This document shows, one piece after another, positions 1 to 64,000 of a stretch of 64,000 nucleotides of DNA. Position numbers and translations under genes: made by a program. This DNA is from Bifidobacterium sp. ESL0704 (lineage in GTDB: Bacteria; Actinomycetota; Actinomycetes; Actinomycetales; Bifidobacteriaceae): positions 2,108,001 to 2,172,000 of the forward strand of contig NZ_CP113929.1 in NCBI RefSeq assembly GCF_029392075.1, read 5' to 3'. Numbering within the stretch: the first letter of the stretch is position 1; each line of letters begins with the position of its first letter. Below the pieces are notes generated by a model. The model was not told the DNA's origin, did no database searches, and saw nothing but the letters and a program-made list of their open reading frames with translations.

Positions 1-2691
1 GCGCTTGTAGACGAACATGCCCTGCCCGTCCAGATGCTGCCAATCCTTGTTATATTGCAGAATCGGCGTAGAGGTGTCGCCCCAGCTGCGTTGATGCATG
101 TTGTCGATGAAATCGGTGTAATAAGGCGTGTAACCAGCGACCCGATCCACCTTGAGGTCATCGAAGCGCACATTGGTGAAGCTGGTGCCGATCTGCACAC
201 GTCCACTCGCCTGCGCAGCGGCATCCCGATAGTCGCCGACCGTGACGCCATTGACCAGCGCCGTATAGGTATCGCCCGCCACACGGATGGCGATGGTGTT
301 CCATTGGCCCAATCCGGCCTTCCAGTTCACTCCGGCGGTGTCGCCGAGCTTTCCTGAGGCCACATTCACGCCGAAGCGCTGCAAAGCCCAATCTCCCGAT
401 GGGGTCACCCGCAGCTGAGCGGCCGAGGCGCCGATGCCGTTGGCGTTGCCACCCTGCTCTCGCGCGCCGATGGTGGCGTACGCGTTCTTGCCGTTGTCGG
501 CGCCGTTCTCAAAGTAGACACGGACGCTGGCTTCGTAATTGGCCCAACGGTTGTCGCCGACGGTCGTCATCGGGTCGCCGCCGTTCCACGCACCGGCGTT
601 CATGCCCTCGCCGACTTGCTGACGCAGGACGTGGCTGCCGTCCGGAAGTTTCACGACCTCGAACGCTCCGTTGGTGTCATCGGTATAGCGTGGGGTGGCA
701 CCGGTGTCGCCGCCTCGGGAATGCAGGTAATCCTCCTCAACCGTCGCGCCTTGCTTGTAGGTTTCGACCTTCTTGTCCCGATATTCGAAATCGTCGGCGT
801 ACAAGGGCCCGATATTGTCCGAACTCTGGTCGAGAACGGCCTGGTCCTTGCCGTTCACATATTCCTTGGAGGCTGGCAGCATGCTGCCTTCGCCGTCACG
901 AGGCTTCAGTGTTCCATTCGGACCGGATTGGGCGTAATCGAGGGTTGTGGCGGTGAGCATGGAGAACGGCTTGACACTGAACTCGTAGGCGCCTTGGCCG
1001 TCAGGATTGATCTGCGCAATCGGGCGCACGTAGTTGCCGTTATACGGCTGACCGGCATCGGCTGCCGTCGTCTCCCACAATTGCATCGGAGCCGAGGCAC
1101 CGGCCTTGAGACTCATGTTCTTGGCCGAGATGCGATAAGTCTTGGTCTGCGCAGAATCGTTGACGATCACCGTGGAGAAGGCGCTTTTGTCCGGCGCGGC
1201 GAGCGTCATGTAGCTGGTTGCGCCGCCGCGCGAGCTGGACGCTCCGGTTCCGCGCCCCGGCGGGTTGCCGTCAGTCATATCGCTACGTGAAGCTTCGGGA
1301 ATGCCACGCCAAATGCCGGCGGTATTGGTCGCATTCTCGTACCCGGTTTTGGCAAAGCGCGAGAACTGCTCCAACGTCGCCAAGCCACCGTCATAATGCA
1401 TCCACCCGCTCCAAGGATCACGTGCGGAAAGCAGCTCTTTCGAGGAGTATTGGAAACCGTCGTAGAACGAGCCGATCGCCGGCTGATAGACGAAATTGGT
1501 GCGACGCGAGCTGGTGAAGCCTTTGATGGCGGTGTTCGCCATCTCGAGGGCGGAGTTGATGCCGCCGATGCCGACTCCGGATTTGCCGTCGTTCTTGCCG
1601 TTGTTGGTCCCGCTGCCCTCGCCGCTGGCGGTGTTCATGGTGTTGTTGGGGCGATCCGCGGTAAACGAGAACGTGGCCTGGGCCTCGGAATTCCAAATTT
1701 CCTTGTCCTGCTGGTCGGCGAGTTTCTTGAAGTCGCCGTTCTTGTCATCGGCTGTGTTGTAGTGGAACCCGGCGATATCGACCGCCTTCATCAGATCGGG
1801 GTCCTTGAACATATCCGCGCCGAACGAACCGGTGCCGACCTCGTCGGAGATAAGCGTGCGAATCTTATGGAACGCCGCTTTTTCTTGGGCATCCTTCCAC
1901 GCAGGCACATCGCGGCCGTCAAAGTCCTTGATGCTGCCCGCTCCCTCGAATCCGCTCTCGTCGGTTTTCACGCGATTGGCGAAATCCTTCGTCCACGCAT
2001 AATCGGGCTTCTGCTCGTTGATATGCGGATTGACCGAATCCACCATATAGCCGTATTCGCGATAGACCGCGAGAATCGTGTTTTTATACCACTTGTAAAT
2101 ATTGTCGTGGTTGTTGTCGGATCCCACCCATTGCGGGTACTTCCAACGCAGAATGCTCACTTTGAGGCCGGGATTGACTTTAAGCGCGTCGCTGGCCAGC
2201 TGGAAACCGGGCTCACGCGCCACATCGGGGTATTCATCGGGCCCTCGCATCACTGCCGCGTTCGGACCGGTGGAGGTGTTGCGGTCATTGCCCATTTCAA
2301 TCTTGACCGTGTTCATCAACGGGTGTTTGCCGCCAAAGAGCACATCGATCATTTTCCAGTATTGCTGGGGATGCTCCGCCTTGTAGTCCATGAGCAGGCT
2401 GCTCGTGGAATTGGCGCTCAACTCGCCGAAACCCTTGAATGTCAGGCCGTTTTTATTGAGCGCGGCCCGAGCCACGTCCCCACCGTCGACGGTCACTTCA
2501 ACGGGATTGGAACCCGATTGTTCTTTCACTGCATTCGCCGCACCTTCGGAAAGCCCCTGTGCGGCCATCGCCGGCGTCGCGCACAGAGCCATCGGGACGG
2601 CCACCATCATGGCCACCGCGACCGTCATGGTTTTTCGTATGGCCGCACGATAATGTACGCCTTGGGTCTTACCTGATCGTTGTGTCCGCAT
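1..2691 (-). CDS. GH59 (galactosylceramidase-like) secreted glycosidase, 3' end outside window
   Basis: A signal peptide of about 43 residues (basic start, hydrophobic core, cut near ATPAMA-AQ) implies export. The catalytic part resembles GH59 galactosylceramidase. A family-like block runs from LTFKGFGELS through HPLMNTVKIEMGND. The putative acid/base Glu lies near residue 226 in PHINEQKPDY and the putative nucleophile near 336 in KEIWNSEAQATF. A later block, DPWSGWMHYDGG, matches the family pattern EPWSGHY. After about residue 620 comes a beta-rich, lectin/laminin-G-like domain (DDFEYRDKKVETY). At least 897 codons are present. The start is ATG with AGGTGGG five bases before it. The likely substrate is a beta-galactoside such as a plant galactan or glycolipid; the exact substrate is inference. 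Confidence 0.75.
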   Translation of the reverse strand, partial: MRTQRSGKTQGVHYRAAIRKTMTVAVAMMVAVPMALCATPAMAAQGLSEGAANAVKEQSGSNPVEVTVDGGDVARAALNKNGLTFKGFGELSANSTSSLLMDYKAEHPQQYWKMIDVLFGGKHPLMNTVKIEMGNDRNTSTGPNAAVMRGPDEYPDVAREPGFQLASDALKVNPGLKVSILRWKYPQWVGSDNNHDNIYKWYKNTILAVYREYGYMVDSVNPHINEQKPDYAWTKDFANRVKTDESGFEGAGSIKDFDGRDVPAWKDAQEKAAFHKIRTLISDEVGTGSFGADMFKDPDLMKAVDIAGFHYNTADDKNGDFKKLADQQDKEIWNSEAQATFSFTADRPNNTMNTASGEGSGTNNGKNDGKSGVGIGGINSALEMANTAIKGFTSSRRTNFVYQPAIGSFYDGFQYSSKELLSARDPWSGWMHYDGGLATLEQFSRFAKTGYENATNTAGIWRGIPEASRSDMTDGNPPGRGTGASSSRGGATSYMTLAAPDKSAFSTVIVNDSAQTKTYRISAKNMSLKAGASAPMQLWETTAADAGQPYNGNYVRPIAQINPDGQGAYEFSVKPFSMLTATTLDYAQSGPNGTLKPRDGEGSMLPASKEYVNGKDQAVLDQSSDNIGPLYADDFEYRDKKVETYKQGATVEEDYLHSRGGDTGATPRYTDDTNGAFEVVKLPDGSHVLRQQVGEGMNAGAWNGGDPMTTVGDNRWANYEASVRVYFENGADNGKNAYATIGAREQGGNANGIGASAAQLRVTPSGDWALQRFGVNVASGKLGDTAGVNWKAGLGQWNTIAIRVAGDTYTALVNGVTVGDYRDAAAQASGRVQIGTSFTNVRFDDLKVDRVAGYTPYYTDFIDNMHQRSWGDTSTPILQYNKDWQHLDGQGMFVYKR

Positions 2692-2960
2692 ATTCCCACC
2701 TCATCATGGTCATATATTTGGATGTTCTCTTCTTGACTCACCTTCTCAATCGCGTGCCAGACAATCCAAAGCCTTGACACAGCAAATAGACGAGGAAAGC
2801 ACAATTATTTACTATATTAGGATAAGAAATATCATTTTATTAAGATTGCCAAAATTTGTTCTCAACGGCGCAGGACTTGCGATGCAAGCGATGTCAGATG
2901 ATTGCGAGCCGATAAACCACTACACGCCTCGTATTGGCGGGAAATCTCAAAAACACATTG

Positions 2961-3034
2961 TGGGCCCGATGGGATTCGAACCCACGACCTTCTGCTCCGG
3001 AGGCAGACGCTCTATCCAGCTGAGCTACGGACCC
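2961..3034 (-). tRNA. tRNA-Arg (anticodon CCG)
   Basis: Full cloverleaf on the minus strand: acceptor stem GGGTCCG/CGGGCCC, D-arm GCTCAGCTGGATAGAGC, anticodon stem-loop TCTGC-CTCCGGA-GCAGA reading CCG, and T-arm GGGTTCGAATCCC. The discriminator is A. CCA is not encoded. Confidence 0.96.
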
Positions 3035-3250
3035 AAACAACAACTCAAAGCATAGCACCGTAGCCGACCAACGGCGTGGCCTGAGTGGCACCGGACGTCA
3101 TTGCCCATCAGCCAGACGATAAATTCGCCTCCGCGCCCATGCCTTTTCACGCCCCCATGCATCAGAATTCCGGAAATCGGCCGTCTATCGGATTTCAACC
3201 ATTCCGAACCGCAAAAATGCGCAAGAAGTGCGAAACGCCGCCATTTCGTC

Positions 3251-3256
3251 TAGACT
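3251..3256 (+). promoter_or_regulatory. -10 hexamer TAGACT of a leaderless promoter
   Basis: TAGACT lies six bases before the ATG at 3263 and there is no Shine-Dalgarno sequence, so the predicted transcript starts at or beside the start codon. The same 11-base word TAGACTTGGAC recurs upstream of the pyrophosphatase gene at 31156. Confidence 0.5.
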
Positions 3257-3262
3257 TGGACT

Positions 3263-3889
3263 ATGGCCCCTGAAATGAACGACTTCGAATTCGATCGGCG
3301 GTTCTTCTGCCGTCAGATGCCCGAGGAACTGGACGATGGCAGCGCGCCGACCCTTATCGTGCAAAGTTACTACGTTCACTCTGATAACTATGCGTTGCGC
3401 GTGCGTCTGTCGAGCCGGAAAACCCGTATCGAAATGAACGCCGACACCGACGCGATGGCCGCGCTCGACCGATACCGCGACGATTTCACTGAAGCCAGTG
3501 TCACCGTCAAAGGCCCATCCGTGGGCGGCACGCGTTATGAGGCGGAGCGCGAAATCGACGTCAACATCGCCGCGGAGCTGATCAAACGCGGCGGGGAGGT
3601 CATCATCAAGAACCGTTTCGCCGCTTGGATCGGCGAGGACGGCTGGGACATCGATGTGTTCGGCGGATCCAACGCGCCACTTGTGGTGGCCGAAGCCAAG
3701 CGCAGCCGGCCGGTGACGAACCTAATCATCCCCGATTTCTGCGTCACCGAAATCACCGACCAAGTGCGTTTCTCCAACGATGGACTTGCCAGCAGGCCAT
3801 TTGCGAGCTGGAGCGGGGACTTCGATCGCGAGCTGGCCGAACAAGGTCCCCATTTCGAGCAGATCTACGGCCGCAACCGGCACGAGTAG
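3263..3889 (+). CDS. CYTH-domain (triphosphate tunnel metalloenzyme-like) protein
   Basis: A 208-residue protein with the CYTH beta-barrel pattern: an N-terminal charged strand (EFDRR), alternating basic strands (YALRVRLSSRKTRIEM), a central KNRFAAW followed by the hallmark WDIDVFGG, then LVVAEAKRSRP. Family enzymes hydrolyse triphosphates or make cAMP and need an ExExK motif at the N-terminus. Here that motif is ExDxR-like, and the usual AEVEL strand reads AEAKR, so activity may be altered. The gene is single and flanked by repeats. The ATG at 3263 is chosen because a -10 sits just before it; the ATG at 3275 is an alternative. Confidence 0.7.
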   Translation: MAPEMNDFEFDRRFFCRQMPEELDDGSAPTLIVQSYYVHSDNYALRVRLSSRKTRIEMNADTDAMAALDRYRDDFTEASVTVKGPSVGGTRYEAEREIDVNIAAELIKRGGEVIIKNRFAAWIGEDGWDIDVFGGSNAPLVVAEAKRSRPVTNLIIPDFCVTEITDQVRFSNDGLASRPFASWSGDFDRELAEQGPHFEQIYGRNRHE

Positions 3890-3930
3890 TCCGGTTCCCA
3901 GCCCTGCCGAACGCCATACCCGCCTGACTT

Positions 3931-4041
3931 ACGTCACAAAACCTCCAGTAAGCGGTCCTACCGGAGGAAACGCGACGCTTGTAGCCTGATCAGCGTCACA
4001 AAACCGCCAACACCCAGCTCAACTGGAGGAAACGCGACGCC
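3931..4041. repeat. Family A inverted-repeat pair
   Basis: Two units of about 63 bp, each starting TCACAAAACC and ending GGAGGAAACGCGACGC. Each unit can pair CCTCC with GGAGG and CGTC with GACG. The same family forms the long 62-bp array at 46.1-46.6 kb. With the next feature it fills the 433-base gap downstream of the CYTH gene; no gene is seen here. Confidence 0.75.
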
Positions 4042-4074
4042 ACCCGGCCCGATTCACATTGTTTCGAAGGCAAT

Positions 4075-4200
4075 AGCGTCAGAAAAGTGCATTCTACAGC
4101 ACCCAAATCGCACTTTTTTGACAGCAGCGTCACAAACATGCACCTTACCCCGGCTCAGATGTATTTTTTTGACGCCAGTGTCAGAAAAGCGCACTTATAC
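4075..4200. repeat. Family B hairpin repeats
   Basis: Three tandem partial units start at about 4076, 4127 and 4178 (period 51). Each pairs GTCA-AAAAGTGC-type sequence with GCACTTTTTTGAC-type sequence. The related family at 32.76-32.93 kb has a similar 51-bp period and the same GCACTTT core. Confidence 0.65.
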
Positions 4201-4322
4201 AAGAACAATCCTCGGCCATAGGACCAGCCAAACAGAAAACGGCACGATCCCGGCTGAGCATTGAGCCGCTGCCGGGAATCGCACCGTTTGCCATACAGGC
4301 GAAAACGCAGGAAACTTTCGCC

Positions 4323-5288
4323 TCAGTACATCAGCGTCGAAAGACGACGGCGAGCGGCCCTGAGTCGCGGATCGTCGGGCTCGGGAATGACGAAGTACTC
4401 GAGCAGACGCTTGCGCACCGGTTCCAAGTCGGCCTTGTGACCAGCGGCGAGGAAATCAAGCAGACGCGAGAAGGCATCCCCGATCTGGCCGCCAATCATA
4501 TCGATATCGGCGACGGCAAGCTGCGCCTCGACATCGTCGGGGTGATCGGCTGCGGCAGCACGGACCTCACGCACGTCGGCGCTGCCGGAACGCGCCAGCA
4601 ACAGAGCCTTGGAACGCTCACGGGCGGCCAACGTGTCGTTGGGGTTCGCCTCGAGCACCTGCGCATAGGCCTCAGCGGCACCGGCATAGTCGCCATCGGC
4701 CGCAAGTTGGTGGGCCTGCTGGTGCTCAGGCGGGACCTGCTCGGCTTCATCCGCCTCCCCGCCGGCATCGGCGTCAGGATCGCCAGAATACGGCGCCGTT
4801 CCGGTAACCCCGGCCTTCTGGGCCAACTGCACGATCTGCGGCAGCAGGGTGTCGGTGATCTGCGTCAGTTCCTCGCTACTCGGCAGCCCCTCGAGAATCG
4901 GCATGGGCCGCCCGCCGATAAGCGCGAACAACGCCGGCGCACCCTTGATCTGGAAGGCTTGGGCGATACCCGGCTCCGCATTGATGTCGATGCGGGCAAG
5001 TTGCAGCTGGCCCTTCATGGCATTGACGGTATCCCCGAGCTTCTTGGCCATGGCAAACAGGCGATCGTCGGTGGAAATCCACAGCAAGAGCACCACCGGA
5101 TAGGTGGCGGAAGTCTGTAATACAGCCTGGAATGTGGACTCGGTAACGTCGATGACATAACCACCCGCGCTCGGTGCGCCGCCTGCCTGGCCCGGTTCAG
5201 ACTGCACCTGATGCTTAATCGAACTCAAATCGACCGCGCCCGCCAAGGAAATGCCCGGATTCGTCTGGGGCTTATTTGCTGCTGCCAA
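4323..5288 (-). CDS. Thioredoxin-fold/TPR co-chaperone (YbbN/CnoX-like)
   Basis: A 321-residue protein. A thioredoxin-like domain spans about 45-155 (YPVVLLLWISTDDRLF, then RIDINAEPGIAQAFQIKGAPALFAL). A helical TPR-like half follows (PPEHQQAHQLAADGDYAGAAEAYAQVLEANPNDTLAA). The CxxC redox pair is missing; the position reads WISTDDRL, so the role is holdase or co-chaperone rather than disulfide exchange. The start is TTG with AAGAAGG five bases upstream. An acidic spacer of about 30 residues links the two halves. Confidence 0.82.
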   Translation of the reverse strand: MAAANKPQTNPGISLAGAVDLSSIKHQVQSEPGQAGGAPSAGGYVIDVTESTFQAVLQTSATYPVVLLLWISTDDRLFAMAKKLGDTVNAMKGQLQLARIDINAEPGIAQAFQIKGAPALFALIGGRPMPILEGLPSSEELTQITDTLLPQIVQLAQKAGVTGTAPYSGDPDADAGGEADEAEQVPPEHQQAHQLAADGDYAGAAEAYAQVLEANPNDTLAARERSKALLLARSGSADVREVRAAAADHPDDVEAQLAVADIDMIGGQIGDAFSRLLDFLAAGHKADLEPVRKRLLEYFVIPEPDDPRLRAARRRLSTLMY

Positions 5289-5508
5289 AAGTGCCTTCTT
5301 TCTTGCTGCGTCGGCTCGACACAGGAATCGCTATCTGCCCGATATGCATATAAGCACAAGTCTAATCTACCTGTCGCCCGACCCGCAGGACACCGCTTCG
5401 CCTGACGGCGGACCCCAATACACAAGCCTCGTTACCAACAAAATATATGGACATCTCTCGCGTGATCAGGCACCCAAGTCGAGGGTTGAAGGCAGTTAGC
5501 CATCAATC

Positions 5509-5620
5509 CTGCCTCTAACCCTCCAGCAACATAGCGTTGCCCCGGGGTTAGAGGCAGAGAACACACACCAATGCCCCTAACCCTTGAAAATAGCCCGGTT
5601 ACGGCAGGGTTAGAGGCAGA
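5509..5620. repeat. Family E inverted-repeat pair, 62-bp period
   Basis: Two units place CTGCCTCTAACCC or TGCCCCTAACCC opposite GGGTTAGAGGCAG, so each can form a long hairpin. Equivalent points are 62 bp apart on both arms. They lie directly 3' of the lipoprotein gene and 5' of the co-chaperone gene. A related single unit is at 60.68 kb. Confidence 0.75.
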
Positions 5621-5654
5621 AAACAGCAACGGATCCGAAAGCGAAGACGAAAAT

Positions 5655-6662
5655 CTAGAGCGCTTCGACCTTGATCGGCTGACGTTCGGCGCCTACCGCG
5701 ACCACCTTTTTACCCGATTTGGCTGGAGGAACATAAAAAGCCAGAATGTTGACATACGTCACCTTCATGGTGCCGGTGGCCTTGCCTTGGCCGAATAACG
5801 CGCGCTCCGCGTCGCTGGCAGGCTGCGATTCACGGCCCTCACCGGCGATGCGTGTCCATTCCGAATTGATCTGCGAGACCACCAGGTCGCCGCCTTCGCT
5901 TGAACGCATCACCGCGATTCCGTTTTTAATCGGCATGAAAGCCTGAGTCTGCGTGCCATGGTTGCGTTCCATGCCCTGCTGGACCGTTGCGGACAATTTG
6001 TCAAGATCGTCACGGAAATAATCGTTGTTGAATTTCGACGCGAACTTGCTCTGCTGCCCGTGCGTCAAAACGTCCGCATACTCATCCACCGCCTGTTGCG
6101 GGGTCATCGACAATCCGGAATCATCCGGCGTCCCCATATTGGCACCGATCGAGGGGATGGCGAATTCCGGAAGCTTCGCGCCCTGGAAGAGTCTCACCAC
6201 GCCCCACAGTTTGTAATTGGTTCGCGGGCTACGCTGCGTCATCACCAAAAGCCGCTTGGACTGCTGGTCCTGGGTCGTGGTGGTGATCGAGAACACCGAA
6301 CGCGGCCAACCCGACTGGGTGGGAATGATCGTCTGAGCGATGTCCTTCGGAATAGTGGCCTTGGGATCGATCGCACCGGTTGCCTGGGCAATCGACAGCT
6401 CGCTGGTACGCACTTCAAGGGCCGGGCCGGTCACCCGCGCCGATAGTCCGTCCGGGCTTTTGGCGTTGTCCGAAGCGTCAAGAACGTCCAGCGTCGCCTT
6501 GCGTATCGCCTTTTCCTGCGCTTCGGTGATATCCGGTGTCTGGGTCGACGATTCGGCCCCCTGCGGCTTCGGGGGCCGCTCGCCGCACGCGGCAACGCCG
6601 ACCAGAGTGGCTGCAGCGATCGCCACGGCGGTCAATGCTCTCAACAGTTTCTTCGTACTCAT
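5655..6662 (-). CDS. Lipoprotein of unknown function
   Basis: A 335-residue protein with a lipoprotein signal ending LVGVAAC, so the mature N-terminus should be a lipid-modified Cys at about residue 26. The rest is a soluble extracytoplasmic domain (SGWPRSVFSITTTT, then YKLWGVVRLFQGAKLPEF) resembling lipoproteins described only as DUF families in bifidobacteria. Its ATG overlaps the stop of the upstream membrane protein by four bases (ATGA), so the two are translationally coupled and probably work together at the envelope. Function is unknown. Confidence 0.8.
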   Translation of the reverse strand: MSTKKLLRALTAVAIAAATLVGVAACGERPPKPQGAESSTQTPDITEAQEKAIRKATLDVLDASDNAKSPDGLSARVTGPALEVRTSELSIAQATGAIDPKATIPKDIAQTIIPTQSGWPRSVFSITTTTQDQQSKRLLVMTQRSPRTNYKLWGVVRLFQGAKLPEFAIPSIGANMGTPDDSGLSMTPQQAVDEYADVLTHGQQSKFASKFNNDYFRDDLDKLSATVQQGMERNHGTQTQAFMPIKNGIAVMRSSEGGDLVVSQINSEWTRIAGEGRESQPASDAERALFGQGKATGTMKVTYVNILAFYVPPAKSGKKVVAVGAERQPIKVEAL

Positions 6663-8689
6663 GCGTTCTTTTCGTCCCCATTCGCTTCTGTTGTTTTGCC
6701 GGCCTGATCCGACTCGACGTGAGCGGTGTCAGCATCGCTGTCCGTGTCTTCAGTCGACGTTTCCGAAGATAGACGGGCGAAATAATCACGGAGGTCATCG
6801 GCTGAAATCACCGTTGTTTCGGCTTGCGCATGACTTTCGTCAATCAACTCGTCGGCGCTCGAAGCCGTGCGTCCCTCGCTGTTGCGAGCATCATCCTGCG
6901 CGTTGCCGTCGGATTCGGTATCGCCCTCGGGCTGCTGAAGCGACACGGACACGTTGGCTGCCCTGAAATCGACGGCTTGTCCCTCATCATTATCGGCGTT
7001 GTCGTCGCGGTCAAGGTTATCGGCATCATGACGGTTGCCGAGACCGTCGTTACCTGCATGGCTGGCCGCGGCATGCCGCGAATGCCTACCTACCGAAGCC
7101 GACGACGCAGTGGCATCCGATTCGGATTCCTGTTCCGGTTTGCCGCAATGCCGCCCTGAATGACTCACGTTATGATGATTTTCATCAATATTGACATCTT
7201 CAGTATGCTCAGAACCGGTACTGGAAACCGTACCTGTCCCCGCCGCCATGTCGCCGGAATCCGCAGATCCCTGCGTCTGAGCCGTTTCGGTTTCACCCGT
7301 CAGGCTTTCGTCCACTTCGTCGATAGAGCCGGACCGCAAAGCCGAAGCCTCGTCCTGTTCGGAATCGCCGGCCATACGATCGTCTTGAACGGTATCGGCA
7401 ACACTGTTGTCAGCGGAGGCTTTTTCAGTGTCATCAGCAGCATTGTCAGCGTTGTCGGTATTTTCGTCGTTGTCGGTACTTTCAGTGTTGCCGGTACTTT
7501 CAGCGTTGTCGGTACTTTCAGTGTTGCCGGCGTTGTCGGCACTTTCATCATTGTCATTGACGCCAGTGCCATCATCACTATCATTCTGCATCTGCATGTC
7601 CGCCACAAGATTGCGCCTGGTCGGATCGATAATGCTGGGAGCCGACGCATCCGCGTCCGAAAGTCCGCTGTCCGTGGAAGCGGAGAGCGAAGAACCCTCG
7701 CCCGACACCACGCCTGCGCTGCCTTCGGCTGCCGACGATTCGCCCGAAGCCGCAACAGCAGAAGGACGAATCTTATGAGACGGACGATGGTTATGGCTCG
7801 AGTGCACCAGACTTCTGCGGAGCACGGCGATGCTTCCGGTCATCGCCTCGGAAATCGAAACTTCTTCGGCCTTCGCCTTCTTGCGCCTCTCACGACGCTT
7901 CGCACGCTTGCGCTTGAACGATTCGTTGGCCATGATCGCGAAAAGCGAGGCGGATAATATGGTCAGCACCACGCACACGCCGGACGCGACGAAGAACGGC
8001 ACCGCATGATTGGGAACACGATCGCGCAACCAATGCATGGTGATGGTGACGCTCGGCCGCGCCGATTTCCTCGCAGACGCGCCCATGTCGACGACCATCA
8101 CCTGATCGCTTCTCACGTCATTGAGGTTCAGCTTCATCGCGGAATCGCCGCACTTCACGCTCGTCCACATATCCGAATTCTTGAAAGCGATCTCGTCGCC
8201 GCCTGCCACGGTCTCGATCTTGGGCCCCATAGCGGTTTTGGTGGAGAGCCTCTTCCAATCATCCAGACCGGTCACTCGTACGTATTGCTGACCGGCGATC
8301 CAGCCGGTGGCGTCTTTGGCGTTGCCCAAGGCCACGCAAGTCTGGGCTGCGGATTTTGCTGTTTTGGTTTTATGGGACTTTGTTGCTTGGGCTTTATCGG
8401 ATTTGGCTGAGGCCTGTGCCCGGTCGCCGTGAGCGCTCACTTCTATATTGACGGATTTGGCGAGTAGGTTCAACATCCCGGAATCGGTGACAACGTAACG
8501 GGCTCCGGAGATCGAGGTGGTCGCACTGACCTCACGCGCAGGTTTCCAAACCGTCATGTTCAAGGCGCCCAAGACGATGAACAACACCGCGAGAAGGCCG
8601 AAAATCGGCGCGACAACGCCACGCATGATCACCGCGTGTTTAGTCGGCTTTGCGTTGTGTTTAGTCTTTTTATCCTGTTCTGAAGTCAT
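6659..8689 (-). CDS. Two-TM membrane protein with long acidic low-complexity tail
   Basis: A 676-residue protein. The first TM is at about 22-48 (VVAPIFGLLAVLFIVLGALNM), followed by an extracytoplasmic domain with two Cys. The second TM is at about 228-252 (FFVASGVCVVLTILSASLFAI), then a very basic KRKRAKRRERRKKAK stretch. The remaining ~400 residues are cytoplasmic and low in complexity, with runs built on TESTDN, NADN and GNTEST between 7430 and 7560. The start is ATG with AAGG upstream. It is coupled to the lipoprotein gene. No enzymatic motif is seen; a scaffold or envelope role is a guess. Confidence 0.75.
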   Translation of the reverse strand: MTSEQDKKTKHNAKPTKHAVIMRGVVAPIFGLLAVLFIVLGALNMTVWKPAREVSATTSISGARYVVTDSGMLNLLAKSVNIEVSAHGDRAQASAKSDKAQATKSHKTKTAKSAAQTCVALGNAKDATGWIAGQQYVRVTGLDDWKRLSTKTAMGPKIETVAGGDEIAFKNSDMWTSVKCGDSAMKLNLNDVRSDQVMVVDMGASARKSARPSVTITMHWLRDRVPNHAVPFFVASGVCVVLTILSASLFAIMANESFKRKRAKRRERRKKAKAEEVSISEAMTGSIAVLRRSLVHSSHNHRPSHKIRPSAVAASGESSAAEGSAGVVSGEGSSLSASTDSGLSDADASAPSIIDPTRRNLVADMQMQNDSDDGTGVNDNDESADNAGNTESTDNAESTGNTESTDNDENTDNADNAADDTEKASADNSVADTVQDDRMAGDSEQDEASALRSGSIDEVDESLTGETETAQTQGSADSGDMAAGTGTVSSTGSEHTEDVNIDENHHNVSHSGRHCGKPEQESESDATASSASVGRHSRHAAASHAGNDGLGNRHDADNLDRDDNADNDEGQAVDFRAANVSVSLQQPEGDTESDGNAQDDARNSEGRTASSADELIDESHAQAETTVISADDLRDYFARLSSETSTEDTDSDADTAHVESDQAGKTTEANGDEKNA

Positions 8690-8761
8690 ATTGCCTTATA
8701 TTCTACAAGGTCTATCCGATAGAATTCTGTGAACGATTATCACAGTATTACATCATTGCAT

Positions 8762-8900
8762 ACAGAGTAAATCACACTTTTAGGCCCGATTCTGTGATTT
8801 ACTCTGTAAGCTCACGACGGATACAAAGCAAATCACACTTTTGAGCCGAATTCTGTGATTTACTCTGCATCGCAGGGACGGATACAGAATAAATCACATC
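8762..8900. repeat. Family C inverted repeats, 61-bp period, in a divergent promoter region
   Basis: Two complete units pair AGAGTAAATCACA with TGTGATTTACTCT across a short loop, and a third half-unit follows. AAATCAC begins at 8769, 8830 and 8891, an exact 61-bp period. The array fills the gap between the divergent membrane-protein and FKBP genes, so it could affect both promoters. Confidence 0.8.
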
Positions 8901-8996
8901 TCCACCACGGCCAATCACCATCAGCCAGCCAGCGATATCCGCTCAGCCATCTCCGACTATGCGCTAAATCAAGGTTCAGGGCTAATGTGGTGAGCC

Positions 8997-9962
8997 ATGA
9001 GCAACAAACACACCCGAACTTTCGGCCGCATTCTCGCCGCAACCTGCGCCATCGCCCTGTCATTCGGCTTGGCAGCTTGCGAATCAAACAGCGGCAACAG
9101 CAAATCCTCAGACACCTCTGCCGGCACACAGATGGCCGGCGTCAAGGCAACCGGTGCGCTTGGCAAAAAGCCGAAAATCACCTTCCATACCCCGATGAGC
9201 GTGGTCAACAATTCCTATGTCGTGCTGCAAAAAGGCAACGGCCCGGCCATTCAAAAAAACAATCATGTCTGCATCCAGGGCATCGCATTGAACGCCAAGG
9301 ACGGCAGCGAGATGATGAGCACCTGGGAGAAGAACACACCCGACTGCTCGATGGTGATGAACGAGGACGGTACGGGCAAAACCTATTACAACGTGCTCAA
9401 AGACCAGAAGATCAACTCGACCGTCGCTTTCGGCATCAATGACCACAACAAGAACAGCACCTCATACATCATGGCGATCACCCTCGTCTCGCAATCCAAG
9501 CCGATAACGCGGGCCGAAGGCACCAAGGTGACGGACGTTCCCGCGAACCTGCCGAAAGTGACGCTCGGTGAAAAAGGTGCACCTTCCATCGATTTCAACG
9601 GTTACAAACCAGGCAACGACCTCGTCGTCCAGCCGCTGATCAAGGGCAAGGGCAAGAAGGTGGCCGCCACCGACACCATCGATGCGCATTACACCGGCTG
9701 GGTGATGGACAAGGACGGCAAGCCGTCGAAGTTCGATTCCTCGTGGGATCGCGGCAAGTCCTCGCAATTCTCGCTGCAGCAGGTCGTCGATGGTTGGAAG
9801 AAGGGCCTTGCCGGACAGACGGTCGGCTCGCAGGTGCTGTTGGTCGTTCCCCCGGATTTGGGTTACGGCAAGACCGCACAGGCCAAGATTCCCGCCAATT
9901 CGACGCTCTACTTCGTGGTCGATATACTCTACGATTACGGGCAAATGCAAGGCCAGCAGTAA
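8997..9962 (+). CDS. FKBP-type peptidyl-prolyl isomerase lipoprotein
   Basis: A 321-residue protein with a lipobox ending FGLAAC (Cys at about 28), so it is membrane-anchored outside the cell. The N-terminal half has no clear domain. A C-terminal FKBP domain (about 225-315) shows AHYTGWVMDKDGKPSKFDSSWDR split into the conserved TGW and FDSS strands, then VVDGWKKGLAGQTVGSQ, VPPDLGYG and LYFVVDIL. Its likely role is prolyl isomerisation during folding of exported proteins. The gene is single and ends before a strong bidirectional terminator. Confidence 0.88.
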   Translation: MSNKHTRTFGRILAATCAIALSFGLAACESNSGNSKSSDTSAGTQMAGVKATGALGKKPKITFHTPMSVVNNSYVVLQKGNGPAIQKNNHVCIQGIALNAKDGSEMMSTWEKNTPDCSMVMNEDGTGKTYYNVLKDQKINSTVAFGINDHNKNSTSYIMAITLVSQSKPITRAEGTKVTDVPANLPKVTLGEKGAPSIDFNGYKPGNDLVVQPLIKGKGKKVAATDTIDAHYTGWVMDKDGKPSKFDSSWDRGKSSQFSLQQVVDGWKKGLAGQTVGSQVLLVVPPDLGYGKTAQAKIPANSTLYFVVDILYDYGQMQGQQ

Positions 9963-10073
9963 AGATAAAGCGATCCTGTTCGAATTCTTGCTTCAGCGGA
10001 TGATAGCCTTGCCGGTGCACAATATCGCCAGCATTCGCTGAAGTAGGCAGGCAAAACGTCACATCTCAAAAAA

Positions 10074-10124
10074 AACAAAGCCTGGTGTCATCTCTCAAAT
10101 GCGATGACACCAGGCTTTGTTTTT
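10074..10124. terminator. Bidirectional rho-independent terminator
   Basis: A perfect 19-bp stem (AACAAAGCCTGGTGTCATC and its complement) with a 10-base loop, an A-run before it and a T-run after it. It sits between the convergent FKBP and nucS genes. Confidence 0.92.
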
Positions 10125-10168
10125 CTTCGTCACCGACCGTACTCAAATCGGCTATGTTTCCACTTCTT

Positions 10169-10279
10169 CATCATGGGTTTGCGGCATTCACGGCTGGCAA
10201 TACCGCAAACCCAGAATAAGCAGCTTCCCTATCATGGGTTTGCGGCATTCGCAACCTACAAAGCCGCAAACCCATGATG
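10169..10279. repeat. Family D inverted-repeat pair, 61-bp period
   Basis: Two hairpin units pair ATCATGGGTTTGCGG with CCGCAAACCCATGAT. The second is perfect; the first has lost part of the right arm. The left arms start at 10170 and 10231, 61 bp apart. They lie 3' of nucS. Confidence 0.8.
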
Positions 10280-10327
10280 TATAGAGAGCATACAGGCTGA
10301 ACGGACGCTCAACTTTGATACCCAACC

Positions 10328-11155
10328 TCAGAACAAGCGCAGACTGTCGTCATCGGTGCCCTTCATGTCCTCGTAATCGAGGATAAGGCAATCAAAACCG
10401 CGCTCGGTGGCCAGGACACGAGCCTGCGGGGTGATGGTCTGGGCGGCGAACATACCGCGGACCGGGGCGAGCAACGGATCTTTGTTGAGCAGTTTTACGT
10501 AACGAGTGAGCTGTTCGACACCATCGATACCGCCATGACGCTTGATTTCGATGGCTACGTGCTGGCCGTTGCCGTCGATGGCCATGATATCGACCGGGCC
10601 GACGGGCGTAGGAAATTCGCGGCGCACCAGTTTCGCGCCCTTGCCGATCCGCTCGATCTGAGCCGCCAGATAATACTGAAGATGATCTTCCACGCCGTCC
10701 TTGATGAGCCCCGGGTCCTCCCCCAAATCGTAGGTCTCGTCGGAATAGACGTGCTGCACCGTCACTTCTAGGACGTCGGTCGATTTCTGCGAGGCGACAC
10801 GAAAGACCTTTTCGGGCAATGGTTCGGCAGCTATATCGATGTCTATATTCGCTTCGACGGCGGTTTGCGAAACGCTATCTCCACCAGCGCCCTCACCCGC
10901 ATCCGCCGCGGTTTCAGTCGCTTCTTTTGGCGCAGCCGAAGCGTTTCCTTCCTCGTCATCGACTTCGCTTTCCGGGGTCACCTCACGGATGCTGCAAGGC
11001 GCGGCCATCCAGTTGAGCGGCTTGTAGGAACCGAGCTCGGAAAAGATCAGCAGGCTCTGGTCGGCCTTGATCATGAGCACACGCTTGGCCATGGGCAATG
11101 AGGCGTTGAGGCGCCCGGAATAGACGGCAGAGCAGTCAGCAACAATAATTCGCAC
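10328..11155 (-). CDS. nucS: Endonuclease NucS (EndoMS mismatch endonuclease)
   Basis: Non-canonical mismatch repair nuclease of actinobacteria, which lack MutS/MutL. The 275 residues start VRIIVADCSAVYSGR and contain the N-terminal core KADQSLLIFSELGSYKPLNWM. The C-terminal PD-(D/E)xK nuclease shows GPVDIMAIDGNG followed by HVAIEIKRHGG, with the catalytic D, E and K. A ~55-residue Ala/Glu/Asp-rich linker separates the domains, making it longer than the usual 225 or so residues. The GTG at 11155 fits the family N-terminus and has a weak TAAGGT -10 seven bases before it; a longer in-frame form from 11200 has no support. It lies just 3' of the atp operon, as is common in actinobacteria. Confidence 0.9.
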   Translation of the reverse strand: MRIIVADCSAVYSGRLNASLPMAKRVLMIKADQSLLIFSELGSYKPLNWMAAPCSIREVTPESEVDDEEGNASAAPKEATETAADAGEGAGGDSVSQTAVEANIDIDIAAEPLPEKVFRVASQKSTDVLEVTVQHVYSDETYDLGEDPGLIKDGVEDHLQYYLAAQIERIGKGAKLVRREFPTPVGPVDIMAIDGNGQHVAIEIKRHGGIDGVEQLTRYVKLLNKDPLLAPVRGMFAAQTITPQARVLATERGFDCLILDYEDMKGTDDDSLRLF

Positions 11156-11348
11156 GTTGGCTACCTTACCCGAGCCTCTGGGCGAAAATACCTCAAACAC
11201 TCAGTCATGATAATTCGCAGCATAATGCAGTACATTTTTGTATGTAATAATTACCGATGTATCAATCACATACAAAAGTGGAGGCATCGAATGTATCGAT
11301 GTCTCCACTTTATTGACGAAAGTTGCCGACAAACAGCCCATTGGCCAA

Positions 11349-11641
11349 TCAGTCGTTGGTTGCCGTCGGATCCTTCTTGGTGTCCACGCCGGTTTCCACG
11401 GCGACGGTCAGAGAGTTGGAATCGAACGACGCGAATCCGTCGGTCACCTCGAAGCTGTGACGGTTGCCGTCAACGTCAATGGCCGAAACCGTGCCCTTGT
11501 CGATAACCGTCAGAATCGGCTCGTGGTCGGGCAGAAGACCCATACCACCCTCGCTGGCGGGGATGGAAACGGACTTCGCGACGCCGCTCCACAAGGGACG
11601 GTCGGAAGCGACGATATTCACCTTCATCGTGGAGCCAGCCA

Positions 11642-11642
<1 letters not shown>
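11349..11642 (-). CDS. atpC: F1F0 ATP synthase epsilon subunit
   Basis: A 97-residue protein with the beta-sandwich signature VNIVASDRPLWSG and GGMGLLPDHEPILTVI. The epsilon subunit sits on the central stalk and damps hydrolysis. The ATG shares one base with the atpD stop (TGATG), so the pair is coupled. It is the last gene of the operon. The C-terminal helical domain is short, as in some actinobacteria. Confidence 0.93.
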
Positions 11643-14148
<2,506 letters not shown>

Positions 14149-14151
14149 GGG

Positions 14152-15786
14152 TTACTTATCACCCGCCACAATCTTTTCCTGCTCAATCTTGGTAGGAGTG
14201 GTGGCGACCGGCGACTTTACGACCAAAGGCTTGCCGGCCTTGGTCACATAGTTCTCACGGTATTTCTCGACAGCCGCATCCAGAGCCTTCTCCGTGTCAG
14301 CGGTGAAGTTCTCGGTGTCACGAATCGTCTTGAGGATGTCGGTGTTGTGCTCGAGATAATCCAACAGACCGTGCTCGAAAGGCAGCACGTCGACGATTTC
14401 CAGATCATCGAGCTTGCCGTGGGTGCCGGCCCACACGGAGACGACCTCCTGCTCCATCGAATACGGAGAGAACTGCGGCTGCTTCAAGAGCTCGGTCAGG
14501 CGCGCGCCACGCGTCAGCTGCGCCTTGGAAGCCGCATCCAGATCGGAGGCGAACATCGCGAAGGACTGCAACGAACGGTACTGCGCCAGCGAAATCTTCA
14601 GCGTGCCGGAAACCTTTTTCAATGCCTTGGTCTGGGCCGCGCCACCGACGCGGGAGACCGAGATGCCGACGTCCACTGCGGGGCGCTGGTTGGCATTGAA
14701 CAGGTCGGACTGCAGGAAGATCTGGCCGTCGGTGATGGAAATGACGTTCGTCGGGATGTAGGCGGACACGTCGTTCGCCTTCGTCTCCACAATCGGCAGA
14801 CCGGTCATCGAGCCGCCACCAAGGTCGTCGGAGAGCTTGGCGCAACGTTCGAGCAGACGGGAATGCAGATAGAAGACGTCTCCCGGGTAGGCCTCACGCC
14901 CCGGCGGGCGACGCAGCAGCAGGGAAATCGAACGGTAGGCCTCGGCCTGCTTCGACAGATCGTCGAAGACGATGAGGACGTGCTTGCCGTGATACATCCA
15001 GTGCTGGCCGATGGCCGAGCCGGTGTAGGGGGCAATGTACTTGAAACCTGCGGAATCGGAAGCCGGGCTGGCCACGATGGTGGTGTATTCCATGGCACCG
15101 GCCTCTTCAAGGCTCTGACGCACGGAGGCGATGGTGGAGCCTTTCTGGCCGACGGCCACATAGATGCAGCGTACCTGCTTCTTCGGGTCACCGCTCTCCC
15201 AGTTGCTCTTCTGGTTCAAAATCGCATCGATCGCGATGGCCGTCTTGCCGGTCTGGCGGTCGCCGATGATGAGCTGGCGCTGACCACGGCCGATCGGTGT
15301 CATCGCGTCAATGGCCTTCAACCCCGTGGAAAGCGGTTCCACAACGGGTTGACGATGCATCACATCCGGGGCCTGCGCCTCGAGAATCCTGCGGCCTTCG
15401 CTTTTGATTTCACCCAAGCCATCGATCGGTTTGCCCAGAGGGTCAACCGTACGCCCGAGGTAGCCGTCGCCGACCGGCACGGAAAGCACCTCTCCGGTGC
15501 GCCGTACCTCCTGGCCTTCCTCGACACCTGCGAAGTCGCCGAGGATAACCACGCCGATCTCGCGGGGATCAAGGTTGAAAGCCAGACCGAGCGTGCCGTC
15601 TTCGAACGTCAGCAGCTCGTTGGCCATGCAACCAGGCAGTCCCGTTACATGCGCGATGCCATCGCCGGCCGTCGCGACAAACCCCACCTCTTGGGTGGGA
15701 GTGTCACTGGGCTTGTACGAATCGACGAAATCGTCGAGGGCCTTTCGCACACTCGCAGGATCAATGGTAAGTTCTGCCATGATCAC
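14152..15786 (-). CDS. atpA: F1F0 ATP synthase alpha subunit
   Basis: Regulatory nucleotide-binding subunit, 544 residues. It shows Walker [10 protein letters not shown], the block [21 protein letters not shown] and the C-terminal [14 protein letters not shown]. The ATG has TAAGGAG four to five bases upstream. It forms the alpha3beta3 head with AtpD. Confidence 0.97.
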
Positions 15787-15874
15787 TCCTTATTGATTAA
15801 TTTGTTGACTGATAAGTCTTGGTACAGGTGCCGTTTGAAGCACCTTGTTGTTTTCTCGATGTCCGGCGTACAGC

Positions 15875-16702
15875 TCACATCTCCGTACTCACTTTTCGGC
15901 GTAGCTGCAACAGCTGGGCGGCAACGGTGTTGTCCGTGACGTCCGCCCCGATCTGCACGCGCATCCCGCCCAAAACCGAGGGGTCGACCGATGAATTGAT
16001 ATGCACCGGACGGCCAAGCCTGGCCGAGTAGATTGCGGCGAGCCGCTTGATCTGGGTCTTGTTCAACGGCGTGGCCGTGGTGACGGTGACCATCGATTCG
16101 CCCATATGATGGGTGAATTTGGCGATAAGCCACTCAAGAGTCACCAGGAAGCGACGATGACGCGGATTGGCAACGGCATGTTCGGCCAATCTCATGGTCA
16201 CCTTGTTGAGCTTCGAATCGGCGAAAACCGCGTGCAAAAGGTCCAGACGCGCCTTGGCCGGTGCAAATTCGTCGGAAAGCTTGGAACGCAGCACCGACAT
16301 CTTGAGCAACGCGGAACGCATTTCCGCCAATTCGATGGAGACCGCAAGCGTGCTGTCGGTCGCATCAGCGTAATACATCATTCCGTCGACGGCGAAATCC
16401 TCAACGGCGTTGGCGATATCACGAACCCGGCTCCAATTGCGCGAGACCAGGTCATCGAGAATCTCCACCGTCAAAGGATCAGCCTGATCGGCAAGAATAG
16501 CCTTGACAAGTGCCTGCTTGTCGGCAGTGGGCCGGGAAGGGTCGGTAAGTGAACGCTCCACCTGTGCATCGTGGTCGAGCAGATTGGTAACGACGAACAG
16601 CTCCTCGCCGATTCGCCACGCGCCCTCCCCCTTGTCCTTCAATTTCGGAGCCAGGGAATCACGCGAAGTGCGATCAGCGCTGAGTGACGCTTCTCCTCGC
16701 AT
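15875..16702 (-). CDS. atpH: F1F0 ATP synthase delta subunit
   Basis: Peripheral-stalk connector, 275 residues. The C-terminal part (THHMGESMVTVTTATPLNKTQ, then LGRPVHINSSVDPSVLGGMRV in pieces) is the conserved delta signature. The long N-terminal extension is usual for actinobacteria. It lies between atpF and atpA with gaps of 78-88 bases. Confidence 0.94.
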   Translation of the reverse strand: MRGEASLSADRTSRDSLAPKLKDKGEGAWRIGEELFVVTNLLDHDAQVERSLTDPSRPTADKQALVKAILADQADPLTVEILDDLVSRNWSRVRDIANAVEDFAVDGMMYYADATDSTLAVSIELAEMRSALLKMSVLRSKLSDEFAPAKARLDLLHAVFADSKLNKVTMRLAEHAVANPRHRRFLVTLEWLIAKFTHHMGESMVTVTTATPLNKTQIKRLAAIYSARLGRPVHINSSVDPSVLGGMRVQIGADVTDNTVAAQLLQLRRKVSTEM

Positions 16703-16780
16703 TGCTCACCTCACCTTCTTTGGATGAATCCTGTTTCAAATCCATATGCCGCAACATATTCCGATGGCTGACGGAACATA

Positions 16781-17314
16781 TCACTTCGTACTGTCTGTTT
16801 TCTTGTCGAGATCGTCAATCATGCCGTCGAGCATGTTGGTCTGCACGTCGCTGTCCTCGAGCTTGGCGCCCAGAATCTTGCCGGCGAGAGCCGTGGCCAA
16901 TGTGCCGACCTCGCTCTTCAGCGTCACCATCGCCTGCTGTTGCTGCGAGGCTATCGAACGCTGGGCGTTCGCGGTGATCTGCTCGGCTTCCTTGTCCGCA
17001 CGGGTGTGGGCGTCGGAAATGATCTTCGTCGCTTCGCCGCGGGCGTTGTCGGTGATCTTGGAGGCATCGACACGGGCATGGTTGAGTTGGTCCTCATACT
17101 TTTTCTTGGCCAAGTCCGCATCTTCCTTGGCTTTTTTGGCCTTGGCGATGTTGCCTTCGATCTTTTCGGCACGTTCGTCGAAAATGGCGTTGAACTTCGG
17201 CATGAAGAATTTGTAGAAGAACACGGCGACTATGGCAAGAATGATCAGGGACCATACGATGTCATAGACCTTCGGAATAAACAGGTTGATACCTTTCGAG
17301 GCAGCAAATGTCAT
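16781..17314 (-). CDS. atpF: F1F0 ATP synthase b subunit
   Basis: A 177-residue protein with one N-terminal TM helix (IVWSLIILAIVAVFFYKFF) followed by a long charged coiled coil (KIEGNIAKAKKAKEDADLAK and onward). It forms the peripheral stalk linking the membrane to F1. The order atpE-atpF-atpH is standard. Confidence 0.95.
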   Translation of the reverse strand: MTFAASKGINLFIPKVYDIVWSLIILAIVAVFFYKFFMPKFNAIFDERAEKIEGNIAKAKKAKEDADLAKKKYEDQLNHARVDASKITDNARGEATKIISDAHTRADKEAEQITANAQRSIASQQQQAMVTLKSEVGTLATALAGKILGAKLEDSDVQTNMLDGMIDDLDKKTDSTK

Positions 17315-17375
17315 CGTGATCTCCTTTCATCGTTCGTTTGTGTCATTCGTTTTCGCTTGTTGCTGGTTTTCTTGT

Positions 17376-17708
<333 letters not shown>

Positions 17709-17749
17709 TTAGGCGGAAGCGCGATGTTGCTTTATGCGGGATTCGTTGA

Positions 17750-18565
17750 TTATTCGGCCTCCGGATAACTCAGGTTGATATAGACCGTTGCAAGAATCGA
17801 GAAGACGTAAGCCTGCAGGAACGCTACGAACACTTCGAAAAGCGTCATTACGATGCCACCGAGGAACCATGCGGCGCCCACGGGAATGCCGACCATCTTG
17901 TTGGCGGACTCGATCATCCAGAACTGGGCGAACGCCAGGCAGGTAGCGACCGTAAGGTGGCCGGAAATCATGTTGGCGAAAAGTCGAATCGTCAGCGACG
18001 CCGGGCGGATGATGACCAACTCGAGCAGCTGAATCGGAGCCAGAAGGATGTAGACCGGCCACGGCACTCCGGGGGTGAAGCATTCATCGCGGATGTAGCC
18101 CCAAAGTCCCTTTTCACGGCACGCAGTGACCCAATACTGCACCAATACCCAGATGGCAAAGACCAACGGCATGGTGATGGTGGCCGTCGCGGCCATGTTG
18201 GCCCCGGGGATGACACCGAAAAGGTTGAAGAAGAAAATCGTGAAGAACAGAGTGGTGATCATCGGCACGTAACGCTTGCCACGCAACTCGCCCATGGTCT
18301 CGTAGACCACGCTGTTGCGTACGAAGTCCATGCCGAATTCGATCAGACCCTGCCAACGGCCGGGAATGAGCTTGGCACGGGCCGCGGTCAGGCCCAAAAT
18401 GATGAGCAAGAGAATCGTAGCGACGATGCGGATGAGAATGATGCGATTGATAGCAAATGGCGTGCCCTGGAAAAGGATTTCCGGAGGCAGGAAGTCGTTG
18501 ACACCCGGCAAATCCGCACCGGACGCCGACGCCAACACCATATTCGCGCCAACAGCTTCGATCAT
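17750..18565 (-). CDS. atpB: F1F0 ATP synthase a subunit
   Basis: A membrane proton-channel subunit, 271 residues with about six hydrophobic segments. The essential Arg is in ASLTIRLFANMISGH. It is the first gene of the operon; no atpI-like gene is seen upstream. The 288 bases between it and metA hold a small inverted repeat (AAATATCG/CGATATT) near 18775-18804 but no clear promoter. Confidence 0.95.
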   Translation of the reverse strand: MIEAVGANMVLASASGADLPGVNDFLPPEILFQGTPFAINRIILIRIVATILLLIILGLTAARAKLIPGRWQGLIEFGMDFVRNSVVYETMGELRGKRYVPMITTLFFTIFFFNLFGVIPGANMAATATITMPLVFAIWVLVQYWVTACREKGLWGYIRDECFTPGVPWPVYILLAPIQLLELVIIRPASLTIRLFANMISGHLTVATCLAFAQFWMIESANKMVGIPVGAAWFLGGIVMTLFEVFVAFLQAYVFSILATVYINLSYPEAE

Positions 18566-18853
18566 GTGCCCTCCCCGATTTATCTTGAGGCTACCAGTCT
18601 ATTCCATCTAAAGGAAATGAAAATACGTCATTCCGCGATTCAGCGCGAATTGGCGACAATTCCACTTCTTTTGGTTTTCCAGCGACGAGAATCATGCGGG
18701 GGCTTGACGCATCCGGCACGACCCTCAACTCCGAATGGCCGCTGACGATTGTACGTCGTTTACCCGAAAAATGTAAATATCGTCACAATTTAATTTCGAT
18801 ATTAGCATTCATAGATAAGTATCAACACCAATAAACAACATATGTCGCATATC

Positions 18854-19900
18854 TCACTTTTTTGTCGTATCCGGGATAAGGCCATATCCGTCATTTTCAA
18901 GCGGTTTGAAACAATCGTTACGCGGAGCACCGGGCTCGTGCCGAATGGAGCGGTCGGTACCCAATTTCTTCTCTGCGCGAAGTTCGGGAACCTCTTTGAG
19001 ATCGTACGGCGTGGTTTCGTAGACCCAGTTGAGCCAGTTGCGCCAAAGCAGATTCGCATGGGCCCGCCACGAGAACAGCGGTTCCATCGTGGGGTCGTCG
19101 TGTGGGAAGTAGTTGGCCGGGAAGGGCACGTTCGTCAGGCCTTTGGCCTTGTCGCGCTCGTATTCGTCACGCAACGTGTATTTGCCGTATTCCCAGTGAC
19201 CGAGCACGAAGACCTCGGAAAAATCGCGTGCCGCGATGAGTCCCGAGCCGGCCTGTGGCCCCCAGGTGAGCACCTGCAGGTCTGGATTCTTCGCGATATC
19301 GTCCTCGTTCATACCGGCGACACGCGAATGCGGCTGCAGCGAAATCTCGTCGAATCCGTTGGTGATGAAGCAATACTCATCCTGCAGATATTGCGGGAAC
19401 ACGCCGAAAAGCTTTTCCCTGAAATTTTGCTTGCGGATCCCGTAACGGTAGTTGAGGCCGGCCATCGCGCCCCAACACAGATACATCGTCGAGAAAACAT
19501 GGGTCTGCGCCCAATCGAGAATCTGCTTCAACTCGTCCCAGTAATCGACCTGTGCGAAATCCAGCTGCTCCACCGGCGCGCCCGTGACCACCAAGCCGTC
19601 ATAATAATTGTCTTTGAACGAGTCGAAGTTCTCATAGAACTTGAGCAGGTGATCGGCGCTGACGTGAGTGGACTCATGGGTCGAGGTCTTCATGAAATCG
19701 ATGTCGACCTGCAGCGGGGACTTGGAAACCAGGCGCAGCAACTGCGTTTCCGTCTCGATTTTCTTGGGCATGAGGTTGAGAATGACCAACTTGAGGGGAC
19801 GGATTTTCTGCCGTTCCGCTTCAGGCTTTTCGATGGCGAAGATCCGTTCGCTCTCGAGTATTTCACGCGCAGGCAGTCCACTGGCAATCTTGATAGGCAT
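18854..19900 (-). CDS. metA: Homoserine O-acyltransferase MetA, predicted acetyl-CoA-type
   Basis: First step of methionine synthesis from homoserine. The 348 residues align with the MetA family: catalytic Cys142 in YLCWGAMAG, and His235 and Glu237 in GHWEYG. Residue 111, in TGAPVEQL, is Glu. In this family Glu111 goes with acetyl-CoA use and Gly111 with succinyl-CoA, so O-acetylhomoserine is the predicted product. There is no Shine-Dalgarno; CATAAT lies six bases before the ATG, with a TTGTCG -35 candidate 18 bases further, so the mRNA is probably leaderless. Confidence 0.93.
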   Translation of the reverse strand: MPIKIASGLPAREILESERIFAIEKPEAERQKIRPLKLVILNLMPKKIETETQLLRLVSKSPLQVDIDFMKTSTHESTHVSADHLLKFYENFDSFKDNYYDGLVVTGAPVEQLDFAQVDYWDELKQILDWAQTHVFSTMYLCWGAMAGLNYRYGIRKQNFREKLFGVFPQYLQDEYCFITNGFDEISLQPHSRVAGMNEDDIAKNPDLQVLTWGPQAGSGLIAARDFSEVFVLGHWEYGKYTLRDEYERDKAKGLTNVPFPANYFPHDDPTMEPLFSWRAHANLLWRNWLNWVYETTPYDLKEVPELRAEKKLGTDRSIRHEPGAPRNDCFKPLENDGYGLIPDTTKK

Positions 19901-19906
19901 GGTTCC

Positions 19907-19936
19907 ATTATGGCCGCAAATCTCCCCTCACGACAA
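19907..19936 (-). promoter_or_regulatory. Predicted leaderless promoter of metA
   Basis: On the minus strand TTGTCG, 18 bases, CATAAT, six bases, then the metA ATG. The distance puts the transcription start at the start codon. Confidence 0.5.
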
Positions 19937-20015
19937 GAACCGTTCGTTCTACCACACGTCATTTGCCATCAACGCGGCGGATTTCTGCCCTGACAGCAAA
20001 AAACTCGCCGAAGAT

Positions 20016-20043
20016 TTGACATTTGCGTCATTATCCGTAATGT
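20016..20043 (+). promoter_or_regulatory. Promoter of tRNA-fMet
   Basis: A consensus TTGACA, a 16-base spacer and TAATGT lie 27 bases before the tRNA. Confidence 0.6.
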
Positions 20044-20069
20044 AGATAACTGCTGTCTTAAACAGCCGT

Positions 20070-20146
20070 CGCGGGGTGGAGCAGTTCGGTAGCTCGCTGG
20101 GCTCATAACCCAGAGGTCTCAGGTTCAAATCCTGACCCCGCTACCA
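20070..20146 (+). tRNA. Initiator tRNA-fMet (anticodon CAT)
   Basis: The sequence begins CGCGGGGTGGAGCAG, has the initiator GGG/CCC anticodon stem (CTGGGCTCATAACCCAG), an unpaired C1-U72 at the acceptor end, and an encoded CCA. The 3' end serves as an apparent integration site (see the repeat at 21391). Confidence 0.95.
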
Positions 20147-20374
20147 GTTTCTCGGGCCGTACATTGAAGAAATGTGCGGCCTTTGCTATATCCCTAAGGT
20201 TCCAATCAGTTTTGCCAAGCATCTTCCGCGAAATCGCAGGAGGATGAACGCCAAACACCCAAGCCTCTCAATCCGAGTTCAACAGCACCAATGGCATTGA
20301 GAGCATCGGGACCACCGTGAGGCTCAAAGTAACGAGCAATACCGGCATATCGCTCGACGCCGGGCTCGCGCAGC

Positions 20375-20602
20375 CTGTCCGGGACACCCACGAACCCGAA
20401 ACACGCGAAACCCTACACGCCGGTGTTCGGCGACAAGACGCGAACCGCCGTCTACGTCCTCGGCCTGGCCCTCAGCGTCATCGCCGTCATCGTCACCCTG
20501 AAGGACGATTCCACCGCCGCCATCACAGCAAGCGGCGGAATCCTCATGGGAGGCTTCGGCGTGGCCTACAACCCCGTCAGCGTCAGCCGGAGGCGGGGCT
20601 GA
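20375..20602 (+). pseudogene. Holin-like phage fragment, 5' truncated
   Basis: An open frame of 75 residues from a CTG onward, with no plausible start codon upstream before a stop. It carries TPVFGDKTRTAVYVLGLAL, a first TM (YVLGLALSVIAVIVTL), a short DDST turn and a second hydrophobic stretch (ITASGGILMGGFGVAYN), ending in basic VSRRRG. Size and topology fit small phage holins. It may be a remnant whose start was lost. Confidence 0.4.
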
Positions 20603-20604
20603 AG

Positions 20605-20799
20605 TCAGGCGCCCGTCTTCCTCGGGCGACCGCCATGGCCCGGCCTTGCGGCCTGCCATTCGGCGATCGTCTGGGGCTTCCAGCCGCGCGACCTGCCCAC
20701 TATCACATCAGGCTCGGGCATACGATAGGTGGCCAATGCGCTGCGGCTGATGCCAAGCTCACGGGCCACATCAGCCGCCGACAGATAGTGTTCAGTCAT
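20605..20799 (-). CDS. Small HTH DNA-binding protein (excisionase/AlpA-like)
   Basis: A 64-residue protein: HYLSAADVARELGISRSALA is a MerR/AlpA-type helix-turn-helix, followed by the wing PDVIVGRSRGWKPQTIAEW and a basic tail (GGRPRKTG). Proteins of this type act as excisionases or small regulators in mobile elements. The start overlaps the previous gene's stop by eight bases, which suggests coupling. Confidence 0.6.
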   Translation of the reverse strand: MTEHYLSAADVARELGISRSALATYRMPEPDVIVGRSRGWKPQTIAEWQAARPGHGGRPRKTGA

Positions 20800-20968
20800 C
20801 CTTGCCACCGCCGGTCAATCCGAGGTCAAGGCCGAGGATGCCCGCCGACAGACCGAAAAGGCCACCAGCCCATGGCACCCTGCCGAAACTGCAAATTAGG
20901 CCTACCACGCCAAGCACAAGTGAAACCCAGCCACGTATTTTTCTATCGTTGTTCATATGGTTTTTCAT
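20792..20968 (-). CDS. Small membrane protein of the decayed element
   Basis: About 58 residues: a basic start (MKNHMNNDRKIRGW), then two adjacent hydrophobic segments (VSLVLGVVGLICSFG and AGGLFGLSAGILGLDLGL) and an acidic end. ATG at 20968 or 20956 are both possible; neither has a good ribosome binding site. It overlaps the HTH gene. Function is unknown. Confidence 0.4.
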   Translation of the reverse strand: MKNHMNNDRKIRGWVSLVLGVVGLICSFGRVPWAGGLFGLSAGILGLDLGLTGGGKDD

Positions 20969-21025
20969 GAAGTATCGTGGAAAGAGTGAGGTTCTGGATA
21001 CTTGGTTTATTCGGAACCCCACATC

Positions 21026-21141
21026 TCACTTCTTGAGGCGGTAGCCGTCGATGAACTTCATCACCGAAAGACACGCCGCGCCAACGGAGCGGTGGGAACG
21101 GCCATGCCGTTAACGGCCTTAATCCACTCCAAGATCTTCAT
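21026..21141 (-). pseudogene. Frameshifted mini-gene (about 38 residues if restored)
   Basis: A strong AAGGAG precedes an ATG opening MKILEWIKAVNGMAVPTAP, but the frame stops after 26 residues. In a neighbouring frame the text continues as VGAACLSVMKFIDGYRLKK to a stop at 21026. One indel near 21085 would join them into an amphipathic or hydrophobic small peptide. It does not resemble a known family to me. Confidence 0.35.
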
Positions 21142-21390
21142 GCTTTCTCCTTTCTTGTTAGCCTTAATATCACAACAGTTTTAAGAGATTAATTCCAGTC
21201 CGACACGCAGAAACATGAAGATTCGCCATTGGATTCCGCTCTTAGACAAGGGCCCCAAGAGACTTATGGACACCTCGCCCGGAGCAACCCTCAGTCGAGA
21301 ATCCGGCATGGCGACATAACGCTCCATTGCTTCCATGGCTCATGACCCAGCAGCCTGAAAACGAGACACAGGTCGTGGGTCACCTCATAG

Positions 21391-21421
21391 ATCTCAGATT
21401 CACGCCCTGACCCCGCTACCA
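21391..21421. repeat. Degenerate copy of the tRNA-fMet 3' end (putative att site)
   Basis: TCTCAGATTCACGCCCTGACCCCGCTACCA (given here in parts: TCTCAGATTCA, CGC, CCTGACCCCGCTACCA) repeats tRNA bases 20117-20146 with four mismatches, including CCA. A direct repeat of a tRNA 3' end is the usual trace of site-specific integration. Confidence 0.6.
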
Positions 21422-21688
21422 ATTCCCTAGACTGCATATTGATTATGCATATACATATCAGTTTCTGTATTTTTCTACGATTATCCGATTATTTTCGACT
21501 AGTCGAATAACTCTTTCGAACAATGCAGCCATCAGTAAATACTTCGGCTGAGCCCAAGGAAATCTGCGGTTTTCGACAGATACTCTTGAACGCGGGCCAG
21601 ATGGCTGCCGAATCCGAAAATCCGCGAAATCAAGGCTCGGAGCTTGCAGTATGCAGAAACCCCGAGCCAGGAATATCAACGTCTCCCA

Positions 21689-24600
21689 TCACCGGTGACG
21701 AGGGTGATACCGGTCTCGCTTCAGCGCTTCCAACAGGATTGCGCCAAAGAGGAACGCACCTGCGACAAGCAACAGCAAGGCGATGGGCGCACCGCTGAGG
21801 GCCAGAGGAACAGAAGCCGGCTGAGCAACCTTACGTACGCCGTTCCAATCGTCAAGATTGGAAGCCACGGGCTGCATCATGCTCATGGTTCGGCCTCCGA
21901 TATCGACAGTCTGCATTCCCACCGCATCGTCAGGATTCGGAAGCGCTGCGGTAGCGTCATCAGACTTATCACCGGTAAGTCCACCGGAAGCAGCAGAGCC
22001 TGAGGGCTCACCTGTGCCGCTCGCTTCACCGGCTTCGGATCCCGATGCAGAGGAGTCTTCATCATCGTGATGAGTGCTCTCACTATCATCCTGCTTGCTT
22101 TCCGAACCTTGCGACCAAGGGTCCGTATCGGTACCCTGATAATCGACAAGTGGAATACCGGTGACTTTCGCCCGATCCATATGCCTTGCCGTGACGTCTT
22201 TCAACGTGCCGACCACATCGACATGCTCTCCAGGTTTGAGCACCAGGCTTGACCATCCGTCCGGATATCTGAAACCGGTCACTGCACCATCGCCGGCAAG
22301 AGTCGTGTCACTGATGTTCAGGTCGCTGGCCTTGAACAACGCTCCATGCCCGCCCTCGTCGTCACTGGTGTTGGTGATGGTGAAGACGATTTCGGTGTCT
22401 CCTTGCACGTTGAGCGCATCATTTGGATCGTCACGGTCGCCTGCGGACCAGCCACTGGACTTGTCCCATTTTTCGATATGCAGCGAAGGAACAAGCTCCG
22501 GCGTTCGGGTCCACACGACATTGGACTCGTTCACCCGACCGTTAAGGGTCTCGGTGAACTTGTTTTCATGACGGTCGGTCGGCTTCATCCGTTTCACCTG
22601 GATATAGGCACGCCACCCTTGCTCGTGCGCAATATCACGCGAAACGAGTTGACGATAGGATTGCGTTGCGGTTACGGTAATCCGCATATGCCCGACTTGT
22701 TTGGAAACGCCGGCCGCGGAATCGCGAAGCGAAATACCGCCATCATCGGCCACAAGAGTAAACAGATCGCTGCCGAATTTACCGATCGCCTCGAATCCGT
22801 TGCCCGCGATCCTCTCACCTTCGTGGGCGATTACGTTGCCATCCGAGCCACGCAGATCCCGCGTCGCGTAGACGGCCCATTGACCGGTGTACTGATCGTA
22901 ATCCGGGTTAAGATCGTCGACGATATTCCATTCATTGACTTCGGGATAGGCTCGGTTCGCCGGCAGTACGGAGCTATCCAACTGATAGAGGAACGCGCTG
23001 TCCTTGTAGACGCTGGAACCGCTCACGGATTCACCGCCGACGCGGACAACCACGTCTTTGCTGGGATTGATGGGCTTGAGCGGATTGCTCACCTCATTGG
23101 TCTGCCTGCGTATGGTGTTTTCAATCTGGATGGCCTTGTTTTTCACAACATACCCATCGCTGACCTTCCGCACTTTGTACGGCATCACGATGTGATAGTA
23201 CTGGCCAAGCAATGACTGGTCGATTGCCGGATCGGAAAGCGGGTCATGCCTATCATCGGCGGCGTATGCCTGAAGATCTTCGGGCTGCGGGTCGCCTTTC
23301 AGCGTGACCGCCGTTGCCGCTACGAACGTATCGACCTGACGAGCGAAAGCATAAAGAACACCGTCGCGGATGCCGATGTTGAATCTTCCGGTGTAGTCCT
23401 TCCCATCATCGCCACTGACCACAATGCCCGTAGGATCGACCTGGAGATATTCTTCGTCAAAGTCATCGACGACACCGAGTTTCCATACGTTATAGGCCTG
23501 CCCAGTCTGCGTGGCATCAAGGTCAATGACATAGTTGCCGCAGTCTCCAAGCAACAACGTTCTCCCGTCGATGGATACGGTGGGATCGCCCTGCTTTGAA
23601 CTCTGAAAATCGTGCTTGACCGGGTTCAAGGTAGGCGGAACGTTGAACACTTCATTGCTTGGAGTCACAGAATTGTTCAAGGTGAGCATCCACTTATTGC
23701 CGACCTTATGATCCGCCGGAGCATCATTGGAGACGGTTCCCTCGAATCGCAGCTGCAAACGTGGCGTGCCTCCGGACTGCCATTGCGAGATAAGAGCGAT
23801 ATCCGTGATGCGCACCGCCACTTCATGAACGTCGTCATCCCACTTGGTTGCGTATTTCGACTTGGGGACCATGCGGCCGCTGTTGAGGTCCATAAGCTCG
23901 AGCGTCTGTTTGTCGGGCTTGAGGTAACGATCATAACGGTCGGTGAACACAATGGTCTTCACCGGATAGGCCAAAGAAGGCAATTGCAGTTGGGCGTCCA
24001 AATCGTATTCGACCTTCTGACCGGGATACACCACCTTGCCGTCCACGGAATCCTGATCGCCACCTTGCGAGGCTTCACTGACCACGTCCTTCTTCACAGC
24101 CGGTATGTAACCGCAAATTTTCGGCAGATTGGTGTCTTTGCCCTGCCTATTGACGCGGATCGAACCAATATTTAGCAAATCAGAACCGTTGGGATCAGTG
24201 CCGAAGGCAAGCTCGTCACCAGGATTTTTACCGAAATCCTCGCGCACTTTCGCGGCCCCCTTGCCATTGGCATAATTCGCCAGGAACGGTATGAACATCG
24301 TAATCTGGACAGGGCCGTCGTGGCGCGAGAACGTCGCAAGCCAGTCTGGTTTGGCCGTGGCCGTAATCCTTGTGCCTTGCTGAGAGATGGCAAAGTTTTC
24401 GGTGACATCGGAACCGACGAGATTATTGATCGCCTCAACACTGGATTCGCTGCTCGAAGAGGCGGGTGCCATATAAACGTGTACCTTGGAAAGAGTCTCT
24501 GGATCGACAAGGTAATCGGCCTTTCCATAGTCATCGCTCAACGAAAGCCGGCTGACACCGTATTCCAATGCATGCGGATCGGTGACCGGAAGATTGATAA

Positions 24601-27175
24601 CCGCCCCCAACCGATCACCGTCAAGGAAGGTGAGGTTGTCGGCACCGGTCGCGTTGCTCTTGCTCGGGTCCACGACCAGTTCCCACTTGCCGTTGGCATC
24701 AAGCCGCACCCAGCTCTTATCGGGGTTCGGACTCCAGACGTGAATCTGCGGGGTGTTCGTGGCTGCGCTCTTCGCGTTCCAACGTTCGCTGCCTTTGTTG
24801 ATGACGGTCGCCGTGGCATGCGCGTCCACATCTTTGAGCATGGTTCCGCTCAGCACCATTTTCACCTTACGGTCCTGCGCCTGCTTGCCGCTGTCATCAA
24901 GTATCGACGGCTTTGCGCTCGCCGTGGTGATGTGACCGCTGGTGGCAATATCGAAGTCTCCGGTATGTTCCACGCCATCCACGTACACTCTGACCCGATT
25001 GTTTGGAAAATCCACATACCGGGCAGCTTCCGACCAATCATCTGCGATGGCATACTCACTCAAATCCTTGGCCAGGTTCTTGGGCAAAGTCCCGTTGACG
25101 ACGACAACCGCATCGTCGCCGGTCACATAGGTCCTGTTGTCGGCGGCTACATCATTGGTATGCCTTTCGTCCGCGGTATTCAACGCTTCGTGCATATCCT
25201 TGACCCATGCTTTGTCGGGATTCGGACTGCGCACGAGCACTGCCGGTCTGTTGGTCTCAACGCTCTGCCCGTTGAATTGTTCCGCTCCGGAATTGTTCAT
25301 CGACACCGCTTCGTTGGCCGTTGTCTCCAACTTGAAACTGCCGTCAAGCACCAGCTTTACCTCACGGTCCTTGCTCTGGTGTGCGCTACCGGAGAGAATC
25401 GAGCGACGGGCAACAGCGGTTGTCTTGAAGCCTGCTGTGGTGATGTCGAAATCAGCAGTGCGCTCGATGCCATTCACATACACTTTGGCATTTTCATTGG
25501 GAAAATCTACATAACGCGAGGCATCCGACCAATCATCGGTCAACGAATACCGGGAAAGGTCTTCTACTAGATCCTTCGGCAACATACCGTTGACCACACT
25601 GGATACCCGGTCACCGGGCACGAACGTTCTGCCGTCAGAACCCACCTGGTTTGTGTGGTTCGGGTCTGCTGTGGCCAGTGCTTCATTGGGATTGGTGGTC
25701 CATGCCTTGTCCGGATTCGGGTTTCGTGTCGGGAACCGGTAATGGGCGGTTCCCACGAAAGGCTTGTGATTCCACGCCACCGAGGCAACGTCTCCCACGG
25801 TATTCACGTTCGGATTGTGCACCGTCACCTTGAATGTGAATAGGAAGACATGGTCAATGGGCAATTCCCCCTTACTCTTGGAACGATCGGCTGTCACCGT
25901 GTTCGCACCCTTGTCCCAATTCATTGCAAACTGGTTCGACTCATTCGAACCCGCAGTCGCATCAGTGACTTTCATATCAGAAATGTCATAATCAATGCCG
26001 TTGGGCGAAATCACATCCTTAAAATGCATCTCATAGCCGCCACGACCCGTATTGGATTCAATAGTCGTCGTATTGGCCATACCGTCCACGCTCGTACCTT
26101 GCTGAACGTTCTTTGTCGGTGCCGGAGGAGCCGATGAAGCGATGCTCCATTGCTCGGAGGCATCAGCCGATCCCTGATGGGAAGCGGCTGCGCTCATCCT
26201 GCCTTGTTTGCCCACATTCACATCGAACCAGTACCGACCCTCCTGCCAATGGCTCATACCCAAATCAGAGGGCGAAAACGACGGCGATGCGGAATCACCA
26301 TTGTTATGGATTCCACCGGTCTTTCTTGACTGTTTGGCTGACACATATCCGTCGGGCTGGCCAGCGTAGTGCAACGTCACATCCGCATTCACATCCTCCG
26401 CAATCGATGACCCGTTGCGGTTGGCGTGGATGACGTCATACACACTGTTCGTGGCACCGACCACGACGCCAGCTGGCATCTGTTGGCTGGAAGTCAGGCC
26501 AAGATCGTAATTGCGTGGCGGCTGCTGGTTGTTGACCGCCAAGCACACCACCTGTACGCCGGCCGGAGTTGCCGCCGCCTGCGCGTTGATACCAGCCTCG
26601 AACATGGACTTGCCTCGCGCAAGCCATCCCGAATCCCAACCAACCAGGCTTCCGGAAGGATTCGCCGCGTCCCAGTCAGCATGGAACCGGTTCATGAAAT
26701 CCGTACCGTTCGTCCCCCATAAGTTGATTTTGTTGCCGCCTGCCAGTGAAGGGGTTGCCGCCACCGCCATCATTACCCCGACCACACGCGCCTGGGTTGC
26801 GGGACCGTCACTGACATCTGCGATGGCATTGCTAATCGCATTGCGACAAACCGGCTTGACTCTACCGTCGAAATCGTTGCCCACCGGAGTTCCGGGGTTC
26901 GACACAGCAAAGTGACTATGAATCTGGCTCAAGGCATAGGTAATCGAGTCTTCGCCCCAGCCTTGTGCCGGAGTGCCGGAATACGTGTTATCGTCTTTAA
27001 GCCACAAGGCATCAGAGCTAGGGCCGACACTACCCCCTCCATCTACACCACCACCGCCGATGCCCATACCAGCATTGGCTACTCCGGGTGTAAGCATCGA
27101 CAACGCGACCAGCACACCAATACCACTGGATGCCAGACGCCTTAAATGCCTAAATTGTAAACAATTATCTTTCAT
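21689..27175 (-). CDS. Giant cell-surface adhesin with repeated isopeptide-type domains
   Basis: About 1828 residues. The signal peptide ends TPGVANA-G. The N-terminal third holds a Gly-rich linker and a globular region with paired Cys. Three blocks of ~165 residues begin with PNPDK(A/S)W (near 25.70, 25.21 and 24.72 kb) and share DDW/DDYGKA, VDFPN and VYV(N/D)G cores. At least three more divergent blocks follow (FTDRYDRYLKPDK, VVDDFDEEYLQVD, IVDDLNPDYDQY). They resemble the isopeptide-stabilised C domains of streptococcal antigen I/II adhesins. A Ser/Asp/Glu-rich stalk precedes a C-terminal anchor: LALSG, a hydrophobic helix, then KRDRYHPRHR. LALSG looks like a variant of the LAxTG sortase signal. 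The ATG at 27175 has GGAGG eight bases upstream. Confidence 0.8.
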   Translation of the reverse strand: MKDNCLQFRHLRRLASSGIGVLVALSMLTPGVANAGMGIGGGGVDGGGSVGPSSDALWLKDDNTYSGTPAQGWGEDSITYALSQIHSHFAVSNPGTPVGNDFDGRVKPVCRNAISNAIADVSDGPATQARVVGVMMAVAATPSLAGGNKINLWGTNGTDFMNRFHADWDAANPSGSLVGWDSGWLARGKSMFEAGINAQAAATPAGVQVVCLAVNNQQPPRNYDLGLTSSQQMPAGVVVGATNSVYDVIHANRNGSSIAEDVNADVTLHYAGQPDGYVSAKQSRKTGGIHNNGDSASPSFSPSDLGMSHWQEGRYWFDVNVGKQGRMSAAASHQGSADASEQWSIASSAPPAPTKNVQQGTSVDGMANTTTIESNTGRGGYEMHFKDVISPNGIDYDISDMKVTDATAGSNESNQFAMNWDKGANTVTADRSKSKGELPIDHVFLFTFKVTVHNPNVNTVGDVASVAWNHKPFVGTAHYRFPTRNPNPDKAWTTNPNEALATADPNHTNQVGSDGRTFVPGDRVSSVVNGMLPKDLVEDLSRYSLTDDWSDASRYVDFPNENAKVYVNGIERTADFDITTAGFKTTAVARRSILSGSAHQSKDREVKLVLDGSFKLETTANEAVSMNNSGAEQFNGQSVETNRPAVLVRSPNPDKAWVKDMHEALNTADERHTNDVAADNRTYVTGDDAVVVVNGTLPKNLAKDLSEYAIADDWSEAARYVDFPNNRVRVYVDGVEHTGDFDIATSGHITTASAKPSILDDSGKQAQDRKVKMVLSGTMLKDVDAHATATVINKGSERWNAKSAATNTPQIHVWSPNPDKSWVRLDANGKWELVVDPSKSNATGADNLTFLDGDRLGAVINLPVTDPHALEYGVSRLSLSDDYGKADYLVDPETLSKVHVYMAPASSSSESSVEAINNLVGSDVTENFAISQQGTRITATAKPDWLATFSRHDGPVQITMFIPFLANYANGKGAAKVREDFGKNPGDELAFGTDPNGSDLLNIGSIRVNRQGKDTNLPKICGYIPAVKKDVVSEASQGGDQDSVDGKVVYPGQKVEYDLDAQLQLPSLAYPVKTIVFTDRYDRYLKPDKQTLELMDLNSGRMVPKSKYATKWDDDVHEVAVRITDIALISQWQSGGTPRLQLRFEGTVSNDAPADHKVGNKWMLTLNNSVTPSNEVFNVPPTLNPVKHDFQSSKQGDPTVSIDGRTLLLGDCGNYVIDLDATQTGQAYNVWKLGVVDDFDEEYLQVDPTGIVVSGDDGKDYTGRFNIGIRDGVLYAFARQVDTFVAATAVTLKGDPQPEDLQAYAADDRHDPLSDPAIDQSLLGQYYHIVMPYKVRKVSDGYVVKNKAIQIENTIRRQTNEVSNPLKPINPSKDVVVRVGGESVSGSSVYKDSAFLYQLDSSVLPANRAYPEVNEWNIVDDLNPDYDQYTGQWAVYATRDLRGSDGNVIAHEGERIAGNGFEAIGKFGSDLFTLVADDGGISLRDSAAGVSKQVGHMRITVTATQSYRQLVSRDIAHEQGWRAYIQVKRMKPTDRHENKFTETLNGRVNESNVVWTRTPELVPSLHIEKWDKSSGWSAGDRDDPNDALNVQGDTEIVFTITNTSDDEGGHGALFKASDLNISDTTLAGDGAVTGFRYPDGWSSLVLKPGEHVDVVGTLKDVTARHMDRAKVTGIPLVDYQGTDTDPWSQGSESKQDDSESTHHDDEDSSASGSEAGEASGTGEPSGSAASGGLTGDKSDDATAALPNPDDAVGMQTVDIGGRTMSMMQPVASNLDDWNGVRKVAQPASVPLALSGAPIALLLLVAGAFLFGAILLEALKRDRYHPRHR

Positions 27176-27302
27176 TTCTTTACCCTCCATTCGGTAGGAT
27201 GGAGGAAGAGGACTCGCTAGAGCTCTCTTCCAAATTAATGGAGCCGCAACCCCCGTTCAATCCGCCAAGATTCATAGCGGGGGAAACGACAAATCTTAAG
27301 AA

Positions 27303-28361
27303 TCAGCCACAATCATTCGGTCCAAAACAGACCGGACCATTGTCATGACCGCCTGGAACATAGTCTGGTCCAAAACCACCATCAACAAAACCATGTATTT
27401 GAGGAACAGACGTTGCACGGCCCTGCGACCCGGAGCCTGACGATCCACCACGATTCGCACCACCCGACTTCGAACGCCCCGCAGACCGCTTCCGAGCAGC
27501 TTCAGCCTGAGCTTTCGCCGCAGCTTGGGCGGCCTCGGCATCGGCTGCGGCCTTCGCCTGCGCACTCGCGTTGACGCTGTTCATCGCACTGTCAAGCGCC
27601 TGCGAGGTCTGCTGCAAATCAGCGAGTTTCGATTGTTTGTTGCCAAGCAGTCCATTTGCGGTATCAATCTGCTGGGAGAGCGCCCTACGCGTCGCATCAT
27701 CGGCCACGGTGCCGGCCGATGAATCCAACAGCTGCTTCGCTTGCGCTGCTTTCGCCGCCAGTGCACTCTGCGTATCCTTCAGCGTTTTCGCCTCACGACT
27801 CGCCAACACCTTTTTCGCCGACTTCGTCACAGCTGCACGCGCCGACTTCAACGATTTCAGCGACGCAGCAGCAACACTTTCCTGCTTCTGCGCAGCCGAG
27901 CGCGAAGTAGCATCGCAAACAGGCACGCCCTTTTGCGTCAGATCGGTAAGTTTCTTTTGATCGCGGTGCAGCACTTTCCAGCTCTCGCCATCAGCAACAT
28001 CCTTCTCGCTCACCTTCTCCGCCTCAACCACGTTCTTGCCGAGAGGAGTTTTGACAAGCTCTCGAACCTGCCCGGCATATTGCCGACAACTTGAAAGCGC
28101 TTGATCCTTGGCATGCTGGTTCCATGCCACACCGCCCACAACACCGGTAACAACGATAACCGCCACCGCAGCGACGACAATCCATAGAGTCCGCTGCTTG
28201 AAGAATGGCCATTCAGCCTTATCCGAACCCACACCGCCATCATGCAATTTGCCATTCTCATCAGGCGGCAATGTCACACGGGCGCCTGCACGATCTGGAG
28301 GAGGAATACCTTCTTCCCCGTGTTCGTCAACGGTTGGTTCCAAATTTGTTTCGTCATTCAT
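27303..28361 (-). CDS. Membrane-anchored coiled-coil protein, partner of the adhesin
   Basis: 352 residues. A ~65-residue acidic cytoplasmic head is followed by one TM (LWIVVAAVAVIVVTGVVGGVAW) and a long extracytoplasmic helical region of Ala/Lys/Gln heptads (about 110-290). A Ser/Gly/Arg linker and a Cys-containing end (GPVCFGPNDCG) close it. No catalytic motif is seen. It sits 127 bases before the adhesin gene in the same orientation, so co-transcription and a surface-assembly or wall-spanning role are plausible. The ATG at 28361 gives the usual short acidic N-terminus; the extended TTG form lacks support. Confidence 0.65.
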   Translation of the reverse strand: MNDETNLEPTVDEHGEEGIPPPDRAGARVTLPPDENGKLHDGGVGSDKAEWPFFKQRTLWIVVAAVAVIVVTGVVGGVAWNQHAKDQALSSCRQYAGQVRELVKTPLGKNVVEAEKVSEKDVADGESWKVLHRDQKKLTDLTQKGVPVCDATSRSAAQKQESVAAASLKSLKSARAAVTKSAKKVLASREAKTLKDTQSALAAKAAQAKQLLDSSAGTVADDATRRALSQQIDTANGLLGNKQSKLADLQQTSQALDSAMNSVNASAQAKAAADAEAAQAAAKAQAEAARKRSAGRSKSGGANRGGSSGSGSQGRATSVPQIHGFVDGGFGPDYVPGGHDNGPVCFGPNDCG

Positions 28362-28470
28362 TGTCGTTTCACTTTCTCTTTGCAAGCGGATACTGCCATC
28401 GTTGCACAGTTGCGCAAATTTCCGCGTTGTTTTCAGGCACTGTGGTCGAATGATCGGGGTCTCGGCGTGT

Positions 28471-28582
28471 TGTGGATAACTTGATTTCCACTATCCACAT
28501 TTCGCCGTTTACAGGGCATCTTTGCCTGATTCGTCCACATGCTTATCAACTATTTTGTCATACGAAAAAATAGTTATACACA
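28471..28582. promoter_or_regulatory. Cluster of DnaA-box-like sites in a divergent promoter region
   Basis: TGTGGATAA at 28471 is a perfect TTATCCACA on the minus strand. CTATCCACA at 28491 has one mismatch and faces it, forming an inverted pair (TGTGGATA and TATCCACA). TTATACACA at 28574 fits TTWTNCACA. Next to it AACTATTTT and AAAATAGTT can form an A+T-rich hairpin. The rest of the 324-base gap holds no gene. Confidence 0.5.
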
Positions 28583-28685
28583 AATCCTATCATTTTGCTC
28601 AAAATTGTCCGACATCATCAAACCAACCTTTACAATGAACCATACGGAACAATTCACCGACAACAACAACGAAGTGGGAGCGATT

Positions 28686-30950
28686 ATGGCAGTCAATGCA
28701 ACCAACCGGGAATTCAGCGAGCCGGCCACACCCAGCTTCCCTGTTACCGACCCAGGCCAATTCGGAAGGATAGTCATTCTCTCCGTCACGCCTAGCGAGC
28801 AACGAAACCTATACCCGGCGCGCGTCGAACTCGGTGAGATGTTCACTGTCACCGCGCAGATTTTCATCGAAGGCCGCAGCCATACAGGCGCCACAGCAGT
28901 GCTGCGCGACCCGAATGGCAACATCAGACAGCAAGTCAGGATGATCTGTATCAATCCTGGCCTCGACCTTTGGAAAACCAATCTTTGCGCCGGTCAACCG
29001 AGCGATCTCAATCCCTGGGACAAGGATTTCGATACACTTCGCAGACAACTCGGCGAGTGGAGTGTCACCATCGAGGGCTGGGAAGATGCATATGCCTCTT
29101 GGCTGGCCGACGCCCGCATCAAGGTTGACGTCAACGATGACGCAGAAAATGCACTGATTTCCGGCTCGCAGCTTTTCTCACGATGGGCTGAAGACAGGAA
29201 CGCAAAACTCAACGGTTCCCAACAAAACATCTTGCGCAAAGCAGCCGAACAGCTCGCCGATGAATCTCTGGAGACCACAAAGCGGATTTCCGCCGCCGAC
29301 AATCCTGCCATCGAGGCGCTGCATCTCGCAAACCCACTACGTGAAGGCCTGACCGCGAGCGCACCGCAACGATTCAAGGTCGAACGCCCCGAATCGAGCT
29401 TCACCGCGTGGTACCAGTTCTTCCCGCGTTCAGAGGGCGCAACGAGGAATCCTGAAACCGGCGAAATCGTCCAAGGCACGCTCAAAACAGCGCTGTCCGG
29501 ACTCGACCGCGCCAAGGCCGAGGGCTTCGACGTGGTCTATCTGCCGCCGATCTTCCCCATCGGCGTTACCAACCGCAAAGGTCGCAACAACGCTCTGGTC
29601 GCAGGGCCAAACGACCCGGGCTCACCCTTCGGCATCGGCTCGTCGCTCGGCGGGCACGATACGGTCGACCCGCTGCTCGGCACCATGGACGATTTCAAGG
29701 CGTTCTGCGCCTACGCACACAAGTTGGGTCTGGAAATCGCGCTCGACTTCGCGCTGCAATGCTCGCCCGACCACCCGTGGGTAACGGAACATCCGAACTG
29801 GTTCCGACACAAACCTGACGGCACCATCGCCTTTGCCGAGAATCCGCCGAAGAAATATCAGGACATCTACCCCATCGATTTCGACATCGACATGCCGGGC
29901 ATCGAACACGAGACCGAACGCATCATGGACCTGTGGATTGCGGCGGGCGTTACGATATTCCGTATCGACAACCCGCACACCAAGCCGGTACGTTTCTGGC
30001 AGGACGTCATCGAGGCCGTGCAACGCAGGCACCCCGAAATTCTGTTCCTCGCCGAGGCCTTCACCCGTCCGGCCATCATGCGCGCGCTGAGCCTCGCGGG
30101 CTTCACCCAGTCGCACAGCTACTTCCCTTGGCGAAACACCAAGGACGAGGTGAGCGAATACCTGCAGACCACCAACAGCGACGAGGCCTACTACCAGCAC
30201 AACACCTTCTGGCCCACCACGCCTGATATCCTGACCGACTATCTGCGCGACAACGGGCCGGCTGGCCACAAAGTTCGCGCGGTGTTGGCCGCCTTGGGCT
30301 CGCCTTCATGGGGCATCTACAACGGCTATGAGCTGGTGGAGAACCATCAGCAAGAGGGACGCGAGGAACAGGCGGACAACGAGAAGTACGAGATCAAGGT
30401 GCGCGATTGGAACAAAGCGGATACATACGGCATCGCCACTTTGCTCACCGACCTCAACCGCATCCGCCGAGCTCATCCCTCCTGCCGCAGCTATCACGAT
30501 TTGATCATGCTGTGGACCAGCGACCCGAACGTCGTGGCTTTCGCCCGTCATATTCCGGCAGGCACCTGCATCAACAACATACGTGAAGGCGACAAAGGGA
30601 CCGCCGATCACCACGATAACGGTACCGAAACGCCGAATACCGAAAACCATACCGTCATCCGCCATCAGGCTGCCATCACCGATGCCCACGGCACCGGCCC
30701 GGCGAACGACGGCACAGAAACCATAGAACCCGGCGACACCCTCATCGTTGTGGTGAACCTCGACTGCAAGGCCGCCCACACCTCGGAGGTCAACTTCGAT
30801 CCGGCATTGCTCGGCCTCCCTCGCGATCACACCTTCGATGTCCACGACGAACTTGGCGGCGACAGCTTCACCTGGTCCAGCAACAACAAAGTCACCCTCG
30901 ACCCCGCGCAACGCCCAGCCTATGTTTTCCGTGTCACCGGAAACAAGTAA
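28686..30950 (+). CDS. glgE: Alpha-1,4-glucan:maltose-1-phosphate maltosyltransferase (GH13_3)
   Basis: Transfers maltose from maltose 1-phosphate onto alpha-glucan, building glycogen-like polymer from trehalose. 754 residues: an N-terminal beta domain (VTPSEQRNLYPARVELGE), then the GH13 barrel with DVVYLPPIFPIG, the nucleophile Asp in IFRIDNPHTKP, the acid/base Glu in LFLAEAFTRP and HNTFWPTTPD. A His/Asn/Thr/Glu-rich insert of about 55 residues interrupts the C-terminal beta domain. The ATG at 28686 follows GTGGGAG; earlier in-frame starts lack a ribosome binding site. The usual partners treS and pep2 are not in the window. Confidence 0.92.
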   Translation: MAVNATNREFSEPATPSFPVTDPGQFGRIVILSVTPSEQRNLYPARVELGEMFTVTAQIFIEGRSHTGATAVLRDPNGNIRQQVRMICINPGLDLWKTNLCAGQPSDLNPWDKDFDTLRRQLGEWSVTIEGWEDAYASWLADARIKVDVNDDAENALISGSQLFSRWAEDRNAKLNGSQQNILRKAAEQLADESLETTKRISAADNPAIEALHLANPLREGLTASAPQRFKVERPESSFTAWYQFFPRSEGATRNPETGEIVQGTLKTALSGLDRAKAEGFDVVYLPPIFPIGVTNRKGRNNALVAGPNDPGSPFGIGSSLGGHDTVDPLLGTMDDFKAFCAYAHKLGLEIALDFALQCSPDHPWVTEHPNWFRHKPDGTIAFAENPPKKYQDIYPIDFDIDMPGIEHETERIMDLWIAAGVTIFRIDNPHTKPVRFWQDVIEAVQRRHPEILFLAEAFTRPAIMRALSLAGFTQSHSYFPWRNTKDEVSEYLQTTNSDEAYYQHNTFWPTTPDILTDYLRDNGPAGHKVRAVLAALGSPSWGIYNGYELVENHQQEGREEQADNEKYEIKVRDWNKADTYGIATLLTDLNRIRRAHPSCRSYHDLIMLWTSDPNVVAFARHIPAGTCINNIREGDKGTADHHDNGTETPNTENHTVIRHQAAITDAHGTGPANDGTETIEPGDTLIVVVNLDCKAAHTSEVNFDPALLGLPRDHTFDVHDELGGDSFTWSSNNKVTLDPAQRPAYVFRVTGNK

Positions 30951-31155
30951 GGACGGACCGGAATCGGAAACCCAGACGGAAGAAAGACCGGCCACGCCAT
31001 CCATCCGATGCCGAATCGGAGCAAAACCGGTTGACGGTCAAACCGTTGCCTCCCTCTGTGGCGGTAAGGGAGCAGAAGCCGGAAAGCCACGGCTGCACGG
31101 GACCGAAGCTCGCGCTATCCGCTTCGTTGCCCTATGGCTCGGCGAGTATCTGCGC

Positions 31156-31161
31156 TAGACT
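31156..31161 (+). promoter_or_regulatory. -10 hexamer upstream of the pyrophosphatase gene
   Basis: TAGACT within TAGACTTGGAC, identical over 11 bases to the CYTH gene promoter. Here it lies 50 bases before the start codon, so this mRNA has a leader. The other ~200 bases after glgE show nothing recognisable. Confidence 0.4.
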
Positions 31162-31211
31162 TGGACACGGCAACAAACACTACGTTCAACATACGTTCAA
31201 AAGGAGCAAAC

Positions 31212-31706
31212 ATGGCTGAAACGTTCAATGTCCTCGTCGAGATCCCGCGCGGATCGAAGAACAAGTACGAAGTGGACCAGGAGACGGGCCGCATCACGCT
31301 CGACCGCACCCTCTTCACCTCCTTCGGATATCCGGATGACTACGGCTACATCGAAGGCACCCTCGGCGAAGACGGCGATCCGCTCGACGCCCTGGTAATG
31401 ATTCCGAACTCGGTCTTCCCGGGCTGCGTCATCGAGTGCCGCGCCGTAGGCCTCTACCACATGGAAGATGAAGAGGGCGGCGACGACAAGGTGCTGTGCG
31501 TGCCCGCCGATGTGCGTTTCGATGACATCAAGGACATCGATGACGTCAACGAGTATCACAAGGCCGAAATCAAGCACTTCTTCGAGCAGTACAAGGCCCT
31601 GGAGCCCGGCAAGGAAGTCAAGCCCGGCGATTACTGGACCAACGTGGCCGAAGCCGAGAAGCAGATCAAGGCTTCCCGCGAGCGCCTCGCCGCTTCCAAG
31701 AAGTGA
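31212..31706 (+). CDS. ppa: Inorganic pyrophosphatase (family I)
   Basis: Hydrolyses PPi to phosphate and drives biosynthesis. 164 residues with the family I pattern: VEIPRGSKNKYEVD, SFGYPDDYGYIEGT, and the metal site GDPLDALVM. The ATG follows AAGGAGCAAAC. A longer reading from 31134 ignores this ribosome binding site. Confidence 0.96.
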   Translation: MAETFNVLVEIPRGSKNKYEVDQETGRITLDRTLFTSFGYPDDYGYIEGTLGEDGDPLDALVMIPNSVFPGCVIECRAVGLYHMEDEEGGDDKVLCVPADVRFDDIKDIDDVNEYHKAEIKHFFEQYKALEPGKEVKPGDYWTNVAEAEKQIKASRERLAASKK

Positions 31707-31785
31707 GACGATAGCTCATCTTGAATATCGTTGGTTCTCAATTACGACCATTGATGAGATAACCATTCGGCATTCACCATTACCT

Positions 31786-31821
31786 AAACCGGAACATGCA
31801 TCGCGCATCGTTCCGGTTTTT
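31786..31821 (+). terminator. Rho-independent terminator of ppa
   Basis: AACCGGAAC and GTTCCGGTT form the stem; TTTTTA follows. It lies 80 bases after the ppa stop. Confidence 0.88.
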
Positions 31822-31851
31822 ATTTGCCAAATTCGCAGAACGACGAAACAT

Positions 31852-31880
31852 CGGTCAAGTCATCGACCGGGTATTATACT
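31852..31880 (+). promoter_or_regulatory. Candidate promoter of mntP with a long leader
   Basis: CGGTCA, 17 bases, then TATACT. The predicted start near 31887 leaves a leader of about 207 bases before the mntP ATG, long enough for a riboswitch. I could not match the yybP-ykoY manganese consensus with certainty. Confidence 0.35.
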
Positions 31881-32093
31881 GAGGTCAACAATTGTGGCAT
31901 GCGAACGGTATTCACATCGGGAATTCAAAGCCGGGACATTGGTGGGTTGCCAGCAGTTCTCAATGCCGAAACACAAGGCGTAGGCGGGTAACCGTCGAGG
32001 CCCATTCGCGTGCGACTTGCGGTGACAACCGACTGGCTCACCGCCATCAACGTCGGCGCCGCGGATGAACACGAAAGTGCAGCCGTCAAGCTT

Positions 32094-32660
32094 ATGATCG
32101 TCGAAATCCTGCTTATCGCGGTGTCCGTTTCGATGGATGCCTTCGCCATCGCCATCGGCAAGGGGTTGGCCACCAAACATGTCCGGCCGGTCAATGCGAT
32201 CAAAACTGCACTCTGGTTCGGTGGTTTTCAGGCGCTCTTCCCCGTCCTGGGCTACTTCTTCGCTTCATTGTTCGGCAAGTACGTCGAGGCCGTCGACCAT
32301 TGGATCATCTTCGCTCTGCTCGCGCTCATCGGCGGCAACATGATTCGCGAGGCCTTCGGCGAGCCGGAGGAAGACACCAAGGAAACCGCGCAATTCGACT
32401 GGCGGCACATGGCCCCGCTCGCCGTGGCGTGCAGCATCGACGCCTTCGCGGTGGGCGTGAGCTTCCAGTTCATGCCACTCAACATCTGGGGGGCCGCCGC
32501 CATCATCGGCGTCATCACGGGAGCCTTCTCCATCGCCGGCCTCTACCTCGGCCACACCATCGGCGTACGTTGGCAGCAGACCGCCCAAATCATCGGTGGT
32601 ATCATCCTGATTCTCATTGGTCTGAAAACCCTGTTGGAACACCTCGGCATCATCGCCTAA
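32094..32660 (+). CDS. mntP: Manganese efflux pump MntP
   Basis: Exports Mn2+ and protects against its excess. 188 residues and six TM helices in two repeated halves, each with the conserved Asp motif: SVSMDAFAIAIGKGL and ACSIDAFAVGVSFQF. The start at 32094 gives the family N-terminus MIVEILLIAVSVSMDAF; no clear ribosome binding site is seen, and a GTG at 32010 would add 28 residues not typical of the family. Confidence 0.9.
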   Translation: MIVEILLIAVSVSMDAFAIAIGKGLATKHVRPVNAIKTALWFGGFQALFPVLGYFFASLFGKYVEAVDHWIIFALLALIGGNMIREAFGEPEEDTKETAQFDWRHMAPLAVACSIDAFAVGVSFQFMPLNIWGAAAIIGVITGAFSIAGLYLGHTIGVRWQQTAQIIGGIILILIGLKTLLEHLGIIA

Positions 32661-32756
32661 TCCCGACAGCAACAGCCAATCGCGTTGTCGCGAGAAGCGG
32701 CAAAGGCATTCACAAGGTCATGCAAATCACGCCAGCACCTGCCATCCGAACGTATG

Positions 32757-32930
32757 CAAAATGCACTTTATTCACAGACCCGGCAAAAATGTGCATTTCA
32801 GACCAGCCAAAACGCACATTATTCACAGGCTGGCGCAAAATGTGCATTTTGCACCAGCTAAAACGCACTTTATTCACAGACCCGGCAAGAACATACGTTT
32901 TAGACCAACTAAAACGCACTTTTTATGCAG
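32757..32930. repeat. Family B repeat array, about 51-bp period
   Basis: Three full units and part of a fourth, built from CACTTTATTCACAG, CCGGCA or TGGCGC, ATGTGCATTT and CCAGC(C/T)AAAACG. Opposite-facing TGCAC and GTGCA words allow hairpins. TTATTCACA, a weak DnaA-box match, recurs at 32768, 32819 and 32870. It lies between the convergent mntP and membrane-protein genes. Confidence 0.75.
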
Positions 32931-32945
32931 ACGAATAACAACCTC

Positions 32946-33806
32946 TCAGCCGACGAAAACCAGCAGCGCAACCAGCGCAAGGAACACGACGAAGCCGCCG
33001 TACATCACCGGCATCAGACCCAGAGAGTAACGGGCATAGCTGCGGAAATTCCGAATGTCCTTCCCATTGCCGGCCTCAAGCTTGAAGCGCGGCAACGGAC
33101 TTCCGGCAGCCCGATAATCCTTCGCCCACCTGGTCGACGCCCACGACAGCGCCGCCAACAGAGCCACGGCAATCACTGCGACAATCGCGACCACATACGG
33201 CTTGCGCGCACCCAACGCGCCGACACCGAAATAACGCAGCAGAGCCGGAGCGAACACCCAGCCCGAAGCCCCTGCCATCGCGACGTCGAACATCAGGCCG
33301 TGCGAAAGGGAAAGCACCATATTCGTCCGTTCGCGGCGCAGCATCTGATGCAGGAAACCGAGGATGACGAACGCCGCCAGCACAATCAGCAATGCGGTCG
33401 CCCAGCGAGTGCACCAATGCAGCAATTCATCACCAGACATCGCATCGAAACGGGCAGACACATGACGACGCAGCCTGCGCGGCCCCGTCATGCCATCGGC
33501 ATTCGGCAACGCCTCCGCCAGTGACGTTTCGGTCGCATATATCATGCCGAATCCGCCAAAGGCTCCCACCAAGGCATCAAAAATGCTGGTGTGCAACGGC
33601 CAGGAAACTCCCACAAAAATCGCCAGTGCCCCGGCAACCGCCGTAAAGATGGCGACTTCCATACGCCCTTCGACAAAGCAGGCAACGACCAAGAGAACAG
33701 CGATAACCGCATACGCGCCGACCTCAAGCGCCACCATCCCCTTGGGGGAACCTATCGACATAGATTGCTGTCCACCATTGCCGTCGCCATTCGCCGCAGC
33801 AGTCAT
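32946..33806 (-). CDS. Polytopic membrane protein of unknown function
   Basis: 286 residues with about eight hydrophobic helices (for example VGAYAVIAVLLVVACFV, VAIFTAVAGALAIFVGV, ALLIVLAAFVILGFL, VVAIVAVIAVALLAAL and VMYGGFVVFLALVALLVFVG). No transporter motif is recognised. The ATG at 33806 gives a short Gly/Asn-rich start before the first TM. A longer frame back to 34229 would run through the divergent promoter region and is rejected. Confidence 0.65.
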   Translation of the reverse strand: MTAAANGDGNGGQQSMSIGSPKGMVALEVGAYAVIAVLLVVACFVEGRMEVAIFTAVAGALAIFVGVSWPLHTSIFDALVGAFGGFGMIYATETSLAEALPNADGMTGPRRLRRHVSARFDAMSGDELLHWCTRWATALLIVLAAFVILGFLHQMLRRERTNMVLSLSHGLMFDVAMAGASGWVFAPALLRYFGVGALGARKPYVVAIVAVIAVALLAALSWASTRWAKDYRAAGSPLPRFKLEAGNGKDIRNFRSYARYSLGLMPVMYGGFVVFLALVALLVFVG

Positions 33807-34123
33807 CCGTAACCCCGTTCCGTCTCGTGTCACTCGCTTTTCGCACCATTCTAGGCACGAAATCCGGTCATCCAAAACCTTGCCGCCTAGCCGCTTACCG
33901 GCTTTCGAACCACCAAACCCCGGCGTAACACCGCCGAAACCAACAAGGTTTTCTATAAGAAATATGGTAGCTGCCAGTGTCCACAACCAGCAGGTACAAT
34001 GACGGTAATCGCATAAACCCCAATGACGTCGTATACACGGTGTCGAGTTGTGCTTGAGGCCGTTCGACCGGAGACGGCAAAGCCTACAGGCAACAGGGCG
34101 CACGATCGGGAGGGGAGGGCTCG
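33807..34123. other. Divergent intergenic region, nothing recognised
   Basis: 317 bases between the membrane protein and the GlnR-type gene. It must hold promoters for both. TACAAT near 33996 is a possible -10 for the plus strand. No repeats, RNA gene or coding frame are apparent. Confidence 0.4.
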
Positions 34124-34900
34124 ATGACCGATTTGACATTGATGACGATGGCCCCCAACCCTGCGAGCGTGCTTCCCAGCCTCGCCCTGCTTTCCTACCG
34201 CGTGCGCGTGCTACCGATGGATGCCGCAAGCCTGGTGAAGCTTCCCGAAAACACCATTCTTTTCCTCGATGCGCGCGACGATCTCGCCAACGCCAAGACG
34301 CTGTGCAATCTCATTCACGCCTCCGGTCTTTCCATTCCGATCATCCCCATTATTACGGAAGGCGGCTTTACCGCCATCAATATCCAGTGGGGCGTGGCCG
34401 ACGTCGTGGTGAACAACGCCTCCCCCGCCGAGGTGGAAGGCCGGCTGCGGCTGGTCTGCGAGCGCGGCCAGACCGCCCCGACCACTACGCGCACATCCGT
34501 GGAACGCGACAATTACAACGATGACGGGCAAATCCGTTCCGGTGACCTGGTGGTGGACACCAAGGGTTATACGGCCACGCTCAACGGCGAACCGGTGAAC
34601 CTGGCCTATAAGGAATTCGAACTGCTGAAATATCTTGTCGCGCACCCTCACCGCGTCTTCACCCGCGCCCAGCTGCTACAGGAAGTGTGGGGCTACGACT
34701 ATTACGGCGGCACGCGCACGGTCGACGTCCACGTGCGTCGCCTGCGCGCCAAGCTCGGCGGCGAATACGAGCATATGATCGGCACCGTGCGCAACGTCGG
34801 TTATCGTTTCGATCCGCCGGATGACGGCGATAATCATGACGTCAACGATGCCAGCGCACCAATTCCCGGTGCTGCAGATGCCACCACCGCCAACAACTGA
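34124..34900 (+). CDS. glnR: GlnR-type orphan OmpR-family response regulator
   Basis: 258 residues. An atypical receiver domain opens LTLMTMAPNPASVLPSLALLSYRVRVLP, followed by LFLDARDDLANAKTLC. The C-terminal winged helix is nearly a match to actinobacterial GlnR: AYKEFELLKYLVAHPHRVF, TRAQLLQEVWGYDYYGGTR, TVDVHVRRLRAKLGGEYEH and MIGTVRNVGYRFDPP. GlnR controls nitrogen assimilation without a dedicated kinase, and no sensor kinase gene is adjacent. The ATG follows GGAGGGGAGGG. The ~30-residue acidic tail is variable. Confidence 0.8.
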   Translation: MTDLTLMTMAPNPASVLPSLALLSYRVRVLPMDAASLVKLPENTILFLDARDDLANAKTLCNLIHASGLSIPIIPIITEGGFTAINIQWGVADVVVNNASPAEVEGRLRLVCERGQTAPTTTRTSVERDNYNDDGQIRSGDLVVDTKGYTATLNGEPVNLAYKEFELLKYLVAHPHRVFTRAQLLQEVWGYDYYGGTRTVDVHVRRLRAKLGGEYEHMIGTVRNVGYRFDPPDDGDNHDVNDASAPIPGAADATTANN

Positions 34901-34925
34901 CATACCGCACGGTATCCCGGCCATC

Positions 34926-34931
34926 TATAAT
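34926..34931 (+). promoter_or_regulatory. -10 hexamer TATAAT of a leaderless promoter (nth)
   Basis: A perfect TATAAT ends seven bases before the nth ATG and no Shine-Dalgarno is present, so transcription should start at the ATG. Confidence 0.55.
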
Positions 34932-34938
34932 CGCTTTT

Positions 34939-35607
34939 ATGCCAAAGGAAACGAAGAAACAGCGCCTCGAACGCATGCATGGCGAGTACGAAATCCTACG
35001 CGAACTCATTCCCGAGCCCGCATGCGCGCTGCATTTCAAGACTCCGTTCCAGCTTTTGGTCGCCACTGTTCTAAGCGCCCAGACCACCGACGTGCGCGTC
35101 AACAGCGTCACCCCCACGCTCTTCAAGGATTACGGCACACCGGAACGACTCGCGGCGGCCAACCCGGAAGTCATCGAAGACATCATCCATCCAGTCGGCT
35201 TCTATCACGCCAAGGCCGACCACATCATCACTCTTTCCGGCCAACTCATGGATCGCTACGATGGCGTCGTACCGCAAAAAATGGAAGAACTGACTAAGCT
35301 TGCAGGCGTGGGCCGCAAGACGGCAAATGTCGTATTGGGCAACGCCTTCGACATCCCCGGTTTTCCCGTCGATACCCACGTCATTCGACTGACCGGACGC
35401 TTGCGCTGGCGCAACGACTGGCGCAGCACGCATCCCGACCCGGTCAAAATCGAAAAGGAAATCACCGGCTATTTCGCCCCCGAAGAATGGACAAACCTTT
35501 CGCACCGCCTCATCCTCTTCGGCCGTTCTACCTGCCACGCTCGCAAACCCGTATGCGTCGATTGCCCGCTCAACGACACCTGCCCTTCCGCAGGGCAGTT
35601 CGGCTGA
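34939..35607 (+). CDS. nth: Endonuclease III (DNA glycosylase/AP lyase)
   Basis: Base-excision repair of oxidised pyrimidines. 222 residues: helix-hairpin-helix LAGVGRKTANVVLGNAFD with the catalytic Lys, then the catalytic Asp in FPVDTHVIRLTGRL, and a C-terminal 4Fe-4S cluster C-x6-C-x2-C-x5-C (CHARKPVCVDCPLNDTC). The start follows a TATAAT with no leader. Confidence 0.95.
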   Translation: MPKETKKQRLERMHGEYEILRELIPEPACALHFKTPFQLLVATVLSAQTTDVRVNSVTPTLFKDYGTPERLAAANPEVIEDIIHPVGFYHAKADHIITLSGQLMDRYDGVVPQKMEELTKLAGVGRKTANVVLGNAFDIPGFPVDTHVIRLTGRLRWRNDWRSTHPDPVKIEKEITGYFAPEEWTNLSHRLILFGRSTCHARKPVCVDCPLNDTCPSAGQFG

Positions 35608-35689
35608 GCACTCGGGCAACGTTATCCGTGAAAATCCAAGCATTTCAGTCTTTTCACGTCTCTTTCAGGAATCATTCAGCACCGGATAG

Positions 35690-35695
35690 TAAACT
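35690..35695 (+). promoter_or_regulatory. -10 hexamer TAAACT of a probable leaderless promoter
   Basis: TAAACT lies eight bases before the ATG at 35704 and there is no ribosome binding site between them. Confidence 0.4.
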
Positions 35696-35703
35696 GTTGA
35701 GTC

Positions 35704-37236
35704 ATGTCACGTCATAAGCAGCAAATGAGCGGGCCGATGAGGGGTCTCGTCTTCCTCGGTGCTGCTGCGGTGCTCTTCGCCCTTGTAGGTGTCGGCTGGG
35801 CTCATTTCGACCATCGCTCCGTTGACGCCACCCTGCTTCATTCCGGTTCGGAAGTCACCGTCGGATTGGATGCCACGGCCCCGCAGTCTCTCGACATCCG
35901 CACAGTGCAAGGCAAAGAGCTCGACCAGGCGTTGCTCGGCAATGTATACGAAACCCTCGTCGGCCGCGACCAGGACAACAAACTTGTCCCGTCCATCGCC
36001 AAAAGCTGGGATGTCTCGAAAGACGGCCTCAACTATACGTTCACGCTCAATGCGGATATGCGCTTCGCCAACGGGGACGCTCTGGATTCCACCGACGTGG
36101 TCTACTCCCTTCAGCAGGTCATCAACAGGAACTACGTGGGCTCCGAGGATCTCACAGGTCTCAAATCCGTCAAAAACCCTGACACCTCGACGGTGCAGAT
36201 AAGTCTTTCCTCACCCAATCCGCGACTTCTGCGGGCGCTTTCCTCACGTGCCGGAATCGTCTATGATTCGACTTCCAACATCAACTATGCCAAGCAGGCC
36301 GGCGGCAGCGGACCGTTCACCGTGCGCAGTTTCGACCCCGGCAATTCCATCGTATTCACACGCAATCCCCTGTACTGGAAACAACAGTCGGCCAGTTCAC
36401 AGATGACCCTGCGCTATTTCGACTCCGTTCAATCGCTTGGCAAAGCCATGAAAGACGGAACGGTCCAGCTTGCGGTGCTGCGTCCCTCGGATTCCCCGAA
36501 GCCATTCCAAGGCAGCAAAAAATACAGCGTTTCGAAGGGATTGACGACTTCAAAGTTGACGCTGGCGCTCAACAACAGCAGCGATTCGATCTTCTCCGAC
36601 GAACGCGCGCGTTCGGCCGTCCGCTATATCCTCGACAACGAGGCCATCACCAAAAGCCAGCCCAACGCGGCGTCCGTGCTCAACGGACCGATCAGTCCGC
36701 TGGAACCCGGTTACGACGATCTTTCCGCGATATTCCCGCACAATCTGGACGCTGGAAAAAACGATCTGAACTACTGGATCACCCGGCCGGGGTATTTCGG
36801 GGACATCACGTTCCTGGTACCCGACGAATACGCGTCGCTTGGCCAGCAGGTGCTCGACCAGTTCAAGACCACGCAGCTCCATCTGGTGATGCAAGTCGTC
36901 GATGACGATACGCTCAGGCAACGGCTCGACAACGGCGATTACAAAATGGCTATCGTCGCCATGCAGGGGCCGGACGATCTGGGCGCCTTCGCCGAAGGCC
37001 GCTTCGGCTATCAGAACAGCGAGGCCCAGCAGGATTACCGCAACGCTCTGGCCTCCACCAACGATATCGATTATCAGCAGAATCTCCGCGCCTATGCCAA
37101 AACCGTGAGCTCGGACGCCGGAAGCGCTTGGTTCTATAACGAAAGCAGCATGGTGGCCGCGGACAATAACATCGCCGGCTACCCCAGGAATATGACCGAC
37201 GAACTGCTGCCGTTACGCGATGTGAGCACAAAGTAA
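35704..37236 (+). CDS. Oligopeptide-type ABC transporter substrate-binding protein (SBP family 5)
   Basis: 510 residues. An N-terminal hydrophobic segment (LVFLGAAAVLFALVGVGWAHF) anchors or exports it; there is no lipobox Cys, which is unusual for a Gram-positive binding protein. Family 5 pattern: LGNVYETLVGRDQDNKLVPS, AKSWDVSKDGLNYTFTL, RFANGDALDSTDVVYSLQQ. No permease or ATPase genes are adjacent, so it either serves a remote transporter or has another role. Confidence 0.8.
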   Translation: MSRHKQQMSGPMRGLVFLGAAAVLFALVGVGWAHFDHRSVDATLLHSGSEVTVGLDATAPQSLDIRTVQGKELDQALLGNVYETLVGRDQDNKLVPSIAKSWDVSKDGLNYTFTLNADMRFANGDALDSTDVVYSLQQVINRNYVGSEDLTGLKSVKNPDTSTVQISLSSPNPRLLRALSSRAGIVYDSTSNINYAKQAGGSGPFTVRSFDPGNSIVFTRNPLYWKQQSASSQMTLRYFDSVQSLGKAMKDGTVQLAVLRPSDSPKPFQGSKKYSVSKGLTTSKLTLALNNSSDSIFSDERARSAVRYILDNEAITKSQPNAASVLNGPISPLEPGYDDLSAIFPHNLDAGKNDLNYWITRPGYFGDITFLVPDEYASLGQQVLDQFKTTQLHLVMQVVDDDTLRQRLDNGDYKMAIVAMQGPDDLGAFAEGRFGYQNSEAQQDYRNALASTNDIDYQQNLRAYAKTVSSDAGSAWFYNESSMVAADNNIAGYPRNMTDELLPLRDVSTK

Positions 37237-37289
37237 CCCGCCAACGCCCGCATGCCAACCACGGCGGCGCTGATGTCACCATTGCTTTC

Positions 37290-37295
37290 TAAAAT
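37290..37295 (+). promoter_or_regulatory. -10 hexamer TAAAAT of a probable leaderless promoter (valS)
   Basis: TAAAAT ends eight bases before the valS ATG; no Shine-Dalgarno is visible. Confidence 0.4.
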
Positions 37296-37303
37296 TGGTC
37301 GTT

Positions 37304-40057
37304 ATGACTGATCAGGACAATAGCATTATCCACGCAAGCCTTTCGCCGCTGCCCGACCGGGTCGGCGTCGACGGCCTGGAAGACAAATGGCGTTCCGAAT
37401 GGGACAACGACGGCACCTACGAATTCGAGATTCCGCGCGACGGCAACGGCGCACCCGACCGTGCGTCCGTCTACTCCATCGACACCCCGCCACCTACCGT
37501 TTCCGGCAGCCTCCATGTGGGCCACGTCTTCTCCTACACCCACACCGACGTCATCGCCCGCTACGAGCGTATGCGCGGCAAGCACGTCTTCTACCCGATG
37601 GGCTGGGACGACAACGGCCTGCCCACCGAGCGCCGCGTGCAGAACTACTACGGCGTGCGCGTTGACACGTCGCTCAAATACGATCCTGATTTCAAGCCGC
37701 CGTTCGAGGGCACGGACGGCAAGAAGATCAGCGCCCGCGACCAGGTGCCGGTCAGCCGTAAGAACTTCGTGGAGCTGTGTGAGCGCCTGACCGCGCAGGA
37801 CGAGAAGCAGTTCGAGGCGCTGTGGCGTTCCTTGGGCACGTCCATCGACTGGCGCCAGACCTACCACACCATCGGCGAGCATCCGCAGCGCGTGGCACAG
37901 AAAGCGTTCCTGCGTAACCTTGCACGTGGCGAGGCCTATCAGAAGGATGCGCCGAGCCTTTGGGACGTCACCTTCCAGACCGCGGTGGCGCAGGCCGAGC
38001 TGGAAAGCCGCGAATATGACGGCTTCTACCATCGCGTCGCCTTCCGCTTCGAGGACGGCACGCCGATCTACATCGAGACCACCCGACCGGAGCTCCTGGC
38101 AGCCTGCGGCGCGCTGATCGCCAACCCCGACGACGAACGTTACCAGAAGTATTTCGGGCAGTACGTTTACTCTCCGCTCTTCAAAGTCAAGGTGCCGATC
38201 ATGGCGCACCCGGCCGCCGAGATGGACAAGGGCGCCGGCATCGCGATGTGCTGCACCTTCGGCGACCAGACCGATATCGAGTGGTGGCGTGATCTGAACC
38301 TTCCGCTTCGCCCGATCATCCAGCGCAACGGCCGCATCATCATGAGCGTGCCGGATTGGGTCGTCGACGAAGGCGGCAAGAAGATCTTCGAGGAGACCGA
38401 AGGCAAGACCACCTTCACGGCCCGCAAGATCATCGTGGAGCATCTGCGCGAGTCCGGCGATCTCGACGGCGAACCGAAGCCCACCAAGCGTATGACCAAC
38501 TTCTACGAGAAGGGCGACAAGCCGCTCGAAATCGTCACCTCACGCCAGTGGTACCTCAAAAACGGCGGTACCGATATGAAGCTGCGCGCCGAGCTGTTGG
38601 AGCGCGGCAAGGAGCTGCAATTCCATCCCGACTTCATGCGTGTGCGCTATGAGAACTGGGTCAATGGCCTGAACGGCGACTGGCTCATCAGCCGTCAGCG
38701 CTTCTTCGGCGTGCCGTTCCCGCTGTGGTATCCGGTCAACGCCGACGGCGAGCCGGATTACGACCATCCGATCACCCCGCGCGAAGACCAGCTGCCGATC
38801 GATCCGACCAACGACGTGCCTGAAGGTTACACGGAAGACCAGCGCGACGTGCCCGGCGGCTTCACGGCCGAAAAGGACATCATGGACACCTGGGCCACCT
38901 CGTCGCTGACCCCGCAGATCGTCACCCACTGGGAAGAGCCGGATCAGGAGAGCAAGGACCTCTTCAAGGCCACCTTCCCGATGGACCTGCGCCCGCAGGG
39001 TCAGGACATCATCCGCACCTGGCTCTTCACCACGATGGACCGCGCGCATCTCGAGAACCACTGCCTGCCGTGGGCGCATACCGCGCTGTCCGGCTGGATC
39101 CTCGACCCCGACCACAAGAAGATGTCGAAGTCCAAGGGCAACGTCGTGGTTCCCAAGGAGCCGATCGAGAAGTACGGCGCCGACGCGGTGCGCTACTGGG
39201 CCGCTTCCGCCAAGCTCGGCCTCGACGCCACCTATGACGAAGGGCAGATGAAGATCGGCCGCCGTCTGGCCATCAAGCTGCTGAACGCCACCAAGTTCGC
39301 GCTGGCCATCGGCCGTGAGGACGACAACCATCACGTTGGTGCCGCCTCAAGCGCCGATTGGAATCCGGCCGACGTCACCGAACCGCTGGACCGCGCGGTG
39401 ATGGCTCGCCTGGCAACCGTGATCCGCGAAGCCACCAAGTCGATGGACGCCTACGAGCACTCCAAGGCGCTCGAACTCATCGAGACGTTCTTCTGGCAGT
39501 TCTGCGACGACTACATCGAGCTGGTGAAGAACCGCGCTTACGGCACGGCAGATTCCACCGGCAAGACCCCATCTGAGGCCGCCGTGAAGTCCGCGCACAC
39601 CACGCTGGGCCTCGGCCTTGAGGCGTTCGCACGTCTGCTCGCGCCGTATATGCCGTTCGCCACCGAAGAGGTCTGGCACTGGATGCACGCCGGCGAGGGA
39701 TCCGTGCACACCTCCTCCTGGCCGACCGCCGAGCCTTACGAGGCCGCCGCAGGCGACGCCGACCCGGACATGCTCGTTTGGGCAGGCAAGGCACTGGCCG
39801 AGCTGCGCGGTTTGAAGTCGCAGGCCAAGGTCTCAATGAAGACCCCGATCTTGAAGGCCACGCTCAACGCGGCCAACGAGGCCGGCAAGACGGCCATCGA
39901 CTTGAGCCTCGTCGACATCGCCGAAGCCGGCAAGGTCACTGGTCCGCTTTCGGTTACGGTCGACGCTTCCGACGATACCCCGGACAACGAGATTATCGTT
40001 CGTGTCAGCGACGCCGAACTCGGTGAGCCGCCGGCCAAGAAGCCCAAGAAGAAGTAG
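37304..40057 (+). CDS. valS: Valyl-tRNA synthetase
   Basis: Charges tRNA-Val. 917 residues: the class I HIGH motif as HVGH in SGSLHVGHVFSYTH, the KMSKS loop in HKKMSKSKGNVVVP, and an editing domain around IETTRPELLAACGALI. The C-terminal anticodon-binding helices end in a Lys-rich tail (PPAKKPKKK). The ATG at 37304 is preferred; a TTG nine bases upstream is less likely. Confidence 0.96.
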   Translation: MTDQDNSIIHASLSPLPDRVGVDGLEDKWRSEWDNDGTYEFEIPRDGNGAPDRASVYSIDTPPPTVSGSLHVGHVFSYTHTDVIARYERMRGKHVFYPMGWDDNGLPTERRVQNYYGVRVDTSLKYDPDFKPPFEGTDGKKISARDQVPVSRKNFVELCERLTAQDEKQFEALWRSLGTSIDWRQTYHTIGEHPQRVAQKAFLRNLARGEAYQKDAPSLWDVTFQTAVAQAELESREYDGFYHRVAFRFEDGTPIYIETTRPELLAACGALIANPDDERYQKYFGQYVYSPLFKVKVPIMAHPAAEMDKGAGIAMCCTFGDQTDIEWWRDLNLPLRPIIQRNGRIIMSVPDWVVDEGGKKIFEETEGKTTFTARKIIVEHLRESGDLDGEPKPTKRMTNFYEKGDKPLEIVTSRQWYLKNGGTDMKLRAELLERGKELQFHPDFMRVRYENWVNGLNGDWLISRQRFFGVPFPLWYPVNADGEPDYDHPITPREDQLPIDPTNDVPEGYTEDQRDVPGGFTAEKDIMDTWATSSLTPQIVTHWEEPDQESKDLFKATFPMDLRPQGQDIIRTWLFTTMDRAHLENHCLPWAHTALSGWILDPDHKKMSKSKGNVVVPKEPIEKYGADAVRYWAASAKLGLDATYDEGQMKIGRRLAIKLLNATKFALAIGREDDNHHVGAASSADWNPADVTEPLDRAVMARLATVIREATKSMDAYEHSKALELIETFFWQFCDDYIELVKNRAYGTADSTGKTPSEAAVKSAHTTLGLGLEAFARLLAPYMPFATEEVWHWMHAGEGSVHTSSWPTAEPYEAAAGDADPDMLVWAGKALAELRGLKSQAKVSMKTPILKATLNAANEAGKTAIDLSLVDIAEAGKVTGPLSVTVDASDDTPDNEIIVRVSDAELGEPPAKKPKKK

Positions 40058-40079
40058 TTTCCGATACGTTGGTTTGATG

Positions 40080-40119
40080 AAAAGGCCTGATACGTTTGAT
40101 ACGACGTGTCAGGCCTTTT
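40080..40119 (+). terminator. Rho-independent terminator of valS
   Basis: AAAAGGCCTGATAC and GTGTCAGGCCTTTT form a near-perfect stem with a T-run, 23 bases after the stop. The A-run on the left could serve the other strand. Confidence 0.88.
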
Positions 40120-40293
40120 CAGTACCTGCTTTGCCCATCTGCTTGTCCCCGATTTCCGAGGCTTTGAGCGACAATATTCGCGGCGCGCAAACCTTGTGAT
40201 TGTACATCAATCGTTTCTATATTGTTCCATTTTGCGATACGACTGCTGAATCACCGAAATTCAACAAACCCTTTCAAAGGGCGTCAATCGATT

Positions 40294-40321
40294 TGACAAC
40301 TTTTGTTTTCCGACTATTTTA
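40294..40321 (+). promoter_or_regulatory. Candidate promoter of ppdK
   Basis: Consensus TTGACA, 16 bases, TATTTT in an A+T-rich stretch about 90 bases before the start codon. The rest of the 357-base gap shows no further feature. Confidence 0.5.
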
Positions 40322-40414
40322 AATTAAACGCTGCAATATTTTCATCACATCGTCGGTTTCGTATTCACCATGTGGCAGCCGTCCAAGAATCAAATGTCCA
40401 ATGAGGGAAGAGCG

Positions 40415-43060
40415 ATGCACAACAACACACAATACGTATACCAGTTTTCGGAAGGCGACGCTTCGATGCGCGACCTGCTGGGCGGCAAAGGTGCCGGAGT
40501 GGCCGAAATGACCAAGTTGGGAATGCCGGTGCCGGAAGGCTTTACGATAACCACCGAAGCCTGCCGAAAGTATATGAAAAACCCGGACGGCATCGACGCT
40601 GAAATCCGCCAACCGGTGCTCGACGCCCTGAACCAACTTGAACAACGCACCGGCAAGACGCTGGGCGACCCAGATGACCCGCTGCTGGTATCGGTGCGTT
40701 CCGGCGCGCAGGTCTCCATGCCCGGAATGATGGATACGATCCTGAATCTCGGGCTCAACCGCGATGTGGTCGAGGCGTTGGGTGAAAAGTCCGGCAACGC
40801 GCGTTGGGCTTGGGATTCCTACCGTCGCTTCATCCAGATGTACGGCAATGTGGTCATGGGCATCAACGAAGATATTTTCGAGCATCGCATCGATGAACGC
40901 AAGGCCGAACGCGGTGTGGAATCCGATGTCGACCTCGATGCCCGGGACATGCAGTGGCTGGCCGATCGCTTCCTCGAAGATTACCGGCAGGCCAAAGGCG
41001 AGGACTTCCCCACCGAACCTGCCACCCAGCTTTTCGAAGCCATCAAAGCCGTCTTTCGCTCCTGGAACAACCCTCGTGCCGTCTATTTCAGACAGATGAA
41101 CAACATTCCCGACGATTGGGGCACCGCTGTGACCGTGCAGCGCATGGTCTTCGGCAACCTTTCCGAAAATTCCGGCACAGGTGTGGCCTTCTCGCGCAAC
41201 CCTGTCAATGGTGAAAAAGGCCTGTTCGGCGAATATCTGATGAACGCGCAGGGTGAGGATGTCGTTTCCGGTGTACGCACCCCCGAACCCATCGAGACCT
41301 TGAAAACGCGGAATCCCGCGCTGTACGAGACCTTTGACCAGATCGTGCATAAGCTCGAGCTGCACTATCGAGATATGCAGGACATGGAATTCACCATCGA
41401 AGACGGCCATCTCTTCATGCTTCAGACCCGCAATGGCAAGCGCACCCCGCAGGCCGCCTTCAAAATCGCCAGCGACCTGGTGGACGAAGGCGTACTGACA
41501 CAGGAGGATGCCGTCTGCTCCATCGACCCGACCTACATCACCGCGATGCTGCATCCCAGTTTCACCGACGAAGCCCTGAAAAACGGCACGGTACTTGGCA
41601 CCGGTCTGGCAGCCTCGCCGGGAGCGGCTGCAGGACGCGTGGTCTTTTCATCCGATGACGCCGAAACCTGGTCGAACCGGGGCGAACAGGTCATTCTAGT
41701 ACGGCGCGACACCACTCCGGAGGACATCGTGGGCATGCACCATGCCGAGGGCATCATGACCGCACGCGGAGGCATGACCAGCCATGCTGCCGTCGTGGCC
41801 AGAGGCATCGGCAAATGCTGTGTTTCCGGGGTTTCGGCCCTGCAATTCGACGATGCCGGAAACTGCCGCATCGGCGGACATGAACTCGATGAGGGCGAGT
41901 GGATCTCCTTGGACGGCAGCACGGGTTCGGTCTACGAAGGCAAACTGGAAACCGAACCGGCGTCCATGACCGGAGCGTTCGGACGAGTGATGTCATGGGC
42001 CGACCGTTTCCGCAGACTTGAGGTTCGCGCCAACGCGGATACTCCCGAAGACGCACGCCGCTCACGCGAGTTGGGCGCCGAAGGCATCGGCCTGTGCCGT
42101 ACCGAGCACATGTTCTTCCGTCCTGAACGCATCGACGCCATCCGGCGGATGATTGTGGCACGGAACGAGGAGGAACGCCAAGCCGCACTCGACGTGCTGC
42201 TGCCGATGCAACGCGAAGATTTCACGGCGATGTACGAGGCGATGGAAGGCGAACCGATGACCGTGCGTCTCATCGATCCGCCCCTGCACGAATTCCTGCC
42301 CAAGACGCCGGAAGCCGTGGCCGCACTGGCCGAGACGACCGGCCAAAGCGTCGAAGACATCAACCGCGCCACCACCGAGCTGACCGAAGTCAACCCGATG
42401 CTGGGCCATCGCGGCTGCAGGCTCGCGGTCACCTATCCCTCGATCGCCCGCATGCAGACCAGGGCCGTGCTGGAAGCCGCCGTGAACGTCAAACGCGAGC
42501 ATCCCGATTGGACAGTGGCCCCTGAGATCATGATTCCGCTGGTCAGTGAATCGGCCGAATTCGATTACGTAAAGTCCATCGTCGAAGACACCGCCAAGGA
42601 GGTCATCGCCAGCTCCGGCATCTCGCTCTACTGCTCGGTAGGCACGATGATCGAGACGCCACGCGCCGCCCTGACCGCCGGCGACATAGCCGCCAGAGCC
42701 GAGTTCTTCTCCTTCGGCACCAACGATCTGACGCAGATGACCTTCGGCCTGAGCCGAGACGACGCCGGCTCGTTCCTCCAGGATTATTACGACAAGGGTC
42801 TGCTGAAAGAAGATCCGTTCTCGCATCTGGACCGCAAAGGCGTGGGCAGGCTCATCGGGATGGCCGTCGAATCCGGCCGACGCGTCCGTCCGAACCTCAG
42901 GGTCGGTATTTGCGGCGAACACGGCGGGGACCCGGAATCCATAGAGTTCTGCGAAAGCTCGGGCCTGGATTACGTTTCGTGCTCCACCTATCGCGTGCCC
43001 GTGGCCAGGCTAGCCGCCGCGCAAGCCGCATTGGGACGTCACGCCCCCGAACGCAGGTGA
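40415..43060 (+). CDS. ppdK: Pyruvate, phosphate dikinase
   Basis: Interconverts pyruvate + ATP + Pi and PEP + AMP + PPi. 881 residues: ATP-binding domain (LLGGKGAGVAEMTKLGMPVP), the phosphohistidine loop GGMTSHAAVVARGIGKCCVSG in pieces (GGMTSHAAVVARG, KCCVSG), and the PEP barrel with FSFGTNDLTQMTFGLSRDD and the catalytic Cys in GICGEHGGDPES. The ATG at 40415 follows GAGGGAAGAG; an upstream ATG at 40394 is less well placed. PPi made in reverse could be removed by the pyrophosphatase 9 kb upstream. Confidence 0.95.
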   Translation: MHNNTQYVYQFSEGDASMRDLLGGKGAGVAEMTKLGMPVPEGFTITTEACRKYMKNPDGIDAEIRQPVLDALNQLEQRTGKTLGDPDDPLLVSVRSGAQVSMPGMMDTILNLGLNRDVVEALGEKSGNARWAWDSYRRFIQMYGNVVMGINEDIFEHRIDERKAERGVESDVDLDARDMQWLADRFLEDYRQAKGEDFPTEPATQLFEAIKAVFRSWNNPRAVYFRQMNNIPDDWGTAVTVQRMVFGNLSENSGTGVAFSRNPVNGEKGLFGEYLMNAQGEDVVSGVRTPEPIETLKTRNPALYETFDQIVHKLELHYRDMQDMEFTIEDGHLFMLQTRNGKRTPQAAFKIASDLVDEGVLTQEDAVCSIDPTYITAMLHPSFTDEALKNGTVLGTGLAASPGAAAGRVVFSSDDAETWSNRGEQVILVRRDTTPEDIVGMHHAEGIMTARGGMTSHAAVVARGIGKCCVSGVSALQFDDAGNCRIGGHELDEGEWISLDGSTGSVYEGKLETEPASMTGAFGRVMSWADRFRRLEVRANADTPEDARRSRELGAEGIGLCRTEHMFFRPERIDAIRRMIVARNEEERQAALDVLLPMQREDFTAMYEAMEGEPMTVRLIDPPLHEFLPKTPEAVAALAETTGQSVEDINRATTELTEVNPMLGHRGCRLAVTYPSIARMQTRAVLEAAVNVKREHPDWTVAPEIMIPLVSESAEFDYVKSIVEDTAKEVIASSGISLYCSVGTMIETPRAALTAGDIAARAEFFSFGTNDLTQMTFGLSRDDAGSFLQDYYDKGLLKEDPFSHLDRKGVGRLIGMAVESGRRVRPNLRVGICGEHGGDPESIEFCESSGLDYVSCSTYRVPVARLAAAQAALGRHAPERR

Positions 43061-43165
43061 GCGCAAACGTTTGCGATGACGTCGTTGAGCAAGCTCTCGG
43101 ATACGACTGCAGCTGAACGATACAAGATAAAGCCGCAAATTCCGTCTCATTGATGATGATTATGA

Positions 43166-43216
43166 TGGATGGCCTGCAACTGGAAATATCACCGGCTGCA
43201 GGCCATCCATCAGACA
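43166..43216. terminator. Hairpin terminator between convergent genes
   Basis: A perfect 14-bp stem, ATGGATGGCCTGCA paired with TGCAGGCCATCCAT, followed by a short T-run on the plus strand. It separates ppdK from the convergent Ala-Asp repeat gene. Confidence 0.8.
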
Positions 43217-43230
43217 TTTTTCGCTGGCGG

Positions 43231-44217
43231 CTATTGACGAGTCTTGCCCAAATCCAACCTTTTCAACTCAGGGATATCGTCCAACGAGGCGTTACGGCCG
43301 TCCTCAGTTCGATGCTCGCTGAGGTCATCATTGGCCCGGCCATAACCTCTTTCGTTTCCTGCTTTGTCCACTTTGCTGTTGCCGACACTGTTGCCTGGCA
43401 ATCCTTCTGCCGCATCGGATTCGTTCAACGGACCGGTTTCGCCCAAAACCCCGGCATCCTCCGCTTCCGCAGCATCGGCAGCATCGGCAGCATGGGCAGC
43501 ATCGGCAGCATCGGCAGCATCGGCAGCATCGGCAGCATCGGCAGCATCGGCAGCCGCGAGATCAGACGTTTCACTGTCGTAATCCCCAAGGCCGTCGACG
43601 CTGTCAATCCCCTCATCGATATCATCAACGTCATCCAACGCGTCAGGATCGGCGTATTCCTTGGCATCCTCGAACGCGACGGCCCCGGGAGAATCTGAGG
43701 CATCAAACCTGCGGTCGTTCTTCGCCTCACGCTCTTCCTCGCGCGCGGCGATGGCCTGCAACGTGCGGGCGAAACGCATCACCTGATCGTCGGTAATCGC
43801 TTCAAGCTTCTCCTTGGTCATCACCGAACGCATGACCATACGGATATGCGCAACGTCAAACGCAGGCCCCTTCTCCCGCTTCGACTTGTTCTTCCTGGCG
43901 TAGATCTCCAAGCCGTGCTTGCCTTGACGCGCATGAACGAACGGCTTCCATTTGCCCCCGGTTTGCGAGGCGTCAAGCAGCGTCGCAAGCCTCGCTATCA
44001 AAATCGCGCTTTGCATGGTCGAAAGCCCATACCAAGAGCACATCAGATACCACGAAACCGAGCGTTCCAGCGTTCCGCCCAGATATTCGTCATATTCATC
44101 CATCGCCATCTGCATCAACAACACCCGGTCTTGAAGCCGCTTCTCCTCGGTGTCCAGATTGTCGATGACCTTGAATTTCTTTCTGCTGACGATTTTCTTG
44201 CTACGTTTCTTGCCCAT
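43231..44217 (-). CDS. Unknown protein with Ala-Ala-Asp tandem repeats
   Basis: 328 residues. A basic start (KKRSKKIVSRKKF) and a conserved-looking helical domain (about 20-165; LGGTLERSVSWYLMCSWYGLS, then FVHARQGKHGLEIYARKN) precede an acidic Asp/Glu region and about nine AAD triplets, then a polar tail. The ATG has a perfect AAGGAGG. It resembles no family I can name; a soluble regulator or scaffold is possible. Confidence 0.65.
   Translation of the reverse strand: MGKKRSKKIVSRKKFKVIDNLDTEEKRLQDRVLLMQMAMDEYDEYLGGTLERSVSWYLMCSWYGLSTMQSAILIARLATLLDASQTGGKWKPFVHARQGKHGLEIYARKNKSKREKGPAFDVAHIRMVMRSVMTKEKLEAITDDQVMRFARTLQAIAAREEEREAKNDRRFDASDSPGAVAFEDAKEYADPDALDDVDDIDEGIDSVDGLGDYDSETSDLAAADAADAADAADAADAADAAHAADAADAAEAEDAGVLGETGPLNESDAAEGLPGNSVGNSKVDKAGNERGYGRANDDLSEHRTEDGRNASLDDIPELKRLDLGKTRQ
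43471..43553. repeat. 9-bp coding tandem repeat (GCATCGGCA)
   Basis: About nine copies of GCATCGGCA inside the preceding gene encode AAD units. One copy has GCATGGGCA (His). Copy-number change would keep the frame. Confidence 0.85.
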
Positions 44218-44339
44218 ATCAGCCTCCTTGCCGACAAATACAAAATACGTTACACCATATTCTATCGTCCTCGAATGATTCTTTCCCTTACAGCGTTCGG
44301 CGTAAACCATATCCAAGCCTTTCACCGCACCCCGTCCCC

Positions 44340-44426
44340 ACCATGTGCGGGAGCCCGATACGTCTACGGATAAGCGCATATCCGCTATCGCCATTGCTAC
44401 GGCGCTTCTTATAACCGTCGTGGCCA
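44340..44426 (+). pseudogene. Remnant of a second copy of the 257-residue membrane protein (C-terminus only)
   Basis: 87 bases about 91% identical to 45461-45547, encoding the same juxtamembrane and TM part (STDKRISAIAIATALLITVV). It then runs into an eight-base C-tract and unrelated frame. The rest of the gene is gone. Confidence 0.75.
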
Positions 44427-44494
44427 CCCCCCCCGATACCAGTACACCGCTAATCGCCGTATCATCTCGGCTCCCAGCCCCTTCCACACATAAT

Positions 44495-44523
44495 TTGACA
44501 ACTCACATTCATTGCATCATAAT
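44495..44523 (+). promoter_or_regulatory. Strong promoter of the bacteriocin-like locus
   Basis: TTGACA, exactly 17 bases, CATAAT. It lies about 95 bases before the small secreted peptide's start. Confidence 0.65.
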
Positions 44524-44617
44524 TGGCGGCAAACCATAGATGGTTTCTCTCTCAAAGATGTTGTGTATCCGTCCAGTGTCATAAAAACTAGTTTGTGCAT
44601 AAGGAAGGTGCTATACA

Positions 44618-44814
44618 ATGCGTCAATTATCCCAAAAACTGCTATGCGCATTCATTCCGCTACTCACAGTTTTCTCATTTACGACTCCTGCCAACGCTGC
44701 GTCCAGACAGCTGAACGTGCCGATAGAGACGCAGCTGCGGTCCAATCATATTCATGGATGAAGTCAGCCAGCGGACATGCCTGGACGCACAGCCGCTACA
44801 ACATTTCACGGTAA
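44618..44814 (+). pseudogene. Frameshifted small secreted peptide, lactococcin-972-like
   Basis: AAGGAAGGTG precedes an ATG encoding a clear signal peptide (LLCAFIPLLTVFSFTTPANA-A). In this frame translation stops at 44761 after 47 residues. The adjacent frame continues DAAAVQSYSWMKSASGHAWT and HSRYNISR to a stop at 44814, 12 bases before the next gene. The W-K-x-A-S-G and Y-N end resembles the C-terminus of lactococcin 972 family bacteriocins. A single indel near 44700-44745 would restore a ~65-residue precursor. The short form could instead be a functional secreted peptide. Confidence 0.45.
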
Positions 44815-44826
44815 AGGAGATCAATC

Positions 44827-45600
44827 ATGAAACGGCAGCCCTTCATCATCATTGCATCTCTATCGTCGATCGTCTTCATGAGCCTTTCACTGCCGGCATC
44901 CGCAATCGCAGCAGTAAGCATTCCCGACGATGTCACCGAATTCTTCAACACTCAGGCTCCGAAAGAAATATCGGAATTTGAACACGAGGCGCACAGCACA
45001 ATCAGCAATCAGACCATCCAAAAAGATACGGCTCCGGCACTGGAGAACATTCAACAGGAATATATCGTGCAACCGGACGCCAACGGCAAGCTGGAAATCA
45101 AACCCACCGGCGACTGGATGGCGGCGGTCCTTCACGACAACACACTTACAGGAATTGCCTACGCCCATCGCAACGCCAACGATCAACTGGAGTCAGGCTG
45201 GTCGGAAGACACCACGGTAGCAGGGTATCTTCTTGCCGCAAATCCAGGAACGGATGTTGTGCTGGTGCCGTGGACCAACGCCTATTTCTCCAGGACAAAC
45301 GGCACTTTGACAGCACTCAATGACGAGGCGAAGCAATCCGCGCCCAATCCAATCAACGAAAACGAGTTCCTCAGCAAGGTACAGTCTTCGTTTGACACAG
45401 ACAAAAAGAACAACGAACAGTCACTCAATCAAGGCAAGGTACCAGTCAGCGGTTCCTCAAACCATGCGCGGGAGCCCAATACATCTACAAGTAAGCGCAT
45501 ATCCGCTATCGCCATTGCTACGGCGCTTCTTATAACCGTTGTGGCCATCCTTATGCTCGTACACAGGAAATCGAACATAACAAACAAAAAGCAAGACTGA
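44827..45600 (+). CDS. Secreted, C-terminally membrane-anchored protein of the bacteriocin-like locus
   Basis: 257 residues: a signal peptide (IASLSSIVFMSLSLPASA), a soluble extracytoplasmic domain of ~190 residues, one C-terminal TM (ISAIAIATALLITVVAILMLV) and a short basic tail. It follows the small peptide directly with AAAGGAGATC as ribosome binding site, so the two form an operon. In related loci such proteins accompany the peptide and are thought to give immunity or aid export; that role is inferred from position only. ABC transporter genes usual for complete loci are absent. Confidence 0.6.
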   Translation: MKRQPFIIIASLSSIVFMSLSLPASAIAAVSIPDDVTEFFNTQAPKEISEFEHEAHSTISNQTIQKDTAPALENIQQEYIVQPDANGKLEIKPTGDWMAAVLHDNTLTGIAYAHRNANDQLESGWSEDTTVAGYLLAANPGTDVVLVPWTNAYFSRTNGTLTALNDEAKQSAPNPINENEFLSKVQSSFDTDKKNNEQSLNQGKVPVSGSSNHAREPNTSTSKRISAIAIATALLITVVAILMLVHRKSNITNKKQD

Positions 45601-45641
45601 TCGGCGCACGACGTCAATCGGATGATTGCACGCAAACGGCC

Positions 45642-46028
45642 TCAGCTGCGCGGCATGGATTCGGCGATGCGCTGATGACGTTTTTTGGCTTCCGTGACCA
45701 CGAACTCACGATAGCTCTCTTCAATGCTCGGATCGAGCCCGGCATCGAGAGCCACCTTCGTAAGCCGCTCGGCCTGCCGACTTTCACGTTGTCGATCTTC
45801 CGGAGCGAACCCGGACTGGGCCTTCAAAACCCCGACTTCAGCGGTGTATTTGAAGCGCTCCGCAAGCAACGAGACGATGGCCGTATCCACGTTGTCGATG
45901 GACTGGCGCAACCGCTTGATGCGTTCGACGGCCTGCGCGGTTTGCGGGTTGGCCCTCTCCTGCGCGTCGTCGATGGTGGTATCACGCCAGCCTTCCGCTT
46001 TGTCGCTGCCCGCGGTTTCCGTAGTCAT
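45642..46028 (-). CDS. Chorismate mutase (AroQ class)
   Basis: Converts chorismate to prephenate for Phe/Tyr synthesis. 128 residues; helical AroQ core: IKRLRQSIDNVDTAIVSLLAERF, then VGVLKAQSGFAPEDRQRESRQ and FVVTEAKKRHQ (as separate blocks). The catalytic Arg, Lys and Glu positions are present. The ATG at 46028 is chosen because AGGCAAG lies before it. No other aromatic-pathway gene is adjacent. Confidence 0.88.
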   Translation of the reverse strand: MTTETAGSDKAEGWRDTTIDDAQERANPQTAQAVERIKRLRQSIDNVDTAIVSLLAERFKYTAEVGVLKAQSGFAPEDRQRESRQAERLTKVALDAGLDPSIEESYREFVVTEAKKRHQRIAESMPRS

Positions 46029-46065
46029 ATCTTGCCTATTCATGATGATTCAAGATTACCGTGTA

Positions 46066-46600
46066 CACAACCCATTGCACAATCCGACTTACTGGCGGAA
46101 TCATGACGCAAAATCCGCCACTCGCGTCACAAAACCACCAACAAGCAACACTACCGGAGGAAACACGACGCAAAATCCGCCACTCGCGTCACAAAACCAC
46201 CAACAACTTGGACTGCCGAAGGAAACACGACGCCAAATCCACCACTCGCGTCACAAAACCACCAACAACTTGGACTGCCGAAGGAATCACGACGCAAAAT
46301 CCACCACTCGCGTCACAAAACCACCAACAACCCGCACTACCGGAGGAATCACGTCGCAAAACACCACCTCCGCATCGCAAAACCTCCAACAAGCAACATT
46401 ACCGGAGGAAACACGACGCAAAATCTGCCACTCGCGCCACAAAACCGCCAACAACCCGCACTACTGGCAGAATCACGACGCTAAACCCACCACTCGCGTC
46501 ACAAAACCGCCAACAAGCAACACTACCGGAGGAAACACGACGCAAAACACCACCTCCGCGTCACAAAACCTCCAATAGGCAACGAAAAAGGGGACCCTGA
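46066..46600. repeat. Family A array: eight units with an exact 62-bp period
   Basis: The word (T/C)CACAAAACC or its variant starts at 46127, 46189, 46251, 46313, 46375, 46437, 46499 and 46561, exactly 62 bp apart. Each unit has a conserved part (CACGACGCAAAATC, CCACTCGCGTCACAAAACC) and a six-base variable word that alternates among GCAACA, CTTGGA and CCCGCA before an ACTACCGGAGG-type arm. The plus strand is rich in C and A and poor in G. It fills the gap between rho and the chorismate mutase gene. Confidence 0.9.
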
Positions 46601-46637
46601 TAACAGGATTCCCCTTTTCGTATCGCCTCAAGTCGAA

Positions 46638-48707
46638 TCAGTTGTTCATATTACTGGTGTTCTGCTTGATGATGGCCTGCAGGAAGTCACGGTTGGTCGC
46701 CGTCTTCTTCAAGCGCGGCACAATGGTCTGATATGCCTTCTCCGGCTCCATGCCGCCAAGCAGACGACGCAGGCTGTAGATGACCGCAAGCTCATCTTTC
46801 GCCGTGATGAGCTCCTCACGACGCGTGCCGGAAGCATTGATGTCAATGGCAGGGAAGAGTCGCTTATCGGCCAAATCTCGCGAAAGACGAAGCTCCATAT
46901 TGCCGGTGCCCTTGAATTCCTCGAAAATGACCTCGTCCATCTTGGAGCCGGTTTCCACCAGCGCCGAAGAGATAATGGTCAGCGATCCGCCGTTTTCAAT
47001 GTTGCGGGCGGCGCCAAAGAACTTCTTAGGCGGATAGAGCGCCTGCGCGTCGACACCGCCGGAAAGCACGCGACCAGAAGCCGGAGCGGCGATGTTGTAG
47101 GCACGGGCAAGCCTGGTCATGGAATCGAGCAGCACCACCACGTCCTGGCCGAGCTCCACCAAGCGCTTGGCACGCTCGATGGCGAGTTCGGCGACAGTGG
47201 TGTGGTCGGAAGCCGGGCGATCGAACGTCGAGGAGATGACCTCGCCCTGCACGGTGCGCTCCATGTCGGTGACTTCCTCGGGGCGTTCGTCCACGAGCAC
47301 CACCATCAGATGCACTTCTGGATTATTCGTAGCGATGGAATTGGCGATGTTCTGCAAGGTGATGGTCTTGCCGGCCTTCGGCGGGGAGACGATCAGACCG
47401 CGCTGGCCTTTGCCGATCGGCGCGACCAGATCGATCAGGCGACCGAGAATCTTGTTCGGAGTGGTCTCCTGCTTGAGGCGTTCCTGCGGATAGAGCGGGG
47501 TGAGCTTGGAGAACTGCGCGCGGTTGGCCGCATCCTCGACGCTCATGCCATTGATGGTCTCGATGGATTGCAGCGGCACGAACTTCTGGCGCTGGTTGCG
47601 GCGTTCGCCTTCGCGCGGTTCGCGGATGAAGCCCTGAACGGCGTCGCCCTTACGCAGACCGTATTTGCGAATCTGGCCCATCGAAACATACACGTCGTTG
47701 GGGCCCGGCAGATAGCCGGAAGTGCGGATGAACGCATAGGAATCAAGCACGTCGACGATGCCTGCGACGGGGACCAGCCCCTCCTTGGAATCGTTGCGAC
47801 GATCCCGCATATCCTCTTCGTTCACGTTTTCGTTGTTGTAGCGACCGCCACGATCGGCATGTTCGCCGCGATTGTCGTGGTCCTTATAGTCGTAATTGTT
47901 GCGATCGCGTCCACGCATCCTGCGCTGATGACGCTCGTTGCCGCGGTCTTCATGGTTGTAGCGATCGTTGCGGCGATTACGGCGGATGAACTCGTGACGC
48001 GGCTCTGCCTCTTTGGCATCGCCGGCATTTCCCTCGTCATTGTCGACAACCGGCAAGGTGGCAAGAATGTCATCCAGATCCCGAACCTTATTGGATTCGG
48101 TATCGTGACGCGACTGCTGCTCCGCGCGATAGTTCCTGCGATGAGTGCGGCTCTCGCCTTCCTCTGCCATCTCGTGATCGCCACGATGATGCGAGACGAA
48201 TGACCTGCTACGCCGACGAGAAGACTCTTCATCGTCGAATGCAGTGAGCTGGGAGGCGCGGCCTTCACCGCTCTGCCTAGACGAAGACCGTTGCTCGTCG
48301 GCCTTTTCGGCTTGTGCATTCGATTTCTTCAGCCGGGCATTTTCCCGACCAGCCGAAGCGTGCGTCTCGGCTTTGTCGGATTCGGCCTCACCACGAACCT
48401 CTTTGGCATCCCCGACCTTGCCATCGGGGTCGCTGCCGGAAACCGGCTGCTTGGATGCATGGTCGCTTACGGAAGTCTGTTCGTGCTCGGCATCACGATT
48501 TTCGTTCTTTTCCGCAGCCCTTTTCGGCGCGGCTTTGGGAGCACGAACCGTAACGCCACTAGGCGCTTCCCCGCCTGTTCTTGCAGCTTGAAGGGTGGCG
48601 AGCAGCTCGGGCTTACGCATCGTTGACGTGCCACGAAGCCCCATCTGTCTGGCGAGCGCTTTCAGCTCAGGCAGCTTCATATCCTCAATATTCTGGCTAG
48701 TTGCCAC
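46638..48707 (-). CDS. rho: Transcription termination factor Rho
   Basis: Hexameric RNA helicase that ends transcription. 689 residues: N-terminal SAP-like helices ([19 protein letters not shown]), then ~270 residues of low complexity rich in Arg, Asn, Asp and Glu, then the RNA-binding fold ([21 protein letters not shown]) and the ATPase with [32 protein letters not shown] and [18 protein letters not shown] large insert is usual in actinobacteria and can drive condensation. The start is GTG at 48707 with GAGGAAAGG upstream. Confidence 0.95.
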
Positions 48708-48920
48708 TATAATGTTGCCTTTCCTCGACTTCCTACGGCATTGCCCGGAAGCTATATGAAAAAGATACGGCATATTGTAAAACCGCTTATGAAATATCCG
48801 ATACCACCATGTGGTTTTCGAACTTTTCTTTAGATTACAACCGTGCCCTGACCAACCCCGCTCGGCGTGGCGAACTCACAATCCATTGCCACTTCGCATC
48901 CGCGCTCCCGCTGACTCTGC

Positions 48921-49060
48921 TGCTGGGAAACCGCAACCGGCAAACCCTCAAAGTCCGATTACCAGCACGAACACACTTTAATGCTGGAAAACCGCATCTG
49001 GCAAACCCTCAAAGTCCGATTACCAGCACGAACACACTTTAATGCTGGAAAACCGCATCC
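48921..49060. repeat. Family F direct repeat, 61-bp period
   Basis: About 2.3 copies of a 61-bp unit (CAAACCCTCAAAGTCCGATT, ACCAGCACGAACACACTTTA, ATGCTGGAAAACCGCAT). Two copies are identical over nearly the whole unit, suggesting recent duplication. CCAGC and GCTGG can pair within each. The 509-base gap between rho and the FAD oxidoreductase shows no gene. Confidence 0.88.
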
Positions 49061-49216
49061 GAACGAACAACAGATGCTGTTTCCCAGCAACAATGAGCAT
49101 GTCTTGCTCGAACAATGACAATGCAAAAGGCGGACGACCCTTGCAGATCATCCGCCTTGAATAAGAACGAACATACTGGCAGAAACCAGAACAGTCAGCG
49201 ACTAAGAGCTACGCGA

Positions 49217-50905
49217 TCACGCGGATTTTTCCTCATGATAGGACTTTTCGGTGTTGACCGACCAGACGTTCTTCTTGTCGGCGCGGCCGGTCTTGATGTT
49301 GTCGACGGCCTCCATCGCGCTGGCCATGGAATGGTCCTGGTTGTTGTAGCGGTGCTGGCCGTTGCGGCCCACGCAGTAGAGGTTGCCGAACGAATCCAGA
49401 TAGTCGATGAGCTGCGGCATCTCGTCGTAGGTGTCGAAGTAGGCGGGATACGCCTTCTTGACGTGCTCGCGGTGCGAGTCCAGCACATCCTGCGGCCCGT
49501 TGATCACGCGCATGCGAGTGAGTTCCTTGATGGCGAACGCGGTGGCCTCCTCGTCAGAGAGGTTCCAGAAGTCATCGCCCTCCTCGCAGAAGTACTCGAG
49601 GCCGACCCACACCGTGTTGTCGACGTCCTTGACGAGGTAGGGGCTCCAGTTGTTGAAAATCTGCACGCGGCCGACCTTGTAGCCCGGATCCTGCACGTAG
49701 ATCCAGCAGTCCGGCACGATCGGCGGGTTGCCGAGCGTCTTCATGTCGGTTGTATTCTTCAAGCGCAAGTGCTTCACCAAGAGGCCCACGGTGACGAAAT
49801 CGCGGTACGGCAGGCCGTTGGCGATGCGCTTCATGTCTGCCGGCACGTCCTCGGAGGTCGTGGCGATTTCCTTGGATGCGGAAGTATTCGCGGCTTCGGA
49901 ACCGTCGACGGCCTTTCCGCCTTCATCCTCTTTCGCGGCACGATCGATGGCGTTGACCAGATCCTTAACCGGCATGGAGCTGATGAAATCATCCGCCGCC
50001 AGTTCGGTGCGCGCACCCTTGTCATCGACGTACACGACCGAGGCGATCGATCCGTCATCCTTCTGACGCAGCTCGACTACGTTCGCATCGGTGATGACCT
50101 TGCCGCCATTGTCAACGACCTGTCCCTCGACGATCTCCCAGAGCTGGCCCGGACCGAGCTTCGGGTACCAGAATTCCTCGATCAGCGAGGTCTCCACCTT
50201 GCTGGAGTCGCGCTTCTGCGGACGCATCTTGGCAATCGCGTTCTTCAGCACCGTGATCACGGACAGGCCGCGCACGCGCTGGGCGCCCCAGTCCGCCGAA
50301 ATCTCGGCGGGCGTACGGCCCCAGACCTTGGTGGTGTAGCCCTCGAAGAACATCGAATAGAGTTGACGGCCGAAACGGTTGATATAGAAGTTCTCGAGAT
50401 TGTCTTCAGGAAGCTTGTGAATCATGGACCAGAGGTAGCTGAACCCGGCCTTCAGCGTCAGCTTCAGACCCAGCGCCTTGAAGAGGCCGGCGGAAAGCGA
50501 AATCGGATAATCCAGGAAATGCTGGTTCCAGAAGATGCGGGAGACACGGTGACGCTTCAACATCACCACATCCGTCTTCTCCGGATCCGGGCCGCCCGGC
50601 TCGAGGTCATGATGTCGTCCGAGCTTCTTGTCATCGTACGATGGCGCGCCCTGCAACGGCATGATGTTCTTCCACCAATCCATCACGCGGTCGTCCTTGG
50701 AGAAGAAACGATGACCGCCGATATCCATGCGGTTGCCGTTGTGCTTCACCGTGCGCGAAATACCACCGAACTCGCGCGTCGCCTCCAACACCGTCACATC
50801 ATATTTGCTGGCTCCGCCGTCCTTCAGCAGTTCCCAAGCCGCAGTCAGACCCGCAGGCCCGCCGCCGATAATCACCACAGACTTCTTGTCAGCACCCTCA
50901 GCCAC
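49217..50905 (-). CDS. FAD-dependent oxidoreductase (protoporphyrinogen oxidase/UDP-galactopyranose mutase-like)
   Basis: 562 residues. A Rossmann FAD motif at the start ([18 protein letters not shown]) is followed by [22 protein letters not shown], the pattern of amine-oxidase-fold flavoproteins. The conserved C-terminus ([20 protein letters not shown]) closes the FAD site. Such proteins often sit in cell-wall polysaccharide gene sets; no glycosyltransferase is adjacent here, so the substrate is unknown. A Glu/Ala/Ser-rich insert of ~35 residues lies near 345-380. The start is GTG with GGGGAGG five bases upstream. Confidence 0.8.
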
Positions 50906-51135
50906 AACAGCCTCCCCAAAAAAATACTTATTTTGAAGCCAATACGCCCCATACACAAATCAAAACCAGCCTACACGAACGCGCAAACCAGCACCATCAT
51001 TGTCTAAAAACATACACGAACCATCTGCATGTTTGCTGAAAATATTCGCTTAAAAGCGCTTCAGAACCCCGACATCGGCCCAGTCGACTCCTAGCAGATT
51101 CTAAGGCTGAGGCCTGGAAGGGGAAGATATGCTTT

Positions 51136-51257
51136 GCTCGGGCGTAAAGACTTGGCCTGTGCAAAATTGGAAATTTTGCCTTCGCGCTCGATACATCGCG
51201 CTCACTTCGCCTACGAAAAGCCCACAGGGCTTTCCGCTTAACGGCTCAGCCCGGAGC
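51136..51257. ncRNA. Candidate structured element, copy 1
   Basis: Outer stem GCTCGGGC/GCCCGGAGC (one bulge) encloses a hairpin GCAAAATT/AATTTTGC, the conserved core TACATCGCGCTCA, and a second hairpin AAGCCCACAGGGCTT followed by CGCTTAACGGCTCA. Copies 2 and 3 share the core but use other outer-stem sequences. It lies between the DUF2469 and FAD-oxidoreductase genes, both on the minus strand; the functional strand is not known. Confidence 0.5.
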
Positions 51258-51309
51258 GTGTCGAACAATGTATGTCCCACCCTCCCGAACCGTCATAAGC
51301 GCTAAAGAA

Positions 51310-51624
51310 TCATGTCAGAGAATCGGGAATATCGATGTCGGTCTTCTGCACTTCCTCTACGTTGACATCCTTGAACGTGACAATCCGCACGTTCTTGACG
51401 AATCGCGAGGAACGATAGACGTCCCAGACCCACGCATCCGTAAGCTGTACGTCAAAATAAACGTCCTGACCGGCGGAACGCACGTTGAAATCGACCTTGT
51501 TGGCCAAATAGAAACGACGCTCTGTCTCCACAACGTAAGTGAACAGCTTGATAACGTCACGATATTCCTTGTAAAGCGCCAATTCGGCGTTCATCTCGTA
51601 ATCGTCGAGATCTTCAGCGCTCAC
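51310..51624 (-). CDS. DUF2469 family protein
   Basis: 104 residues, a full match to the actinobacterial DUF2469 pattern: MSAEDLDDYEMNAELALYKE, YVVETERRFYLANKVDF, TDAWVWDVYR, RFVKNVRIVTFKDVNVEE. Function is unknown. Its start overlaps the stop of the upstream GNAT gene by four bases, so they are co-translated. Confidence 0.92.
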   Translation of the reverse strand: MSAEDLDDYEMNAELALYKEYRDVIKLFTYVVETERRFYLANKVDFNVRSAGQDVYFDVQLTDAWVWDVYRSSRFVKNVRIVTFKDVNVEEVQKTDIDIPDSLT

Positions 51625-52814
51625 TGAACGCTACCCCCTGCTTTGTCGTTTTTGGAATCGGCCGTCTTGTCGACGTCGCCTTTTTTCTGCCCGGTATGTC
51701 CAAGATTACGCCACCAGGCCTTTTTGGATTTCTTGCTTTGTGTGGCGGAAAAGGGCCATGACGTTTCATCGGAATCGTCATTTTTATGCTTCTGACCATC
51801 GTGCTCCGACGCCGCAGAAGAGTCGTTTCCGCGAGCCGTGACCGCACCTGTTGTATCAGACTTGGAGCCAGCGGACGCCGAAGCAGCGCCATCGGTGGAT
51901 TGGCCGCCTGCAATCTTACCGTCTCCCTGTTCACGTTTGGCCGCTCGAGTGTCGCTCCCACCCGTCTCCCCACAGCTGGCATCGGGAACCGAAATGTCGT
52001 CTTTGTTGTTCCGAGACCGGTGCTGTTGGATTTCGATGGAATGCTCACGCGCCGCCATAGCCTCCTTGACACCGGGATTGCCCTCGATGACATGCATACC
52101 GAAGGCGTCGAGCGAACGGATGGGGTCATATTCATCGACAAGCGTATCAAGAACTATCAAATCCTGATACTTTCCGATAGAGGCGTCCCACAGCGAATCG
52201 CGGGAGGTGCCTGACTTGATGAAGCCCAGAGACTGGTAGACCGAGAGGGTGCGGGCGCTTTTCTCCGGTACCGCCACCCAAATACGATGCATTCCCAAAC
52301 CCACCGGGGTGGAAGCGAACCCGTAGGTCATCACTCGGGGCATCGCGTCGCGCGAATAGCCGCGGCCACGGTAATCCTTGCCGAGCATCACCTGGATACG
52401 AGCCGAACGCGCCCAGCCGTCGATGTCGATCAGGAAAATCATGCCGATGACGTTGTCGGTCTCCTCGGCATCGATTTTGCCGTCGGCGTCATGGTCCGAA
52501 TCGGTCAGAATGGTCCAGGCCATCGTGCGCCGGGCCTCGGGATCGCCGACTCCGGATTCAGACGCGGCAATGCCGTTGACCCATGCCACCGAACGCTTGA
52601 CCCAAGCTTGGACGACGGCGCGCTCGGACTGCTTGTCTTTGCCGGTGTCGCCGGAAGCGTTGAAATAAACCTCAAGCTGATCGAGCTTCGGCAGATCATC
52701 AAGGGTCGCGGGGCGCAGATGCACCATCTCACCACGAATCTCCGGTATGACGATACGTTCCGGCAGTTGACGCGGCGTTGCATCCACTACAGGAATTTCG
52801 GAGTTTTCAGACAT
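51621..52814 (-). CDS. GNAT-family N-acetyltransferase with a long low-complexity C-terminus
   Basis: About 397 residues. The GNAT domain (about 28-215) resembles RimJ/RimL: VHLRPATLDDLPKLDQLE, VIGMIFLIDIDGWARSARIQ, MLGKDYRGRGYSRDAMPRVM (the acetyl-CoA loop) and LSVYQSLGFIKSGTSRD. It then has an interdomain part and ~150 polar residues rich in Ser, Asp, Lys and Gly. The substrate is probably a protein N-terminus, by family only. The ATG at 52814 follows GGAGG; a GTG six bases upstream is also possible. Confidence 0.8.
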   Translation of the reverse strand: MSENSEIPVVDATPRQLPERIVIPEIRGEMVHLRPATLDDLPKLDQLEVYFNASGDTGKDKQSERAVVQAWVKRSVAWVNGIAASESGVGDPEARRTMAWTILTDSDHDADGKIDAEETDNVIGMIFLIDIDGWARSARIQVMLGKDYRGRGYSRDAMPRVMTYGFASTPVGLGMHRIWVAVPEKSARTLSVYQSLGFIKSGTSRDSLWDASIGKYQDLIVLDTLVDEYDPIRSLDAFGMHVIEGNPGVKEAMAAREHSIEIQQHRSRNNKDDISVPDASCGETGGSDTRAAKREQGDGKIAGGQSTDGAASASAGSKSDTTGAVTARGNDSSAASEHDGQKHKNDDSDETSWPFSATQSKKSKKAWWRNLGHTGQKKGDVDKTADSKNDKAGGSVQ

Positions 52815-52965
52815 AGTCACTCACCCTCCAACGAACATGAGACATACCTTAAGATAAGGATAGTGTATTCGACTGACGAGAGCGAAAGCCATACAAGACC
52901 ACGGCCATCTGTCGATTGAAGATGGAATACATCGTGGTTGCGAGGCCAAAAGGACATTGCCGCAC

Positions 52966-53007
52966 GCCAATGGCCTCGTGACCGGTTCAAGCCACGAGGC
53001 CATTGGC
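52966..53007. terminator. Long hairpin 3' of the semialdehyde dehydrogenase gene
   Basis: A perfect 15-bp stem GCCAATGGCCTCGTG/CACGAGGCCATTGGC with a 12-base loop. There is no T-run directly after it, so it may be an attenuating or 3'-protecting hairpin rather than a classic terminator. Confidence 0.55.
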
Positions 53008-53118
53008 AACCATGCCGAGCCGCCGTTACCATCGGCTGGCGCAAACACCGTCGATGATTACCGCAAACAACGGCTCCTAGCAATCACACTTGGCAATCGT
53101 CTTCAGCGACGGCTTTCG

Positions 53119-53157
53119 GCAATCGCTTCGGTAATCGCTTCGGTAATCGCTTCGGCG
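53119..53157. repeat. 12-bp tandem repeat (GTAATCGCTTCG)
   Basis: Three adjacent copies, the first with GCAATCGCTTCG, just 3' of the dehydrogenase stop. Confidence 0.8.
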
Positions 53158-53164
53158 ACCGCTC

Positions 53165-54634
53165 TCAGCGCTCAAACCGACCCTGCTTATATTGCGCGGT
53201 GACCACCTTGCGATGGGTATAGAACTCCACGGAATCCTTGCCGTTGGCGTGCAAATCGCCGTAGAACGAATTCTTCCAACCAGAGAAGGCATAGAAGGCG
53301 ACAGGCGCTGGAACGCCGAGGTTGACGCCAAGCATACCGGCGTCGATGTTCTCACGGAAGTAGCGGATGGCGTCAGCGCTGTTGGTAAACAGGCATGCCC
53401 CGTTGGCCAACTTGCTGCTGTTGGCCACGCTTACGGCTTCCGGCAGATCCTTGACCCTGATGATGTCAACGACCGGGGCGAAGATCTCGTCGGTCCAGAT
53501 CGACATGTCCGTCGTCACGCCGTCGAAAATCGTGGGCCCGACGAAGTAGCCCTCGCTCGGCAGGTTCTCACGACCGTCGAGCAGCAGCTTGGCGCCGGCC
53601 TTCACACCGGCATCGATGTAGTTGAATGTGCGCTGCTGGGCCTCTTTGCGGATGACCGGGCCCATGAAGTAATCATCCTCGCAGGTGTTGCCCATCGAAA
53701 GTTTCGAAGCCGCGTTGACGAATTTCGAGACGAACTCGTCGGCAACGGATTCCTGAACGACGATGACGGAACCGGCCATGCAACGCTCACCGGCGGAACC
53801 GAAGCCGCCGCCGATGGTCTTCTCCACCGCGTCATCGATGTCGGCGTCGGCCAGGATGATGCTGTGGTTCTTGGCACCGGTCAGGGCCTGGACACGTTTC
53901 ATATTGTCGGTGCCGGTCTTGTAGACGTAACGGCCCACCGGCTCGGAGCCGACGAACGAGATCGCCTTGACCGTCGGGTTCTCCAACAAGCCGTTGACCA
54001 CGTCCTTGCTGCCCTGAACGATGTTGAGCACACCGGCCGGCACGCCCGCCTCGACGGTGAGATCGACGACCTTGCCGACCAGATTCGGGGTTTTCTCGGA
54101 AGGCTTCAAGACCATGGTGTTGCCGCAGGCGATGGCCATCGGGAACATCCAGAACGGCACCATCATCGGGAAGTTGAACGGGCAGATGCCGCCGCACACG
54201 CCGATCGGATAACGGTAATTGGTCACTTCCACATCCGTGGCGACCGTCGAAAGGCTGTCGCCCATCAGCAGGTTCGGGATGCTGGCCGCGTGCATCACGT
54301 TCTCGATGCCGCGCCCGACCTCGCCCAGCGCCTCGGCGTGGTTCTTGCCGTTCTCCAAGGTGATGATGTCGGCCAGTTCGTCCTGATGCTGCTCAAGCAG
54401 CTGCTCGAGGCGGAAGAGGATGCGGGCACGCTTGGTCACCGATGTCCGGCTCCAGGTCTTGAACGCCTCGGCCGCGTTATCGACCGCGGCGTCGAGTTCG
54501 GCGCGCGTGCTCAGCGGCACCTTCGCGATGACCTCACCGGTCGAGGGATTGAAGACGTCGAGCATATCCGTCGACGAGCTTTGCACCCATTGCCCTCCGA
54601 CGAAGTTCTTGATGATTTTTACTTCATTGGCCAT
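53165..54634 (-). CDS. mmsA: CoA-acylating methylmalonate-semialdehyde-type dehydrogenase
   Basis: 489 residues of the ALDH6 family: [41 protein letters not shown], and the catalytic Cys in [12 protein letters not shown]. These enzymes oxidise methylmalonate or malonate semialdehyde with NAD and CoA (valine or inositol breakdown). It is divergent from an IclR regulator and near a hydroxyacyl-CoA-type dehydrogenase, suggesting a small catabolic module. The ATG at 54634 follows AAAGGAG with seven bases between. The true substrate is not determined. Confidence 0.85.
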
Positions 54635-54663
54635 TTCCATACTCCTTTGTGATGGATAATATT

Positions 54664-54683
54664 TGTCCGGACATATCGTCTGA
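54664..54683. promoter_or_regulatory. Candidate IclR operator between divergent genes
   Basis: A perfect 10-bp palindrome TGTCCGGACA at 54664 with a degraded half copy (GTCTGAACAT) right after it. The site is in the 175-base gap between mmsA and the IclR gene, 30 bases before the mmsA start, where an IclR repressor or activator would be expected to bind. Confidence 0.4.
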
Positions 54684-54809
54684 ACATCATGCCGTGTGGC
54701 AAAAGTCATTGTAAATAAAAAATCTCACAAAATACACTATTCTATGTATGTAGACGCGGTTCATAAACAAAGATGTCTGAAAAGCGCCGTTGAAAGGAAG
54801 GAGGCTGCG

Positions 54810-55604
54810 ATGGAGCAGCAACAACACCATACGAACGTTGACCCGGGCGGAGTGAAACCGGTAAAATCCGCCGCGAGAACCGTACTGATTCTCGAATACC
54901 TCGCCAAACACGCGGAGTCGCCCAGCACGTTGTCCGAGCTTTCCGCCGCCATCAAGGCTCCGCGCAGCAGCACCTACGCGTTGCTGCGCACGCTGATCGA
55001 TTACGGATGGATTCGCTCTGACCACCCCGGCAACCTTTACCGACTCAACCTGCGCACGCTTCTAGTCGGGGAATCCTACCTTGACGCCGATCCCTACGTG
55101 CGTATCGTACGGCCGGTATTGGCGGACCTGAGCCGCAAAGTGACCGGAACATTCAACATGTCGCGCATGGACGACAACCGCATGGTCTATCTGCTCACCC
55201 AAGAGTCACGAAGGGATTCCACGCTGTTGCCGAGGATCGGACGCTGGCTGCCCACCTACGCCACCGGGTCGGGCAAAGCGCTGCTCGCCATTCGCGGCAA
55301 GGCCGATATCCCGGCGAAACGGCCGCCTATCACCTCGAAAACCATCACGGATCTCAAGGAACTGATGGCCGACCTCAACGCCACCAGACAACGCGGCTAC
55401 GGGCTGGAGGTCGACGAAAACAACCTCGGCTACTCCTGTGTCGCCGTGGTGCTGCGCTACCAGTCGCCGCCGCAGGACGCCATCAGCTGCACGCTGAAAA
55501 CGCGGGATTTCACAGAGAAACGGCGGCGGACCATCATCGATGCGCTGATGGAGGCGCGGGACAAAATCGAGAAGGCCGCGCCGCTGCCGGGCACCTGGTA
55601 CTGA
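54810..55604 (+). CDS. IclR-family transcriptional regulator
   Basis: 264 residues: an N-terminal winged helix (SAARTVLILEYLAKHAES, LSELSAAIKAPRSSTYALLRTL) and a C-terminal effector domain with YATGSGKALLAI, RGYGLEVDENNLGYSCVAV. IclR proteins respond to small carboxylates; by position this one should control the dehydrogenase genes on either side. The start at 54810 has AAGGAGG five bases upstream; a longer frame from 54696 overlaps the divergent promoter and is rejected. Confidence 0.88.
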   Translation: MEQQQHHTNVDPGGVKPVKSAARTVLILEYLAKHAESPSTLSELSAAIKAPRSSTYALLRTLIDYGWIRSDHPGNLYRLNLRTLLVGESYLDADPYVRIVRPVLADLSRKVTGTFNMSRMDDNRMVYLLTQESRRDSTLLPRIGRWLPTYATGSGKALLAIRGKADIPAKRPPITSKTITDLKELMADLNATRQRGYGLEVDENNLGYSCVAVVLRYQSPPQDAISCTLKTRDFTEKRRRTIIDALMEARDKIEKAAPLPGTWY

Positions 55605-55748
55605 AACGCGGCAGAAAGCTCGGCAATAAAGCTGGGCCATAGAACAAAGGCCGGTGGCGTTGCCTGCCCCAGCGCCATTCAAAAGCGCTGAATGCAGGAA
55701 GCCGCCACCGGCCTTAACAAGGAAGTTCTATCAAGCCAATCGGTTGAT

Positions 55749-56696
55749 TTACTTCTCCGCCTCCCTTTGGTCACGGGCAAGGTCTTCCATCAGGATGCGA
55801 TCGCGGGCGCGGATGGCCTCCGTGGCCTTGTCGCCGCTCCAGTCGTAGAAGCCCTGGCCGGTCTTGGCACCCAGATTGCCCTGCTCGACCTTCTCCTTCA
55901 GAGCCGGATCCTCGCCGGTGTTGTTGGCCAGATCGTCATAGAGATACTTCGAGATGTTGTCGAAGACGTCGAGGCCGCCCTGATCGATGCCCTCCAGCGG
56001 GCCGACGATGGACCAACGACGTCCGAGGCTGTACTTCATGATGTCGTCGACGGCCTCCGGGGTGGCGATGCCGCGGCGGACGATCTCGTTCTCCTCGCGG
56101 ATGACGGCCATCTGCAGGCGGTTGCCGACGAAGCCCAGCGACTCGACTTTCAGCGGCACGGCGTGCTTGCCGAGGCTGTTCATCAGGTCGACCGTGACGT
56201 CGACGGTTTCCTGGCTGGTGTTCTCGCCGGGCACGACTTCGACCAGCGGCATGAGCTGGACGGGATTCCAGTAGTGGGCCACCACGAAGCGTTCGGGATG
56301 CTTGAGGTTCTTGGCAATCGCGCTGGGGCTCAGACCGGAGGTATTGGTCGCCAGAATGGTGTCATCGTCCACCACGGCTTCGGCCTTCTCCCACGATTCC
56401 TGCTTGACCTGAAGGTTCTCGAACACGCATTCGGCGATGTAGTCGACGCCGGCAAGATCGGCGTAATCGGTTGTGGGATGCACACGCGCCATGATCGCGT
56501 CCTTGTCTTCCTTGGCCACGCCACCTTCAATCATGGTGGTCAGGTCGCGGTCAATCAGGGAAAGGCCACGCTTCAGCGCTTCGTCGGTGGCATCGACCAT
56601 GGTCACGTTATAGCCGTGAATGGCGAATTCCATCGCGGCGGCATGACCCATGGTGCCCGCTCCGAGCTGGCCGATCCTGTTTCCTATCGTTTTCAT
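55749..56696 (-). CDS. 3-hydroxyacyl-CoA dehydrogenase family protein
   Basis: 315 residues. The N-terminal NAD fold starts IGNRIGQLGAGTMGHAAAMEF. The middle has ATNTSGLSPSAIAKNL and AHYWNPVQLMPLVEVVPG, and the C-terminal domain GFVGNRLQMAVIREENEIV. The NPVQLMPLVEVV text is nearer to L-carnitine or L-gulonate dehydrogenases than to fatty-acid enzymes. The ATG follows AAAGGAG. It lies in the module with mmsA and the IclR gene and may supply the semialdehyde by oxidising a hydroxy acid (inference). Confidence 0.78.
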   Translation of the reverse strand: MKTIGNRIGQLGAGTMGHAAAMEFAIHGYNVTMVDATDEALKRGLSLIDRDLTTMIEGGVAKEDKDAIMARVHPTTDYADLAGVDYIAECVFENLQVKQESWEKAEAVVDDDTILATNTSGLSPSAIAKNLKHPERFVVAHYWNPVQLMPLVEVVPGENTSQETVDVTVDLMNSLGKHAVPLKVESLGFVGNRLQMAVIREENEIVRRGIATPEAVDDIMKYSLGRRWSIVGPLEGIDQGGLDVFDNISKYLYDDLANNTGEDPALKEKVEQGNLGAKTGQGFYDWSGDKATEAIRARDRILMEDLARDQREAEK

Positions 56697-56800
56697 TGTT
56701 AGCTCCTTTGCTTCAAACCGATTTTGTTGTTCTTGCGTTAAGGCCCATCGTTGTGGCCTTAACGCGGTCCGCAAACACTTGGCGGCACCGATAGAATCGT

Positions 56801-56841
56801 CAAGCGTTCGAGGTAATTGCCATGCTATTAAAGCGTTCGGG
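56801..56841. repeat. Paired AAGCGTTCG motif upstream of the dehydrogenase
   Basis: CAAGCGTTCGAGG at 56801 and TAAAGCGTTCGGG at 56829 share AAGCGTTCG about 29-30 bp apart, roughly three helical turns, upstream of the hydroxyacyl-CoA-type dehydrogenase. They could be operator half-sites. Confidence 0.3.
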
Positions 56842-57026
56842 AAATGCCTTATTGTTTAGCCTGCAGCATGATTATTTGACATTTCAGAAATTCATCGGTT
56901 TGTGGCAAGAAATGGCCATATCCGCTCACCCGTCAGCCAGGCCTTCAACATACCCAATATCAACGAAAGGCTGGCCGGAAGGGCATGCGCCTGTAATGAC
57001 CCAAACAAAAAGGTGAAACCCCTTAC

Positions 57027-57103
57027 GGGATTCCACCTTCATGTTTCGTACATCGCGCTCAATTAGCTACGTGAAGCCCACTGGGCTTGGTTGCAGGAAT
57101 CCC
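57027..57103. ncRNA. Candidate structured element, copy 3 (short form)
   Basis: A perfect outer stem GGGATTCC/GGAATCCC encloses TACATCGCGCTCA and the hairpin AAGCCCACTGGGCTT. It lacks the GCAAA hairpin seen in copies 1 and 2. It is adjacent to copy 2. Confidence 0.45.
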
Positions 57104-57116
57104 ACTCACCAAGCAA

Positions 57117-57219
57117 GAACTCGCACGCAAACCAAAGGTTTGCCTTCGCGCTCGTACATCGCGCTCACTGAGCCTACGAAAAGCCCACTGGGCTTTTCGC
57201 TTAACGGCTCAGCGAGTTC
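57117..57219. ncRNA. Candidate structured element, copy 2
   Basis: A perfect outer stem GAACTCGC/GCGAGTTC encloses the hairpin GCAAACC/GGTTTGC, the core TACATCGCGCTCA, and the hairpin AAAAGCCCACTGGGCTTTT with CGCTTAACGGCTCA. The right arm of the outer stem overlaps the last bases of gatB, including two bases of its stop codon, so on the minus strand it would form the 3' end of the gatCAB message. Confidence 0.5.
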
Positions 57220-58717
57220 AGCCTTTCATCTTTTTGATGACCAGAGCGCTCACGGCCTTGGCATCGGCCTGACCGTGAGTGGCACGCATAACGGCGCCGA
57301 TGATGGCGCCCATCGGCTTCATGTTGCCGCTCTTGAGCTTCTCGGCCACATCCGGGTTGGCGGCAAGCGCCTCATCAATCGCCTTGTCGAGCGCACCATC
57401 GTCGGAAACGACCTGATAGTTGTGCTTCTTGACGACCTCATCAGGGGTGCCTTCGCCGTCCAGCACGCCGGTGACGGTCTGCTTGGCGAGCTTGTCGTTG
57501 AGCTTGCCTGCGGCGACGAGCTTCTCGACCTCGGCCACGTCGGCCGGGGTGATCGGCAGCTCTTCAAGCGAGACGCTGCGCTCGTTTGCGACGCGGGAGA
57601 TCTCGCCAAGCCACCACTTGCGGGCGCCGGCAGCCGAGGCACCGTCCTTGACGGTCTCTTCGACCAGGTCGAGCGCGTCGGCGTTGATCAGGTCGCGCAT
57701 CTGCAGATCGGTCAGGTTCCATTCCTTCTGCAGGCGGGCACGACGCTCGCGCGGCATCTCCGGCATGGTCTTGGCAATCTCGTCGATGTGCTCCTGCGTG
57801 ATGTGCAGCATCACGAGGTCGGGATCGGGGAAGTAACGGTAATCGTTGGCATCGGACTTTACTCTGCCGCCAGCGGTGGTCTGCGTGGCCTCGTCCCAGT
57901 GGCGGGTCTCCTGCAGAATCTCGCCGCCCTCGTCGAGGATGGCCGCCTGACGGCGAATCTCGTACTGCAAGGTCTTCTTGATGCCACGGAACGTGTTGAC
58001 GTTCTTGGTCTCCGAACGGGTGCCGAGCTCCTTAGTGCCCTTCTTGCGCAGTGAGATGTTGACGTCGGCGCGCATGTTGCCTTGCTCCATGCGGCCATGG
58101 GAAATGCCCAGGGCGCGCACGATGTCGCGGATGGCGCGCATGTAGGCGTCCGCAATCTCCGGGACGCGGTCGCCGCCGCCCTCGACAGGCTTGGTGACGA
58201 TCTCGATCAGCGGGACGCCGGCACGGTTGTAATCGACCAGCGAGTGGTCCGCGCCCTCGATACGGCCGTCGGCGCCACCAACGTGGGTGTTCTTGCCGGC
58301 GTCGTCCTCGATGTGGGCGCGCTCGATCGGCACGCGGAAGGTGGTGCCATCGTCGAGCTCGACGTCGAGATAGCCGTTGCCGTTGGTCGGCTTGTCGAAC
58401 TGCGAGATCTGATAGTCGCGCGGCATATCCGGGTAGAAGTAGTTCTTGCGGGCGAACTGGCTCCACTCGTGGATCTCACAGTGCAGCGCCAGACCCAGCT
58501 TGATCGCGAAGTCGACGGCGGTCTTGTTGACCACCGGCAGGCTTCCGGGCAGGCCGAGGCTCACCGGGGTGAGCTCCGTGTTCGGCTCCGCGCCGAACTC
58601 CTCGTGCGCCGGGCAGAACAGCTTGGTCTGCGTGCACAGCTCGACGTGGGTTTCCAGACCGAATACCGGGTCAAATTCCTTGACGGCATCGGAATACTTC
58701 ATCAATTTTTCAGCCAT
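57218..58717 (-). CDS. gatB: Aspartyl/glutamyl-tRNA amidotransferase subunit B
   Basis: Kinase/tRNA-binding subunit that activates Glu-tRNA-Gln and Asp-tRNA-Asn. 499 residues: [59 protein letters not shown], and the C-terminal YqeY-like helices. The ATG follows AAGGAGAAAC. It comes 24 bases after gatA in the operon. Confidence 0.97.
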
Positions 58718-58741
58718 GATTTGTTTCTCCTTGCCGTCCGA

Positions 58742-60280
58742 TTACTTTGCGCTCTTGAGCCACGGGGTCTTGAGGCTCTGCCAGACCGGGCCGCCCCACT
58801 GCTCCTCCAGGGCCGCCTCAAGCGCGGCGGCGGGCTTGTACATCTGCTCGTCGTGCTTCTGCGGGGCCATGAACTGGAAGCCCACGGGCAGGCCATCGTC
58901 GGAAAGCCCGGCGGGGATGCTCATCGCGGGGGTGCCGGCCATGTTCGCCGGAATCGTGGCGATATCGCTCATGTACATCGTCAGCGGGTCGTTCATCTTC
59001 TCACCGAACTTGAACGCGGTGGTCGGGCTCGTCGGCGCGACCAGCACGTCGGCCTTCTCGAACGCCTTGTTGAAATCGTCGATGATCAGGGTGCGGACCT
59101 TCTGCGCCGAACCGTACCATGCATCGTAGTAGCCGGCGGAAAGGGCGTAGATGCCAAGGATGATACGGCGCTTGACCTCGTCGCCGAAGCCGGCCTCGCG
59201 GGTATAGGCCATCATGTTGGCGGCCGTTTGCGGCACACCTGCCGGCGGCATCACACGCAGACCGTAACGCATGCCATCGTAGCGGGCCAGGTTGGAGCTG
59301 ACCTCGGACGGCATGATGATGTAGTAGGCGGCGAGCGCGTAATCGAAGTGCGGGCAATCGACCTCGACCACTTCGGCACCCATGTCTTGCAGAAGCTTGA
59401 CCGCTTCATTGAAACGGGCCTCGACACCGGGCTGATAGCCATCGCCGCCGAGTTGCTTGACAAGTCCGACCTTCATACCCTTGAGGTCGCGCTTGTAGCC
59501 TTCGCGAGCAGCCTTGACGATTGGCGGAACGTCCATCGGAATGGACGTGGAATCACGCACGTCGTGGCCGCCGATGATCTCCTGCAGCAGCGCGGAATCA
59601 AGCACGTTGCGCGAGACCGGGCCGATCTGGTCGAGCGAGCTCGCCATGGCGATCGCACCGAAACGGGAAACGCCACCATAGGTGGGCTTGACGCCGACCG
59701 TGCCGGTCAGGCTGCCGGGCTGACGAATCGAACCGCCGGTATCGGTGCCGAGCGCAAGCGGGGCCTCGAATGCGGCGACCGCGGAAGCGGAACCACCGCC
59801 GGAGCCACCAGGGACACGGGAGGTGTCCCAAGGATTATGGGTCGGGCCGAACGCGGAGTGCTCCGTGGAGGAACCTTGTGCGAACTCATCAAGGTTGGTC
59901 TTGCCCAAAAGCGGCATGCCCGCGGCCTTGAGCTTGGTGATGACCGTGGCGTCGTACGGCGGGATCCAGCCTTCGAGAATCTTCGAAGCGGCGGTCGTTT
60001 CGATACCCTTGGTAACGATCATGTCCTTGATGGCGATCGGCACACCGGCGAGCTCCGGCAGGCCCTCGGTCTCGCCTGCGGCATTCTTCTTATCGAAGGC
60101 GTCGGCCTGAGCGCGCGCCTCATCGGCGGATACGTGCAGGAACGCATGGATGTCCGGTTCGGCGGCATCGATGACGTTCAGCTCGGCATCGACCAGCTCG
60201 CGGCTGGAGACTTCCTTGTTGCGAATCTTCTCCGCCATCTGTGCGGCGGTGAGCTTCACCAATTCATTTGCTTCGGCCAT
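58742..60280 (-). CDS. gatA: Aspartyl/glutamyl-tRNA amidotransferase subunit A
   Basis: Amidase subunit that frees ammonia from glutamine. 512 residues with the amidase Ser-Ser-Lys triad: Lys in [10 protein letters not shown], and the two Ser in [14 protein letters not shown] and [12 protein letters not shown]. Its ATG shares one base with the gatC stop (TGATG). Confidence 0.97.
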
Positions 60281-60579
60281 CAGGCTTCACCTCCGAGGAT
60301 GCGCGGGGCTACGAACATACCGTTCTCCGTGGCTGGGGCTCCGGCGAGCGCGTCCTCGCGGCTCAACGGCTTTTCGGGGACGTCGGGGCGCAGATACGCC
60401 TCGAGCGGAACCGGGTTGGCAGTAGGTTCGACGTCATCGGACGCGACTTCCTGCACCTTGTTGATGGAATCGGCGATGACGTTCAACTCGCCTTGCATGC
60501 GGGTCGCTTCCTCGTCGGTGAGCGCGATCTGGGCAAGTTGGCCCAGATGCTCGACTGTATCTCTTGTGAAAGTAGGCAT
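60280..60579 (-). CDS. gatC: Aspartyl/glutamyl-tRNA amidotransferase subunit C
   Basis: 99 residues, the small subunit that holds GatA and GatB together: [20 protein letters not shown], then [28 protein letters not shown]. The start at 60579 matches the family MPTF-type N-terminus. TACAAT lies seven bases upstream with no convincing ribosome binding site, so the operon mRNA is probably leaderless. Confidence 0.93.
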
Positions 60580-60586
60580 AGCCTCA

Positions 60587-60592
60587 ATTGTA
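60587..60592 (-). promoter_or_regulatory. -10 hexamer TACAAT of the gatCAB promoter
   Basis: TACAAT on the minus strand, seven bases before the gatC ATG; transcription would start at the start codon. Confidence 0.5.
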
Positions 60593-60675
60593 TGAGTCAT
60601 CTGTGACGTTCAGATGACGGCGTCCGGACATAAAAACCGATTCCGACGACAAATAAATCGACACTGCCATACCAA

Positions 60676-60784
60676 CTGCCTCTAACAGGTCAATCCTGCC
60701 TCCCGACGTAGGTTTTCGAAACCCAAAACACACGCCAAGAGGCAGGAATGACCGGATAGGGGCACAACTGGCCTGTTAGAGGCA
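60676..60784. repeat. Family E nested inverted repeat
   Basis: Outer arms CTGCCTCTAACAGG and CCTGTTAGAGGCA and inner arms TCCTGCCTC and GAGGCAGGA form a nested hairpin of about 109 bp. The CTGCCTCTAAC word is shared with the pair at 5.5 kb. The surrounding 396-base gap has no gene. Confidence 0.7.
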
Positions 60785-60975
60785 CAACTTATCGATCCTA
60801 GGCAGCAGACCTGTGAACATCTCGAGGAAAGGAGTTCCCAAGCCCAACCCCTACGGCCGCTATAGTGAGCTCTCACCTGCAACCCATAAACCCTTGGCGT
60901 TCAAATCAACAGAGCCGAACATCGAAGCCAGGATTTACCTCCAGAGGCACAGCCAACGGCCACGACGGCGAACCG

Positions 60976-62076
60976 TTACTTCACATCGCGGCGACGCGCG
61001 ATAAGCGTGCCGACAGCATAGAAAACGACGGCCCATGCAAGCATGATCAGACCGCTCTGCCACCAGCCCGGAACCGGCCAGCCCTTGGGTACCATGCCGG
61101 CCTCAAGCTCGTTGCTCTTCCCCGACAGGAACGTATTGACCAAGCTCGAGGGCATCAGCTGCGAGCACCAGTTGGCCCAAAGCATATGCTTGGAGAGGCT
61201 GGAGATGATGCCGAAAATCGTAGTGGCCATCATATAGATCACGACGAAAATGACCACACCGCCGGCCGTCGAGCGCACGATAGCGCCCAGACCGAGCGAA
61301 AATTCAGCGACCAATGTGGTTATCGCCGCACCCCCGAGAATGACAATCAGCGGTAGCCAATGCTCTTTGGCAGTCAGCGGCGTCTGCTTCGAGCCCGCAA
61401 GCATGGCTTCTACCACACCCCATGAAATGAGCAAGGTCACCAGCGAAAGCACAAAGGAGTAAATCGCCACCGCAAAGGCCTTGGCATTCATGAACATCAC
61501 GCGTCGCGGGTTGACGACCAGCGACATCTGCACCGAGGACGTGGCGTATTCGCCGGTGACCACGAGAATGGCGATGACACCGATCAGGATGATGGCGACG
61601 ACAAGACTCTGCGAGACGCATTCAAACAGAACCGAACGAGGAATGGGCATGGCCGTCGCCATCCACTTGCCCTTATCGTCATAATGGCTCTCCTGCTTGA
61701 TGCTCCACGCAAACAGCGCGGCGAAACCGACCGTCGACAGGACTGCGATGCCTGAAAGCCACCATGTGGAGGCGATGCTGCGCAGCTTCACCAACTCGGA
61801 ACGCACGCTGCCGAAAAAGCTCAGGCGGGCGCGTGCCATGCTGCGGCTTACTGTATATCGTGCGACACCGGCCTGAGAGCTGGAAGCCACATTGCCCGTC
61901 GGCACGCTCACAGGCGCCGACGCTGTTGAAGCGGGCATCGTCGGAACAGGCAACGACGGCAATGGCAACGGACCGGCCCCGGCAGTCGGATTCGGATTCG
62001 AACCAGGGTTCGGATTCGGATTCGGATTCGAGTCCGGGCCAGGGTTCGAAGGATTCATGGTATTGGTCTCGCTCAT
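60976..62076 (-). CDS. ABC-2 type transporter permease
   Basis: 366 residues. A cytoplasmic start of ~80 residues is rich in Pro, Asn and Ala with PNPNPNPG runs. Then SELVKLRSIASTWWLSGIAV opens a six-TM permease (SLVVAIILIGVIAILVV, AIYSFVLSLVTLLISWG, GVVIFVVIYMMATTIFGI, SGLIMLAWAVVFYAVGTLI). Together with the upstream ATPase it forms an exporter of the lantibiotic-immunity/bacitracin type; the cargo is unknown. It overlaps the ATPase gene by four bases. Confidence 0.87.
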   Translation of the reverse strand: MSETNTMNPSNPGPDSNPNPNPNPGSNPNPTAGAGPLPLPSLPVPTMPASTASAPVSVPTGNVASSSQAGVARYTVSRSMARARLSFFGSVRSELVKLRSIASTWWLSGIAVLSTVGFAALFAWSIKQESHYDDKGKWMATAMPIPRSVLFECVSQSLVVAIILIGVIAILVVTGEYATSSVQMSLVVNPRRVMFMNAKAFAVAIYSFVLSLVTLLISWGVVEAMLAGSKQTPLTAKEHWLPLIVILGGAAITTLVAEFSLGLGAIVRSTAGGVVIFVVIYMMATTIFGIISSLSKHMLWANWCSQLMPSSLVNTFLSGKSNELEAGMVPKGWPVPGWWQSGLIMLAWAVVFYAVGTLIARRRDVK

Positions 62077-63104
62077 CGCGTTTGTCCTTCCCCATTAAAC
62101 TGCATGTTCCCGGCGGTTGCGAAATTGCCGTCCATATTCTGCTGCACATATTCGATCGGCCGTTCGCCGGGAAGCTCCTTGGCTGTGTACTGCGCCTGGG
62201 AATGCGTGAGTGACAGGTAGGCCTCTTCGAGCGACACCTTTTCCTCGACGAGTTCGTAGGTCACCAGCTGCGCCTGCGCGAACACCTGCGCGGCGGACTT
62301 CAGGTCGGCTCCGTTGATGCGGAAGACCTCGCCTTCACGCGGGTCGGACGCTGTGCGTTGTTCAACATGTACCTGGACCTCCGGGGCACTGGCGAAAATG
62401 GCCCTGAGTTTCTGCGGCTCCGGGGTGACCACACGAATCGAATGGGCGGAGTGCTCGGCGACGAAATCGTTGACCGTGGTCGTTTCCAAGACCTTGCCCT
62501 GCCCGATGATGACCAGATTGTCGGCGGTCAGCGCGACCTCGCTCATCAAGTGTGAGCTCAGCAGCACCGCACGGCCCTGGCTGGCGTAGAACCTGCACAG
62601 TTCACGCACCCATTTCACACCTTCAGGGTCGAGGCCGTTGACCGGCTCGTCGAGCACGAGGTTGTGCGGGTCGCCCAACAGCGCCGCCGCGATGGAAAGC
62701 CGTTGGCTCATACCCAGCGAAAAGCCGCCGGTTTTGCGTTTCTTGACGCTTTCCAAGCCGGTGAAATTGATGACCTCGTTGACGCGACGCTTGGAAATGC
62801 CGTTGGTGAGCGCCAGAGAAAGCAGATGATTGTATGCGGAACGGTTCTTGTGAGCCGACTTGGCGTCGAGTACTGCGCCCACACTCGTCATCGGGGCGCG
62901 GGACTTGCGAAAGTCAGCGCCGTCGATCAACGCCTTTCCGGAATCAGGCGCGATCAGCCCCAGTGCCGCGCGCATCGTCGTTGATTTTCCCGCTCCGTTA
63001 GGACCGAGAAACCCGGTCACCTTGCCGTCAAAAGCAGTGAAACTCACACCGTCGAGCGCGGTTTTGGAGCCAAACCGCTTACTCAGATTGGTTATTTCTA
63101 TCAT
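62073..63104 (-). CDS. ABC transporter ATP-binding protein
   Basis: 343 residues: Walker A GPNGAGKST, signature FSLGMSQRLSIA (LSGGQ variant), Walker B NLVLDEPVNGLDPEG, switch His in LLSSHLMSE. The ~100-residue C-terminal part is typical of ABC-2 exporter ATPases. It is translationally coupled to the permease. Confidence 0.93.
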   Translation of the reverse strand: MIEITNLSKRFGSKTALDGVSFTAFDGKVTGFLGPNGAGKSTTMRAALGLIAPDSGKALIDGADFRKSRAPMTSVGAVLDAKSAHKNRSAYNHLLSLALTNGISKRRVNEVINFTGLESVKKRKTGGFSLGMSQRLSIAAALLGDPHNLVLDEPVNGLDPEGVKWVRELCRFYASQGRAVLLSSHLMSEVALTADNLVIIGQGKVLETTTVNDFVAEHSAHSIRVVTPEPQKLRAIFASAPEVQVHVEQRTASDPREGEVFRINGADLKSAAQVFAQAQLVTYELVEEKVSLEEAYLSLTHSQAQYTAKELPGERPIEYVQQNMDGNFATAGNMQFNGEGQTR

Positions 63105-63175
63105 ATTCTAACCGTATCATGCGGCCAATGCGACGGTCATCGGCCTCGGTGACAATTCAGGGTACGTTCAAGATT

Positions 63176-63967
63176 TCAAGCAGTCAAATGCTGGGAAATC
63201 CAGCAGTGCATGGAGACCGCGGCGGCGGCACCAGCATTAATCGAGCGCACCGAGCCGAACTGGGAAATATAGACCACATCATCGGCCAGTTCCAGCGCCC
63301 GCTGAGAGAGACCAGGCCCTTCGGCTCCGAAGAGCATCAGGCAACGGTTCGGGAAACGGTAGGTTTCGATGGGAACCGCGCCGGGGATGATGTCGAGTGC
63401 GATGATACGGGAGGCCCTGGCCTCCTCGGCAATGCGGTGATAACGGGCCTTGTCCACACGGAATTCGGCCTTGGCCTCGTCCGCTTCGGCTTGCTTGATT
63501 TCCTCGGCGATTTCCTGCTTCCAGCTCGCCACCAGCTCTTCGATGGAGGGATGGTGGTCGACGTGCTGGTAGAGCTCGGTCATCAGCGCGCCCTTGCGGT
63601 TCCACTTGTGCGGGCCGACGATATGGACCTTGCGTGCAGCGAAGGCATTGGCCGTACGCACCATCGATCCGATATTGAAATCATGCGTCCAGTTTTCGAC
63701 GGCCACGTCGAAACCATGACGGCCCCGCTTGTCCAGCTCAGCCTTGATGGCGGACACTGACCAATAGCGGAATCCATCGAGCACATTACGGCGGTCACCG
63801 TTGTCAAGCAGTTCCGGATCGTAGCGTTCGTCGAAATTCGGCGACTGCGGATTGTCGGGACGAGGTTCGTCTGGATGGGTCTGCGCCCACGGACCGACAC
63901 CGATCTCGCGGAAAACTGGCTCGCCCGAAGCCTGGGCCGCCGCGGTTATAGGATTAGGCTCACGCAC
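63176..63967 (-). CDS. SpoU/TrmH-family RNA 2'-O-methyltransferase
   Basis: 263 residues with the SPOUT knot motifs: ENWTHDFNIGSMVRTANAF (motif 1), CLMLFGAEGPGLSQRALELAD (motif 2) and ISQFGSVRSINAGAAAAVSMHCW in parts (motif 3). It methylates ribose in tRNA or rRNA; the target cannot be read from sequence. About 70 polar residues precede the domain, and a Lys/Glu-rich helical insert of ~40 residues lies between motifs. The start is GTG, the only start that keeps the full N-terminus, with AGGGAG 11 bases upstream. Confidence 0.88.
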   Translation of the reverse strand: MREPNPITAAAQASGEPVFREIGVGPWAQTHPDEPRPDNPQSPNFDERYDPELLDNGDRRNVLDGFRYWSVSAIKAELDKRGRHGFDVAVENWTHDFNIGSMVRTANAFAARKVHIVGPHKWNRKGALMTELYQHVDHHPSIEELVASWKQEIAEEIKQAEADEAKAEFRVDKARYHRIAEEARASRIIALDIIPGAVPIETYRFPNRCLMLFGAEGPGLSQRALELADDVVYISQFGSVRSINAGAAAAVSMHCWISQHLTA

Positions 63968-64000
63968 GATAATCAGTACTCCCTTCGATCATGGCCTTGA

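Follow-up and report, generated by a model that had tools for sequence, protein, structure and literature searches.

Repeat arrays in the window and their periods

The DNA analysed here (the window) is a stretch of 64,000 nt from Bifidobacterium sp. ESL0704 (contig NZ_CP113929.1, positions 2,108,001 to 2,172,000, forward strand), and its arrays are all given on the + strand. The leftmost consists of two family A units with a period of 62 bp (3931..4040, +), followed by family B (4076..4175, +; two units with a period of 51 bp, then a further half unit), family E (5510..5618, +; two units, period 62 bp), family C (8761..8898, +; two units and a half, period 61 bp) and family D (10170..10278, +), whose alternating arms recur every 61 bp and whose unit is readable in two registers. 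A family B-like array with a period of 51 bp lies at 32757..32922 (+). Further on, a gene at 46638..48773 on the - strand, which from its sequence we presume to be rho, is flanked downstream by a family A array of about eight units of 62 bp (46090..46583, +) and upstream by two and a half family F units with a period of 61 bp (48921..49061, +). Finally, a degenerate inverted repeat at 60677..60787 (+) was assigned by eye as family E-like. Every array named in the original prediction was recovered by Tandem Repeats Finder and by a scan for exact 11-mer lags: A (3.93 and 46.1 kb) and E (5.5 kb) repeat every 62 bp, C (8.76 kb), D (10.17 kb) and F (48.9 kb) every 61 bp, and B at 32.76 kb every 51 bp.

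Using rho as the anchor, we found that the array content of the flanking gaps differs among species: the family A array is not present as an array in the downstream gap of any of 11 relatives, and F-type arms occur in the upstream gap of 2 of the 11. The relatives compared, which include no close strain, offered no exact empty site for the arrays, and no target-site duplication is visible by eye. Rfam families in 144 kb comprise two tRNAs and one msiK RNA, none of them at the arrays, so we rejected a known RNA element.

The 61–62 bp periodicity is real and genome-wide. In a sample of 864 kb (the window and 40 further 20 kb stretches), in which arrays with a dominant lag of 30–150 bp were tallied, including those inside open frames, and neighbouring lags served as background, 33 of the 102 short-lag arrays fall at 60–63 bp and none at 55–59 bp; others fall at 51–52 (4 arrays), 64–68 (3), 71–73 (4), 102–104 (6) and 120–126 bp (8). 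The concern that the shared value was chance within a broad spread of periods is therefore not borne out at this scale. The period predicted to be common to the families is recurrent but is not the sole value, as periods of 51, about 72, 82 and 93 bp are found too; nor are the families' words wholly unrelated, as had been claimed, since by eye most arms have a common TGCnnnn(n)AAA frame. Arrays sit in called intergenic gaps in 61 of 67 cases; 6 of 61 arrays lie in divergent gaps, a somewhat lower share than such gaps make up overall (98 of 543). Their presence in divergent gaps at all led us to reject terminators, and a single regulon was rejected as well, given that some family H arrays adjoin unrelated housekeeping genes (8 proteins scanned).

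Unit geometry and spacing in helical turns

The geometry of the unit is fixed: it is a pair of inverted 14–17 bp arms held at a constant distance in eight families (for example, the loop is 16 bp in 105 of 106 family A units). Loops and spacers hold their length although their sequence diverges. All 15 spacers in families G and J are 14 bp long, and the loops of these two families are nearly as unlike within a locus as between loci (0.41 and 0.43, respectively, versus 0.34 and 0.37). Families G and J also cross-match each other. In A, C and D the loops are more similar inside one locus, and some arrays do gain copies by tandem duplication. In A, B, C, D and F, concordant changes between the two arms are no more frequent than under permutation, on which ground base-paired hairpins were rejected as the constraint; an excess was detected in G (0/1000), J (p 0.015) and E (p 0.035).

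The spacing is quantised in whole helical turns, with 51 bp corresponding to five turns and 61–62 bp to six. Family F has periods of 61–62 (4 loci), 71–72 (6 loci), 81.5–82 (2 loci), 93 and 116 bp and, taken by itself, fits best at 10.8 bp. At 52 gene-linked loci of the genus the dominant lag is 51–54 bp in 25 cases and 59–64 bp in 23, the rest being 45, 73, 82 and 84 bp. These periods fit 10.4 bp steps with R 0.82, a value reached by none of 2000 random sets, although many of the loci are kin by descent and, the lags falling in two main clusters, the circular fit is nearly equal at 10.0 (0.81) or 11.0 bp (0.80). Among the mechanisms offered in the original prediction, helical-turn spacing is the one that the data favour, with periods near 51, 61–62, 72 and 82 bp and lengths kept despite diverged sequence.

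The linked AbiEi-like/DUF559-like proteins

The genome encodes eight paralogous proteins that combine an AbiEi-like part with a DUF559/restriction-nuclease-like part, all from genes outside the window, and each gene lies between arrays of one repeat family. In seven of the eight gene copies arms of the same family are found on both sides, giving a near-diagonal table of genes against families, and the eighth copy likewise has its own repeats on both sides. A RAYT-type or other repeat-linked enzyme had been suggested as a target for searching; the RAYT type was not found (the Y1_Tnp profile, PF01797, has no match in the genome; as a control it is positive in 5 of 14 known genomes), and a different repeat-linked protein family was found instead. 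For families E, K and H no cognate gene was found in this genome.

The PADLOC AbiEi model matches 44 of 51 family members, while Pfam AbiEi hits are weak, and hhalign aligns the family with AbiEi-DUF559 proteins over its full length (99.2%, 254 columns). Direct Pfam hits to the restriction-nuclease-like part are weak (6 of 51 members, at best 0.03), PF04480 has no match in this genome, and no solved-structure relative was found by sequence. Residues E204, D240, E254, D256 and K260 are kept in 50–51 of the 51 members. The profile match and the conserved acidic residues thus support a predicted relationship of this part to the DUF559/restriction-nuclease-like proteins. In the source records these proteins are named "hypothetical protein" or "CTP synthase". 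No AbiEii toxin gene adjoins any of the eight genes (the sole PF08843 match in the genome, at 375647-376411, is far from all of them), so we rejected a toxin-partner reading. At the A and D loci the gene diverges fast compared with its neighbours.

The association recurs throughout the genus. The protein family was matched in 97 of 112 Bifidobacterium genomes, and left and right flanks have at least 30 common windows at 38 of 60 loci, versus 6 of 179 mismatched pairs; after removal of three duplicate loci the figure is 36 of 57. Some loci have no common flank repeats (e.g. L157, L159, L160 and L167, with 0–2 windows). Arms and protein change together: arm similarity tracks protein similarity (Mantel r 0.42–0.48, 0/2000), with similar arms in 11 of 21 close protein pairs versus 4 of 645 others, and matching arms recur at orthologous loci in other species. 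In three close pairs (N-terminal identity 0.68–0.79) the called arms are dissimilar. Arm similarity follows the C-terminal and N-terminal parts alike, and therefore the DNA-binding domain is not singled out. The arms of the orphan family J match those that flank the G-gene orthologue of two other species, and J looks like a relic of changed specificity. In one genome (G004) no gene was detected by profile, yet a 51 bp array of the B type is present, as are matches of the G type; it is possible that these are relics, but this explanation is ad hoc.

Many genomes of the order carry family members, and flanking arrays outside the genus are occasional rather than the rule at the loci examined. Among 30 DUF559 loci outside the genus, 8 have at least 30 flank windows in common and 9 have an array-like lag; in a second set of 20 family loci, at least 30 windows are common to both flanks in 9, compared with 9 of 80 mismatched pairs, one of the nine loci (L268) being a short-locus artefact. 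Outside the genus the association is only suggestive, with L211 and L218 as two clear examples. The one pattern used to search viral contigs yielded no confirmed relative of the protein, and two distant matches came from plasmid records; on this basis a phage or plasmid origin of the protein was rejected.

A proposed repeat-plus-protein system and its known counterparts

We think it probable that the arrays are rows of putative double-stranded DNA sites for these AbiEi-like proteins with a DUF559/restriction-nuclease-like C-terminal part, one paralogue per repeat family. Each unit presents two facing 14–17 bp arms with centres about three helical turns apart, and the units are spaced by whole turns, usually five or six and in some cases seven or eight, which would line up protein pairs along the same face of the helix. 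Each repeat family would be assigned to the paralogue whose gene lies between its arrays, the remaining copies being dispersed in intergenic gaps, and a locus that changed its specificity would leave its old arrays behind as relics. Known AbiEi proteins bind tandem inverted repeats (PMC7319586). We infer that the protein binds the arms and cuts the DNA, and that the repeats spread through such cutting and its repair. By analogy, the whole can be read as a partnership of the REPIN/RAYT kind with an unrelated protein at its core, which suggests a type of repeat-plus-protein system not yet described. More tentatively, it could represent a bacterial class of repeat spreading, in which an AbiEi-like/restriction-nuclease-like protein recognises and disperses its own helically phased paired sites via DNA cutting and repair, with up to eight orthogonal pairs per genome, and in which turnover of specificity at fixed places leaves fossil arrays, as J appears to be.

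An unlikely alternative is that the arrays serve the host as operators or chromosome-organising sites; the proteins would then be regulators or architectural factors with a secondary nuclease-like part, and the spacing would be kept for cooperative binding. Fixed spacing and conservation of arms at dispersed loci would agree with this, as would the autoregulation of AbiEi proteins on tandem inverted repeats (PMC7319586); the relative rarity of arrays in divergent gaps, the variable content of the rho-side gaps among species and the almost invariant nuclease-type residues argue against it. We give still less credence to a restriction- or addiction-like defence, in which the nuclease-like protein would attack DNA and the arrays restrain it or mark self: both protein parts fit such a role, as does a gene that at the A and D loci has diverged faster than its neighbours, but the genes have no adjoining toxin partner (the one AbiEii gene lies at 375.6 kb) and no viral-contig relative was confirmed. 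Hairpin slippage or unequal exchange alone, with the period set by hairpin plus gap size, is very improbable. It would explain why A, C and D units are alike inside a locus; however, slippage as the generator, one of the mechanisms first suggested, is not supported, because the arms of A, B, C, D and F lack covariation and G and J loops have diverged at constant 14 bp spacers, and it also sits poorly with one family having several periods one helical turn apart and with the tie between arrays and a protein gene. REPIN/RAYT elements driven by a Y1-type transposase would share the plan of inverted ~16-mer pairs, mostly intergenic and beside a protein gene (PMC3116915), but the genome has no Y1_Tnp match (control 5/14) and, barring an enzyme too diverged for the profile, their probability is negligible.

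The proposed AbiEi-like system is nonetheless close in layout to REPIN/RAYT, for which Bertels and Rainey 2011 (PMC3116915) describe ~16 bp repeats that are dispersed and mostly extragenic, form inverted pairs at characteristic distances as well as tandem clusters, and flank a linked protein gene; inverted pairs at a characteristic distance, mostly intergenic, are found here too. It differs in having an AbiEi/DUF559-like linked protein, with no Y1 transposase found, in its helical-turn spacing, in arms mostly without covariation and in the eight gene–repeat pairs of one genome. AbiEi autoregulators likewise combine an AbiEi-like protein with paired tandem inverted repeats: the Rv2827c operator has four 23 bp repeats with gaps of 13, 4 and 13 (PMC7319586), by arithmetic a period of 63 bp. 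Unlike in those autoregulators, repeats here are also found on the downstream side of the gene and elsewhere across the genome, the protein carries an additional DUF559-like part and there is no AbiEii neighbour; relative to the type IV toxin-antitoxin system AbiE, the AbiEi-like antitoxin component is thus found and an adjacent AbiEii is not. DUF559/REase_MTES_1575 proteins with an AbiEi-like N-terminus match our family by profile over the full length. CRISPR type I-E arrays can also have a 61 bp period (e.g. L102), but here the whole unit repeats, arms alternate in orientation, loops within a locus are partly alike and arrays are dispersed, and the arrays do not consist of constant repeats with unrelated spacers. 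MIRU/VNTR and BOX-type elements are short intergenic tandem repeats of 50–100 bp, for which we know of no linked protein or quantised spacing. To our knowledge, RAYT is the enzyme known for the dispersed palindromic repeats of bacteria. If another, unrelated protein family were paired one-to-one with dispersed repeats throughout a genus, unexplained intergenic repeats in many genomes would gain a candidate enzyme; the orthologous sets of proteins with their arms allow a DNA-recognition code to be tested directly, and in relic arrays the changes of specificity would be logged.

Repeat families and the geometry of their units

All arrays named in the original prediction were located with the periods it had claimed, and the finding of repeat arrays is real. 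The genome of Bifidobacterium sp. ESL0704 is a single contig of 2,415,815 bp, of which the window covers positions 2108001-2172000; a sample made up of the window and 40 further 20-kb stretches (864 kb in all), in which we recorded dominant lags between 30 and 150 bp, yielded 102 arrays, with 33 lags at 60–63 bp, none at 55–59 bp and 3 at 64–68 bp. When sorted by their arms (~16 bp), the arrays of ~61–62 bp period fall into families A, C, D, E, F, G, J and K and the palindromic family H, while family B has a period of 51 bp. The family H palindrome CTTGGTGCACCAAG, repeated every 61–63 bp, adjoins unrelated genes (L017:9295-9434, L042:9224-9361, L043:1165-1428, L047:920 and 8533, L135:14780, L141:18540; L numbers denote loci examined), and no cognate gene for it was found among these and the other loci examined. 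Short in-frame tandem repeats within open frames (window positions 43469-43554 and 7443-7556; 9 bp and 18/36 bp units) have no relation to the arrays. One window gene has five relatives among named records, all from Bifidobacterium, with 68–87% protein identity.

Each unit consists of two inverted arms and a loop. Across 1,064,000 bases, with any loop of 6–29 bp accepted, the distance between facing arms is constant within each of the eight families measured: 16 bp in A (105 of 106 units), C (13/13), G (20/20) and J (24/25; the counts of G and J overlap), 18 or 19 bp in B (65/66), 13 bp in D (6/6), 19 bp in E (14/14) and 15 bp in F (24/24). Neighbouring units are separated by spacers of 14 bp in A (79/84), G (5/5) and J (10/10), 13 bp in C (7/8), 13–15 bp in E (5/5) and 2 bp in B (37/43); among eight neighbours from different families, three are 13–14 bp and five 35–116 bp apart. 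Identity between loci is 0.71–0.86 for arms and 0.34–0.51 for loops, against 0.24–0.30 for shuffled loops. In G and J the loops differ nearly as much within a locus as between loci, and thus the equal spacing of these families is not explained by recent duplication.

Spacing in helical turns

The period rule of the arrays is one of whole helical turns. Family F spacers measure 14–15 bp (n = 4), 24–26 bp (n = 4), 34–35 bp (n = 3), 67 and 71 bp; its arm pattern has 139 matches in the whole genome, versus 20 for the reversed pattern. Among the matches listed, and with one period taken per locus (two loci show three different steps, of which the first was used), the F periods are 61–62 bp (4 loci), 71–72 bp (6), 81.5–82 bp (2), 93 and 116 bp, with a best fit of 10.8 bp for this family by itself. 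Dominant lags at 52 gene-linked loci of the genus are 51–54 bp (25 loci), 59–64 bp (23), 45, 73, 82 and 84 bp; the circular fit is best at 10.4 bp (R 0.82; 10.0 gives 0.81 and 11.0 gives 0.80), and none of 2000 random sets equalled it. Because related loci in the genus sample are not independent, family F in one genome provides the cleaner evidence for phasing. Such quantised spacing would be explained if proteins bind the arms along one face of the helix.

The linked protein family

The repeat arrays are tied to a protein family whose gene copies lie outside the window. When 1012 open frames were compared all against all, a four-member family emerged, with genes located between arrays of B, G or A, or adjoining an 84 bp array; a profile search extended this to eight copies in the genome, none of them inside the window. 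We counted arms up to 800 bp away on either side of each gene and found B arms (4/10) at 91387, G (3/3) at 1949240, A (8/7) at 2209693, where B arms (2/6) are a cross-match, F (4/5) at 1499169, D (6/4) at 707173, C (4/3) at 1300146 and M (2/2), an inverted repeat of 64 bp, at 1807308, while the gene at 1522773 has no arms of named families and its own repeat twice per side.

The association extends across the genus. Profile matches (E-value 0.001 or better, a few of them weak) occur in 97 of 112 Bifidobacterium genomes. Left and right flanks share at least 30 common windows at 38 of 60 loci versus 6 of 179 mismatched pairs (36/57 without three duplicate loci), and 49 of 57 loci show an array-like lag in the 600 bp flanks. 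Among 37 loci with called arms, similar arms were found in 11 of 21 protein pairs whose N-terminal identity was 60% or higher versus 4 of 645 others; the N-terminal, middle and C-terminal regions of the protein correlate with the arms to a similar degree. Stretches sampled from relatives show 61–62 bp arrays with a related arm in ESL0784, which has two gene copies; in ESL0682 and in genome G004 no gene copy was found and short-lag arrays are few, though G004 still carries a B-type 51 bp and a K-type 61 bp array. ESL0784 also contains a CRISPR-like array with a 28 bp repeat and 61 bp period (L102:1-1115), which we take to be of type I-E. Outside Bifidobacterium, repeats flank AbiEi-DUF559-type genes on both sides in L218 of G133 (40 bp, CCGAAGTCTGGGACTTCGG; 637-704 and 1735-1838) and L211 of G153 (62 bp, 31 by eye; 1325 and 2773-3090).

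Family members have weak Pfam matches to AbiEi and DUF559, PADLOC AbiEi models match 44 of 51, and hhalign against four DUF559-matching proteins of other genera gave 99.2% over 254 columns; E204, D240, E254, D256 and K260 are conserved in 50 or 51 of 51 members. No NCBIfam model fitted any of four members tested. Many members are named "CTP synthase" in their source records, and the Pfam and NCBIfam scans found no match to that family in the members tested. The sole AbiEii match in the source genome, at 375.6 kb, is the nearest to the linked genes. Members of the protein superfamily occur far more widely than the arrays do, since the profile finds matches in 198 of 248 genomes from the order. 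Three paralogous small proteins (~120 residues; L132:17962-18342, L132:19491-19859, L011:9613-9972) look, by eye, like HTH proteins.

Possible turnover and spread, and likeness to known operators

Comparison of flanking DNA reveals that several linked genes share their chromosomal place between species. B arms occupy the B place in five genomes and a variant in a sixth, all with a 51 bp lag; three genomes share the same arms at the C place; at the A place the inner half of the arm is altered in G111 and G114. The G place carries G arms in the source genome, G112 (ESL0800), G110 and G040, and in G115 and G117 TGCGTTGAAAAGCAGA, the arm of the source genome's orphan family J, which among the gene loci examined occurs only at the loci of those two genomes and on one side of the source genome's G gene. 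A, C, D and F arms were each found only at their own place among these loci. DNA identity to relatives is 71–72% for the gene at the A place (flanks 87% and 77%) and 65% at the D place versus 82–85% for its flanks; the C and G places of ESL0800 show 91–92% throughout, without this contrast. Beside the putative rho gene, which lies in the window between an A and an F array, the gap on the A side lacks the array as such in 11 of 11 relatives examined, although L248 and L241 carry another arm, GCGTCRCAAATGCAA, in this gap; in the gap on the F side, F-type arms occur in two relatives and in none of the other nine.

Sixty-one of 67 arrays lie inside called gaps (37 codirectional, 18 convergent and 6 divergent, compared with 344, 101 and 98 among called gaps), a distribution that tolerated spread fits slightly better than regulation. 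Among the matches listed for the A/B stretch, 68 of 69 follow one rule, with the minus strand used at places below 0.84 Mb and the plus strand at places above 1.73 Mb. The replication strand seems to be tracked by A/C-rich loops and arm centres; this strand pattern is probably mutational skew, not a choice of orientation. As to how the repeats spread, our preferred guess is that copies might reach other places through cutting followed by repair.

In titles and abstract beginnings of the open-licence literature we found no paper linking these proteins to repeats, although the link may have been described earlier, for instance in subscription papers or preprints. PMC7319586 describes binding of AbiEi to a pair of 23 bp inverted repeats separated by 3 bp, and of Rv2827c to four such repeats with gaps of 13, 4 and 13; the arrays described here resemble these operators, but are longer.
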